Below, piece after piece: positions 1 through 64,000 of a stretch of 64,000 bases of DNA. The DNA lies in NCBI GenBank assembly GCA_037576215.1, contig JBANDB010000001.1, forward strand, positions 434,001-498,000. The letters are read 5' to 3'. The notes under the pieces are model-generated. The model did no database searches. It saw only the letters and a program-made list of their open reading frames with translations, and had not been told where the DNA came from. Numbering within the stretch: position 1 is the first letter of the stretch; the number at the start of each line of letters is the position of its first letter. Made by a program: the position numbers and the translations under genes. This DNA is from Armillaria gallica. Lineage: Eukaryota > Basidiomycota > Agaricomycetes > Agaricales > Physalacriaceae.

Positions 1-905
1 AAACGACGAGCATCATGTACCTGACCGGCCGAACCTTGGTTCACAGTTTTAGCATGTGCTTTCACGGCTTCATATCACCCTTTTCTCGATGTGACTCGAC
101 GAGCTTGTCACGGGCACTGATACCATCCTGTGTATCACAGACTAGTGGCTCGCCCGCCCACCTAACGGACTAGGTACGCACCCATCACTGGCTCATTTTG
201 ATGCTAATGAATTGATGCCGCAGATACGGCCTGAACCTCAAAAGCTCACTATGCCTATCTCCGAGCCTCACCAGATTGATTGACGCCACCACCATCACCA
301 GCCCGAACCGCCAGCGACCACATACGAGGTGAGCACATATATTGTGTTACCGGATCATCTCCAACTGATGAATCAACGTTGTGGATACTAGATCTCCAGG
401 CCCGAGCGTATCAAAACGTCCACGTCTTACATCAAAACTACGTTGGCGCTGCCACCACCAGCGATCGGGTGCGTCACTACTTCACCATCGCGAACGACGA
501 GACTCATAGCGAGTGCAGGTGCCAAATGGCTATGAGCGGGGCCCATCTTCCTTTCGCCATCTCAATGTCCGCCAGTCCCGCGAAAGGAAATATTTCAATG
601 GAATGGACATGTTGGCCCGGAAACAACGTGGAACACAATGTTGTCCATTGCATTTGAGGAAGGACGGTCTGTTTATACCTGTCTGCATAATCATCTCGTC
701 GGTGGTACCGTTGCACGGTGTTCCTCCTATATAAGGACCCCTCGGTTCGTTTAGCTTGCTTTTTTCCCAATCGTCTTCGGCCTTTATATATAGTCCGCGT
801 TACTCCAAACGACACCTATTTCATAACCTTAGGCTTACCGCGTCACATTGCTACCACATCCTCCGATCCTTGTCGTCTACCTTACCATGCGTCGTCTTAA
901 GTACT
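1..905. repeat. Duplicated relic block, copy 1
   Basis: This block matches 12183-13045 along most of its length with many substitutions and small indels, for example the shared stretch around GACCGGCCGAAC near both left ends. Near 330-450 it carries a decayed sequence resembling the first intron and second exon start of the GST at 17.2 kb. No intact gene is visible, and the open frames inside are not conserved between the two copies. Confidence 0.6.
230..460 (+). pseudogene. Very decayed GST exon 1/intron 1/exon 2 relic
   Basis: A GAGGTGAGCACATATATTG stretch aligns with the first intron of the GST at 17264, which begins GTACGCGTATAT. The following frame reads DLQARAYQNVHVL, a weak echo of the GST exon 2 start, LRNLPYQTVYVEL. 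The better preserved sister at 12.5 kb makes the link, because its intron begins GTACGCGTATAT exactly as in the intact gene. The assignment is an inference from short similarity. Confidence 0.35.
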
Positions 906-1001
906 TAGAGGCCGGAAATATGGATTGTGTACAATATCATCTTATAATAATCATACCTACCAAGGACAGGTGATCGTCTACATTCCCTTAGAGGTTAACG
1001 T

Positions 1002-2534
1002 TCATTCGTCCGAATCTGAGTCCGAGTCCGAGTCCGTATAAATCCGGGAAACGAACATTTTGGCAGGCAACGCCGTCTTAGCGGGAATCCTCACTGTTAG
1101 GACCGGATATCCTGTCTCCAGGACGGTCATGCACAGGTTCCTATGAGCCTCACTACGCCCAGCCTTATACGTCAGATCGACAGACTTCAAATGCTGTATA
1201 TGTGAAGTCGCTGACATGAGCTTCTGCAAGTCATCCGCGCCGTATCCTCTGTTCCCATATACGGCAGAGGTGAATGTCTCCAAGGAGGTGGGCATCACAG
1301 TCAGGAGGTTTTGACACTCCAAAGTGGATCGGGTTGCTCTTATTTCCAGTTTCTGGAGAGGGCATTTGGATCGTTCAATGAGCGCAGCAACACCCTGGGA
1401 GCCAGCACTGGTGGAAAAGCTCCGAAGACTGGGTAAAATGAGATGGCCTAGGATGGATGAGGTCACGCCGAACGTGCTGATTTCCAAGGATACAAGACGC
1501 GGAGCTGTGATTGCCATTGTATTCGGGGGAATGGTGTCCATCGAGGAAGCGCACATCTCCCAGTGTTCGATAGACGATTGGATACGTTTCAGGAAAGAGA
1601 AATTTTTTCGTTCCCCGACCGAGAGCTGACGTGGGTATATGACACTCTTGATTTGAGGCCAGGGAAGGTTACAGCGCCCCAATATGTTGATATCACCGCC
1701 GACTGTACGTAGCGATGGGGCGTTACGGAATGTGAAGAAGGAGTCTCCAGTCGTTGGAGAGGATGGAATTGACGGCATGATATATAGCGCGCCGAGAATG
1801 GGGAGAGATCCTTCAATGTGGGCGATTTGAGACATGCAGACCTCGGGAATCGACAAAAAGAGCGTCTTCCATCGCAGGCATGACGATATGAGGACTTCGG
1901 TGATGGGAGGGAGGTCCTTCATTGGGGATACTGTGAATGTGACTTTCAGCGCGTGTGTACCTGAGCGGTGGAGCTGTAGATTTAGCGTGCGAATGGATTT
2001 CCGAGGCTTCTTATCTCGGACGTGGAGGTGTATGTTGGACCAAAGACGGGGAGAGGATAGCGATATGGCACGCCATTTGCTGCAGACCTTCGATAGCGTC
2101 CATGGACACTGTGAAGGATCCAAGGAACTCTTCGGGCGGGACGGCGTCGCATCCAAGAATCTAGAAGCTTCGTTCCCCGTGCCGTTTTCGTCGATGCAAC
2201 GGAGAAATATCTCAGACAGAACTTCTGGCGGGACTCGTCTGATTGGATGCAGCGCCTTCTTGTACTGTGCGATATCCGTCGTAAGTGTGGACAGTAGGGT
2301 GGACAGAGGTTTCTGGGCAGCGAAGAGTGCTGCACGGTGAGCGTCGAGTTCTTCGAGCAACTTCTGCTTGCCGGCTATGTATCCTTTCAAAAAAATTAAG
2401 TCGGTGTCGGTAGGTGCATCGTTGGACTGAAGCAGCTGTGGAAGACGCCCTTCCAGTGGTGGCCCTTGGTCGGCGACACGACTATTGAGCTTGCATCCAC
2501 ACTTGCGGCACGGACATATGGGGTCGGGAGGCAT
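1002..2534 (-). CDS. F-box domain protein
   Basis: The protein is 510 aa in a single open exon with an ATG at 2534. Residues 1-20 hold a small Cys cluster (C-P-C-R-K-C-G-C). Residues about 44-95 are helical and charged. Residues 98-113 (IRRVPPEVLSEIFLRC) and 144-168 (PWTLSKVCSKWRAISL...LWSNI) are the two halves of the degenerate F-box typical of the large Agaricomycete F-box families. The remainder looks like irregular leucine-rich repeats. F-box proteins normally bring substrates to an SCF ubiquitin ligase through Skp1; the substrate here is unknown. The C-terminus is an acidic DS repeat ending DSDSDSDSDE, encoded by a hexamer microsatellite at about 1011-1036. No frameshift or premature stop is seen, so it is probably functional. 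Its start region faces the non-coding 2.5-3.3 kb stretch. Confidence 0.93.
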   Translation of the reverse strand: MPPDPICPCRKCGCKLNSRVADQGPPLEGRLPQLLQSNDAPTDTDLIFLKGYIAGKQKLLEELDAHRAALFAAQKPLSTLLSTLTTDIAQYKKALHPIRRVPPEVLSEIFLRCIDENGTGNEASRFLDATPSRPKSSLDPSQCPWTLSKVCSKWRAISLSSPRLWSNIHLHVRDKKPRKSIRTLNLQLHRSGTHALKVTFTVSPMKDLPPITEVLISSCLRWKTLFLSIPEVCMSQIAHIEGSLPILGALYIMPSIPSSPTTGDSFFTFRNAPSLRTVGGDINILGRCNLPWPQIKSVIYPRQLSVGERKNFSFLKRIQSSIEHWEMCASSMDTIPPNTMAITAPRLVSLEISTFGVTSSILGHLILPSLRSFSTSAGSQGVAALIERSKCPLQKLEIRATRSTLECQNLLTVMPTSLETFTSAVYGNRGYGADDLQKLMSATSHIQHLKSVDLTYKAGRSEAHRNLCMTVLETGYPVLTVRIPAKTALPAKMFVSRIYTDSDSDSDSDE

Positions 2535-3350
2535 CAGGGTAGCTTCGCTGTTAATTCAGTGAATTGGCTATCCCAGCGAGTAAATTTTAGGCTGAACAGA
2601 CGACTGACTTTGGTCCTTAGCACAGAGGGGCGAAAGGCTTGAATAATGCAAAGTATGTGATACACTATAAAAGTGAATGATGAGTGATGAAAAAAAGGGA
2701 GGAAAACTGACGCGGCGACGGGCGCATGAAGCGCTTGCAAGAGATGTTGATATTGGAAATTGCGCTGGCTTCGGCAGCATTCGGCCCGGTGTTTCTTCAA
2801 ACTTCCACCATGAGTTACGCGTATACGGTATTCCTCTTCTGCATCTATATTGCTGATATTTCTACGTTCAATGTTAAGCATAGCTATGGTCCTTTTCCCC
2901 GTCGTAACCGCGAATTTGATTAATTTCTATCTCAAGGTGTCATGAATTGCCCATCCGAAATGGATCCTCCCAGTTGATATTTCTCAATGTTCGAGACTAG
3001 ATCTGTCTCGTGGTAAGTACGGACAAAGCATAGAGTTAAGAGTTTAGCCAACCGATATATGGGGACACATCAGTTCCATCCCCAAAGCCGGGCTATCCGG
3101 GAAAGAATCGAGGGAATATCATCGAAATACTTATGCGACATCTTCCGAAACGAAAGCCTCATTCCGAATTGGTGGCTGTTTGAATATGAAGAACTTCGTG
3201 GGAGTATGGTTAGCGCCAGCTGGAATACAAAAATTACAACATCTCCCATTTCTCGGGGAGGATGGGAATGCTTCTAAATACGGGAGGCACATAAAACGGG
3301 CACAAGACGTAAATTCGGTGTTTTGTGGGACAGACCTATCACGAAATTTT
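2535..3350. other. Intergenic region upstream of the F-box gene
   Basis: I see no supported gene. The first 150 bases upstream of the F-box ATG are presumably its promoter. Short open frames overlap on both strands without domain signatures. Confidence 0.5.
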
Positions 3351-4140
3351 TAGAGACCTGCAAGCCAGCTTGAGATGCGAACTGTTCCAACTTCCGGCAA
3401 TCGATTGCGAGAGTGAAGTAAATTACCGGTATAAAGTTCTTTCCGGTTATCTCGCATTTCTCATTATAAGCGCCTCGCCGACGTTGTCGCAAAAACCTGG
3501 AAGGTTACGGCCGGAAATCAAAGCTGTTTGATTAGGCCCCTCGCGCGTTCGCACGACGGTAGATCAACGCCATCCAGGTCGATCACATAGTGAGGCCCTT
3601 GATGGCAACTCCCTCGAGAACAATACGACCAAACGACGATCAATCCTTGCCAGTGACCCGTGCAGACCGAGGGCGCACAGCCGTTCTCCTACCGCACTGT
3701 AGTGAACGACCTCAGTTCGAACCTGGACCAACTCGGACCTCAGGTCACCCCAATCTATCCGAGCCGAGCTGAGAAAAGAAACCAAATGGCCTTTGCTACT
3801 TTGAAAGACCTCATCCATCATCATCATTGTCACATTTCCTGACATGCCAGTCCGCTGTAGAGACGGCCGTAGCGTAGAGTACACTTTTTGAATTCGAAGG
3901 CACATGGGTGCAATTGACGCCGATCAAACAGATCGTCGAGCGCTTCGCAGGAGATGAATTCAGACTCTTACATACAGTGAAATGATGACTCCTAGCTAAA
4001 ATCGGACATGATATCCACAGGATTTTCTATCAGTACTTCATTGAAATACTGAAGAATATTCTTTGGTCGAGAATTCGCTGTAATGATGGTCCAAGTCTAT
4101 CCAGTAATACTAAATAATGATTGACAGGGTAAATTATCAT

Positions 4141-4667
4141 TTATTGACGTCCGTGGTATCGCGTTTCCAGATCACAGGAGGGACAATACCCGTAGATATT
4201 GGGGGCTATCATAGATATTAGCACGAAAGAACAAGAAAATCGCAACGCATACAATACTGCTCGGGATAACGAAGGCTGAAGAATTTAATTTAGGACTCGA
4301 CGGCAATTTGGGTAAGCCTGCAGAGACGTACTATTGCCAGCAGGTACGCAGACAAACTGGCGGTTTGCAGCTCGCAGGATGGAAGAGACTAAACTTGCAG
4401 TTAGCCTTTTCACATCGAATCTAGAAAAAGGTGGTATTGAATGCGAAGACTGAGGACAATATTGGAGAACATTTATCGTACAATTTCTTCAAGCTAAGTT
4501 AACGGTGTTATAACCATGGTTAGTAAAGGAGGGCTACGTCGGTATGCAAAGGACGTACGAGGTTGACGGTGTGGCCACATCTGAGGTAGACATTCCTAAC
4601 ACTGTATGAGGCTGGTGAGCAGAGTAGTACAACAGCGAGGATCTTCTTACTGGCGACGGCGGCACAT
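4141..4667 (-). CDS. P1: small Cys/His-rich protein, six exons
   Basis: This is an intact gene of 82 aa reconstructed from six exons: 4667-4651, 4601-4559, 4493-4482 (12-nt micro-exon, LEEI), 4420-4332, 4275-4253 and 4205-4141. All five introns (47-65 nt) are GT-AG. The protein starts MCRRRHVRNVYLRCGHTVNL and continues with IRC-x4-CKFSLFHPASCKPP, TCWQYLRYPEQYSPN and CPSC, ending DLETRYHGRQ. The regular Cys/His spacing (C-G-H, C-x4-C, H-x3-C-x4-C-x3-C, C-x2-C) suggests a small zinc-binding fold. There is no signal peptide or membrane segment. I recall similar short CWQYR-PEQY proteins as uncharacterised in agaric genomes but cannot check that here. A TATA-like box lies 70 nt upstream. P1 and P3 form one subfamily (VRNVYLRCGHTVNL), and P4-P8 the other. 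Confidence 0.87.
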
Positions 4668-4736
4668 AATGGATAGTGAAGGTAAATGAGGTCGAAAGTG
4701 GCTGAGAAGATGAAGGGCACTACAGATGGTACTCAC

Positions 4737-4744
4737 TTTATAAA
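4737..4744 (-). promoter_or_regulatory. TATA-like box of P1
   Basis: TTTATAAA lies 70 nt before the P1 ATG on the minus strand. The same octamer or TTTATAAG sits 79-90 nt upstream of P4-P8, so its position is conserved across copies. Confidence 0.6.
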
Positions 4745-7700
4745 CGAAGGTAATCAATTGGGCTGACTTAAGTGTGGACAGTTAATACCGCTGACAGATA
4801 GTGTCAGTGGGTCAAACTTTCGTAGTAGTAGTAGTAGTAAGCTGCATCAGCGGAAGAGGCGGGAGTGTTGCCGAGGATCAGGAAGTTCAGTCAAAGATGA
4901 ATACCTCATTCGACGGTGAGCGATTAATTTGGTGTTTCATTATTTCTGTATTCAGGCACTATCAAGTACCCTTTTCTGTAAGAACATTGACCCAAAGATT
5001 AGCCTAAGATACTAGATCAAGGACAGCCGTTGGTAGTGGTACTTATTTTCCAAATAGACTTGACATACAACAAAGAGGTACACCTGCAAGCCAGAAAAAG
5101 GCAGATTGATCAGTCTTGGCAGGGACCTCTGGAATGTACGAACGAGTGATTCATACTAATTTCGACCCATGTTGATATTCCCAAGTCGCGAACTGGAGCA
5201 GTATGTCGACGTAAAGCGCCCTGAGTCATTGCTAGTCCAGCGTGTAGACTCTGCGACCATGTTGGTCTCAGGGTCTCAGGGCATTTTGAATACAGTTCGA
5301 AGAACAGCAAAAAGAAAATGCAGCACATAACGATAGAACATTATAATAGGGCGCCTTTTTCCGGGACGTCATAGCAATGTAGTCGTCACCTAAAGCATCC
5401 GTCAGGAAAAAGAATCGGTTCTGTGTTTCGTAGTAAAAACCTACGAGAAAAAGTTTGCCCTGTCCCAGCAATTCACCGGAAAACGAGTTTGACAAATACA
5501 ATCAATTTCATTCAGCTTCTTTCCGATCATCTCGTTAGTTTTACGGACGTGGTTACCAGAATCTCAGCTGAAATACAGACACTGGAAAGGTTGAACTGAA
5601 GACATAGAGCTCATGCCTTGTAGTCTATGGAGGGAGACGGACAGACTGGCACCGGAAGTCAAAACAGGTCAATGAGCTGAGTAAGTTCCCTGAAACCGTC
5701 AGTCCATCTGTCCATCTAGGTTTTTTAGAATGTCAACAGCGGGTTTGTAACCGATGTCCCTCGTGCAAAGTACCACATGGTAAAGAACAATAGGTCCGCA
5801 CAGACCCAGAAATAACAAGCAACCTAGAACAAATCTAGAATGTGAAGTCAAAAATCCTGGTCATATTTTACGATGATAGATCAACCACCATACAGTCTAT
5901 GCGCAGAAACGGCCCGAAGCGGCTCAATCGTTCAAGAGGGGACTTGAGCGCTGAGAAGTTTCAAGCCGCTATTTCTGTTGACTGGCCCAACTGTATAGAA
6001 AGAGAAGATTGCTCTATTGACAGCGAAGCACGGGGAGATGATAGGCCAACTCCGAGTCCCCAAGCGAAGATGAACATATCACACATTTGCACAGACCTAA
6101 AGTAGGTGAAGATAGTCCGGCAAGTGCGAGGCAATCACCGGCATAGAGACCCAGTAAACAGGAGGCTATTTATTGTTCGTGGAAGAAGCCAGCGTGAGAC
6201 GCAGCATTCTGATCAGTGTAAGAAAGCGGAGGCCGAGAGTGTTGGGGCAGACATGCACTTGTATTTGAACCATGCCCTGAGCCAACGGGACCAGATATAC
6301 GTGCCGAGAGTGATCCTGCTATGAAGTTCAGAGTGAAGAATTAACATTCCCGGCAACTCACCGATAAACTGACCGGCAACTAACCCACGTGCACATTCAC
6401 CTTTGACTCTTGACCGCCACTGCGGCCACTACGGCCGAGTCACCGCCACTGTGAAAGATTTCTATCCTCGGCAGCCTTAAGCATAGCGGCGGTGATATTC
6501 TCTGGGGATGCGGTAGCTACAGTGTCCTTCGTATCTGAGTAAAGCGAATTGCCTTTCTCTTGGTCGCCGACCATGGAGCACATTCGGATAGTCGCCATAT
6601 TCTACAAGATTTGCTTGGTTTACTGTGTATCACCTGCACAGCGACCGGAATCATAAGCACCCATACTAGGGAAGACTGGGAACGAAAGGGCATATGGCAC
6701 ATAGGCTGGACCAAAGCTGGTATCAGCGACTTTCTCAGAAAACAGTCGGCGTTGGTGACCCCTGCGCTAAAGAGGTTGAAAGGACCTGAAGACGTACACT
6801 TCAATCCCTTTTTTGCACCTCAAACTTGCGGAAGGATATGTTTCATTGAGATATGCTGCTGGCATAGCTGAGTCAGAGACGATGGCACCAGCAGAGCCAT
6901 CTGCAATGATGGTGTCAGTGTAGAAGGGCGTCATTACGCCGTCGAACTAAGTACTTGCTTGATACTGGCTAGCGACATGACATTTAGAGCACTATCGTCT
7001 TCGAAAGGTGTTCTGGCACAATCGCATTACTTCCTTGCGCTCTGTGATAGTACTTCATCGTTTTTGTACTCGATGAGTATTCGAAGTCCTAGGAGTCAGA
7101 ACTCAGCAACTCAGCAGCATCAACCTTCAACACTTCGACCTTGGCCCTGAGGTGCAAGCCTAATCAAAATGTGAACTGTTTTGAAATTTGACTTCCCTAA
7201 ATTACTGGTTATCTCGCACTTCTCACACTCACCGCTGAACGAAAGTCGCTGAAAGGATACAACCGGCAATCAAAGCTGTTTGATCGGGCTAGCACCCGCG
7301 CGTTCGCAAGTCCAAGTCCTTAATTATATAACGCCCTTGATAGTAACTGCCTCGAGAACCAGAGGACCAATTTCAAACAACGCTCAATGCTTGCTAGTGC
7401 TTTGTAAATGGTGCACAGGTCGTACAGTCGTTTCCTTACCACAACAGTGACCGCCGTTCGAATTTGTCAATGTCTGGGAAAGTCTATTTGAACCTGGACG
7501 ACTGTCTCAATCTGCCCGGAGAAAGCAAATAGCCTTTTGAATTCGGAATTCGGAATTCGGGTCCTGCTCATCATTATCTCATCTCATCTCATCATCATAT
7601 TACCTGTAGAGACCTTTGTGGCGTACAGTACACTTTTTTTGAATCCGAGGGCACATGTGGCAAATGCAATTGACACTGATCAGGGACGCGGTGATCGTTC

Positions 7701-7888
7701 ATAGGACTCCGTACACAGATCATTGAGCGCTTCGCAGGAGATGATTCATGAATTCAGACCCTTACTTCTGGCGAAAATGATGATTCGTAGCTCTCTACAG
7801 GGCTTTTACTAGTGTTTTCATCAAAAAAGGTAATATTGTTTGGGTCAAAGCTCGTTGTCGTACTACTGGCGGAGTACATTATTGTTCA

Positions 7889-8759
7889 TCAACGCCCGTG
7901 GCATTGCATTTCCCGGTCACAAGCGGGGCAATACCGACGGATGTTTGGGGCTATCGTAGGTGTTAAAGTGAGAGAACAGGAAAATCGGAAGCCATACAAT
8001 ACTGCTCTGGATAGCGAAGGTTGGAGACTTTAGTTTAGGACTCGAAGGTGATTTGGGTAAGCCCGCAGAGACGTACTATTGCTAACAGGTGCGCAGACAA
8101 ACCGGTTTGTGGCTTGCAAGATGGAAGGGACTAAACTTGCAGTTAGCCTTTTTACATCGAATCTAGAAAAAGGTGGTATTGATTGCGAAGACTGAGGATG
8201 ATATTGGAGGACATTTATCGTACAATTTCTTCAGGCTAAGTTAGCCGTGATTAGTGAAGGCGGGTTACATCGGAATGTAAAGGACGTATGAGGTTGACAG
8301 TATGACCACATCTAAGGTAGACATTCCTAACACTGTATAAGGGACGGCGATGAGTGGGGTCTGCGGGCCGGTTTCTCCGAAATCGCATTCCTCAATTCTG
8401 GGAATGTTAATTAGAAATCTGCCATTCGATTCACGACTGTTACTCAAGCAGCACTGTGGTTCTCGGGGAATGCACCCTAATTGACACCATTTCATGCTTC
8501 TCGAAGACAACTCTGATTTCCAACATTTCCCATCCGAATCATTGGAGATAGCTTGATGCGTCGTCGCCGGAACATTCTTGTAAGGAAGCGTGGTTATTTT
8601 CGATCTGGAAGCACGAAGTTGCACAATGGTAAGCATTCAATATTCATGCATCAGACCACTTCAGTGTTCTGTTGAACTGAGATTCTACTCCCACCCGCGT
8701 CGCCTCGTAATTACGCAGAAAAGGCAGTGAATAGTTACTCACTGGCGGCGATGACACAT
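7889..8759 (-). pseudogene. P2: decayed copy of the small Cys-rich gene
   Basis: All six exons can be aligned to P1 but the copy is broken in several independent ways. The Trp codon of CWQ is TAG, so the frame reads TC-stop-Q. The donor of intron 2 is AT instead of GT and the acceptor of intron 4 is AA instead of AG. A conserved Cys is His (SHKP for SCKP), one codon is missing before VCLRTC, and a Pro in FHPAS is Leu. Intron 1 is about 410 nt (8333-8742) against 49-57 nt in the other copies, owing to an insertion of about 355 bases with no open frame. The micro-exon (PEEI) survives at about 8232. The start codon (8759) and last exon remain readable. It is the only clearly dead member of the family in the window. 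Confidence 0.85.
8345..8722. other. Insertion inside P2 intron 1
   Basis: About 355 bases are present here that are absent from intron 1 of every other P gene. I found no convincing terminal repeats and no target duplication, so the nature of the insert is unknown. Confidence 0.5.
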
Positions 8760-11600
8760 AGTGCATAGCAAAACTGAGGGTGTGGTGTGAGTTCGAAGGT
8801 GGTTGAGAAGATGGAAGATACTAGAGACGTCAGAAAATAGACTGACTTATGGGCAATTAAGACCGCTGGCAGAGAGTGTCAATGTGCCGGGCTTTCATGG
8901 TCATAGTAGCAAGTTGTATCAGCAGAAGAGCTCGGAGCGCGTTTCAAAGGATCAGGAAGGTCAGTCAAAGACGAATACCTCATTCGACGGTGAGCGAGAA
9001 ATTTAGTGTTCCATTGTTGCTATATTCAGGTACTATCAAGTACCTGTTTCTGTAAGAACGTTGACCCAAAGGATGATACTATACCTAGTAGCCTAAGATA
9101 CTAGATCAAGGACGGCCGTTGGTAGCGGTATTTTCCAAACAGACTCGACATACGGCAAAAATGTACACCTGCAAGCCGAAAAAAGGTAGATCAATCAGTC
9201 TTGGCAGGGACTTCGGAATGCACGAACATTCATATTGATCTTGACCCATATTGATATTCACAAATCGCGAACTGGAGCAGTCTGTGGTGATGTAGCGCCG
9301 TGAGCCATTGCGATTCCGAATTAAACGTCACCATCCAGCGAGTATACTCTGAGGCCGTACCGGTCTCAGGGTCTCAGGGCAGTTTTGATTACAGTTCGAA
9401 GAAGAGCGAAAAGAAAGGCAGCAGATAAGAATAGAACATTGTAACAGCGCACCTCTTCTCAGGACGTCGTAGCAATGTAGCAGTCATCTAAAGGATCTGT
9501 AGAGGAGAAGATTCTGGTTCTGTGTTTTGTAGCAAAAACCTACGAGGAAGGTTTGCGTTGTCCCAGCAATTCACTCGCAAACGAGTCGGGTAAATATAGT
9601 CAATTTCGTTCAGCTTCTTTTCAATCATCTCGCAGTTTCAACAGAAGGTAGTTACCGGAATCTCGGCCGAAGTTTAGACACCGGAAATGTTTAACAGAAG
9701 ACATAGAAACGATGCCATGTAGCCTATAGAGGGAGACAGTAGACAAGCTAGCGCTAGCAATCAAAACAGTTCGATGAATAGTAAGTTCCCTGAAACCGCC
9801 AGTCCATCTGTCCATCAACGTTTTTTGAGATGCTAGTAGTATTTCTTAATCAGCGTCCTTCGTAGAAAGCACCACATGCTGCAGAACAATAGGTCCGCAC
9901 AACCACAGAGATAACAACCGATTTAGAACAAATCTAGAATGTCAAGTAAAAAATGCTGGTCATACGCAAGATGATAAATCATGCATCATGTTCCATCATG
10001 CAGGCTATACGCAGAAGCGGCTCAATCGTCCAAGAGGGGACTTGGGCGCTCGGAAGTTTCAAGCCGCTATTTCTGTTAACTGGCCTAACTGTATAGAAAG
10101 AGAAGATTGCTCTATTGACGGCGAAGCACGGAAAGATGATAGGCCAAGTCCAAATTCCCAGGCGAAGACGAGCAGTAGATAGTATCACATTTGCACAGAC
10201 CCTAAGTACGCGGAAATAGTCTTCCAAGTGCGGGGCGATTACCGGCATAAAAATTCAATGAACAGCAAGCTATTTCGGGCTGGTAGAAGAAGCCAGCGTG
10301 CAACCAGCGTGAGACGCAGCACTCTGATTGGTGTAGGAAAGCGCTAAGTGTGGCCAGCCGAAGGGGTCGGGGGATATGCATTTAGCATTGACTCACGCCC
10401 TGTAGAGTCCATACCGAGGATTATGCAACAAAACGCTAGTTTGAAGAAGAGTTCCATTGAAGTTCAGAGGGAGGGATATAAAAAGGAAAACCCTAACTGC
10501 AGACACAAGTCAATTAGCCCAACACAGGGTGCAACAGTACCGTAAATGTCCGTTACTGTACTCCACATCATATGCCAAGATACCAGTAGAAACCAGATTA
10601 ATGAGCGGATGGGCTGGGGCAAGAGGGAAGGAGGGAGCCTGAGGACCTGTACCTCCACCGCGTCTTAGTAGATATTGTACTTGTGGCGGTTGATAAAATG
10701 CTAATCCAAAAAGAAATCCGGCAACAACGGTAAATGGACCGGCAACGGACCCACGTGCACAGTCACTGGTGACTTAACTGAGACTCTCCTTCACTCTTCA
10801 CCTGTTCACCACCGCTACGGCGTAATCGCCACTGTGAAAGATTTCTATCCTCGGCAGTCTTAAGTGTAGCGGCGATGGATATTTGCCGGAGATGCGGTAG
10901 TATCCTTCGTATTTGGGTAAAGCAAATTGTCTTTTGCGTCGTGAAAACTCATCATTAGACACAGAATATGGTTACAATGTATAAATTCAATCTTCTATAT
11001 TCCTCGTTGGAGCAGAGGAGAGACAGGCTGGATGATTGACGACTTTGAGTCTCCGGGAAAAAATCGGTGTCGATGTCCAAGGCACAGGGAAAGTGGACAG
11101 GCATTCTACTTAGGAAAACCTGTAGATTGGTGCGTTGAGTTTCCTGTTTTCTCTCCCGATCTCATGACTTTGTATACAGCCATTGTTCAAGCCCCCTCTG
11201 CTACGCTAGCATCCACAACGACCGTCAATCCCCGTCTATCAGCTATGATATCGGCCCATCTAAAGGGTACCGTGGTGCACATCCTCGCCGCATTTTACGA
11301 GATTTTCTGGACGTGCTGTGTGACATCTATACTGCGACCAGAATCATGAGCACCCATACTAGGGAAAACTGGGAATGAAAAGGGCACAGCACGAATAGGC
11401 GACTTACTCAGAAAAAAATCCGCGTTGGTGACCACTGCGCTAAGGAGGTTACAACGACTTGCAGATGTGCGCGTCAATCCTTTTTCTTCTTTTTTGCACC
11501 TTAAACTCACGGCTGTCGCTAGCTGTCAGATCCACTTTACAATCATCGCCGAAGACTCGTATGCCCCGTGCGTAACTGAGAGAAACAGATTACGCTATCC

Positions 11601-12182
11601 AAAGCATGGAATATCGAATACTCTATGCACCAGAATCTACGTCGACGACGTCCACATGTCCCGGCTACAGTGCACCCACCACTAAGAGGACCTGCCGGTG
11701 CCACGATGACCAGTATCAGCTACGGTATTAACCGACAGGGTCTTTGAAAAGGCCGCGCAGAATCCGACATGCAATCTATGTTCAATCAGACGCAAATCTT
11801 CAGGCCGCAGTTGAAGTGGAGCATTACCCGAAATGTCGCTACTTTTTGCGAGATTTTTCGATACCCTGTTTGGCAGCTGTATCGACAGACATACATGGCA
11901 AAGCAAGAGTTTAGAGAGAGCAGGGAAAGCTGTGAACGGATAAGACATTGGGATTCGCTGCTATCGAGAGGACCTTCCTTTCGATGCCATGAGGTTGCTG
12001 GGGAGGAGAAAGAGCCATTATGGTCGACCCTCTCCGTAACGAAATCTTCGGTGACTACAAGTGTTGCGGGGCAGCGTTTCACCCCACTTATCGGGGAGAA
12101 TTACTGCTTGTTTAATCCGTTCGTTCTCTCTCTCTTTCACTCGTCGTTGGTGTCGCTTAACCTTGTCTTCATAGCCAATTAG
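11601..12182. other. Stretch with one unrecognised open frame (11769-12182, +)
   Basis: A 137-codon frame with an ATG runs from 11769 to 12182 but shows no domain signature, and overlapping frames are open on the other strand. It is listed only so that the stretch is described. It may be chance. Confidence 0.2.
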
Positions 12183-13045
12183 AGTAAAAGACGAGTATCA
12201 TGCACTTGACCGGCCGAACTTTTGTCACGGTCTTGGCATGCGCTTTGACGGCATCATATCACCCTCTTTTCAATGTAACTCAATGAGCTTGTCCCGGGCA
12301 ATACCATCTTGTGTATTACAAGCCAGCAGCTCGCTCTCCCACCTAACGGACAAGGTCCGCACACGTTGCTGGCCCATTTCGATGCTAATGAATTGATGCT
12401 GCAGATTTTGCCGGAACGTCTGATGCCTACGTCCGAGCCTCACCAAATCGGTTGACGCCGCTACCACCACTAGGCCAAAGGGCCAGCGAGGGCAGACGAG
12501 GTACGCGTATATTGTGCTACCGGCTCATCTCCAACTGATGGATCGACGGTGCAGATACAGAATCTCCTAGCCCGAGCATACCAAAGCGTCTACGTCTGAT
12601 ATCCAAACTCTCACCAAAAACATCGGGTACGTTACTACTTCATCTTAGCGAATGACAAAACCCATGGCAAATGCAGGTGTCGAATGGCTACGAGCGGAGC
12701 CCATCTTCATCTCGCCATTTCAATGTCTACCAGTCCCACGAAAAGGAAAGATTTCAATGGAATAGTCATGATGCCCTTTACGTTTCAGGAAGGCCGGTCT
12801 GTTTATATCCATCTGCATATCCATCTTGCCAGTAACTACGAGTGTAACGTTGCACTGTTGGCGGTGTCCCTACTATCCAAGGACCCCTCGATTCGTTTAG
12901 CTTCCTATTTTCCCGATCGTCTTCGGCCTTTACATGTATAGCCCGCGTTAATCCAGACGCCTGTTTCATAATCTTAGGCTTGCCGCGTCACGCTGCCACC
13001 ACATCGTCCGATCCTTATCGCTTACCTTATTGTGCGTCGTCTGAA
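12183..13045. repeat. Duplicated relic block, copy 2
   Basis: This is the counterpart of 1-905. Both copies share GACCGGCCGAAC, CTAATGAATTGATGC and a CTTCGGCCTTTA stretch. Frames such as ATGSSPTDxST and the following 60 residues look similar in the two copies but are interrupted by stops in both. Confidence 0.6.
12430..12645 (+). pseudogene. Decayed GST relic (exon 1/intron 1/exon 2 start)
   Basis: GAGGTACGCGTATAT at 12498 matches the donor end of the GST intron at 17264, and the rest of the intron aligns loosely (CATCTCCAACTGATGG against GATCTGAAACTAACTGG). The next frame gives NLLARAYQSVYV against NLPYQTVYVEL in the intact GST. No open GST frame remains. Confidence 0.45.
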
Positions 13046-14058
13046 TGCTTAGATGCCGGCTTTTAGTCCGTTACTGGGGGCCCGGTACAAGAAAGACTTT
13101 CTCTTCCATCCTAACGGCTCTCGGCGACTCGGCTGGAATCTGTCTGGCTGATACTCGAAGAGAGAATTAGGGGGTCGGGCGTCGTTGGGGAGTTACGTGT
13201 CACAGCTATGGCATTCGCCTGTCCAGTGCAGATCTGCGATATTTCCACGACAGATGCAACCAAAATGTACTTCGTCGCCGGGGAATTTTAATCATCCAGA
13301 CATTGTGAAAGGATGTCATTCTGGCATGGTTTACACCACGGTGATACGGATTGGTCTCGCATCTGCATGGGGGAAGAACTCACTGCAGCATTCCTAAGAA
13401 AGGGATCTGTACAATCTTCTTTTTTCACGTTTTGTTGTCACCTCCGACAGCGTCCGGAATTTGAATTTCTGTGTTACCTTTCAACATCGTCTAAATGCAC
13501 GTAGGGATTGCCTTACGAACCCACAAATTATATCAGAGTGGTACCTTTGCAATTACAGCCTTTCAGCGCAATGGTTTACTTATTGCATCGTAGCGAAATA
13601 TTTTGGTTCGAATCCGGGAAGGTCCTTAATGGATTGATACTGTCACTTCAATTTATCGAAGATATTTAATTACTCTATCCAGAACGTAACTTTAAACTAA
13701 CAACCTTCTATGATCTATACAAGCTAAGAAATCAATCTGTATCTGGAAGGGTCCCGCTTGTTTTCAAAACCTAAAGGCATGCGGATCCGTGGGGTAAAAG
13801 CAATGCTTGCCGATCAGGCGTCTGATCATCGAGCGCCACTTGTAGCTTGTAGGAGATGAACATAGTTGTAGCGAAAACAACGATCCAGCACTGAATGACA
13901 TTGGTAACTAAGGTAACTTAAGTCTGGGTCCGACTGCTACAGGATTTTTGACTACTGGTATTGTAATTGAATAAAAAAAATTCTTTCAGGTCGAATGCCA
14001 CTCGTTGTAGGGTTTATGTCCATATACGACTCGGAATGATTGACTGGGTGAATCGAGC
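13046..14058. other. Non-coding stretch with a tRNA-like sequence
   Basis: I see no gene here. At 13561-13625 there is a tRNA-like segment with a box-B sequence, GGTTCGAATCC, followed by GGGAAGGTCC. The rest, including an AT-rich part at 13640-13740, is featureless to me. Confidence 0.4.
13561..13625 (+). repeat. tRNA-derived (SINE-like) sequence
   Basis: The 3' half carries GGTTCGAATCC (pol III box B) within a short T-arm-like hairpin and ends GGTCC. The 5' half, CAGCGCAATGG, resembles a box A. No clean cloverleaf can be drawn, so this is not called as a working tRNA gene. Confidence 0.4.
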
Positions 14059-14592
14059 CTATCGGCCTCCTCGATATTGCATTTCCCCGTAGCAAGAGGG
14101 ACAATACCAGTCGATGTTGGGGGCTGTCATAGATGTTAGCGTGAAAAAACAGGAAAATCGTGATTAGCAAGACATACAATACTGTTCTGGATAGCGAAGG
14201 CTGGGGGCTTTGGGTTAGGAGGAAGGCGATTCGGGCAGACCATCGTATACATACTACTGCCAGCAGGTACGCAGACAGGTCGGCGGTTTGCAGCTTCTAG
14301 GATGAAATGGACTAAATTTGCAATTAGACTCCTCACACCGAACCTAAGAAATGAGACGAAGTTCAAGATGAATTTAATGCAGCACGGTATTTGTCGTACG
14401 AGTTCTTCGGGCTACGTATGTTAGCGACGATTATAGAACGACAGCACCCGGTATATTGGAATGACGATGACATACGAGGTTGACGGTATGGCCACAGCGA
14501 AGGTAGACATTCCTGACGCTGTAGAAAATCAATGAGCAAAGGCTAGAGCAGATGCGGTGGCGGTGGTAAGCTTACTGGCGGCGGCGACACAT
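14059..14592 (-). CDS. P3: small Cys/His-rich protein, six exons
   Basis: This is an intact gene of 82 aa. Exons are 14592-14576, 14518-14476, 14411-14400 (micro-exon, PEEL), 14343-14255, 14200-14178 and 14123-14059, with five GT-AG introns of 54-64 nt. The exon lengths (17, 43, 12, 89, 23, 65 nt) equal those of P1 exactly. The protein begins MCRRRHVRNVYLRCGHTVNL and contains VRCEESNCKFSPFHP, TCLRTCWQYLRYPEQYSPN and WYCPSC, ending MQYRGGR. All twelve conserved Cys/His positions of the family are present. It is closest to P1. The equivalent of the upstream TATA is degraded (CTTTTTAAG near 14673), so expression may be weaker. Function is unknown. Confidence 0.87.
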
Positions 14593-15815
14593 TATATTTG
14601 CGCGAAAGGGGCGAAGGGGAGGTCAAAACAGTGGGCAAGAAAATGAAGAATGGCACCAGAGATAGGACTCGCTTTTTAAGCAAAAGGTCAAAAATTATGC
14701 TATTTTATGGGAAGCCGAGACCGCCGATAGTAACTGACAGTGACTCGGGATTTTAATATAGTTAGAGTCATAGTACTCATACGGATCAGCAGCAGAGAGC
14801 GCGCTGCCAAATCCATCACGGGGGGCCATCAAGGCCGACTACCTCATACGGCGAGCAAGAAATTCGGCCGGAGCATGCTAGGTTGTCTCTCAAGACAGAG
14901 GAACAGACGTTGGTGGTGCTACGTTTCAGTTCTAGACTATACATAAACACTTTCAAGCGCGCAGAAACAAAGGGGATTGTTCAGTCATGGCAGGGAGACC
15001 ATGGGTATAGGCGAAGATCCATAACTATGTATTTCGATTCATATCAATGTTCGCGCGGTTCCGAGCTGCATTGTTGAAGCGAGAGTCATTCCTATTCTGA
15101 ATCCAAAGGCATCCAGCATGTAGCAGAACTGGCCGCCAGTGAACACAAAGATATTCCGTGTTGAGCGGCAGCATGACTCTGTAATTGGTGTACGAAAGAG
15201 CCAAAACCGAGAGTGTACATTGTATTTCTTGGGACCGCATACCGGTTGTCTAAACTCTAAACTCTTAGCTATCTGTGTCGCCCAAGTTAATACCTTGTCA
15301 GCGGGCGAGAAAGCTGGGAGGCTGTGAGAGAGTGCCGTGAGGTAGCTGTTGGATTTCCGCTGAGCATGGTGTTGGTGACGTGCAGAGAAACACTGGTGAT
15401 GGTCGATGAAGAAGAACCTGTCCACTTGATAGCTGTACTGAAGAGTTGGAGTATCATTCGGAATATGAACACGCGAATTACCGGGTAGTCCTCTGCCACG
15501 TGCACATTCACATTTGCTCTTCACCACCACCACCACCACGACGGACCAACACCGACGGGCATCACGAAGCGTACCATAGAACATTTCACAGGACTCGTGA
15601 TACCATACGTGTTTTTCGACGTATCGGAGGCAGATATCCAACGGGGATGTCGCAGTAGCACCTCTCGTTCTCTTCGTAAAGCGCGCTGTTTCTCTCTTGC
15701 GGTTACCGAAACTTCGACTCATCGATATCCAGAATATGGTTCCAATGCATAAATTAAAGCCAGACATGTCCCGGACGCTCCCCGCGGCCGTCAGAGCCGA
15801 CCACATGGCCAACGT
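14593..15815. other. P3 upstream flank, no supported gene
   Basis: This flank is homologous to the regions after P1 and P2 but more diverged. It contains a (CAC)n run at about 15524-15540. A long minus-strand open frame (15039-15812) crosses this run and encodes seven valines in a row. I do not accept it as a gene. Confidence 0.4.
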
Positions 15816-16269
15816 TTGAAGGAAAAGCCGGCGTCGATGACAAAGGCGCAGAAGGGAGATAATAATGTTAACGTCGTCATCTCAGAGGCTAGCGGGAAGG
15901 CTGCGAATACGTACGTCGATTATTTCTTTTCACTATCAGTGAGCTCGAAGGTCGAACATAACAATCTTCCCTTCAGTGACATCACGCGTGGTTTCCCCAG
16001 CATTCTTGATCTCCCGCAACGGGTTCTTGTCGCGGTGTAGATGCTACATGGGTTCTTCACGATCGTCGAGCTACCGCCGGATTCCTGTGCAGCGGGAGTT
16101 GGTCGCCGCCGTCGTAGAGGACCCGGGAGCGAGCACTTCGGTGTCTTACATTTTGGACGAATTTCACGGACCATTCAGATCCTACAGTTGGGACAACTAC
16201 GCCCTGGCTTCGCCCGGTGCCGGGGGACCTCGTAATGGAGCATACATGCAGGGCCTGAATATTGACTAG
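15816..16269 (+). CDS. Candidate two-exon small gene, unidentified
   Basis: Two adjacent plus-strand frames look protein-like. The first (15816-16038) ends ...ITRGFPSILDLPQRVLVA. The second (to 16269) reads LVAAVVEDPGASTSV then YILDEFHGPFRSYSW and stops after MQGLNID. They are in different frames, so an intron of roughly 40 nt starting at GTGTAGATGC (16036) would be needed to join them. No domain is recognised and no second copy was found. It could be chance coding-like sequence. Confidence 0.22.
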
Positions 16270-17192
16270 AACTGCTGGAAAAAACAAGGAATAGGTGCGT
16301 GTCCATTATTATCTCGTGGACACCCAATCTTATAGTCAAGGCTAGGTGTGACCACCTGCTTCACTTTTTTCAGTCAGAGGAGATGAAGACTATCGTATAC
16401 CTGGCCAGACATCTTCCGTTTCCACAACGTATGACGCCAGTCTTGGCATGCGTGTAGACGGCCATTCACTATCAAGTGCTATTAGTTCGTCCTTATCAGC
16501 AACAAGGCCATTACCTCACTGCCCGGGCGATGCTATGCTATCCTGTTAACAGCGCGTTTACTCAGCGGTACGCGTATATTCCGTCACTGGCTTATCCCGA
16601 ATTGACAAAACGATGTTGTAGATACTGTCCGTTTCAGACGTCGAAAAAGGATACCACCAATACGAAGCGCGATGGCATCTTTCCATCAATTGGGACCCTG
16701 CGCTGGGAACAACACCACAGCACCAAGACCGTCGCCTATCGCAATTTGAAGGACTGTACCAAAATACCACCGCCTACGCTTGGACTCCGTGAGCAACTGT
16801 TGGTATGATACCACACGCATGATACGCGAGCGTGACCAAATCTTCTCGCCTCGAAAATGGCGCATACATGCAGTGTCGGTGCCAACATCGTATTCAGTTG
16901 TGAAATGGTTCGTCACCATTTTAACCTTGCAGGCGATGAATCTCATGGTAATATAGATCGCTGTAAACAACGAAGTCTCATCAAACACTGGCGCCACCAT
17001 GCTCTCCTCCGCAGTCTTGGACTGCATGGACGTGGATATCGAATGAGCGACCATGAAACATGCATCCGCAGTAACCTCGCAGAAATGACAAAGACCTGCC
17101 TGCTGGATTATTCACGCTAATTACTTAGTAAGTCTCGCCAGAACTCTTACGATATAGCCCAAGCTGAATGGCATTCCCTGCACACTCCCAGC
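16270..17192. other. Upstream region of the intact GST
   Basis: This is part of the duplicated module. The segment ACTTAGTAAGTCTC (17123) through GCATGATTAC also precedes the GST copy at 47.5 kb, and parts of it precede the copies at 34.6 and 41.0 kb. At 16568 a GGTACGCGTATAT again resembles the GST intron start, so a further very old relic may lie at 16.5-16.8 kb. No gene is seen. Confidence 0.4.
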
Positions 17193-17974
17193 ATGATTAC
17201 TCTATACGACCTTCCGTCCAAGGCGGCCAATTCTCCGGGGACTATGATTACCTGGCGGACCAGGTACGCGTATATCTCGCTGCAGGCGCGATCTGAAACT
17301 AACTGGTCAATGTTAGGTATGCTCTAAACCTGAGAAATCTGCCCTACCAGACTGTCTATGTCGAGCTGCCAGACGTCGAGGCTCTCGCCAAAAAGATCGG
17401 CGCCTCGCCCACTAGCACGAAGCCCGATGGTATCTCACCCTTTTACACCATACCCATCATCCAAGACGACACCACTGGTGCGATCGTCTCCGACTCTGCT
17501 GCCATAGCGGCCTACCTCGACAAAACATACCCCTCCTCCGGGCCCGTGCTCATCCCAACCGGGACGATGACCCTTCAGCTCGCTTTCGCCGATGCAGTCA
17601 ATGACGCCTTCAACCATCTCCGGTTGCCTCTATTTTATTCGGACATGGTAGTGACGATGAATGACCGGACGACAGTCTATATGAGAGAGAAGTTTTCCAA
17701 GCTGGAAGCTCCGGAGGGCGAGGAGCGGGAGAAGTTGTGGACTCTGACGAGGGAGAACCTGGGAAAGATGAATAGGTGGTTCGAAGGGAGTGTGGGGGAG
17801 TTTGTTCTGGGGAGTGAACCGTGTTTTGCTGATACGGCGATTTGTGGATTTTTGTGGCTCACGAGGAGGGTGGCTGGAGAGGAGAGCGAAGAGTGGAAAG
17901 ACATTGCCTCTTGGAATGACGGCCGGTGGGGAAGATACGTGGAGAGCTTCAAGCTGTATGAGAAAATTCTGTAG
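17193..17974 (+). CDS. Glutathione S-transferase (fungal etherase-like/GSTFuA type)
   Basis: This is an intact two-exon gene of 242 aa. Exon 1 is 17193-17263, the intron 17264-17316 (53 nt, GT-AG, with a CTAAC branch site) and exon 2 17317-17974. The N-terminus MITLYDLPSKAANSPGTM followed by WRTRYALNLRNLPYQTVYVE matches the thioredoxin-fold start of fungal etherase-like GSTs. KPDGISPFYTIPII and IVSDSAAIAAYLDKTYP form the glutathione-binding half (about residues 55-100). The C-terminal helical half ends with CFADTAICGFLWLTRRV and EEWKDIASWNDGRWGRYVES. The family conjugates glutathione to electrophiles or cleaves ethers. The exact substrate and the catalytic residue cannot be assigned. It is the only unbroken GST of at least four copies in the window. 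Confidence 0.93.
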
Positions 17975-20055
17975 GCAAGGACGTCGAAGGACCACCCAGT
18001 TCCACCACTCGCAGATTCTTTCAATCAAAGAGACATCTCGATTTCGCCATTGTTTGCTCATAATTCCTCAGCGCCTTCCCGAAGGACTGCTGTCAGACTT
18101 GCGCCTTTGATTACCCCGCATTTCTTTCACCCGTGAGGACCGACTCTTCCGATATACCGGTCTGTCAAAGATTGTAAGCAAAAGTCAGAGTCCGTCCTTT
18201 ACACACGGTCCTTGGTCGCAATCCCGGTATCTTCCCAAGACTCGATCGGAGGTGCGACGGGCTCATTCAAGGGCCGACAACGCGCTTTGCCTTTGGAGTT
18301 TGGCACGCTATGAAAAACCAGTTCTCTGTGACAAATTGACCACTCTCCCGGTAAACGTCGAAAAGAACCCACCAAATCATCCAAACGATATACGATCCAG
18401 GGCTGTTCCCATTGACCTCGTCCCGTTCTGTTTTACCTTTCAACAGATTAAAAATGTGCTGGTTGTACCGTCACGTGCGTATCGATTGCACCGTTCGGAG
18501 GGTTATAGACGAGGTGACCATCAGTTCGCAAGGGCCCTTTGACGTGGCTGCTCTATCACGTTGTAGCGAACCTCAGTTCGAACCTGAGAAGGTCCATTCG
18601 GAGCCGACCGTTTGGTTTTTTTTCTGAATTCCGATCCAACTTCTGACAGTATCCTTCTAGTATCGACATTGGACAAGGCTTGCCTTTTGTATTTTCAACT
18701 GTCCCACTCATTTGAAGTCCAAAGAAGGCACGCGGAGCCGTCATCAATACTTTTCTTCTCTTCACGAGAACTCAATCTGAGTACGATGGTCATGTTGCAG
18801 TTCTAATCTCTCGCTTTCCTCGGACCGCAAGTATATGCCAGCATTGGTTTTTTCAACAAAACTACAAAACTGGTGAATAGCTCTGCCTTCAGGAACAAGC
18901 GCTTGGTCCAAACCGACATTCAACGAGAGAAGTCAATCTGACGACAACGTATTGCGAAGATAGAACTTGAAGGCACGGAGGTGATGCGACGATGTCGGCC
19001 TGCTTCGTGATGCCCGGCCCTCAGGCTTGTCGGGGAGGTGAGTATGTTCCGTCTCACGATATTGTTTATGAGGCAATGCGAATTCAACTAGATTCCTTTT
19101 CTGACGTGTTGTAATACAGCCAATACATGTCTTCAGAGTAACTTTCCGACTTCGGACGATGACCGCCGGCTATCATTGAACCACCGGAACATGCCAGCCT
19201 ATTGGCATTCCGTAACATTAGACAACGCAATTTATTGTAGCCGGATATCATAATTCCGAGATCATCGTTCTTACGACAGCTTCCTACTAAAGGTGATCAC
19301 GATGTGCAAATGGATCGCGATGTGCAAATTTTAGTTTTTAGCACGTTCTAGCAAGTTATTGGCTTCGGAGTTTTTTTTGACAGCTCAATGAATCTATATA
19401 ACTAATATTGCACAAGAATTTTATTTGTAGGGTTAGAGGAAGCCTTGCGAGGCAGCGAAAACTGGTCGAAATTGGCCTTTGTAAGGACCGGCTACCTCCG
19501 GTTTCACATTCGTAGCATTGAACAGCCTCGGAATGACTTGGGGGCATGATTAAGGCTTATTATAAGAGTTAAAAACAGAAAAAAGCGGGCCTGTAGCTGG
19601 AGGGATGCACGAAAAATGAGAGATACATTGAATTCAGCGTTACAAGATGTGACAATTTCAACGTCCGCTCTGCCGCTCTTCGGTGCCAATTGCAGCATGA
19701 ACGTGTTTCCTTGTGAGCAAGCCGTAACCGGCAATGTCGGACCTCCAATTTCACCGTGACATTTGCTGTGACGAAAATTTGCATATAGCGATTTTTTGAC
19801 ACTTGCACCTCGGCCACCGTCCGATGCTTGCTCTACTGAACGAAATCCCCAAGGATATTTACCTTAGCATCGGAACACATTTAGGAAGATACGGTTAAAA
19901 GTTCTAAGGAAACAGAGCCCAGGTGAGAGCTACAGAAAATCATTTATCGAAAATTTGCATTTCCCGACCACCCATAGTATGTTTAACTCTTGGACATCTG
20001 GACTCTGCAACTGATCGCAATTTGATTGACTTCTTTTTGGATTCTGCATTTTATT
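17975..20055. other. Region between the GST and P4
   Basis: I see no supported gene. Its middle includes a tRNA-like element (18532-18596). The part from about 19130 onward corresponds to sequence that directly follows the truncated GSTs at 34.98 and 41.37 kb, as shown by the shared GTAGCCGGATATCATAA near 19239 and 35043. The stretch 19.35-19.85 kb has short minus-strand frames only. Confidence 0.45.
18532..18596 (+). repeat. tRNA-derived (SINE-like) sequence
   Basis: The 65-nt element starts GGGCCCTTTG and ends GAAGGTCCA. These ends can pair as an acceptor stem with one mismatch. The T-arm CTCAG/TTCGAAC/CTGAG is perfect. The length is too short for a normal tRNA, so I read it as a tRNA-derived repeat or pseudogene. 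Confidence 0.5.
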
Positions 20056-20274
20056 TCATTGAGTCGATATGATTAACTCGCTACTAAAACGCAGTGGAGG
20101 TACAGACTCTCTCAGAGGTTCATGGATCTCTTTTCCTGACATATCGACGCGGGCTGTGTAGTTCACTTCAAGTTGACCATTGACGTATATAGAAACCTCT
20201 GCAACACGTCCCGCCCGAGTCCGAAGGGGATAACATGTGAGTGTTAGATAGCCATTGATCGGACGCGTGGGCAT
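20056..20274 (-). CDS. Candidate 72-aa protein downstream of P4
   Basis: An ATG at 20274 opens a 72-codon frame starting MPTRPINGYLTLTCYPLRTR and ending SELIISTQ. A TTATATAA box lies about 40 nt upstream (20313-20320). The same TATA-like motif recurs at 49.38 and 54.69 kb. In the duplicate blocks at 36.1 and 41.8 kb the ATG is ACG and the frame is broken, so only this copy could be functional. No domain is recognised, and the absence of intact paralogs argues for caution. Confidence 0.3.
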   Translation of the reverse strand: MPTRPINGYLTLTCYPLRTRAGRVAEVSIYVNGQLEVNYTARVDMSGKEIHEPLRESVPPLRFSSELIISTQ

Positions 20275-20526
20275 TCTTTGCTCGGATGCCAGGTAACTGG
20301 AAAGATATTCAATTATATAAAACCGATGATTGGATCGGTTGATGTAGTAAATCAGGCACGAAGGCAGTTCTACCAGTAAGTGGCTAGAAGCGCACACTGA
20401 GGCCGTGAGCGTTGCTAGTAGTGGTGCGCATGAACCCATCCAGATTGACAAAACTCTAGCTTCTGCGCTATCCTTCAACTGCATACGTTTGTTTGATACG
20501 AAGTCAAGCTTGTGCTTCGTGAGTTG

Positions 20527-21041
20527 TCAGCAGACTTGGTTTGGCAGGCAGCAACTGCAGGTGGGACAATACGAGTCGATGTGGGGGGCTGTAGAGAAGG
20601 TTAGCAGTGAAGAATAGAAATATAGAAGCGATTAAAGTCGCACAGTACTGTTCAGGAAAGCGACGACTGTAATAGATCAGTTACTATGAAGCCGTAGTGC
20701 CAGATGGTCCAGGACTTACTATTGCCAACAGGTCTGCCGACAAGCTGGCAGTTTGCAGCTCGCACGATGGAAAAGGCTGAACTTGCAGTTGGACTGCTCG
20801 CATCGAATCTAGAAAGACGCAAAAAATGAGAGAAATGCAGCGCGCATAGAAATGCATTGCCGTACATATTCTTCGGGCTAAGTTGTTGGAGGTCAGCAAA
20901 GGTTTATATGTTTGGATACAAAGGACACACAAGACTGAAAGCATGACCGCATCGGATGTAGACATTCCTGACTCTGAAAAACAAGTTATTGGGAGAGCAG
21001 ATGCAGCAGTAAGATGTAGCTCACTGGCGACGGTGGCACAT
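20527..21041 (-). CDS. P4: small Cys/His-rich protein, six exons
   Basis: This is an intact gene of 81 aa. Exons are 21041-21025, 20973-20931, 20877-20866 (micro-exon, PEEY), 20808-20720, 20666-20644 and 20588-20527. All introns are GT-AG and 51-57 nt. The protein begins MCHRRQVRNVYIRCGHAFSL and contains IRCEQSNCKFSLFHRASCK, RQTCWQYRRFPEQYSPHID and YCPTC, ending CCLPNQVC, with extra C-terminal cysteines unlike the other copies. All family Cys/His positions are kept. It lies in the same orientation as YKT6, 1.6 kb downstream of it. A TATA-like box lies at 21130. Function is unknown, and zinc binding is inferred from residue spacing only. Confidence 0.87.
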
Positions 21042-21129
21042 CGTAATAGAGTGGAGGAGGGGGATAAGGGTTTATTGAGATGCTGAAAGGCAAGTGGAAG
21101 GATGGAGGAGGCCACGGTCGACCTTCCTG

Positions 21130-21137
21130 TTTATAAA
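21130..21137 (-). promoter_or_regulatory. TATA-like box of P4
   Basis: TTTATAAA lies about 90 nt upstream of the P4 ATG, in the same relative position as in P5, P6 and P7. Confidence 0.55.
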
Positions 21138-21499
21138 CTAGCAAGGGTCGGGCCCGCGTATCAAGTCGTGCGTCATGGAGATAAAGTTAAGTTACCGTAT
21201 TTACGGCAGAAAAGTTTGACACATCGAGTACTTCTGTTCAAAGCACAGCAGAAGGGGCCTGATGTATCAGTCAATCAGAGTTACAAGCCATGCTAATGGT
21301 AACAAGTTGGTCATGAACAGCATTGAATCACTTGAAAGCGGTACCATTTTACCGTCGATTCGGCATTATGGGACCAACAAGTATAGGGAAGGTTGGAAAG
21401 TTGAGCAACCAGTGGAGTCGACTTGTCGCTGTGAAAATTCTTGGCACAATCATTGAGAACTTGATCCATGTTGGATCGTACGTTTATGCGTGAGAAACG

Positions 21500-22475
21500 A
21501 TGAATTAGAAGGGACATTCAGAATCAGAAAAGAAATCGATGTTCACGATGATTTGGTCAGAAAGAAATATCGGGGTTACAACTCGAACGTTGGGACTTGC
21601 AAAGCTGCGTGCGAGGGTTCTAATATAACCATAAATGCCGTGCTAAGATCAAAAGCCGAAGGCCGGCGGCTCTTAGTAAGGTTCCCTTTTACCCAGACGA
21701 CTTCGAATTCGGTAAAACTGCTGATCTCGGGGCTTCTAAAGTGAGCGCGAACATCCAAACAATGGGAGCGTTTGTGAAATTAGCTGGACGACGCTCACGG
21801 TAAGAGATACGAGGAACAAAGAAGTCTTGCGAGTGTACGATTTGAGAGAAGTCCATTAAAGCATATTCGCTCTTGGGATCACATGTACGAGTAGTCTAAC
21901 GGCCTCACCAGAGGACAAGCACGGGGTCCATCGTCAACTCGAAACCGAAATCGGAGGTAGCTGTCAATGTGTAGACCTCGTTTCACAGGGGACTTTAGAT
22001 GTCCTAGTGCTACACTGATGATGCCCACTGAACATCTTGTGTACAGCATGTACGATAGGTACGTGTGAAGAAAAAAAAGAGCATCGGACTAGTTTATGAA
22101 GCGAGCTGGAGACTTTCAAAGGTGCCGTCAAGTGGTTCGGAGATCACCAGAATACTAGCCGAGGACTGAAGCCATCGAGAGTAACCTAACTTGCAAGTCG
22201 GCTATGTTGGTCAGAGTAAAAGCCGAAGACCGACTTGACCGGTCCCATTTTTCCTAACTGACGAAAGAACAGCAAACAACGAGAATCTCAGGCCTAGTAC
22301 TCAACGTCAACAGTTTCTAAACATTAACGTTTAGAAGTTGAAAACATAGAAGTTCGGGCGGTGTTTGCGGAAGGGAACATCTTGGGTGAGAAGTTCGCTC
22401 TTTCGTGCGAGACTGTACACGCTCCCAGACGGCGATAGAGCCGTCGCGATCATTCATAAGTAAAGTCGACCGGCC
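21500..22475. repeat. Block B, first half (unit 1)
   Basis: This block is homologous to 37400-38215, 43080-43780, 50500-51300 and 55600-56000. Minus-strand frames such as SPEISSFTEFEVVW are recognisable in several copies but shift or stop in each, so I treat it as a decayed conserved block. It ends at CGATCATTCATAAG (22458), corresponding to 38205. Confidence 0.55.
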
Positions 22476-22618
22476 GCATTACTCCATAATGGGTCATGGC
22501 CATGATGGTAATTATCAGCAAAATCCATGAACATCTGTACATGTAGAGGGTATCTGTGTATACAAGATAGAGGTGAGAAGAGAAAAATATGAGAAAATGA
22601 CATTGATAGTTTAAACCT

Positions 22619-23365
22619 TCACATAATGACGCAGCAGTTGTTCTGCTTGGAGGGCGTCAATATGTTAGCAAAACATAATGCATGATATGAGCAGACCTTC
22701 TTGGTTGTCTTGTAAAACATTTTACTGTGAGTAGAAAGCGCAGTGGATCTATCTACAAGATTGTCTAGTTTCTCGCCACGCTGTAAGACAGACTCGATCG
22801 TCTTATGCTGCATATAGCTTCAGACTGCCGTGTATAAGTGAGCGACGGAGACGCACAAGTACGATCTGGGTCTCATCTAGTTCCTGTTGGACCCTCATGA
22901 TGGTGTCGGCCTGCCTGGGATCCTGATACTTCTGAAGGTAGGTATTGATGTCGGGGAAAGAAATGGATGAAGAATCGCCAAACGATGATTGGGGAACTTT
23001 GGCTATGAAGTCGTCCAGCAGCTTTGAGAGAAGGGAAAAGGCGGGCCGGACAGGATATTCCTGATCAGTAATAATGACGCCTAATGATGAGATCGAGGAA
23101 GGTTATCCAAGGACGAGTCAGGCATACCTGCCAGCTGCTCAGCACCACCTCTATTGTATACGTGGGCAGTGTAGTTATTCTCCTGGATGCTCTGCCGTTG
23201 GCCCTGTGCAGTACGCTCTGCAACAGTTCTGGAGAAGAAGGTCATGAATTCTCCAACTGAGCCTTTCTGATAGAAAGAATAGGACGAGAGGTCGTGGGCA
23301 CTGCTGAGCACAGTGGATTTCCCGCTTGGAGGCGCCAGAATTACAGAGATGGAAAAGACTTTCAT
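22619..23365 (-). CDS. YKT6: YKT6-type longin SNARE
   Basis: This is an intact four-exon gene of 199 aa. Exons are 23365-23128, 23080-22857, 22807-22697 and 22645-22619, with GT-AG introns of 47, 49 and 51 nt and phases that join perfectly. The N-terminal longin domain starts [13 protein letters not shown] and includes [33 protein letters not shown] and [15 protein letters not shown] linker contains [12 protein letters not shown]. The SNARE motif runs from [12 protein letters not shown] through [20 protein letters not shown]. The C-terminus NNCCVIM is the double-cysteine site for palmitoylation and farnesylation that anchors YKT6 to membranes in place of a transmembrane segment. YKT6 acts in ER-Golgi, endosomal, vacuolar and autophagosome fusion. 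It is a single-copy housekeeping gene and the best anchor for orienting this repeat-rich window. Confidence 0.97.
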
Positions 23366-23827
23366 CGTAACGCGTTCGAGTTGATGGTGATTGGGTGCCA
23401 GTGACTGACTGACGTGTGCTTGTCTGTGCCTGACAATCACCATCGGCCCGGGTTCCTAATTTGGACGTGTGTTGAACAAACGTGTTGCGAACGTTCATCT
23501 AAAACGCGTCACTCGACTTTGGTTCTGGGCGGGACAATCGATTACGTAGAACATACTCCCCTTGGCAATGCCTAAGCCACAGTTATCTCAGAGCGGCGTG
23601 CGGCAAGGCTGCAGGTTGAATTCAACGAGAACAGATGGGTTTGAGTCCCTGACGACAAAGAGGAGTATTTGGCCCGCTGGGCAAGGAGAAAAGAGACATT
23701 GGCGAGATTATCATGGCTGCTGGCGGAGATGTACGTGCACTCTATATGCTACGCTCAATCACTGCATTGAGAACCGACGGTTTCGAACAGGTCCGGCTGC
23801 GCGCCTGAGCCCGCCAAACTTCGACCG
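23366..23827. other. YKT6 upstream region
   Basis: This stretch presumably contains the YKT6 promoter. An open + frame (23562-23855) shows no recognisable product. Nothing else is supported. Confidence 0.4.
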
Positions 23828-24253
23828 CTTCAATAAAAAACGATCGTCGACTTGAATGTAGAAGTCCAGGAATCAAATTTCCAGCGCGTGCCGGCTGCCA
23901 TGGGCGATACCGGAATGACGGTGCCCGCTGACAATTGCACTCGACTATAAGTTCGGTACGTGAAGAGGAAGGGCTCAAGAAAAGTTCGTTGTAGTTTACG
24001 AGGCTGATAATGTAGATATCGCAAGCAACTTCAGCGTTCGATATTGGATTTTGGTGAAACCAAGCTCCTGTTGCGTTTTATTGTCATGTACTCCTGGACC
24101 TGTGGCCTTCCCAAAGACGTTCCCAAAGTGCTGAACGAAAGACACTGAAGCCAGAGAGCACCGTAGAGCGATGAATAGAAGATGGTTCGATATCGACCCT
24201 GAGGGCGGCCCGGCAAACTTTTTTCTGAGTCTGGTACGGTGGGCCTTGAAGGA
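23828..24253. repeat. Block B, second half (unit 1)
   Basis: This matches 38450-38860 and 44095-44440, for example GATTTTGGTGAAACCAAGCT here and GATTTTGGTGAAACTAAGCT in the others. In those units this half follows the first half of block B almost directly; here YKT6 lies between them. The block is cut on its right by the first TIR element. Confidence 0.65.
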
Positions 24254-25409
24254 GCGCCGGACGACTCCGGTTGATTTTTGCACAATAACGACAGTCATCC
24301 ACCATCCACGTATGGCACTGCCACGTCGGTCCGCGTGTTCCGCATAATTTTGAACCTCGCGACAGCGCGAGGGTACGCTACTGCCCAATTTCCGTAGTGT
24401 CCTGAAGGCACAATACTCGTCGACTTGGACAGCAACAAAGAACAATTGGGAATAACATCCACATGCTCACCAGTACACAAGCATAGACCTCAACGTTTGC
24501 TCGACGTGATTGCAGGGTGCGTCTAGATTCATATGATTAACAACAACTTGATTGCTTCTGGCGTACTAGCCATTTTTCGTTGACATGGACTGCTACGGGA
24601 CCGTATTCCATTCATCTGCATCAATCTTAGAAGAATTGCCGCACGTGTCTGGTTTGCAGCTTCAGATTCTGCAAAGCAGACGCGTTGACAAGGTCTCTTC
24701 ATATTTTTCTACACAGGACTTCAGTAAACAGTGAGAAAAGATGAGTTAGAACGCACCGGCATTTGGAGTCCAAGTTGTTCCTTGAGAACGGTTCGCAATC
24801 TAGATCATCCTTCTCCTCTTCCATGTCCCGAACGGCGTCGTCTCGCACACTGGGAAGACTTCGACGGGTCGTACTTTATTCTATACGGCCCTAAGTTCCA
24901 CATCTTTGATATCCTGCCTTATCAGCCGGGACCTCTCGAAGCTAACTGACGACTTGAGGGGATATTTTGCGTCGCCGGCAGAGAGAAAAGATATCATTAT
25001 GGATATTTTCCTCAGAATACACATATCGAGACGATGGAGGAGCTCAAGCAGTGCTGGTCGGAGTTGCAGCTGTTACATTAAACGTCAAATTTTGTCATGC
25101 ATCGAACAGACCGGGCAAGACAGTTAAACTGCCCATGAAGACCACGAAAGCCTGGCGAGGCAGGAGCCGGTGGCAAACATCGAAGGAAATTTCAAATCAC
25201 GAGTGCAAACGGCGGTGGCATGCGCCGGGATGTTCTGTGTTACAGACATCCTAGGCTTCTGAGACTGGGAGTAGGACAGAGCCCATGGGTAAAGGTGGCG
25301 GTGGGACCGCGGTAGTTGTGGAGGGATTCGGGAAGCCCAGGAAGTTGTGGCATCATTGTCATCATTGTCCAAAAAATCCTAAAATCAACCGGAGTCATCC
25401 CGCCGACGG
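24254..25409. mobile_element. TIR element E1 (non-autonomous DNA transposon)
   Basis: The left end reads GGACGACTCCGGTTGATTTT after a damaged start, and the right end is its reverse complement, AAAATCAACCGGAGTCATCC followed by CGCCGAC. Internal segments (CGTATGGCACTGCCACGTCG near 24310, CAATACTCGTCGACTTGGA near 24412, CTGCCCATGAAGACC near 25128) recur in E3. There is no transposase-like frame. The target duplication is not recognisable because the left end is eroded. Confidence 0.7.
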
Positions 25410-25440
25410 TAGATAAGAGTATACTTCGAACTCAAAGAAA

Positions 25441-25502
25441 GGGTTCTTTGGCACAATCGTATAATTACGCGCAAGCGCTCCGCCACTGGCCACTGAGCCG
25501 TC
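25441..25502 (+). repeat. tRNA-like sequence, 5' part, interrupted by E2
   Basis: GGGTTCTTTGGCACAATCGT starts a tRNA-like unit whose 3' part (T-arm GGTTCGAATCC) lies beyond E2 at 26378-26412. The 5' part is nearly the same as the sequence at 45917. Confidence 0.5.
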
Positions 25503-26371
25503 TATGGTCGGCGGGATGACCGCGGTTGATTTTCGATCAAACAGTTCCCTGTCTACTACGGCTTACGCTGGCAGCCTGGGATGTACTTGAAGGACTGGAA
25601 CCTCCCTGGGAAAGGCACCCCAGGCCTGTGTGAACGATGCCACCTGTTAAACTTGCATCAAAATACTCCGGAAATGCATGCGGCTCACATCTCTGTAGAT
25701 TTAATTCTAATAGTTATGGGTGTAACAGCATGTAAAGATTCGGATAGGCACAAGTCGTCTTTTTCTGGTAGCATGTTCGCAGGTTGTATGATTTTCTATA
25801 AAGATATACGTGTCAGCATCAGTACAACAGTTGCTGCTATAGATACAGGATAAGATCTGAGGCATGAGTTCGGAATAGGTCTAGGACGACTCGAGGTGGT
25901 TTAACGGGCCAACATTATTTGGTACTTAACACGAGCATCGAACTCTCGAAGTCTTTCTTCCATTGCCAGGGTGGCGAACTCCTTCGGCTAATTCATCTGC
26001 TTTATCCTCTACCTATTTCTTCATCTCTATTGAGCCTGGCGGGACGCACTGAGAGAAAGAGGGCGATATGGCCGGCTGAACCGATCCTTCAACAGCTTTG
26101 TTTTAGTGTGGCCGCAGTCCAGTTCGGTCCAAGTGGCATATATAATTCGACGACCTCAAAATATGATATACTTATCACACACAGATAATGAAGCGTTGTG
26201 GAGGGGAAACTGACTGATAATAGAGACCGAAAAGATCCCACTAAGGCACGTCGTCGTCGAGCACTCGGAGCAATCGGGCCGGTGTGGCAGCATTGTCTGT
26301 GGATTGGTGGCATGACGCCGAGTTTTTGTAACTTTGTTGCAAAATCAACCGCGGTCATCCCGCCGACCATA
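25503..26371. mobile_element. TIR element E2, 869 bp, perfect ends and 6-bp target duplication
   Basis: The two ends are perfect 31-bp inverted repeats beginning TATGGTCGGCGGGATGACCG. The flanks are a direct GCCGTC repeat (25497-25502 and 26372-26377). Both TIRs share the same private variant (CCGCGG instead of the CTCCGG in E1 and E3), so the element is one unit and probably young. It contains no long coding frame and no transposase motif, so it must have moved with enzyme supplied from elsewhere. It interrupts a tRNA-like sequence. Confidence 0.85.
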
Positions 26372-26377
26372 GCCGTC

Positions 26378-26412
26378 GGCAACTTAACGATCTCGGTTCG
26401 AATCCGAGAGGG
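26378..26412 (+). repeat. tRNA-like sequence, 3' part, beyond E2
   Basis: GATCTCGGTTCGAATCCGAG forms a perfect T-arm and is followed by AGGGTC, which can pair with the GGGTTCT at 25441 across the E2 insertion. Confidence 0.5.
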
Positions 26413-26591
26413 TCTATCCTGGAAACGGAAATTTTTTTTGTACTAGAATAAATCGAGATTCATCATTCGACTCGAGTCTGAGACTTTGATCTATCACTCG
26501 GCACTGGGCAGTCCCTGATGATGACTCAACGAATATCTGCATACTCATTTGCACACAGGAATTTCACTGGAGCACTCCGAGCGAGTCAAAT

Positions 26592-28633
26592 TGCGGTCGG
26601 CGGGACGACTCCGGTTGATTTTGCACAATGACGCAAGGACATGCCACTATCCGCGTATGGCACTGCTACATCGGTCCGTGTGTTTCGAATGCTTTTGGTC
26701 CCCGCGATCATGCTCTACGACAACGTCCGATACATCCTATCCCTGACATTGCTAGATTTGATGTTCAACAGAACAGGTATTTGACATAGTGGTGTACCCT
26801 GCATTACCCAGCAGTGGATTCGGTGCGTACTGGATATATGTGCTATGTTTACCTCTGACTTATACGCACATAGGCCCACACTCGCCAAGATCCCTGTCGT
26901 TGCAAGATCGCGAACGCCTCCTGTCATCGACCTGGTCCCTAATATCCTCCTTGTCAAGGTCATAACACGCTCTGACTGGATATGGTGCCATCGTAGCTAT
27001 CAATCCGACATCGTTTTTACCGGTCCTGACCATGGCATGAACACATTGAGCTTTGGATGGCCACGTTCAAATGCTACGGAGATTATTGACCTCTTAGGAA
27101 TAACGTCTACACACTCACTGTACCTACATACTCACAGCATGACTATCATTTTGGTTGCGGCATGCGGTCGGCGGGACGATTTTTGCTCAATGACGCAGAG
27201 TCATGCCACCATTATCCACGTATGACACTGCCACATTGGTCCGTCTGTTCCGAATACCTTTCTAGTTCACCCCCGCGACCACGTCAGATCATAGATGTAC
27301 ATACGCAACGTCCGACATGTCTCATTACTGGCGTAGCAGTCGCAGAACAGGCAGTCCTCATGGTGGTCTGCCATTCCATTTCCAGGCAGTGGATTCGGCG
27401 TGGATATATGCACTGTGCTTATCTCTGAACTGACTCTAATTTCCATAGCAGCCTCCAATGCCCAATACTCGTCGACTTGGATGGCGGCATGAACATCGAC
27501 CTCTTGGGAATACTGTCCGTCACCTGTAAGCTCCATACGCAACATTAATCCGGACTTTCATGGAACACAGAAGGGATAACTTAACATTCTATTCTGCATA
27601 ATCCGTGTCAATGTTAGATGACGTATCGGACGCGTCGCTGACGAACACGTCCGGTTTGGAACGCGTCTGGTTTGCAGCTTCGGATTCTGCAAACTAGACG
27701 TGTTGACTCGTCTGGAGAATCAGTTAAGTCTCTTATCAGTCGCCGTATACCTCCCTGGCCCTCTGGGGTTTGTCATCGAATATACTAAAATACATACATG
27801 ACGAGCACTTACGACATCATGCAATGCAAGGGTGATTCAAGATTGCGGCCCACCGACAATGCCACTTCACCACGGTTGATATACTTGCACGATCTAAGAC
27901 TTAAGTCTTGCCAAAAGCTGGACCTGTGTTCCATCTAGGAAATCGCACTGGGACTTTTGAAGCAATTCAGCGATATAAGGAAGCCCTCTGCGACTTTACA
28001 ATTCTACGATACCCGGTAAATTCACTAATTAGCCATCCGGTGAATCTGTAGAACATGTATCACGCCAACTTTGTCGTGTTTAGACCCAGAGCGCACCCGA
28101 CACTTCCCAGTGATATACTTCAAATTCCGTCACAGGGCGATAATGCACTTCTGTTCGTCCCTCGACGTGTCAGATTATGCTCACTCAGTCACGACTTTGG
28201 TCAATGAAGCTCTCCGGCACGGTATTCCTTGATCTCTCGAAACGTATGGGCCCTGTCAATGGAGGCCAGTGTCATTTGAGATCCATCCAACAAATGTTCG
28301 ACACTGAGGGTTATGGGAGTGGACAGCACTTGCATTGACGACTATAGCGAGACACCCAAACTGCCCATGAGGACCACGAAAAGGCGAGAGAGGAGCCAGT
28401 GGCGAACGTCGACGGAAATCGCGAGTGAAAAGGGTGGTGACAGTCGTTGTGCCGGGATCTCCTATCCGAACATCGTGAGATGCCATGATACCCACCGGCA
28501 GGACAGAGTCCGTTGTTATGAAGGTGGTGGTGGAACCGCTTCAGTCATGGAGAGGAGCCAAGAAGGTTGTGGCATGATCGTCTTTCATTATCCGAAAATT
28601 CAAAAATCAACCGGAGTCATCCCGCCGACCGCA
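26592..28633. mobile_element. TIR element E3, 7-bp target duplication, with a second internal left end
   Basis: The left end TGCGGTCGGCGGGACGACTC and the right end (reverse complement, one mismatch) are flanked by a direct GTCAAAT repeat (26585-26591 and 28634-28640). A second left end, TGCGGTCGGCGGGACGA, occurs inside at 27163, followed by a copy of the same subterminal sequence. E3 is therefore either a composite of two elements or carries a 570-bp internal duplication. Its inner parts are shared with E1. No transposase frame is visible. Confidence 0.78.
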
Positions 28634-30290
28634 GTCAAATGGCCGGGTTGGGTTTAAGACGCCGGGTCTTCAAAAATAGGGAACGCGTCTTGGCGTCTTC
28701 TTTTGTCCTCCAATGGTTCATGTTCGTTCTCGCGTTCATGCTTTCCTGTCTGTCGGTTTCTGTTTGAAAAGGTGCTATTCTGTACTGGATTGGAAAAACA
28801 TTTACGGTACGTTTCAAAGAGCCGGGTCCCAACTTCCAACATCGTGGCAGAAACCGCCGGGAGCGGTACCGACCCTGGCCTTATCACTAGTCTTTGTAGA
28901 TGACCCGGATATGATTGATTCGGGCTGTTGTGATCTAGATCTGATGTTTAGGTGGCACAAACACCGCTGCTATAAAAGGCGTGCGGCTTCTTAGTTTAGA
29001 CTTTCGACTGCCTTTCTCTCTGCTACCACCATACCCTTTCCACTGACAGACTGACACCCCTTCGTGGCTCTTTCTTCAAGGGCGATCTTCGGTGGCTGGC
29101 TTTCGAAGGCGAACGATGGTTGAGCCACATCGCCACCTCCAACTCGAACATGCACGAGCTCGATGCTGACCATCGATGCCACCATTGCCCCAGTAGCACG
29201 AAGGTTCAACCGCCAATATGTTCTTGGTCTCCTTCTCGCATTCGCTCTAGCATTATGGACGATATTATTCTCAGCCACATCCAGTAGACCACCTCGAGGT
29301 CCATGCCTATACTGTGTTGTGGTTATCTGAACTTCGGCATACCTTCAGAATGGATGTTTGCTATCGTTGCTGGTCTCATGACGTCGTCGGGCGCCGTATT
29401 TCTCAAGAGCCGCATCTACTAGTGAATTGTACCTTTGCGCCACACGCACGAAAGTGAGTTCACGCTTCGTTCTCTTGAATATCTTTTCACGACATTAGCA
29501 GATTCGACATCGCCCTTCTTGATTACCCTCAACAAGCGGGCACCATGACTTTCATCATCCATATTCGCCACCGACGATGAAGACCCTCTGTGGCTAGGTG
29601 ATACTTGCGGTGAACTTTCTGTCGTCGACATCTCGTAGTCATCTCACGTGCTAGTTGATCATACTACTACGCCGGACGGGAAAACTATCCTATGCTGCTC
29701 TGGTAGTTTTGCCACATTTGTATCGCGTTGAACAGAGGTATGATTTCACTTTTTCTGTAAAATCAGATTATCTAACATCTGTTCCAGTTCTTATTGATGA
29801 TCATGTTCCTGATGACCGAGGTAAAATCGGCGAAGACAAACTCTCGCGGATACCATCTCCAAGATTATCCTTCTTACTGGTACTGGCGCAGCAAGCACTC
29901 CGTCTTTATTTTGGCGACGGTCCTGATGTTATCCGCCATGGTCATGTTAACTTTCGTTGCTCTGAACTCTTCTGTTACCTTCTGAGTTTCGGCGGTGTGA
30001 CCTCTTTATCAAAATTCGACGTCACATTCAGTCTAGACCTCTAGTTTTGGATCTCCTCCTGCATCGTGCGGTTTTTTCCCTATTACGTGGCCGGGCGACA
30101 GTTTTCGCAATTATGTGTGAATTATCCTGATCTGCATCGATTGTCTCCTCAAGCTACCTACTGACCATGACAAGCAGGTCAAAGTGGTGGTTATTCCGGT
30201 TCTGCGCCTATTTGCTCTTTGGGTGATTTCACGACTTGCTTCATCACCTCTTTCTTTCCGTCGATGTTGGACTGTTACTCCAACAATACC
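28634..30290. other. Region right of E3, no supported gene
   Basis: A TATAAAAGG box lies at 28974. A minus-strand ATG frame (29631-29419) encodes MSTTESSPQVSPSHRGSSSS then GARLLRVIKKGDVESAN and could be a first exon, but I cannot connect it to a second. A plus-strand frame (29794-29985) encodes two hydrophobic stretches (FLLMIMFLM and VFILATVLMLSAMVML). It is preceded by an intron-like segment with a CTAAC branch and TTCCAG end, but the exons do not join in frame. Confidence 0.3.
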
Positions 30291-30299
30291 CTGTATGTT

Positions 30300-31065
30300 C
30301 ACGCGCAGCGTGTTGCGCTATGTATCTCCTCTTTTCTTTGTCGTTTGGCTGTCTCTCCAACCTCCTCTGTACAATCTTGATACGCACCATGTTGCGCCAT
30401 ATATGGTTTCGTGCCGCCTTGCGGACAGTGTGTACAGCGCACGGGCCGCTGGTGGAGGTAGGCTGCATTTGTCTTATATACTGCCTAGACTAATATGTTA
30501 TCTGCAGTGAATTATCTTTCTGTGATCTCGGTGACGACCTCGATGCCCGTACTCTGTTGCTCTTATCCCTTTATCTTCCATCTGGTTGTGTTTCTCCAGA
30601 TCCTTGCATGTATATCCCCGCGCAGCATGTTGCGCCCTGTATCTCTCCATTTGGTTGTCCTGCCAAATGATCTCATGTATATCCCCGCGCAGCCTGTTGC
30701 GCCAGGTATGTTTCGTGCCGCCTTGCGGACAGTGAGTACAGTTCACGGGCCGCCGGTGGAGGTACGCCTTGCATTTGGGTAGTTGACGAGCTAGACTGAT
30801 ATGTTATCTACAGTGAATTATCTTTCTGTGATCTCGATGACGACCTCGATGCGCGTACTCTGTTGTTTCCTGTATCCGGCTCTTTTTGATCTGGCTGTCT
30901 CTACAAATCCTTGCATGTATATCCTCGCGCAGTCTGTTGCGCCATGTATGTTCCGTGCCGCCTTGCGCACAATGTGTACAACTCACGGGCCGCTGGTGGA
31001 GGTATGGCTTGTGTTCCTTTACTTACCGACTAGGCTTACAGTTGTTCTGCGGTGAGTGATGTGAT
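30300..31065. repeat. Three-unit tandem repeat (~240-305 bp period)
   Basis: The markers GCCGCCTTGCG (30413, 30718, 30957) and GTGAATTATCTTTCTGTGAT (30507, 30813, weak near 31051) recur in order, together with CACGGGCCGC and CTCTGTTG. The middle unit has an internal short duplication of ATGTATATCCCCGCGCAGC. Each junction looks like an intron (GTGGAG/GTA ... TGCAG or TACAG), which suggests an exon-intron-exon segment multiplied in tandem. No complete frame spans it. Confidence 0.65.
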
Positions 31066-32999
31066 GTCTGCGACGATCTCGATACCCGAACTCTCGTCCG
31101 ATTCGTACTTGGCTGTCACTGTTCTCGACTTTGAATGACTAGCTGTGGTCTCCCGATCTCGGCGTTGATTCAGAAATGTATCTTTCGACCTCTGTCCTCG
31201 CGGAGGGGATTGGCCTGCGTTCATGCTGCAGTGGATGTCGCGCTTGTCTCTAGCCTGAATCCCTGTCTGCATGAATGCGCAATCTACTCGATCCTCATTT
31301 GAGGGGAACATGGCATTTTGCCACGGTAGGCCTTGAGCCTCAATTTTTGGGACCTGAGTCCGCTTCGTGCGGACACACCCTCCTTATAAACACTCCACTC
31401 GCCTTTTCTTGTAAGTGCTGCTACTCCTTGTTGCTTCTGGGAAGTATTTACATCTAACTTTTATCTTTGACGATGATATTCATTGTTATCGAAGGCAACC
31501 CGAGCTAAAGGACGGCTCGAGGGCTATTGATTGTTCAGTCCTTAGATCAGGTGCTTTTACTTGAAAAACCGTAGACTGAACTATCAGGCATTGATCTTGC
31601 TTTGCCTTCTCTTTCGACAGTCTTAGGCTTTTGTGCAACGTCGGAAGACAAAAGATGTCTACGTCGACTCTACGATCGGTCCATATTCTTGCCCCCAGAT
31701 GACGAGCCGCTCCGTCGTCAAGGCCATTATTCTCAGCAAGTTCTTTCCGGGTGTATGCAAGTACGCCTCTGATGCATCGACATCTGGATCTGAACCTCGG
31801 AACCCATACGAAACTTTCCGACATACAGGACACCGCTGACCGTCTGTCCATCATCCAAGACGTGGTCGTTCTATCTGGACAAAACTCCTCCGTTGGGCCC
31901 ATCGTTCCGTCGACTCTCCTCCAGGCACCTGGTCATTCCCAGCCGTCGAGGAAGGACATCTTCCTTTGTCTAAGTGCACCGTTGGAGGTTTGGCCAGTCC
32001 AGCTCGTTTGAACTTTCCTGATCGTGTACTGCTCAGCTTCTCTGCCTTCAAGGACTTTTTCTTTGCGAACTTGCTGCTGTCTCATTCTCCAATGCTTGCT
32101 GACCAGCTCATCACACCGTTTCCTCGGAATCTTAGTACTAGGTCAACTCGTGGATCACTATGCTATTGGCACTGGCGCAAGAACGTCATCTCGGTGGTCA
32201 CAGCTAGGATCCGCATAGACCGTCAAACCATACGCCATACCCTAGTACCCTTCGCTAGCTTTTTCATTTTCTGCAACTACCATTGAGCTAACGTGGAAAT
32301 CAACAAATCGACGACCAGAAGCTGGTTTCGCTGCTCTAGGCGCATGAGGCGGGAGATACTATTTCATTGGATTGAAGGTATAGTGTTGCTGATCTAGGCT
32401 ACGGAACGATCTCAGCGAAACAATCACGCAAAGCACATTTTCATAGTGAGAATAGCACTTGACATGTTGTAGTAGTTATATCAGCAGTGATCCGAATGAA
32501 TGTGCTCAAATATGAGCTTTTGTTGATGACATACAGGTTGAAACGTGCGTATTAGCCTATGTACCTGGTATTTCGTCTCTCATTAACATAGAATTTCGAT
32601 GCACTAACTTGCGCTAGAGAAGGAAATCTATCAGTCGTCTGTTTGAAATTGTCCAGGACTCTTTGGCGTGATTGTTTCTCTACCGCGTTATAGTGGACGA
32701 CCTCGGTCCATTTCCGAGGGGGTAATCACACTGAAGGTCGTCATTTTGAGGGCGACGCTCCGCTGGCATTGTGATGGAAGCAATTTGAATTTTGCACTGT
32801 TTTGAATCAAGCCACGTGGGACAAAATGATTTCTTTCCTCGACCATGATCACTGTGCCGGTGCATCACCGCTTATCGTATCCGCTGACGGTTAGATCCGG
32901 TGATGTGTAGTGCTTGCCTTTATGCTTTGAACAGCCAATACTATACGACCGTCGACTATCACTAGGAAGAAGAATGTAAAGCGGGGACTCTGAGAAGTT
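31066..32999. other. Region without a supported gene
   Basis: Overlapping open frames on both strands at 31.5-32.3 kb have no recognisable domain and no conserved splice structure. GGCATTGATCTTGC near 31589 is echoed at 57738 (GGCATGATCTCACC). A tRNA-like sequence lies at 32656-32724. Confidence 0.35.
32656..32724 (+). repeat. tRNA-derived (SINE-like) sequence
   Basis: GGACTCTTTGGCGTGATTG resembles a pol III box A and is followed by TAGTGGACGACCTCGG, then a T-arm-like CCTCGG/TCCATTT/CCGAGG. It is related to the other tRNA-like pieces but decayed. Confidence 0.4.
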
Positions 33000-34600
33000 G
33001 GACGTGAGGTGAACACGGTGCGTTACTATTCCTTCTGCAGAGAGCGATGAATCTCATGAGCAATACAGACTTCATAGCCGACATAGCCATGCTGGGACTT
33101 CGCTCGATGCGATGCATACATGCAGATCTTCTTCCTACCGCTTATAACAGACGTGGGATGTCACTGGGCACCCCTTGTTGTCGCAAAATGGCAGCCGCAC
33201 AACACGTTTGATCCCTGTTCAAATTCAAAAGCCTGGCCAATCTTCCATTCGTCTTTCAGACGAATACAGAACACGAAGAAAGAGCTATTCCGTGAACGGC
33301 GTGTCCCCGATACTCATGGTGCCAGTCACATCTACTGCGCAGGAGGGAGCCTGGTAGTCACTCGCGTCCCTCATGTGTCGCGGCTCTCACAAGAGTGGAG
33401 CGCTCGGGATACCTCCCCTTCTTTGGCTTTTCGTTCAGTGTCGACTTAGGCTGTCGTGAGGCAACACAGCAGAGAGACGATAGCACTGCGAGCTATCGCT
33501 CGTCTCGCGCAGATCCCGTAAATGACGACGAATACATTTTCATCCTACTCTCCGAATATGTGTCACACCATTCATTACTACCGGCCGGCGACTCGAGCCC
33601 TAATGTCACGGCTCATGCATCATGGGCTGCGAAATCCCGACCGAGGCCCATACACAATACACATTTCGATGTGTACACTTTCCGCTCTTCGGCAGCACCG
33701 GCCGGCAGAAGTCTAGGCGGCCAGCTCCGTCGTAGGCCCTACTGTATAGTATTGGTATCGGTACCGGCGCGATGGCACTCTCGGATTTGCGACCCTAACA
33801 AAACGGTCCTAACGTTCAGCTCTCATATTCCTTCACTTACCCTCATTCAACGGAGGTTGCGTTTGATCATTGGGAGCTTTACCATTAGTCCCTATCGGGC
33901 GCGGCTCTACCGCTGACGGCCGTTGTTCCTTACTCGTCTGCCATAACCGCTTATCACGACAAGGCGAGCTCTGGTTTGTGCAACCGTGACTCGCCTTCTC
34001 AGTGCCATGTTTTCTCTCCTCCCATCCCTACCACCCACCTTTCTGTGCGGGCAGATCGGTCAAGGTGAACGACGCGTCGGCGGCGAGTTTTCGATGACGA
34101 AGCTGGATGGGTGAATCAAAGAGAACCTTACCAATGAACCGGTGGCGCGAGATGACTTTGTCATTGGGAGGAAGCGCATTTCGGCGACACCGTGGTTTGA
34201 ATGCAGCGGAACACTATAACTAGGAAGCTGTCAATCGTTTGCATCCCTTTTTCTTGGCTCAGATCTTCGCTTGCCTAGATCTGGACCACCGTGCGTGGAA
34301 CGAACAGGAGCTAGTCTCGCTTTTCTTGACCGTCGTCTGGTGGTCTAGGGCTACTCTATAAAGTCGGGGACTTAAGTATGCTTTCCCCATCTCTGCAGCG
34401 AGCGATGAATGTGACTGATAACACAGGCACTACATTGTACATTGGAAATTCGAAGGCCTCCGCTCCTACGATTGGACGGCGCCACAAGAAACCGTTGGCA
34501 TAGCGCCACACAGGTGTGACCAAACCATCTCACCTCGAAAATAGCGCATACACGCAGTGTCGGGGTGTTCTGTCATGATGTTAAGCGTAGAATGATGCGT
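33000..34600. repeat. Block C, copy 1 (upstream of the GST at 34.6 kb)
   Basis: This is homologous to 39330-40960 and 46000-47500. Shared landmarks are CGCGCAGATCCCGTAAATGA (33507, 39788) and GCTCATGCATCATGGG. A short frame, MHHGLLS[NS]E[VI]LIAVYAHF, in the later copies recalls the beginning of an F-box but goes no further. No intact gene was found. Confidence 0.6.
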
Positions 34601-34605
34601 CACTA

Positions 34606-34983
34606 CCGTCCAAGGCAGTCGATTATCCGGGAACTATGATTGCCTGGTGGACGAGGTACGGGTATATCTCGCTGCAGGCATGTTCTGAAACTAACGGGTC
34701 AATGTTAGGTACGCCTTGAAAAGCACGCCCCACGAGACTGTCTATGTCAAGCTCCCCGATACCTAGCTCTTTCCAAATTATCGGCACCTCGCCCACTCGC
34801 GCGAAGCCCGATGGCGTCTCGTCCTTCTACACCATACTCATCATCCACAACGACTCCACCGGCGCCGCCGTCTCCGACTCTACTGCCATAGCAAGCTACC
34901 TCGACAAAACATACCTCTCCTCTGGGCCCGTGCTCATCCCAACCAGGACGATGATCCTTCAGCTTCTTCAGAGTCACTTTTAG
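34606..34983 (+). pseudogene. GST pseudogene 2 (truncated)
   Basis: The exon 1 remnant has lost the MITLYDLP start. The 53-nt intron (34656-34708) is intact. Exon 2 begins YALKSTPHETVYVKLPDT and then hits a TAG with a 1-nt frameshift. The later frame resumes GTSPTRAKPDGVSSFYTI and continues to IPTRTMILQL, where the GST homology ends at a LLQSHF-stop junction. The entire C-terminal half is missing, at the same junction as in pseudogene 3. Confidence 0.88.
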
Positions 34984-36327
34984 ATTAGTGATTGTATACC
35001 CACGCCTGTTGGCATTCGATAATTCAAACACGCAATTTTGTTGTAGCCGGATATCATAACTTTCGAGATCATCATTGCCGAAATCGTCGTTCTTACGCTT
35101 TCTTACGAAACCACCATCATCGATTTCCTGTCCGTCCCTTCTTCGCTTTCCACCCGGCACATGTGTTTGCGATATGTACACGAGGCTTGGCTGGCACCCT
35201 TTGTTGATCACTGGAAGGGTGCATTTTGGGCTGGCGCAACATTTTACACCCCTTTTCCGCTCTTGCTGAAAAGGTCTCTGAATGTTCGTTTGCCGCCCTG
35301 CGCCTGGATCACTCTCTGCCACCACACATTCGCTTTTATTGCACAACACACTATACAACGACGACTGCCAGACTTCCCCTTGCTCGTGTTTATGCCGAGC
35401 CATTAGGAGGATGTCTCCTATATTGTTACGCTGTAATTTCTTTCGCTGCGCTGTACGTGACATCAGTGCTTTGGATTTCCTGGGACCGTGCATCAATGCC
35501 CATGAAGGCTGCATTTTCTTAATGTACGCTGAAAATGGCACTTGTGTTTGAACATACCTCGCCTGCATTGAGGAGACATTGTCTCATATGGTTTCAGTTT
35601 TGTCAGTTTTATGACGCTGGCATGATGATACTTGTATACGTTGCGGATATTCATTACATTTACCTTTCGTTTACACTCTAGTCCCTTCGTATGGGTCCGA
35701 TCCCGTGAGACGCTTCATAGTTCCCGCCACTATGATGTCAGTCACAGCGGCAGGGCCCTGCGCGGTCTGCGATGCTACTATAAAGTATATTGATGGCTTG
35801 GTAGCAACGGCGCAGAAAACATTGGCTGTTTCCTTTTTAGGGACCGCTTGCCAGTGCGACGACTACTACTACTACTACTTACGACAACGTCCTATGTTTG
35901 ACGCTTCAAGGATGTCTAGACCTTGGTCTTCACGACTGATGATTGATCGTCGCGCTCAATTTGATCAACTTTTATTAATCCACCACTGACTGGCATCTTA
36001 GTCTCTCCGTACATGGATCTAGTTTCCTGGCATACCGACGTGGGGTGTGGAAAGCTCTGTAACACGCGTCGCAACCTTGGTTACTCATGCATCCGAGTCT
36101 GAAGGCGATACCATGGCACTCCGGGTGTTAGGTTGCCGTTGATGGGACGTGGGGACGTTCCTTGCTCGGGTGTCTCGACTCTCGGTTTCATAGAACCGAT
36201 CATTGGCTCGATTGAAATTCAATGTAAATCAGGCACTGAGGCTGTGAGCGTTGCTAGTAGTACACATGAAATCATCCAGATTGATGAAACTCTAGTTTTG
36301 TGCTACTTCGACTGCGCATGTATGCTT
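34984..36327. other. GST-P spacer (unit 2)
   Basis: The spacer corresponds to 19.13-20.5 kb and 41.4-41.99 kb. It contains a (CTA)n run at about 35862-35878. Several open frames at 35.0-35.57 kb overlap on both strands without a domain, and I see no supported gene. Confidence 0.4.
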
Positions 36328-36352
36328 GGTATGGAGTCAAGCTAGTACCTCG

Positions 36353-36872
36353 TCAGCGGTCTTGGTTTGGCTGGTAGCTGCTGCAGACGGGGCAATATGA
36401 ATCGGTGTGGGGGGCTGTCGAGAATGTTAGCAGTGAGCAATAGGAATGTTGAAGTGATTGAAATCGCACAGTACTGTTCAGGAAAGCGACGACTGTAAAA
36501 GATTGCTTAATACAAATTCACAGAGCGCCAGATGGTACAGACTTACTACTGCCAACAGGTCTGCAGACAAGCAGGCGGTTTGCAGCTCGCAGGATGAAAA
36601 AGGCTAAACTTGCAGTTGGATTGCTCGCATCGAATCTAGAAAGAAAGGCGGCAAAAAAATGAGATAAATGTAGCGCGCATGGAAATACATTGCCATACAT
36701 ATTCTTCGGGCTGAGTTGTTGGGAGTCAGCAGAAGCTTATATGTTTGGATAAAGGACGCACAAGACTGAAAGCATGGCCACATCGGATGTAGACATTCCT
36801 GACTCTGAAAAACAAGTTATTGGAAGAGTGGATGCAGCGGTAAGATGTAGCTCACTGGCGACCGTGGCACAT
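36353..36872 (-). CDS. P5: small Cys/His-rich protein, six exons
   Basis: This is an intact gene of 81 aa. Exons are 36872-36856, 36804-36762, 36710-36699 (micro-exon, PEEY), 36635-36547, 36492-36470 and 36414-36353. Introns are 51-63 nt and all GT-AG. The protein begins MCHGRQVRNVYIRCGHAFSL. Cys/His positions are C2, C14, H16, C27, C32, H38, C42, C47, C51, C69 and C72, with Trp at 52. The core TCWQYRRFPEQYSPH is followed by YCPVC and a variable tail ending QPNQDR. The fold is probably zinc-stabilised and cytosolic or nuclear, since there is no signal peptide. A TATA-like box lies at 36961. The nucleotide sequence is identical to P6. Confidence 0.88.
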
Positions 36873-36960
36873 CGTAAAAGGGCGGTAAAGAGAAGATGAG
36901 GGTTTGCTGTGATGTTGAAAGGCAAGTGGGAGGATGGAGAGGCGATAGTCGATCTTCCTG

Positions 36961-36968
36961 TTTATAAA
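36961..36968 (-). promoter_or_regulatory. TATA-like box of P5
   Basis: TTTATAAA lies about 90 nt upstream of the P5 ATG, at the conserved position. Confidence 0.55.
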
Positions 36969-37399
36969 CTAGCAAGGCTCCGACCCGCGATGATATCTTG
37001 TATCGTGGAGTGTTCAAGAGATCAAGGTGTTTCCGGCAGAAAGCGCTTGACATATCGAGTATTACTGTTCAAAGCGCAGCAGAAGGCACTTGATCCATCG
37101 GAGTATTGTAGTTACAAGCCACGCTAATGAGCTTTTGGCCATGAGCGGCATGGAATCACTTGAAGGCGCTACCATTTTACAGGTGGTCCAGTATTAAATA
37201 CTGAGGCAAACAAGCATAGGGAAGGCTAGAATATTGTACGCTCAGTAGAGATGACCTGTCACTGTGATTCTTGACACAATCGATAAAAACATGATCTCTG
37301 TTTGATCGTATGTGTGACTCGGACAGACAGTGAGTTTAAAGAATCATTCAAAATCAAAACTTAATAAATCGAAGATCACGATGGTTTGCTTCGTCATAA

Positions 37400-38860
37400 T
37401 AGAACCATTGAATGTTGGGACTTGTAAAGCTGCGTGCGTGGGTTCTAATACTCATTGCTATCAATGCCTGGTAAGATTAAAAGCCGAAGGCCCGCTCTGA
37501 GGGTTCCTCTTTTCCCAGACGGTGAATTCAACTCCGAATTCGGTAAAACCGCCGATCTCTCCGGACTTTTGAGGTGAGTGAATACATTCAAACGCTCGTT
37601 TGTGAAATAGCTGAAGGACGACATGGTAACGGAAACGAGTAACGGAGAAGCCTTGAGAGTGAACGTTTGAGAAAAGTCCTCAGCGTAGTTGCTCTTGGGG
37701 TCATGGCGTACTAGTAGTTTAGTATCTTTAGATGACATCACCAGAAGACAGCAACGAGGTCCATCGTCAAGAGATAGCCGCCAGGATGTACTAGACTTCT
37801 TTTCACAGGGGGCCTTAGATGACCGGGTGCTACACTGACAGCTGAGATCGTGCACATCCTTTACCATAGGTACGAGTAAAGAAAAAATAAGCACACGACT
37901 TGGTTAGTATGAAGGGACTTTCAAAGGTGCGTCAAGAGTTCAGAGATCACCCAAATACGAGCCGTAGACTGAACAAAGACTGAAGCCATTGCCGAGAGCG
38001 CCCAGGTCGGTCCGAAGACCGACTTAGACAGTCCTATGTTCCTAACTGATGAAAGAACAAAAAACAACGAGAATCTTAAGACTCAACAGTTTAGATGTTG
38101 ATAACATAGAATTTCGGGCGGTGTTTACCGAAGGACACGTCTTCGGTGGGAAACTCGCTCTTTCGTGCAAGACTATACACGTTCCCTGATGATGCCATCG
38201 CGATGATTCATGAAGAGCATTATGAGTGTTGGGTGCGGCCCCTCCATGACCACGTCAGCTGCACGGCAGGATTCATAAAATTTACCGTACTTCAACTTGT
38301 CCGCATTCCACGGTATTCGTAGCGGTTGTCCGGCGATTATCGCCAGTTATCCAGCATTCTCCCTCTTGGACGGTCGGATCTAGCAAGACGGACCCAGTAC
38401 TAGGCGTGACCCACTTTGATAACACAGGAACCAGATCGAGTGGCAGGCACCCAAAATGATTGTTGACTTGAATGTCGAAGTAGTACATATCACCCAGGAA
38501 TCAAACTTCTTTTCAAACCGCGCGCCAGCTGCCATGAGGGACATTGTAATGGTGCTTGCTGACAATTGCATCCCACTGTAAGATCGGTACGTGAAGAAAA
38601 AGGGCTCGAGAAAAGTTCGTTGTAGTTTACGAGTCTACGATAGGCTGGCGTCGTCTGTCGTTATTCGATTTTGGTGAAACTAAGCTCTTGCTGCGTTCTG
38701 AAGCTAGAGTGGTACTGTAGAGCGAATAATAGAGGAGGAGGACCCGTTTTGATACTGACCCTGAGAGCGGGTGTTTTCTCGAAGAAGAACCTATGGCCCG
38801 CGCCGAGAAAGCCTGAGAATTTGAGCAGTACACTGTCAGGCCGGTTCCCGGACCGAGAGG
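37400..38860. repeat. Block B (unit 2)
   Basis: This is homologous to 43080-44440 and to the two halves at 21.5-22.5 and 23.8-24.25 kb. A minus-strand open frame (37894-37445) reading DDGPRCCLLVMSS and NYAEDFSQTFTLKASP has a similar reading in the other copies, but frames break at different places and I cannot build a gene. YKT6 is absent from this unit. Confidence 0.6.
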
Positions 38861-38967
38861 AAATCCAAGGAAAATGAACAATAAAGAGAGGATTGAGATA
38901 AGAAGGAAAGGTCGCGTGGCAGGTGCATTGCCAAGTCACGGCGGGTGACGTGTCAAGGTATGGAACG

Positions 38968-39040
38968 CGACGCGTAAGCCCCGGAATCACGACGTGTAAG
39001 CCCTGGAATCACGACGTGTAAGCCCCGGAATCACGACGCG
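38968..39040. repeat. 22-bp minisatellite, about three units
   Basis: CGACGTGTAAGCCCCGGAAT-CA is repeated three times with one or two changes. The matching place in the next unit (about 44608-44632) has a single copy. Confidence 0.75.
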
Positions 39041-39179
39041 CGTCCTGGCAAATGCGGCACGTATGCACTAAAGGTCAGTGTAAAATACCGAGAAATGAAT
39101 ACAGAAGTACTTCCCGACCCTATCAGTTTTTAGAACGTAAGCGTGACCGGTCCCGCAAGCGTTCCCAGCATCACAACTT

Positions 39180-39226
39180 GAAGATCTTCGAATGTAACGA
39201 TCTCGGTTCAAATCCGGGAGGGTCCC
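39180..39226 (+). repeat. tRNA-derived 3' part
   Basis: GATCTCGGTTCAAATCCGGG followed by AGGGTCCC matches the 3' half of the tRNA-like elements at 26383 and 59484. The related sequence at 44735-44780 lacks this tail. Confidence 0.4.
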
Positions 39227-39329
39227 AACAAATGTCCGCACATTTGCACACAGGAATTGGCCAGTTTGTGTCAGCGGAGAAGGATATTTAACATGTTTGT
39301 TGTTAGTGTAGATCGGTAAATGAATCGAA

Positions 39330-40960
39330 GTTTCTTACCACGTTTAGTGGACGATCTCGGCGGTTCCGTTCCGAGGGGTTCATTATATGTGCAAGTTTAT
39401 TTTTAAAGGCATCGCTCTGCTGTCACTGTGCTGCTACTGGTGACTGGTCTGGAGCAGCTTGAACTTTGCACTATTAGCCTACATACTTGTTTATTTAATT
39501 TTTGAACCCAGACAAGACACGTGGGAGAAAATGATTTCTTTTCTCGACACCATGATCATCGTGCACGCAGTGCGTCATGGCTTGTTTTGTCCCGTTGGCG
39601 GCAGATCCGGCGATGCGCTTACCTTTAGGCTTCCAACGGCCAGTATACGACCCTTGACCAGCACCAGGAATGGGCGTTCGGGATAACACGCCCTCTTTGA
39701 CTTTTCGTTCAGTCTCGACGGCAAAAGCTACCTTAGACAGTCGAAGAAAACTAGCAGTGATATGATAGCAATTATCACTATTCTCGTCTCGCGCAGATCC
39801 CGTAAATGACGACGAATACATTTTCATCCTACTCCCCGAATATAGGTCGTGCCACTCATTACTGCGGCGACTCGAGCATGCCACGGCTCATGCATCATGG
39901 GTTGCTCTCCAGCGAAATCTTGATCGCGGTCTATGCACATTTTCAGAGCTCTTTGTCAGCGCCAGCCGGCAGAATTCCAGGCAGTCAGCTCTGTCGTAGC
40001 GCCTACCTTCAATGCTCCATACACCGCGACGTCGTAAATTGAACCTGATGATGACATCTTTACAAATGCAAAGGATAGAGATGGTGAACGTCGTTGGTTT
40101 CCTCTCCATAACCTTTATTTGAGGTGTGTTCGTAAATATTCACCCAATTGTGTCCTTCTCATTGAGCTGCAGGACCAAGCACCAGTATCTTAGTACCGAC
40201 CTTTTGGTCGAATAAGATGTAAACCAGAAATCGGACATCTTCACACCTGTCTATTCCTGAGGCAGTGCGGGATTCGATGTTGATCAAGCCCGCCAAACGG
40301 TCCCGACGCTCAGCTCCCATATCTGCGTTTGATCACTGGGAACTTCGATATTCTACATAGCTCCCATCATTGAATACGAATCTACTACCCTTGTTCCTTA
40401 CTCGAATCGCCTATCACGACAGGACGAGCTTCTCTGTGCCCGTAACGATGGGTATGGTTCAGCTCGATGCAGTAGTTGAAGCTTTCGCTCCCTTCCCGTG
40501 TCAGCATAACGTGTGCCATATGTGCTAGACATGGACGAGCTAAGGTCAAAAATGCGGTCAGAGATGAAGGAGATCTTCGAGAGGATGGATACCCATCGGG
40601 ACTGTGGCTCTTACATTCTCAGTGCAATAACCGACATTTTGCTCCTACCAGCCGCTCTTTTGTATGGACAGGGTCAAGAACGACGCTGATGTCGAGCACG
40701 AAGCTGGCCAAGTGAATCGAAGAGAACTTTGACAGTGGCTCGAAGGAAGTGTGATGGATTTGTCGTTGTAAGGGATTGCGTTTCGGCGACACGGCAACCC
40801 GAATGCATGAATCGCCAGTAAGCCGTGTATCGCTTGCATCATTTTTCCTTGGCTCAGGCCTTCGCTTGCTGCAGATATGGCCCACCGTGCGTGGAACGAA
40901 CACGCTTTTCTCGACCGTGGTCCGATGGTCTAGGGCTGCTCTATGAAGTCGGGGACTTAT
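39330..40960. repeat. Block C, copy 2
   Basis: This copy lies upstream of GST pseudogene 3 and is closely similar to 46000-47500. Both include CCTTTTGGTC near 40200 and 47140, and GGATAGAGATGGTGAACG. No gene is supported. Confidence 0.6.
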
Positions 40961-41032
40961 GCGAGGACAACTAGGTGTGGAGATACAGGCTACTGTGACC
41001 AGGCTGAATGGCCTTCCCTGCACAGTCCCAGC

Positions 41033-41422
41033 ATGATTACTGGACCAGGTACGGGTATATCTCGCTGCAGGCGTGTTCTGAAATTAATTGACAATATTAG
41101 GTATGCTCTGAACCTGAAAAGTATGCCCTACCAGACTGTCTATGTCGAGCTCCCCGACATCGAGGCTCTCGCCAAAATTATCGGCGCCTCGCTCACTAGC
41201 ACGAAGCCTTATGGTGTCTCACCCTTCTACACCATCCCCATCCTCCAAGACGGCTCCACTGGCGCTGTAGTCTCCGACTCTGTTTCCATAGCAGGCTGCC
41301 TCGATAGAACATACCCCTCCTCTGGGCCCGTGCTCATCCCAACCGGGACGATGATCCTTCAGCTTCTTCAGAGTCACTTTCCGACCAGTGATTGTACACT
41401 CACGCCCGTTGACATTCGGTAA
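41033..41422 (+). pseudogene. GST pseudogene 3 (exon 1 deletion, C-terminal truncation)
   Basis: Exon 1 is reduced to 16 nt (41033-41048) against 71 nt in the intact gene. The lost part lies between two ATGATTAC repeats present in the intact exon, plus a few bases, which breaks the reading phase. Exon 2 is well preserved (YALNLKSMPYQTVYVELP through GTMILQLLQSHF) but ends where pseudogene 2 ends, without the C-terminal helical domain. It closes at a TAA at 41422. Confidence 0.9.
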
Positions 41423-42016
41423 ATTTAAACACGCAATTTTGTTGTAGCTGGGTATCATAACTTTCGAGATCATCATTACCGGTCTTACGCTTGCTTACGA
41501 CAACGTCCTATGTTTGACTCTTCAAGGATGTCTAGTCCTTGGTGATGATTGATCGTCGCGCTCAATTTGATCAACTTTTATTAATCCACCACTGATTGGC
41601 ATCTTAGTCTCTCCGTACATGGATCTAGTTTCCTGGCATACCGACGTGGGGCGTGGAAAGCTCTATAACACGTCTTGTCGCAACCTAAGTGACTCGTGCG
41701 TCCCAGTCTGAAGGGGATACCATGGCACTCCGAGTGTTAGGTTGCCGTTGATGGGACGTGGGGACGTTCTTTGCTCGGGTGTCAAGCAACTGGAGAAATA
41801 CCGTAAGATACCTCGGTTTCATAAAACCGATCATCGGCTCGATTGAAATTTAATGTAAATCAGGCACTGAGGCAGCTCTACCAGTAAGTTGTTAGAAGCG
41901 CACACTGAGGCCGTGAGCGTTGCTCGTAGTACACATGAACCCGTCCGGATTGATCAAACTCTAGTATTGTGCTATCCTTCAACTGAACACGGGTATGGAG
42001 TCAAGCTAGTACCTCG

Positions 42017-42536
42017 TCAGCGGTCTTGGTTTGGCTGGTAGCTGCTGCAGACGGGGCAATATGAATCGGTGTGGGGGGCTGTCGAGAATGTTAGCAGTGA
42101 GCAATAGGAATGTTGAAGTGATTGAAATCGCACAGTACTGTTCAGGAAAGCGACGACTGTAAAAGATTGCTTAATACAAATTCACAGAGCGCCAGATGGT
42201 ACAGACTTACTACTGCCAACAGGTCTGCAGACAAGCAGGCGGTTTGCAGCTCGCAGGATGAAAAAGGCTAAACTTGCAGTTGGATTGCTCGCATCGAATC
42301 TAGAAAGAAAGGCGGCAAAAAAATGAGATAAATGTAGCGCGCATGGAAATACATTGCCATACATATTCTTCGGGCTGAGTTGTTGGGAGTCAGCAGAAGC
42401 TTATATGTTTGGATAAAGGACGCACAAGACTGAAAGCATGGCCACATCGGATGTAGACATTCCTGACTCTGAAAAACAAGTTATTGGAAGAGTGGATGCA
42501 GCGGTAAGATGTAGCTCACTGGCGACCGTGGCACAT
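42017..42536 (-). CDS. P6: small Cys/His-rich protein, identical to P5
   Basis: This is an intact gene of 81 aa, identical to P5 in exons, introns and proximal promoter. Exons are 42536-42520, 42468-42426, 42374-42363 (micro-exon), 42299-42211, 42156-42134 and 42078-42017. The only differences from the P5 locus lie outside the 795-bp identical tract. It sits between GST pseudogene 3 and block B of its unit. Confidence 0.88.
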
Positions 42537-42624
42537 CGTAAAAGGGCGGTAAAGAGAAGATGAGGGTTTGCTGTGATGTTGAAAGGCAAGTGGGAGGATG
42601 GAGAGGCGATAGTCGATCTTCCTG

Positions 42625-42632
42625 TTTATAAA
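42625..42632 (-). promoter_or_regulatory. TATA-like box of P6
   Basis: TTTATAAA lies about 90 nt upstream of the P6 ATG. Confidence 0.55.
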
Positions 42633-43079
42633 CTAGCAAGGCTCCGACCCGCGATGATATCTTGTATCGTGGAGTGTTCAAGAGATCAAGGTGTTTCCGG
42701 CAGAAAGCGCTTGACATATCGAGTATTACTGTTCAAAGCGCAGCAGAAGGCACTTGATCCATCGGAGTATTGTAGTTACAAGCCACTCTAGTGGTTATGA
42801 GCCTTTGGCCATGAGCGGCATGGAATCACTCGAAGGCGCTACCATTTTACAGGTGGTTCAGTATTGAATACTGAGGCAAACATGCATAGGGAAGGCTGGA
42901 GTATTGTGCGCCCAGCAGAGACGGCCTGTCGCTGTGATTCTTGACAAAATCAGTAAAACAGGATCTCTGTTTGATCGTATGTGTGACTCGGACACACGGT
43001 GAGTTTAAAGAGTCATTCAAAATCAAAAATAAATCGAAGTCGAAGCTCACGATGGTTTGATTCACCGGAATAGAAACAT

Positions 43080-44440
43080 TGAACGTTGGGACTTGCAAAG
43101 CCGCGTGAGAGGGGTTCTAAGATAGCCATAGATACCTGGTAAGATCAACAGCCGAAGGTCGGCTCTGAGGGTTCCTTTTTCCCAGACGACGAATTCCACT
43201 TCGAATTCGGTAAACCACTGATCTAGGGAATTTTGAGGTGAGTGAAGACATGCAAACCCATCGTTTGTGAAAATAGCTGAAGGACGGACACGGTAACAGA
43301 AACAAATACTAACGGAGAAGCCTTGAGAGTGAACGTTTTGAGAACAGTACTCAGCATAGTTGCTCTTGGAGTCACGCATACTAGTAGTTTAGTATCTTTA
43401 GATGACATCACCAGAAGACAAGAACGAGGTCCATCGTCAAGAGATAGCCGCCAGGATGTACTAAACTTCTTTTCACAAGGGGCCTTAGATGACCGGGTGC
43501 TATACTGACAGCTAAGATCGCGTACACTTTTTACCATAGGTACGAGTAAAGCAGAAATAAGCATCTGACTTGGTTAGTATGAAGGGACTTTCAATGGTGC
43601 GTCAAGGGATTCAGAGATCACCCAGATACTAGCCGTAGACTGAACAAAGACTGAAGTCATCGCTGAGAGCGCCCAGGTCGGTCAGAATATAAGCCGAAGC
43701 CCGACTTAACCAGTTCTATTTTTCCTTTCGTGCAAGACTGTACACGTTCCCTAATGGTACCATCGCGATGGTTCATGAAGAGCACCAGAAGTGTTGGGCG
43801 CGGGGCGGTCCCTCCGTGACCACATCACCTGCACCTTGGGGCAGGATTCATAGCATTTACCGTACTTCAACTTGTCCGCATTCCACGGTATTCGTAGCAG
43901 TTGTCCGGCGATTATCGCCAGTTATCTAGCATTCTCCCTCTTGTACGGTCGGACCTAGCAAGATGGACCTAACATTAGGCGTGATCCACTTTGATAACAC
44001 AGGAACCAGTATACAGATACGAGTTCCGTGAGTATATAAAAATAAAGCCGGACTCGCCAGGCTAAGGAACCAGTTCGAACGGCGACGCCCAAAATGATTG
44101 TTGACTTGAATGTCAAAGTAGTATCACCCAGGAACCAAACTTCTTTTCACAGCGCGCGCCAGCTGCCATGGGAGATATTGTAATGGTGCCTGCTGACAAT
44201 TGCATCCCGCTGTAAGATCGGTATGTGAAGAGGAAGGGCTCGAGAAAAGTTCGTTGTAGTTTACGAGTCTACGATAGGCTCCTGGCTGGCGTCGTCTGTC
44301 GTTATTCGATTTTGGTGAAACTAAGCTCTTGTTGCGTTCTGAAGCTAGAGTGGTACTGTAGAGCGAATAATAGAGGAGGAGGACCCGTTTTGATACGGAC
44401 CCTGAGAGCGGGTGTTTTTCTCGAAGAAGAGCCTCGAGAT
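43080..44440. repeat. Block B (unit 3)
   Basis: This follows block B of unit 2 closely with scattered substitutions and indels, including an extra ~80-base stretch near 44005-44085. Minus-strand frames are broken differently from unit 2, which points to non-coding decay. Flank 44.4-45.45 kb has only short frames and no identified gene. Confidence 0.6.
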
Positions 44441-45469
44441 TTGGCCAAGAAAGCCTGAGAATTTGGGCAGAACACTGTCAGGCCGGTTCCCGGACCGAGA
44501 GGAAATCCAAGGAAAATGAACAATAGAGAGAGGATTGAGATAAGAAGGAAAGGACGCGTGGCAGGGGGATTGCCAAGCCACGGCAGGTGGCGCGTCATGT
44601 ATGGAACGCGACGCGTGAGCTCCGGAATCACGGCGCGCGTCCTGGCAGATGCGACGTGTATGCACTATAGGATTGTATAAAAGATCGAGAAATGAATACA
44701 GAAGTACCTTCCCGACCCTATCAGTTTTCAGAACGTAAGCGTGACCGTACCCGCAAGCGTTTCCAGCATCACAAGATCTTCAGGGTATTGTGATAAACCG
44801 TGTATTTCTGTTTTAAATCACGTTAGTTACCAGCAGCCACCGACGATGGTATCGTTGGCACCACGAATCGAATCACGCACGCAGAGACCGAGTTCTCTGA
44901 AACCCACGGCAGCAGATGCCTCACGAACCCCAGACTTGAAGTCAAAGTACGCCATAGCACTCGTGCTGGCTCCCCCGAACTTGAGTTATCGTACGACTAA
45001 TTGTTGCGCGATAATTTCTTGTCACACTTGAATTCTCGTGACAACACTATGCAAACATTTAGTGTCTGACTCGATGCTCGATTCACTTGATCCCTGGAAG
45101 CATAACGAGGAGCAGACCAATTCCTGTGGCATATGCCCACTAGGTTTGAAACGACGACACTGTCAAGTTTCAACTGTGACACTGGGAATCAGCCTTGAAC
45201 GTTAAAGTCACGATGATGAGGTGGTCAGCAATTTCAACGATGAAATGCGAGACAGGCTTACCGTGACTGTGAAGTGGTCCAACGGGTATGAGCCTTGAAG
45301 GAGCCGGCCCGTTCATCTTCATCGTTGACAGTAGACGTCTCATTGTAGGTAGTCAATTTTAGAGATTGACTGGACTAGGGCCGGCTTTCGAGGCCCTCGG
45401 CCTATCATAGTATGAGATCAAGGAAAACTTTGAAAGATGGGCTATGATGCATGATGTTCTGCCCTCATG

Positions 45470-45907
45470 AGGCCCCGGGAAGCTCCCGCCAAGGTTTGTC
45501 CGGCAAAAACCATGATTTTGGGCCTCAAATATGCAAACATTTGGCCCTAAAATATGCTAACCCGGACAATGCTCCAGTCGGCCCGGACGTGCCGGAAGCT
45601 GCCGCCGACCAAATTCCGGCCAATTTTCTTCTTAAAGGGTCGTCTACAAAGTGTTTGGGGCATTTTACCCTCATAAGTGCATTGTCAATAAGTCATCACT
45701 TGAAGTTCTGTTGCTTTTCCAATTACCGAGATGCCGCCAGGAACTATCGCCCTCAGAGGTCCTAAAGGGCTTAAAATATGCTAACTGTGGACAAGGGTTG
45801 CCAATTTTGGGTCTAAAATATGCTATCTACGGTCAAAGATTTCGCTCTTTTTGGGCCTCAAATATGCTAATTTCCGGACAAACCTTGGCGGGAGCTTCCC
45901 GGGGCCT
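45470..45907. mobile_element. hAT-like MITE, 438 bp, 8-bp target duplication
   Basis: The ends are perfect inverted repeats of more than 30 bp starting AGGCCCCGGGAAGCTCCCGC. The flanks are a perfect CCCTCATG direct repeat (45462-45469 and 45908-45915). An 8-bp target duplication is the hallmark of the hAT superfamily. Inside are five copies of an (A)AATATGC(T/A)AA motif after GGGCCTC-like sequence, as expected of subterminal transposase-binding repeats. There is no coding capacity. Confidence 0.88.
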
Positions 45908-45916
45908 CCCTCATGT

Positions 45917-45961
45917 GGGCCCTTTGGCACAATCGTATAATCGTGCGCAAGCGCTCTGCTA
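45917..45961 (+). repeat. tRNA-derived 5' part
   Basis: GGGCCCTTTGGCACAATCGT is almost the same as the tRNA-like head at 25441. It begins two bases after the target duplication of the 45.5-kb MITE. Its 3' half is not found next to it. Confidence 0.45.
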
Positions 45962-45999
45962 ATGGTCATCAAGCCGCCGGCAACGTATACCATGACAAG

Positions 46000-47500
46000 A
46001 CACGTGGGAGAAAACGATCTCTTTTCTCGACCATGATCATCGTGCACCCAGTGCACCGCTGCTTATTTTATCCCGCTGGTGGCAGATCCAGCGATGCGCT
46101 TGCCTTTAGGCTTCCAAGAGCCAGTATAGGACCATCAACCAGCGAAAAGCCATGCAAAATGGGGCTTTTGAGAATTGGGCGTGGGGTAAACATGGTGTGT
46201 TACCTTTCCCTCTGCAGAGAACGACGGATCTCATGAACAATACAGACACTGCCGACGCCGACGACACTATCCATTGCCACACTGGGGCTTCGCTCGATGC
46301 GACCGCATACGTGCAGATTTTCCTCCCACTACTCATGACAGACATGGATCGTCCGCGTTTACCCCTTACCGTCGCAGAAAGGCTGTCTCTTATACTCCCA
46401 TTCACATTCCCAATGCCTGGCTTGTCTTCCATGAGAACAAAATACGAACACAGTGTCATTCTCTGAACGGCGCGCCCCAAGGGTCCCAGATATATCTCCA
46501 GCTACTCGTCGCTCTCACTTGCTTTGGTGGTGGTCACGTCTACCGCGCAGGAGGGAGGCATAATCATTCGCGTCCCTCACGCTACTCGGCTCTCACAAGA
46601 ATGGGCGTTCGGGATATCTTTGACTTTTCGTTCAGTCTCGATGGCAAAAGCTATCTTAGACAGTCGAAGAAAACCGGCAGTGACATGATAGCAATGCGCT
46701 ATCACTGTTCTCGTCTCGCACAGATCCTGTAAATGACGACGAATACTTCCCACTCCCCGAATATGTGTTGTGTCACTCATTAGTGCGGCGACTCGAGCTC
46801 CAATGCCACGGCCCATGCATCATGGGTTGCTCTCCAACGAGGTCTTGATCGCGGTCTATGCACATTTCGCATATGTACATTTTCAGAGCTCTTCGTCAGC
46901 GCCGGCCGGCAGAAGTCTAGGTGGTCAGACCTGTCGTAGCGCCTACCTTCAATGCTCCATACAGCACGACCTCGTAAATTGAACCTGACGATGACATCTT
47001 TACAAATGCAAAGGATAGAGATGGTGAACGTTGTTGGTTTCCTCTCCATAACCTTTATCTGAGGTATGTTCGTAAATATCCACCCAATTGTGTCCTTCTC
47101 ATTGAGCTGCAGGACCAAGCACCAGTATCTTAGTACCGACCTTTTGGTCAAATTGAACCAGAAATCGGACGTCTTCACACCTGTCCATTCCTGAGACGGT
47201 GCACGATTCGATGTTGATCAAGCACAGTATGGTCCTCTTGGATATGCAGCCCTCGCCTAACGGTCCTAACGTTCAGCTCTCGTATTCCTTCACGCACCCC
47301 CATTCAATGGGGCACTGTGTTTGATCATTGGGACCGTCGTTCTACACTGTCCCTATCATCGAACACGACTCTACTGCCGTTCTTCCTCCCTCGTCTGCTA
47401 TACACGACAAGGAGAGCTCCTCTGGTCTCCCCCCTACCTGCTATCTTATTGTTACCAGTTACTTAGTAAGTCTCATCAGAACTCGTACGTATTATAGCCC
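46000..47500. repeat. Block C, copy 3
   Basis: This is the closest relative of 39330-40960 and precedes GST pseudogene 4. Open frames at 46274-46732 (+) and 46816-46577 (-) overlap, and neither has a recognisable domain. Confidence 0.55.
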
Positions 47501-47532
47501 AAGCTGAATGACATTCCCTGCACAGTCCCAGC

Positions 47533-48266
47533 ATGATTACTCTGTACGACCTTCCGTTCAAGGCAGCCAATTCTCCGGGGACTGATTATCAGGTATGGGT
47601 GTATCTCGCTGCAGGCGCGTTCTGGACCTAATTGACAACGTTAAGGATGCCCTATCAGACTGTCTATGTCGAGCTCCTAGACATCGAGGCTCTCGCCAAG
47701 AAGATCGGCGCCTCGCCCACTAGCACGAAGCCCGATGGTGTCTCGCCCTTCTACACCATCCCCATCCTCCAAGACGGCTCCACTGGCGCCGTAGTCTCCG
47801 ACTCTGTTGCCATAGCAGCCTACCTCGACAAAACGTACCCCTCCTCCGAGCCCATGCTCATCCTAACCGGGACGATGACCCTTCAGCTCGCTTTCGCCGA
47901 TGCGATCAATGACGCCTTTAACCATCTCCGGTCGCCTCTATTTTATTCGGACATGGCAGTGAAGATGAATGACCGGAAGATAGTGTATAAGAGAATGAAG
48001 CTCATGTTGGAGGCTCCAGGGGGTGAGGAGCAGGAGAAGTTGTGGGGAATGATGGGAGGGACCCTGGGGAAGATGAACAGATTGTTGGAAGGAAGTGAGG
48101 AGTGAAACGTGTTTTTCCCGACATAACGATTTGCGCCTCTTTGTGTTTCACGAGGAGAGTGGTCGAAAGAGGAGAGCGAGCAGTGGAACGGACATCACCC
48201 ATTGGAATGATGGAGATGGGGAAAGTACGCTGGAAAGTTTCAAGCCCTATGAGAAATTTCCGCAGG
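47533..48266 (+). pseudogene. GST pseudogene 4 (nearly full length, frameshifted)
   Basis: The ATG and MITLYDLPFKAANSPGT are preserved, with a 53-nt intron at 47593-47645. The YALNL... segment at the start of exon 2 is deleted, so exons 1 and 2 join out of frame. A 157-codon frame then covers MPYQTVYVELLDIEALAKKI to KMNRLLEGSEE. A deletion of about 22 bases in front of the conserved FADTAIC motif brings a stop at 48105, after which C-terminal GST sequence continues in other frames to about 48266. Unlike copies 2 and 3 it keeps the C-terminal half. Confidence 0.9.
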
Positions 48267-48780
48267 CAAGGACGGCGAATACTCAGTTCCATTCAGGGAT
48301 TCTTTCGACAAGCATGACGCGGTATTTCTTCGCCGGCGTTTAAAGACAAACGTCCTCCTGACGACAACGTGGTTGGAGAGAGAAGAAAATCATGATTCAG
48401 TGATGTCGGTCCATTTCACGTGGTAGTACAAGGCTGTGGCTCTTACAATACTCTTCAGCGTGTTGATCAAGTAGAGTCCGGTTGGTACTGTTGTCCAATA
48501 ATGAACTGTTTCATTATCATTAATCATTGGTAGACTCCGCTAATATCCCTGTCTCTTGAGTTCCGTTGGAATCCGTTCGGGACGGCACGGCTTCTGGGAA
48601 AGTTTCCTTCGTCAATATTGGCCCATGTGACGGAACTTCACGGAATTCCTCGCAAGAGCTTTGAACAGATTGTATTCATCGTTCGGCTGGCCATGATGAA
48701 TGCAGAACGGGGACACTCCCACGTTTTTCATGTCCTATATGTACGAGTATGCTGTTCTTCTGTCGAGTCTGAGTTCAGTT
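48267..48780. other. Spacer after GST pseudogene 4
   Basis: I see no gene or repeat that I can name here. Confidence 0.3.
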
Positions 48781-49621
48781 GACGTATATTCGTACGATCG
48801 AGGGGTATCAATATTGGAATGCCGGATAACGACAAGCTATTTGTTGAACAATTCAATGGAAGGAACTAGTATCCTTCGATAAACTGTAATTCTGTTGCAT
48901 CGGGTATCACACCTCCGAGATCGGTATAATGATGGTGCCTCACTTCATGTGTATTCTTCGATGTCTCTTGGCGAAATCTGGACTCCTTGGCATCCGCGAC
49001 TACTGTGACGCGGCGGAGGCACATGCGACTAATAGGCGCGCTCACGTTGATTGGTTTTGGGATTCCCCATTTTACCACTGATGACGCAGTAGAGGCACAG
49101 GCGTCGTCTTACTTTTCCCTCCATTCATGGATCTAGATTCCATCTTGTATATTGACGTGAGGCGTGTAAGTAGTATAGTCCAAGTTAACTACTGGCACTT
49201 ATGAACTCGAGATGATACCTAATCTCATCAATGGTTCCGGTAAATTTCAGTCTCTCGTAACGCTTCCTGTTAAAGTCGTGGCCCTATTTTGTCTTCGGTT
49301 ATCATTGACCGGACTTGAGCATTCTGAACTCGGTTGCTAAGGGACTAAAGTGGCAGAAAGATAATCAGGAGATCACTATTATATAAGTCCGATGATCACT
49401 GGCTCAATTAATCGACGTTATATGTAGATCATCAAGATCAGGCACGGAGGTACTGTTACGAATATTATGAGCCAGTAAGTAGCGACTCGTAAGCGCATAA
49501 CGGTAGTATGCATAAACCCATCTAGATGAATCAAGCTCTGATCTTGTGCCATCCCTCCACTGCGCATTCATGCATAGTACGAGCCAAGCTACTACCTGGT
49601 GAGTAGTCTGCCGTCTTGATT

Positions 49622-50127
49622 TTACTGGTAGAAGCTGCAGGCGGGACAATAAGAATCGATATGGGGAGCTGTTGAGAAGGTTAGCAAGAAAGAATAGAAA
49701 TATCGAAGTGATTACAATCGCACAGTACTGTTCAGGAAAGCGACGGCTGTAAAATATTGCTTAATACAAAGTCACAGTGCACCAGATGGTACAGACTTAC
49801 TACTGCCAACAAGTCCGCAGACAAGCCGGCGGTTTGCAGCTCGCAGGATGGAAAAGGCTAAACTTGCAGTTGGACTGCTCGCATTGAATCTAGAAAGATA
49901 GACGGCAAACAATGAGAGAAATGCAGCGCGAGTAGAAATACATTGTCGTACGTATTCTTCAGGCTAAGTTTGTAGAGGTCAGCACAAGTTCATATGTTTG
50001 GATACTAAGGACGCACAAGAGTGTAAGCATGACCGCATCGAATGTAGATATTCCTGACTCTGAAAACCAGGTTATTGGGAGAGCGGATGCAGCGATAAGA
50101 TGTAGCTTACTGGCGACGGCGGCACAT
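49622..50127 (-). CDS. P7: small Cys/His-rich protein, six exons
   Basis: This is an intact gene of 76 aa, shortened at the C-terminus by an earlier stop (ACSFYQ-stop). Exons are 50127-50111, 50059-50017, 49963-49952 (micro-exon, PEEY), 49889-49801, 49746-49724 and 49668-49622. Introns are 51-62 nt and GT-AG. The protein begins MCRRRQVRNIYIRCGHAYTL and contains IQCEQSNCKFSLFHP, LRTCWQYRRFPEQYSPHID and YCPAC. All family Cys/His positions are kept. A TTTATAAG box lies at 50217. It is most similar to P8. Function is unknown. Confidence 0.87.
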
Positions 50128-50216
50128 TGTAATAGAATGGAAGAGAGGGGATAAGGGTTTATTGCGATGCTGAAAGGCAAGTGGAAGGATGGAGGAGGCC
50201 ACAGTCGACCTTTCTG

Positions 50217-50224
50217 TTTATAAG
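50217..50224 (-). promoter_or_regulatory. TATA-like box of P7
   Basis: TTTATAAG lies about 90 nt upstream of the P7 ATG. Confidence 0.5.
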
Positions 50225-50770
50225 CTAGTAAGACCGCGATGTTATCTTGTATCAAGTAATCCCTCAAGGACAATGTTGCCCGTACTATGCTGTGTTTCCG
50301 GCAGAGAGAGAAAGCGCTTGACATATCGAGCATTACTATTCAAGGCGCTTGACTTACCGACAATGACCGTCGGAAGTCAGGCTCTGAGCCACTTCACTGT
50401 TGTGTAAGCTGCCCATGAACGGCCTGTATTCACCACCATTTTACAGGCAGCTCGGTCCGAAATTCTGAGGCATACAAGCATAGCGAAGGTTTTGAACCCA
50501 TGATATGATCAATAACAAATTTCTCCCTTCTTGATCGCACGTCATAGATGATGCACATGAGCTGAAATTGATATTGAAGAAATGAGACGACGGTTTGCTT
50601 ACTGGACCAAGATAATACAGAAGCATCAAATCTACGGCGTTTGCAAAGCCGCGTGCATCTCGAGGCCACCAATAAAACCATAAATGCCTAGGAAGACTGG
50701 TAGGAACAAAAGCCGGAATCCAGATTTGAGAGTCGTTTTTCCCAGACAGAAAAAGTAGCCTTTTCAACTC

Positions 50771-51017
50771 CACAGCAGAGGCCAGTGCGTTTCTGCTGGT
50801 CAAAAACGAAGCCCTAAAAGGTATCAATTTAGCGAAGCCTTTCTCGATCCAGAAAAGGCCGTCGGTTAAACGGCAATGAAAAACTTTACCTCCTACGGAA
50901 ACAATGGACTTAGGGTATCTTCTCGTTTTACGGAGCGCAAACCAAGGGAGTAAGAACGGAAACTGGAATCGGAACTTTTTAAGGTCCTGTTTTAAGCTAT
51001 TAAAAGTGCATGCAGTG
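50771..51017. mobile_element. 247-bp MITE in block B (unit with P7)
   Basis: The element runs from CACAGCAGAGGCCAG to GCATGCAGTG and interrupts a stretch that is continuous in the other block B copies (AACT/TCGAATTCGG). A related element lies at 54100. The ends are imperfect inverted repeats of about 12-15 bp, and the flanks look like an imperfect 3-bp duplication (CTC/CTT). Confidence 0.6.
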
Positions 51018-51430
51018 CTTCGAATTCGGTGATAAACGCCGATCTCAGTTATTGCATGCATTTCACACTTACCTCGAAAGTCTCGAAGGATACTGAAAGA
51101 GGAACGACGAACGGAGAAGCCTTGCGAATGAGTGTTTTGAGAACGTCCTCAGCATAGTTGCTCTCGAGATGCGCGTGGCAGTATTCTATCTCTCAAGAGA
51201 ACGAGCACAGGGTATCATCAACTTGGATGCTGAGATGGCCGTCAGGATGCAGACTTCTTTTCAATAGAGTCCTGAATGAGGCCATCAAGCTTCTTTTCAC
51301 AACGAGCTCCGGCCACTGACCATAGTACTGACCGTGCCCGCTGAAGATTTCGCCTGGCTTCAAGATCAGCACGGGAAGAGAAAAAGGTCCAAGACAAGTT
51401 CGATCTGATCTTACGAATTTATGATAGGCT

Positions 51431-52554
51431 GCTAGGCTGGTGTCGCAAGCGACTGCGCAGGCTGTGGATCTAAGCGCAGTCTCGAAACCTGGGCCTGAGC
51501 TCCCATAGCTTCGTAGAATAGCGGTTCTTCAGTGTCACTGTTCACATGCCATCCTAACAAGGCAGGTAATCCGAGGAAAAGACGCCCTGCGTTGGCACTC
51601 GGGCCATTAAACGCGGGCAAAAATCAATCAGGTAAGAAAGTCGAGGATAAGACGAACGCCTGCATGGGCCTGGGATGGTCCTTAGCTACCAATTCCTGAA
51701 CCAAAGATGTGATGAGAGACTCAGCAAAGACGAAGCGCGATAAAAAAGCAGGAGGACCACGACAAGGCGAAATGATGACCAGCACTGCTCTCAATTACAG
51801 TAGCCACTTACTAGGACTAACAGGTTCACGCAGATGGTGGTTACTGAGATCGGGATGCCGACTAGTCCGGGACGGAAAAGGTGCGTCCCGTCACGTGTAC
51901 ATTCAGCTCTCTTCACCACTGACCAGTGTTCTACGAATGGCTCACGAATCCGGCTGCTGCACCGTACTCGATATTATCCCCTGGTATTTAAACCGCCGTA
52001 AAATCTTTCACAGGAGCTGAGATCTTCGGTATTCTTGGGTGTGGGGTACCTTTCGTATTTGGGTGGAGTGGATTGTTCGTCTCTTGCGTTACAAAGGTTC
52101 ATCGGTATGGTTATAATTCGTAAGCTCAAGACAAACCTCTTCCTTATGTTCTCCGTCGAACAAACTACGACTCTCAGTCTCAGATAAAAGCTGATCCGAC
52201 GACACAGGAACGGAAAGTGTGGAAAAGGAACCAGAATGTTAGTTGGTATGACCTGTACTAGATGTGTGCGTTACACTTCTGTCTTTGTGTCTCTCAATCT
52301 AATTGCCGTTCCCATCTCGGACAGTACTATTACTCGCCTACCGACACCCACACTTTACGCGCTGTGACCAGAATCGTAGACAGTGAACGAGGGTGCTAAG
52401 AAATCTACGAACGAAAGGGTTATTAGGCTCGGGACCACGCAATAGACAAGTCGCAGAGGGAATGGTCGACAAACCTGCTTTGTGAATGCAACCATACTAT
52501 TTGTTTGGCTTCCATTCAACTGCCTTCAATTCAAGTCTTGCTCCTTTCATCCCT
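51431..52554. other. Flank after block B (P7 unit)
   Basis: The part 51.6-52.0 kb is repeated at 56.2-56.65 kb (shared CCAATTCCTGAA and ATTATCCCCTGGTATT). No gene is seen. Confidence 0.4.
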
Positions 52555-53225
52555 GTCTGGGCATGATGGTAAGAAAGCTAAATTATTTGGTTTTGTTTGA
52601 CTCTCTGGCTCAATCAAAAATCGAACGTCTTGACGCCGCATTTGAACGCGACTACCGCCGTTGTTCCTTACTCATCTAGACTCGAATGTTCGTATCGATT
52701 CGACTAGAACAGGCTGCCATCATCAATGAGCCAGCACTGGCATCATCGTCGAAGGCCTAGCTAACACCACGCCGGCACACCATCGTCTCTTCCTTCCACC
52801 ACCTGCGCACGAAAATGAAGGAGTCCATGTTTATACCGCAGTTGTAGGGTCCCCGTCAACACCGACACGTCGACTGAATGCTTAGGTCTATGCACAGGTA
52901 CCTAATCTACGAGTATCCATAAATCGGCTTCCCAGGCTAATTTTTTCTTTCGCTTAGGCTATCTCCAATGTACCCGACGAAAAGCTCTGCTCCATGCGAC
53001 ACCCTCAGATCTCAAGCTCTGAAATGTCCTATAGTTCGAGTCTGGCTATAAGCGCTCGCAAATTCCATACGCCACTCCCCAAAAATGATCCACTACTATT
53101 GGTCCACAACGAGGCCCCACGTCATCTGAACGAGATTCCGGCCCTGGTCCATACATTTCGCCTGCAGAGCTTTTCAGTCTTAGGCAGCACCGGCGCGGTC
53201 CTACGTCCTCGTGGACAGATTCTTC
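52555..53225. repeat. Segment duplicated at 63352-64000
   Basis: The two copies are nearly the same (GATGGTAAGAAAGCTAAATT, GCCATCATCAATGAGCCAGC and others). The second lacks about 95 bases corresponding to 53066-53160. Both contain a clear intron-like piece ending in a pyrimidine tract and TTAG (52958) or CTAG, flanked by short coding-like frames (TDTSTECLGLCTG / YLQCTRRKALL). Confidence 0.8.
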
Positions 53226-53459
53226 TATTCACGACGATCCTGGAGCGCCTTCGATACCTCATCTCCTCCTTCATCTCCGAAAGCGTCCACGACCTAGTGC
53301 TGAAGCCATGCGAGCACCTCAAGGGAAAGCCAAAGGTCCTACCCTCGAAACCTCGCAAGGACTGCCAGTGACGAGCTGTATCCAAGCTACAACAATGATG
53401 ATAGGCGTTGAACGTTGATGATTCATCGAAGCGTAACCTAAACTTGTCCCGACTGCGAG

Positions 53460-53906
53460 GACACCCAGCCTTACGCGACCATCCCCTCCGTTAATAAACT
53501 CATTCAAGTGCAATACGGTGCTCTTGAATATGCGAACCTCGAAAACGTCGCCACATGTCAGCCCAACTTCGACGGGATTCTGCGTCGGATCACTGGTGTA
53601 TTGCTGTCCCTTTCAATTCATTCTCATATCGACCATCAAAGACGACTTCACCTGCGCCATTGTCCCTCGCCTATTAACAACACGTACCCCCATAGTAGCA
53701 CTCCAAACTTCTCCGATATTAAGTTCTTTCTCCATCCCCGCAATTAAGAAACGGTACCCGAAGAAGCTGCGATGTGGACAAAGGTGGAGGTAGACTTTGG
53801 GAGGATTGAGTCCGAAGACGACTGGTGCAGCTTCGACGCGATGATTTACGCGTCTCGGGAGAACTGGGCGGGCAGGAGTCAAGCTGACATATATTCGTAC
53901 AATTGA
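53460..53906 (+). CDS. 3' part of an unidentified spliced gene
   Basis: Three exons join in frame: 53460-53595, 53642-53683 and 53749-53906, with GT-AG introns of 46 and 65 nt. They give 111 residues and a TGA stop. The reading is DTQPYATIPSVNKLIQVQYG, ...NFDGILRRIT / DDFTCAIVPRLLTT / QTVPEEAAMWTKVEVDFGRI and EDDWCSFDAMIYASRENWAG, ending DIYSYN. Removing the introns removes all stops, and the sequence reads like a real protein. I do not recognise the family. Upstream exons probably lie in 52.9-53.4 kb, where a long open frame (52994-53371) occurs, but I could not place that junction. Only the last few codons have an echo at 48.79 kb. Confidence 0.42.
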
Positions 53907-54099
53907 GGCATGGAATGACAGAGAACGACCATTTATTTATTGAGAAATTCAACGGGACTATCTAGCACCCCATTCGGTAACAGATAAACAGCGTGATTTT
54001 GTTGCATCGGGTATCACATCTCCGATACCGGTATAATGTGTGCTTTATTCTTTGAAATCTCGTGTCAGAATCTGGACTCTTGAGCATCCGCGACTGATA

Positions 54100-54352
54100 C
54101 ACAGCAGAGGCCAGTTCATTTTAACTGGTAAAAAACGAAACCTTAAAAGGTTTTGATTTAGCGAAGCCTTTCCCGGTCCTGAAAAGGCCATCGGTAAAAC
54201 GGTATGAACAACTTTTCCCCCTATAGAACAATGGACTTGAGGTACCTTTTCGTTTTACAGCGGGAAAAACAAGGGCGTAAAAACTGAAGCTGAAATCGAA
54301 ACCATTTAAGGTCTCGTTTTAGGCCATTAAAAATGTACCAGCCTCTGCAGTG
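54100..54352. mobile_element. 253-bp MITE
   Basis: The ends CACAGCAGAGGCCAG and CCAGCCTCTGCAGTG are inverted repeats with a few mismatches. The duplicate locus at about 49.02 kb lacks the element (GCGACTAATAGGCGCG), so the site is ATA, duplicated as ATA...ATA. Together with the copy at 50771 this defines a small family with a 3-bp target duplication, the size seen in PIF/Harbinger elements. Confidence 0.68.
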
Positions 54353-54869
54353 ATAGGCGCGCTCACGTTGATTACTTTTTGGGATTCCCCATTTTACCAC
54401 TGATGATGCGGTAGAGGCACGGGCGTCGTCAGGTTACTTTTCCCTCCGTTTATGGATTTAGGTTCTCTCTTGTGTATTGACGTGAGGTGTGTAGTATGGT
54501 TCAAGTCAACTACTGACACTGATGAGCCCGAAATGATACCTAGTTCTTATCAATGGTTCCAGTAAACTTCAGCCTCTCGTAATGCTCCCTGTTAAAGTTA
54601 CAACCTTACTCTGTATTCGATTATCATTGACCGGACTTGAGCATTCAGGGACCAAAGTGGTGGAAAGATAACCAGGAGATCACTATTATATAAATCCGAT
54701 CACTGGCTCATTTAATCGACGTAACATGTAGATCATTAAGATCAGGCACGGAGGCACTGCTACCAATATTATGCGTGAGTAAGTACTGAGTAAGTGTATA
54801 TACTGCTAGCTATCCGATGAACCAAGCTCTAATCTTATGACGCAGTCAAGCCATTACCCTCGTGGGTCG

Positions 54870-55389
54870 TCAGCCATCTTCATTTGACTGGTAGAAGCTG
54901 CAGGCAGGACAATAAGAATCGATATGGGGGGCTGTCGAGAAGGTTAGCAAGAAATAATAGAAATATATAAGTGATTCAAGTCGCACAGTACTGTTCAGGA
55001 AAGCGACGGCTGTAATAGATCAGTCACTATAAAGTCGTAGTGCCAGATGGTCCAGGACTTACTATTGCCAACAGGTCCGCAGACAAGCTGGCGGTTTGCA
55101 TTTCGCAGGATGGAAAAGGCTAAACTTGCAGTTGGACTGCTCGCATGGAATCTAGAAAGACAGACGGCAAAAAATGAGAGAAATGCAGCGCACGTAAAAA
55201 TACATTGTCGTACGTATTCTTCACGCTAAGTTTGTGGAGGTCAGCACAGGTTCATATGTTCGGATACTAAGGACGCACAAGAGTGTAAGCATGACCGCAT
55301 CGAGTGTAGACATTCCTGACACTGAAAACCAGGTTATTGGGAGAGCGGATGCAGTGGTATGGTGTAGCTTACTAACGGCGGCAGCACAT
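54870..55389 (-). CDS. P8: small Cys/His-rich protein, six exons
   Basis: This is an intact gene of 81 aa. Exons are 55389-55373, 55321-55279, 55225-55214 (micro-exon, REEY), 55151-55063, 55009-54987 and 54931-54870. Introns are 51-62 nt and GT-AG. The protein begins MCCRRYVRNVYTRCGHAYTL and contains IPCEQSNCKFSLFHPAKCK, LRTCWQYRRFPEQYSPHID and YCPAC, ending YQSNEDG. All family Cys/His positions are retained even though the adjacent residues differ from P7 (RCE to PCE, ASC to AKC). A TTTATAAG box lies 79 nt upstream (55468). Function is unknown. Confidence 0.87.
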
Positions 55390-55467
55390 TGTAATAGAGT
55401 GGAGGAGGGGTTTATTGCGATGCTGAAAGGCAAGTGAGGATGGAGGAGGCCACAGTCGACCTTTCTG

Positions 55468-55475
55468 TTTATAAG
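55468..55475 (-). promoter_or_regulatory. TATA-like box of P8
   Basis: TTTATAAG lies 79 nt upstream of the P8 ATG, at the family position. Confidence 0.5.
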
Positions 55476-55599
55476 CTAGTAAGACCGCGATATCATCTTG
55501 TACCAAGTAATCCTTCAAGGACAATGTTGTTGCCCGTACTATGCTGTGTTTCCGGCAGAGAGAGAAAGTGCTCGACCTATCGACAGTGACCGTCGGAAG

Positions 55600-55648
55600 T
55601 CGGAACTTTTTAAGGTCCCGTTCTAAGCTATTAAAAATGCATGTAGTG
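55600..55648. mobile_element. Right-end remnant of the ~250-bp MITE
   Basis: CGGAACTTTTTAAGGTCC through ATGCATGTAGTG matches the right end of the element at 50771 (50975-51017). The rest of the element is deleted here. Confidence 0.5.
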
Positions 55649-56620
55649 CTTCGAATTCGGTGATAAACGCCGATCTCAGCTATTGCATGCGTTTCACACT
55701 TATCTTGAAGGTCTCGAAGGATACTGAAAGAGGAACGAAGAACGGAGAAGCCTTGCGAATGAGTGTTTTGAGAAAGTCCTCAGCAGAGTTGCTCTCGAGA
55801 TGCGCGTGGTAGTATTCTATCTCTCGTGATGGCAGCACAAGGAGACGATCACAGGGTCCATCACCAACTTGGATGCTGAGATGGTCGTCAGGAGGCAGAC
55901 TTCTTTTCAATAGGGTCCTGAATGAGGCCGTCAAACTTCTTTTCACAACGGGCCCCGGCCACTGACCATAGTACTGACCGTGGCGGCTGAAGATTTTGCC
56001 TGGCTTCAAGATCAGCACAGGAAGAGAAAAGGGAACAAGACAAGTTCGGTCCGATCTTACGAGTTTAAGATAGATTGCTAGGCTGGTGTCGCAAGCGATT
56101 GCGCAGGCTGTGAGTCTAAGCGCAATCTCTCGTCTGGGCCTGAGTTCCTATAGCCTCATAGCGGTTGTTGTTCATATGCCATCCTAACAAGGCAAGCAAT
56201 CCGAGGAAGAGACGCCCTGCGTTGGTACTCGGGCCATTAAACGCGGGCAAAGATCAATCAGGTAAACAATTCGAGGATAAGACAAACACCTGCATGGGTC
56301 TAGGGTGGTTCTTAGCTACCAATTCCTGAAACAAAGATGTGATGAGAGGCTCAGCAAAGACGAAGCCCGGTAAAACAGCAGGGGGTCCGCGAAAAGGCGA
56401 ATTGATGACCAGTACTGCTCTCAGTTACAGTAGCTGCTTACCAGGACTGACAGGTTCACGCAGATGTGGTTACTGAGATCGGGTCGCCGGCTAGTCCGGG
56501 ACGGAAAAGGCGTGCCCCGTCACGTGTACACTCAGTTCTCTTCAGTACTTGACGAGTTCAACTTCTACGAATGGCTCATGAATCCGACTGCCGCACCGTA
56601 CTCGATATTATCCCCTGGTA

Positions 56621-57425
56621 TTAAAACCGCTACAAAATAATTCCCAGGAGCTAAGATCTTCACGGACGAAAGGGTTATTCAAGCTCGGGATCACGCAATT
56701 CCGAGTCCCGTGTATACAGGATTCGGTATGCAGGGTTTGGGTGGCGGTGCATTTTCACCACCTCCGAATTTCTCCGTATTCGGCCTATATCGGAAAGATT
56801 CTACTTATCGGCATATCTCGGCACTACTACTGTTTAATATTTAATATTTAATTTAATTTATCTATTTTAATTTGAGCATTAATGCCTTTCCGTTCTCTCC
56901 TGACAAATGTCGCGTCGCTATTGCACTGGCTACGTCGATTTTTTAACTAATATGTAACTAAAATGTCTCTGGTCTTTAGTATCTGACTTTGCTTTTCCAA
57001 TTACTGTGCCATCTCCATGCTCCAAATTGACGGGCTTACTTATCTTGAACAATGGAAATAGGATGCATGTCTGTACGAGCCTGTCCAGACATTGACAATA
57101 GACCCTGTTTTGATACTAAAAAATCGTGATACTGTCCAAATATACTTCGTAATCTCATTGTAGTTTATGAGGTAATCGTACACGGGAGATCGTAAAAATA
57201 TAGCTATGAAACTTTGTCTTCTGAGGCACTGGCTAGGACATGCATCCATGCATTATTGTTCGAGTCCTCCCCCCCTCCCCCCTCACACAGGACTCGGATA
57301 TGCCACGCCCGCGATGGCCCTCCACTTCATAGAGAAGTCGCAGAGGGAATGGGATTTTATGAAACGCTTTGGTCGACGAACTTGCTTTGCGAATGCGACC
57401 ATACTATTTGCTTATAATAACTCAC
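56621..57425. other. AT-rich region without gene
   Basis: TTTAATATT repeats at about 56830-56880 are followed by sequence without domain-bearing frames. A C-rich run is at 57268-57290. The part 57346-57415 is similar to 52455-52505 (GAGGGAATGG, TTTGCGAATGCGACCATACT). Confidence 0.4.
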
Positions 57426-57489
57426 GCGCGAGCGCTACGTTGCAAGGCGACTTATCAATCATCTCGGTTCGAATCCGAGAGGGCCCATA
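57426..57489 (+). repeat. tRNA-derived sequence
   Basis: GCGCGAGCGCT leads to a T-arm CTCGG/TTCGAAT/CCGAG and an AGGGCCC end. The latter would pair perfectly with the GGGCCCT that starts the related element at 45917. It has no insertion at the place where E2 splits the copy at 25.4 kb. Confidence 0.45.
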
Positions 57490-59440
57490 ACGCGCCTTTA
57501 AGCAGATTATTTTCAAGGTCTTTTTGTTCTATTGATACTACTGTATAAACAATTTCCAAACATTAAGAAAAATCTAAGATTCTGAGCCTCCGTAAGGCAA
57601 TGAAGGATCCCTAATTTTCTAGTCCTGAGTATAATTTAGCACTTAGCAAGGCACGTGCAGAAAACCGATTTCGACGTTCGTTGCATTGTTCAATGCTTAC
57701 CTGAGCACTCGTCCTAGACTTTGAATTTGAACCGTCAGGCATGATCTCACCTTGCCTTCTCTTTGCTGGTCGACAGTCCATACTTTCCTGCCAAGTCGGG
57801 TACTCAGATGTGGGGCAAATTCGGTGCGTTATCTTTCTTTCCTAGGATGAATCTTACAGACGATACGTACAGAAAGAGGATCATACTATTTGAAGGACAA
57901 TACCACCCGCTTGGGCTTCGCCCAATACCTTAGCGCGATGAATCTCACAGCCCCATAGTAAGGCGCATATATGCAGGACTTTGATGTTGAAAAGAAAAGG
58001 AACGGGTGCGTGACCATTTCAAACGACGAATGTCGTAGTCGAGACTAGCTTCTAGGGCACACTTCCTCACTGCCGCCAGTCGGAAAAGATGCCACGGGGA
58101 CGTATTCCATTCATCTTTCCGCTACGAATCTCTTTCCGATGTAATTCGACACGGACGACCAGCTGCTATAAAGTGCAATTCTATCCCGGGCGATATCATT
58201 GTGTGCTGGCAGCACGCCTACCCAGAGAACGATATCTGTAACCATCTCATCTCGTCGCTGATGCATGATGAGGCAGGCCCACGTTCAATGTCGAAACTCT
58301 CCAACAACGCTCTCGAAAACGCCGCGTCGTCATCCAAAGCGACCCTACCGATCCCGTTGTCTCCCAGCCTATCTTACTAGGACGCACTCCTTCCCACGTA
58401 TTCACCATCTCAAGAGCAATAATCGGAGCTTCTGATTCCCTCCAGCCATCCTTCTCCCTGGAGGCCTGGGCGCCCTTTCAAAGACATCCTGTTTCCACCA
58501 ATCTTGTCAATAGCTCGTTGGCGCGGTCCTACCATCCAAGGACAACACGGCTCGACTCGTTTGGCCTATACACCTCCTTTCCCTCTTCTCTGCATTATTT
58601 AATCTAAGCAGCACCTCTTTCATAATCCTTCATTGCTGACCACCCCATCACACGCCGTCTTTCTCGGGATCGATGTACCGCTTAGAGCGACTATCGAAGG
58701 ACTAGTCGCCGCACCTTCAGATTCGTATGGCTCACCCTTTTTCTGCGCAAGCCCATGCCGCACCATTCTCATTCTCGTCGTCTCCACCACCCTCTATTCC
58801 GCCGCATCGCTGGTCCAAGAAAGCCATTCTCAGCCCTCGTCGACTCAGATTGTATCAAGACGAGCCGAAGAAGATATTAGGAAGGAAGATGCTATTGGAA
58901 AGATGAATACCGGAACCAAGGTATTCGCTGTTCAGCACATACTCGTTCACGGCTATATGATGAATCGTAACCGACAGGCATAGGCGCGTATTCCTTTTCT
59001 TTTGACCGCCCACCCCCAGTCTCATAACCAACGTAGTGTGAATCACTAGAGCGCGACCAGATGCTATTAGCACATTGCCATTATCAGGACGGGATTTGGC
59101 CGCTTCTTTTGGAGGCAGGATCGTCCCAGCCATCTCGGTGGTGGGCGTCTCAGTTATTCCATTAACTGAGTATCGCTGACAACGAGATTTCAAAGGTTGC
59201 ATCGGGGATCAGCGCTTGGATATTATAGCAATAGTACAATCGTCGCTCATAGCACTAGGTTTGTCGTAAAGCTGCCTTACCAAAAGTCGGGGGATGAATG
59301 TACCTAACTGCTTAGATACTTAATTTGCACCAGTTTAGGACACAAAAAATCTTGAAAAAATCATGCCTTCGTGAATTGTATATAGTAAGGATAATGGCCA
59401 CGCAGATTTATAGAACAAGATTACGATGAACGTCGTACTT
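57490..59440. other. Region without a supported gene
   Basis: Parts at 57.7-58.3 kb are old relatives of block C and the 12.2-13.0 kb block (GGTGCGTTATCTTTC, TCCCGGGCGATATCATTGTG). A + frame at 58633-58983 includes a hydrophobic run (RTILILVVSTTLYSAASLV), but I cannot support it as a gene. Confidence 0.3.
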
Positions 59441-59443
59441 ACA

Positions 59444-59508
59444 TGGACTCTTTGGTGTAATCGTACAATCACCATTGATTGATCCCCGGTTCAAATCCGG
59501 GAGGTCCA
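59444..59508 (+). repeat. tRNA-derived sequence, 65 nt
   Basis: TGGACTC...AGGTCCA pair over 6 of 7 positions. The T-arm CCCGG/TTCAAAT/CCGGG is perfect. The D and anticodon arms are not formable, so it is a tRNA-derived repeat or pseudogene. Confidence 0.5.
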
Positions 59509-59958
59509 CTAGGAAGCGAATGATTGATCTCTTTTGAAGACTTTTGGCCCTGGACAGTGGAGTCAGGAGATTCGAGAAATCAGGACTGGTCACTACAAAT
59601 GTGCAGTCCTCGTTACAAGCAGCAGTTTTGAGTTTTTGAATGCTGACCATTGTGCATTGCTGACCGACACCTTTGACCTTTGAACGGAACTTGGGCCTTT
59701 CATTTGGGACGAGGTCTTGATACTACGCTGCGGACTCGTGCACGACGGATCTAAAGAGAGTACATATCATGCTGGTCTGCAGTCTTGGCGCGACACACTC
59801 TTGACATTATGGTAGGATGAGATTCCGTCTCCGAGTCGATGCCAAATGTCAAAGTGCATGGAATATCAATACCAGCTCCACCCTCCTTCCCGCGAAGGAC
59901 AGCAGTTTGTAGATGTAGAAACGTTAAACAGAGTTCCGATTGCTGCCCTCATCAATAA

Positions 59959-60031
59959 GGGCCTTTTGGCATAATCGCACAATCACCTTCTGGCCGTTGA
60001 TCGATCCCCGGTTCGCATCCGGGAGGGTCCA
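59959..60031 (+). repeat. tRNA-like sequence, 73 nt
   Basis: This is the best of the set. The length is canonical, a seven-pair acceptor stem (GGGCCTT with AGGGTCC, two G-U pairs) is present and the T-arm CCCGG/TTCGCAT/CCGGG is perfect. Position 33 is T with GGC following, but the anticodon and D stems do not pair, so a functional tRNA is doubtful. Confidence 0.5.
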
Positions 60032-60548
60032 TCTCTGTCCTCTACCACCATCATCGATATTCTCGGGGTCCCGTTTCTTGACTCCCCCTCCCTCGAATGG
60101 CCTCTAGGCATATCCTGCGAAGCTGCAGATTGCTCAAGGATACCTTACTTTGATGGATTGTGCGTAAATCGGCTGGACGACATACAGTTGCAAAATAGGG
60201 GTCACGGCGACTTGTACCTGCAATCAATCGCGATGCCTGACTGCGTACCTCCAGCTTGAATGACCGGAGTACGATACTGCGCAGAGTCGTATGTTTCTCA
60301 GGGAGCATTTGTCCCAATGGACGGTGTCTAAAACAGCGAGCGAAATAGGGGTTGCAACGGTTCTCACTAGGACCCTTGCAGTATCTTGGCCACCCTTTCT
60401 CGCATAAGCCTCTGAGAGCATCCCGCGATGTCGCCGGTTGCTCTGGACGCACATATTTCGAGGGACGGTCCCCAAATTACCCTGAGCAGAAAACAGGGGT
60501 TGCGTCGCTTCTTACTATAAGACGTCCCGACTCCCTCTTTTTGCTGCT
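60032..60548. other. Spacer between the tRNA-like element and the LINE remnant
   Basis: An A-rich motif around AATAGGGGT/ACAGGGGTT recurs at 60194, 60346 and 60490. A minus-strand open frame here has no recognisable domain. Confidence 0.3.
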
Positions 60549-61130
60549 TTGATTCATATTATTCCTTCGTCAGGGCTACTCTGCTACGACGAAGGAGGGT
60601 GGCCACAAAGCTTTTGCGCTATGGCTCCCTCATGTGTTATTCTATTCATATTCTGTCGCAAGGCTTTTGGCAGGATGTGTAACGACGATGTTGAGGACGT
60701 TATTCACGTTGTTTTTATGTGCAACCATGGCGCCGCCGTTCAACTGCGTCAACCTTTCTTGATCACGACCTTGTCTTCATTCCCTGCACTGAGTGGATTG
60801 AACTCCCCAGAGTCCCTCTTCCATCGCATGATAGATCTCACGGAGCCGACCGCTCGCTTTGTATACAACATGTTTTTCTTATGGAAATCCATACCACTTT
60901 TCTGATGCTGGAATTACATTCCAAGTCACATTTCACCTCTCCATCGCCGAGGCCGTGAGGGAGTACTCTTGGCGGGGCTTTACCATAGCGGCAGAGCATG
61001 GGGCAGGTTCTGTACCGTAGCAGTTATTAGTTAGTGGTACATCTTATTGTTATATAACTGTAGTACGGACGTCGTTACGGTTCTGTTCAGGATCACCGAC
61101 GACTAATAAAATTTCCTTCCTTCCTTCCAC
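60549..61130 (+). mobile_element. 3' end of a LINE (non-LTR retrotransposon), truncated
   Basis: The frame to 60905 carries MCNDDVEDVIHVVFMCN, like the Cys-x-His-x-Cys motif at the C-terminus of fungal LINE ORF2 proteins. It is followed by LRQPFLITTLSSFPAL and ARFVYNMFFLWKSIPLF-stop, which resembles the final helix of those proteins. A 3' UTR with AATAAA (61106) leads into a (TTCC)n tail at about 61112-61128, a typical LINE terminus. The reverse transcriptase and endonuclease parts are absent, so this is a 5'-truncated copy. Confidence 0.62.
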
Positions 61131-62376
61131 TGCAAGGCGTCAAAGTCAATTTTTATTTATTTATTGATTGGCAAGACTCAGCTGGGCAGTGGCCACTGCC
61201 CAGCTCAGATTTAAATTTAGGACCTTATGGTTTGGATTTTTGAATTCGGAATTCCTAGCAAGTAGGTGCATTGCGGAGTTGCTCGATAGTAGATACTATT
61301 CACCTCTCAATCTACTGGCAGACCAGCGCCTTCTCTACAACTAGGCTCGAGCTCTTTCGCGATGTCCTTTCACTTACTTGCAGCTGTGAGTGGGAACCCA
61401 TTTGAGTCACAGCATGCACGATGTGGATTCAGCTTTTGAAAGACGAATTATCATATCATACGCCGAAACTTTTTAACCGTGGGCGCTCTCTCCTTGTCTT
61501 AGAAAGGCCAACGGTCTTCTTTTATAATATGTACTTTCTGCTGTGAACCGGGTTTTTAATCATTGTCGAACGTCATACCACGTCCGTTCCGTCTGGGGAC
61601 TCCATAGCGGAGACGAATGTGTAGGCCTGAGCTCGCTTGACTTGGTTCGAATCCGAGGGAGGTCATTTTCAGGGATTTGGGTATGCGTCTTCCTTTTTAG
61701 AAGGGCGACTACTGGTCACACACAAGGCAGAATAATTTTTGCTCTGATGCAATCCTGAGTATGAACGAGGTACATGCACACTCCTTCTCCAACTCATTAG
61801 TCGACATGCCCAACTACTTACAAACGGCGCTAGCGATGCCGTTGTCTCACGGCCTATCTCGATACAACGCGCCTCCTCATCCTGCGGTAATCGAAGCTTC
61901 TGACCCCTTCTAGCGTCGGTGTTCTTGATGTGAAAAGGAACGTCCAGGGGAGAGAGAGGACTGCGTTTGGATCTGCAATATTGGGCGCTAGACCCGAACG
62001 GCGAAGCACAGTCTGTCGCGGAGATACCATTAAGAATCGGTGTGACGTCGGAGAGTGATTGAGAGCAGACAGTGTTTGGTTCCGCAAGTTTTCATGCCGA
62101 ACCCGAACGGCAAAGCACGTTGGTTGGGGAGATACCAAACTTGCTAAGGGTGCTCCGTGTGCGATGTGCGCAGCTACGGGAGCTGGACGAGAGTATGGCA
62201 CAAGTCCGCAGCACAAAATTTCGTTCAGAAACGCGTTCTCCTCATCTCCAAGTAGCGATATCGCCCCGCCCATCACTCTCCTCCCCAAAGCATTCTCCTC
62301 GCGGACGACACAAACCGCCGTGTCCGGTTCAACTTCCCAGAACAAGGAGTCACCTTCGCCTCCTTCCCTTTTGCAT
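61131..62376. other. Region with an internal repeat, no supported gene
   Basis: GGGCGCTAGACCCGAACGGC...GGAGATACCA (about 61982-62030) resembles TGCCGAACCCGAACGGCAAA...GGAGATACCA (about 62096-62131). A T-arm-like GGTTCGAATCC lies at 61646. Open frames on both strands overlap here, and their coding value is unclear. Confidence 0.35.
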
Positions 62377-63205
62377 CTACTCACAGCTTCTCCAGCCTAG
62401 CCTCGTTTTTGAGAAATATACTGCTGTCGCGTCGTTCGCTGTGTCCTGGAAGAAGAATGTCCGAAAGCGTTGGCTAGTGCACTCGAGAAGGCGAGTCGGA
62501 GGACGGGGAGTGGGACTACGAGGGGTACGAGTCAAAAACGACGATGGGGATGGGGAAGGGCTTAGAGGTTTAGTCCTAGTCGTAATATAGGTCGGTCCAT
62601 GCTCTTCAAGAGGGCGCCGCTCAATGCCTCCGCTGAGCGCTGTGCTTCCATCTTCTGCTAGAACACCGAAGTCTTCCACGACGTGGTCTTGCTCATCAAA
62701 ATACTCGGCCGCCCCATAAAACTGGGCGACCTTTGCACAAGTAGTGTGCAGGGCGAGAATGGAACGGGGAGATTCTCGTTGTCTGGAGTGATGAATCTTA
62801 TTTCTGGGGGCAGGGTAAGATGGATTGGATTGCGTAGTGGTCCTGGATCGGGGGTGAGATTGCGTGGGACAGGGTGGTGTGGGTGTGATTGCGTACCGTC
62901 TTTTCGAACCAGATTTCTAGGCGGGTAATGGACACGTTGGCAGCATTGAGTGGCTCGTGGGCATAGCCGAAAGACTTCAAAACGGCCAACAGTGAAGCGA
63001 GCTGAGAAGTATAAGCCTATCATCTAGCCGTGTAGAAAGATAGATGGTGCCGTACCTCCTTGTTGCTCGAGTCTTTGTTGATCACGCCTGTTCCCCCAAT
63101 CTCGTCGAAACCTTGGAGAGTGTGTCCTGGTCGTAGTTGACCCTACCGTCTCGGGCAAGGCCTGGGGGACGTGGGTTCTCAACGAGGGTAGCATGCACGC
63201 TCACG
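62377..63205 (-). CDS. Unidentified spliced gene, internal exons
   Basis: Two exons are convincing: 63142-63056 (GQLRPGHTLQGFDEIGGTGV to NKE, 29 codons) and 63001-62897 (LASLLAVLKSFGYAHEPLNA, ...ITRLEIWFEKT, 35 codons). They are separated by a 54-nt GT-AG intron in phase 0. Upstream, a donor at 63204 (GTGAGC) and a 62-nt intron precede the first. Downstream, a frame VAQFYGAAEYFDEQDHVVED, FGVLAEDGSTALSGG leads to a Pro/Ser-rich end at 62377, but the acceptor joining it is uncertain. No start codon was located. I do not recognise the protein family. Confidence 0.42.
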
Positions 63206-63351
63206 AGATCCTTCGCCTGGTGCCTCCCTCAAATCCATTATCCGTCGTAGGTTCATTGCGCGACAAAGTTGGGAGAGCTTTACCACGTAAACCAACGCGG
63301 CGCTATCGGGTGGGCTGGACTTTCAAATGCGAAACAGATGTTGTAGGCATC

Positions 63352-64000
63352 TGGACATGATGGTAAGAAAGCTAAATTTGGTTTTGTTTGACTCTCTGGC
63401 TCGGCGATCAAAAATCGAACGTCGTGACGCCGCATTTGAACGCGACTACCGCCATTGCTCCTTACTCATTCGAATGTTCGTATCGATTCGACCAGAACAG
63501 GCTGCCATCATCAATGAGCCAGCACTGGCATCATCGTCGAAAGCCTAGCAAACACCGCGCGGGACAAGACGCACACCATCGTCTCTTCCTTCCACCACCT
63601 GCGCACGAAAGTGAAGGAGTCCATGTCTATACTGCAGTTGTAGCCTAGGGTCCCCATCAACGCCGACGCGTCGACTGAATGCTTAGGTCTATACACAGGT
63701 ACTCATTCCACGAGTATCCATAAATCGGCTTCCCAGGCTAATTTTTTCTTTCGCTTACTAGGCTGTCTCCAATGTACCCAACGAAAAGCTCTACTCCGTG
63801 CGACACCCTCAGATCTCAAGCTCAAGCTTTGAGACATGATAGCAATATCCTATAGTTCGAGCCTGGCTATATGTGCTCGCAAATTCCCTGCAGAGCTTTT
63901 CACTCTTAGGCAGCACCGGCGTGGTCCTACATCTTCACGGACAGATTCTTTTACTCACGACGATCCTGCAGTGTCTTCGCTGCCATTACCTGATACCTCA
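63352..64000. repeat. Second copy of 52555-53225
   Basis: Nearly identical to the first copy with an internal deletion and a few indels. It runs to the end of the window, so its full extent is unknown. The protein-like frame in 63327-63548 (ERRDAAFERDYRHCSLLIRM) is interrupted by a TAG in the first copy. Confidence 0.8.

Follow-up and report, generated by a model that had tools for sequence, protein, structure and literature searches.

The window analyzed in this study, a 64-kb stretch of the Armillaria gallica genome, contains eight copies (P1-P8) of a small gene, all on the minus strand, that were rebuilt with a spliced-alignment script (Table 1). Seven copies (P1 and P3-P8) consist of six exons separated by five GT...AG introns of 47-65 nt each, with exon sizes of 17, 43, 12, 89 and 23 nt followed by a last exon that runs up to the stop codon. 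None of the seven has a frameshift or an internal stop, and each encodes 11 of 11 conserved residues (9 Cys and 2 His). The remaining copy, P2, is a pseudogene: its exon 1 was not found, the donor GT of intron 2 is altered, exon 4 has a stop at its Trp codon, and the alignment forced two frameshifts. The seven intact copies reached alignment scores of 286-305 and P2 reached 175, and shuffled stretches (n=200) scored 26 or less. Four further matches in the window scored 28-36; these look like chance because the shuffled maximum of 26 came from 200 stretches whereas 1690 real stretches were scanned. The initial annotation had described eight minus-strand copies between positions 4141 and 55389, seven of them with splice sites, frame and Cys/His residues preserved; that observation is correct, the outer limits agree with the rebuilt copies, and the gene anatomy upholds its view that these are real spliced genes. 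The P5 and P6 proteins are identical to each other, and P1 differs from the A. gallica protein P0023 at 2 of 82 residues.

Table 1. Small genes, glutathione S-transferase (GST) features and the identical tract in the window (C1 positions in brackets)
Feature	Position in window	Strand	Remarks
P1, intact six-exon gene	4141..4667	-	exons 4667-4651, 4601-4559, 4493-4482, 4420-4332, 4275-4253, 4205-4141
P2, pseudogene	7889..8334	-	spliced alignment
P3, intact six-exon gene	14059..14592	-	spliced alignment
GST open frame, in duplicated blocks	17303..17974	+	Pfam GST_C_7, GST_N_2
P4, intact six-exon gene	20527..21041	-	spliced alignment
GST remnant, P5 unit, 65 aa matched	34774..34968 (C1:468774-468968)	+	
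795-nt tract, P5 unit identical to P6 unit	36328..37122	.	identity lower on either side
P5, intact six-exon gene	36353..36872	-	spliced alignment
GST remnant, P6 unit, 92 aa matched	41093..41368 (C1:475093-475368)	+	
P6, intact six-exon gene	42017..42536	-	spliced alignment
GST pseudogene, P7 unit, three stops	47638..48249 (C1:481638-482249)	+	
P7, intact six-exon gene	49622..50127	-	spliced alignment
P8, intact six-exon gene	54870..55389	-	spliced alignment

GST genes are interspersed with the small genes in duplicated blocks of the window. The GST is broken in three of the four P4-P7 units (P5, P6 and P7), each time beside an intact small gene, though not all neighbors have decayed since the P4 unit still has an open GST frame. 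The identical tract shared by the P5 and P6 units is a probable product of recent gene conversion.

The eight copies are real, but they are only part of the array. The genome holds at least 49 loci, which is a lower bound, and 44 of these lie inside one 690-kb region of contig C1 (C1:100-790 kb). Loci outside this cluster include two copies on contig C8, which are of a type widespread among mushrooms, and one diverged copy on C14. The five intron positions are identical in 40 of the 49 loci. Thirty-nine loci are strictly intact, meaning that they span the full profile length with no stop, frameshift or indel; this count includes C1:238387 even though its ATG is lost. Loci outside the strictly intact set include the C14 copy, which is open and one residue shorter, like P0012 of Plicaturopsis crispa; C1:644557, with an in-frame deletion and an altered Trp52; and C1:669495, which is otherwise open with two ligand cysteines lost. 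Seven more are broken or incomplete: P2, C1:100828 (exon 1 not found inside the permitted intron length), C1:242898 (a stop and one lost ligand cysteine), C1:296390, C1:330906, C1:409037 and C1:579067. The 37 intact copies of the cluster type encode 36 distinct proteins. With regard to a possible subtelomeric position of the cluster, contig C1 carries telomere repeats at the end far from it, and the repeat listing has none at the end near it. A Pfam scan of C1:90-290 kb, covering 10 of the 80 frames of at least 150 aa, found a HET-domain frame at C1:288903-290000.

Twenty-nine of the 39 intact copies have a TATAAA between -130 and -50, compared with a mean of 1.0 and a maximum of 4 in 200 shuffles. 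A relaxed TATA pattern, picked after the sequences had been viewed, occurred in 36 of 39. This suggests TATA-type promoters and, with them, regulated expression.

The encoded proteins share the pattern M-C-x-x-R...C-G-H...C-x4-C-K-F-S...C-W-Q-Y...C-P-x-C, so that the compact Cys/His arrangement described initially is upheld. Nine Cys/His columns are invariant across 56 homologs and C42 is nearly so; C2 is likewise invariant in 43. Strong conservation extends beyond the cysteines to W, Y, P, F, H and G residues. Other residues separate the conserved cysteines, which form no C-x-C or C-C runs; individual copies such as P8 do contain a C-C by chance. The genome copies have a median pI of 8.81 and a GRAVY of -0.74, and zinc binding is plausible from the residue pattern.

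It had also been said that no known domain name is obvious for the protein, and searches of Pfam, NCBIfam and PDB gave no credible match for the family. The sole PDB result of one search was RhoA (E 0.54), and a second search gave none. Pfam searches with the homologs returned 13 families at E of 1 or less, of which twelve matched just one member each; these, with Keratin_B2_2 the best (E 0.0057), are attributed to chance, as are the four NCBIfam families (best E 0.023). Four of the 56 homologs matched the TAZ zinc finger (zf-TAZ, PF02135), all weakly (best E 0.065), and P5 reached 12.4 bits against a gathering cut-off of 25. The order H-x3-C...C...C is the TAZ pattern and recurs in part of the family protein, but the remaining Cys/His residues have no shown counterpart in TAZ.

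Selection on the family is purifying overall. Pairwise counts were made on the 37 intact cluster-type copies, with the ten loci that are not strictly intact and both C8 genes dropped, and gave a pN/pS of 0.268 and a JC dN/dS of 0.175. The 11 Cys/His codons have 44 synonymous and 0 replacement changes, compared with 268 synonymous and 237 replacement changes at the other 61 sites, and the 39 strictly intact copies show no Cys/His replacement at all. When neutral evolution was simulated 4000 times to 0.2 substitutions per site, no run retained the frame, the ligands and the splice sites together. The initial annotation had proposed that selection preserves the copies and had named a dN/dS near 1 as evidence against this; a ratio far below 1 together with unreplaced ligands supports the proposal. 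However, dN/dS is 0.57 in the eight closest pairs (dS <0.1), and recent copies may therefore be partly relaxed. Between P4 and P8, coding DNA and introns both stand at 0.88, coding DNA being no better conserved. Per-site counts, which are not a formal test, showed no obviously fast site and no sign of diversifying selection.

The suggestion that the family is possibly lineage-specific was not borne out. The profile search that had been proposed found homologs down to E 7e-39 (8e-42 with P5 as query), with homology over the whole length. Among the 120 of 140 matches listed, eight of which lack an organism name, homologs with uninformative names come from many mushroom genera of the Agaricomycetes. 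The window genes are members of this uncharacterized family and share core length, Cys/His residues and motifs with proteins such as P0012, P0019 (Gymnopilus junonius) and P0011 (Armillaria mellea). In the sample only the amplified clade is confined, as it contains Armillaria/Desarmillaria rows and a single long-branched exception from Hymenopellis, whereas the C8-type copies group with proteins of many other mushrooms. It should be noted that this tree is built on few columns with 41 of 90 inner branches open, and that it was made without the partial Guyanagaster protein P0056 and without P0087.

Database models of the family are often incomplete. A pattern search detected both core exons in 112 of 161 fetched homologs, many of which are marked partial, and 36 of those 112 match the start, the spacing of the 12-nt exon and the C-terminal pair of the model presented here. 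Motif and locus-tag searches, and searches on Armillaria clusters or expansions, conserved unannotated genes and microexons, led to no paper recognized as treating the family. Neither the main text of PMC12350377 nor that of PMC9678268 contains the locus tags sought, and PMC10204328 and PMC8893723 were among the papers not recognized as treating it; a passage of the latter names the Armillaria data set GSE100213.

These data show an unnamed protein-coding family, widespread in mushroom genera, that was amplified in Armillaria/Desarmillaria to at least 44 loci in 690 kb, where some copies have decayed and most stay intact under purifying selection. The reading we favor, with a probability of roughly 0.6, is that the genes encode a small basic protein (approximately 9.5 kDa) that would remain inside the cell and be held together by zinc, expressed from TATA promoters and amplified for dosage or variants. 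The 9 Cys and 2 His would hold two or three zinc ions in a rigid single-domain module with a basic N-terminus, and its conserved C-W-Q-Y / P-x-Q-Y region may be exposed to bind a protein or nucleic-acid partner. Expression would be regulated, and amplification would provide dosage together with a range of variants built on one fixed scaffold. More tentatively, the family may represent a new zinc-stabilized fold found throughout the mushroom-forming fungi, a regulatory binding module whose Armillaria variant array of about 40 genes would have gone largely unseen because gene predictors fail on exons of 12 and 17 nt.

A role in metal or redox buffering, with amplification for dosage within a detoxification region that includes the GSTs, would explain the small size, the cysteine content, the tandem copies, the interspersed GST genes and the TATA promoters, and it recalls yeast CUP1, a metallothionein gene amplified for dosage. 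However, metallothioneins carry dense C-x-C / C-C clusters with little else conserved, whereas the ligands here are spaced and the aromatic, proline and other residues are conserved as in a folded domain. The near absence of identical proteins among the cluster-type copies also argues against pure dosage, and this explanation is unlikely. A secreted effector or antimicrobial peptide acting against plants or microbes appears quite improbable, even though the proteins are small, Cys-rich and lineage-amplified in a plant-associated genus and P0087 bears the database name 'Secreted protein'. On inspection, the intact models begin C-x-x-R and appear to lack a hydrophobic leader, and the N-terminal extension of database models P0011, P0015 and P0026 matches promoter DNA including the TATA box. 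Purifying selection overall and the presence of homologs in saprotrophic or mycorrhizal fungi also speak against it.

The large local array, its pseudogenes, the conversion-like tract and the HET-domain frame could be taken to indicate selfish or allorecognition genes (drive or incompatibility), kept by conflict and not by service to the host. That is very improbable given purifying selection overall, the lack of an obviously fast site in the per-site counts and the two C8 copies of the type shared with many other mushrooms. Hardly credible is the notion that these are functionless decaying duplicates whose open frames are remnants: 7 of 49 loci are broken or incomplete, one more lacks two ligands and the closest pairs have a raised dN/dS, but the overall ratio, the unreplaced ligands, the neutral simulations and the decay of three GST neighbors next to small genes that did not decay are all against it.

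No name, domain entry or function was found for a family that is kept in many mushroom genera. In the P4-P7 units of the array the small gene has stayed intact even where its GST neighbor decayed, as happened in three of the four, and corrected gene models would allow existing RNA-seq, such as GSE100213, to be re-read. Because many genera keep the family and nine Cys/His columns are invariant in 56 homologs, its proteins probably do something basic in mushroom cells.

The spliced aligner recovered eight copies of one small gene on the minus strand of the window (C1:434001-498000, C1 being one of 28 contigs in an 86-Mb genome). In seven of these, which have an open frame and five GT-AG introns, the exons measure 17, 43, 12, 89 and 23 nt plus a short last exon; the eighth, P2, is broken. 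The intact copies scored 286-305 compared to a maximum of 26 for 200 shuffled stretches, so the eight copies, seven of them intact, proposed in the initial annotation stand. The closest protein matches among those listed came from Armillaria, and P1 differs from the A. gallica database protein P0023 at 2 of 82 residues.

A genome search with the exon-4 peptide found at least 49 loci, of which 44 lie on C1 between about 100 and 790 kb, two on contig C8 and one each on contigs C4, C12 and C14. The family has been amplified. Models were built for all 49; 39 were strictly intact, 38 of them with an ATG, and 40 share intron positions 17, 60, 72, 161 and 184 nt. The two genes on C8 carry one additional intron, at position 38. 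Along C1 the copies are oriented in blocks, apart from one isolated exception. Two separate copies, C1:242898 and C1:579067, have a stop at the same codon (residue 13, just before C-G-H). Of the 39 intact copies, 29 have TATAAA between -130 and -50 (shuffled mean 1.0, maximum 4, 200 shuffles), a placement that fits regulated genes and is no proof of expression.

The family is under selection, as had been claimed from its preservation. Among pairs of the 37 intact cluster-type copies, mean pS was 0.451 and pN 0.121 (ratio 0.268; JC-corrected dN/dS 0.175), and dN equalled or exceeded dS in only 1 of 665 pairs, the identical P5/P6 (both zero). Counts on the tree gave 312 synonymous and 237 replacement changes (omega 0.23), and the 11 Cys/His codons had 44 synonymous and no replacement changes. 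Intactness did not require cysteines save the last, whose loss shortens the match; C1:669495 was left out for this reason. Coding identity exceeded that of noncoding DNA in the distant pairs P1/P3 (0.82 versus 0.61, 0.58 and 0.53 for introns and flanks) and P1/P5 (0.76 versus 0.50 for introns), whereas in P4/P8 both were 0.88. In 4000 neutral runs excluding indels and scored on kept frame, ligands and splice sites, 0.45% survived at 0.1 substitutions per site and none at 0.2; pairs of cluster copies have a median fourfold distance of 0.42.

The protein has 73-86 residues (about 9.5 kDa, pI 8.4-9.7). Residues C14, H16, C27, C32, S35, H38, C47, C51, C69 and C72 did not vary in 56 homologs, C42 was nearly invariant, and C2 was invariant in a 43-member set. 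Trp52 is conserved with exceptions, being Arg in both C1:789322 and C1:644557. Such a Cys/His-rich protein likely binds zinc; its eleven potential ligands would be enough for two or three ions. Curated families and solved structures searched with the family gave no credible match, in agreement with the earlier view that no known domain is obvious.

In the family tree, the C1, C4 and C12 copies form one clade with Armillaria/Desarmillaria proteins (support 100/96; 98/91 without C12), inside which one long-branched Hymenopellis row falls. The C8 copies cluster with proteins from other mushrooms; the one on C14 belongs to a third, diverged group. Named homologs among the matches listed came from mushroom genera that include Plicaturopsis, Gymnopilus, Suillus, Lentinus, Lactarius, Peniophora, Neolentinus, Ramaria and Sistotremastrum. 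Lineage specificity, raised earlier as a possibility, therefore applies, among the proteins sampled, to the amplified array and not to the family. Also among the matches listed, seven A. gallica proteins share one 1,046,292-bp contig and six A. solidipes proteins one 428,917-bp contig, which suggests clusters in those assemblies too. Listed matches are named hypothetical, uncharacterized or unnamed protein, P0087 additionally "Secreted protein". In some database models (P0005, P0072, P0081) the 12-nt exon is missing and the spacing is 6, not 10; others (P0008, P0014, P0015) seem to retain introns. The N-terminal extension M-E-A-P-F-N-A-T-G-I-K-A of P0011/P0026 and others corresponds to promoter DNA, including the TATA box, upstream of C8 1984175 (locus L063 of this genome, G000), so such starts are probably mis-annotated.

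The window contains repeated blocks, 68-89% identical over at least 150 nt, that include a GST gene; the copies of this gene in the P5, P6 and P7 units are fragments or carry stops. Genome-wide there were 48 GST rows. C1 holds 27 of them, several of which belong to a single locus, and some of its GST frames are open, chiefly beyond 790 kb. Several open GST frames at C1:797-905 kb lie past the final small-gene copy detected, which means that the GST array extends further than the small-gene array. P5 and P6 share 795 identical nt, with 0.68-0.92 identity per 200 nt on both sides, dropping where the aligned block ends; we read this tract as gene conversion. Among ten frames scanned for domains at C1 90-290 kb were one for a tnp2 transposase, one with a HET domain and one F-box-like frame that scored below threshold.

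Features in the window and near the array on contig C1
Feature	Position	Strand	Basis or detail
GST, open frame, P4 unit	window 17303-17974		Pfam
F-box-like frame adjoining 0.9-kb duplication	window 1002-2555	minus	Pfam score slightly below cut-off
0.9-kb segment, present twice	window 1-915 and 12186-13059		75% identity
0.5-kb direct duplication	window 52556-53066 and 63350-63887		86% identity
Short minisatellites	window 38947-39040 and 30567-30703		22/44-nt and 67-nt units
HET-domain (heterokaryon incompatibility) frame near array (L028)	C1:288903-290000		23.1 bits, cut-off 22.5

With moderate confidence we infer a cellular role for the small protein, because a putative folded core is conserved and neither a leader sequence nor an arms-race pattern is visible. 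What emerges is not a novel type of system but a well-founded, uncharacterised family whose lineage-specific array is unusual.
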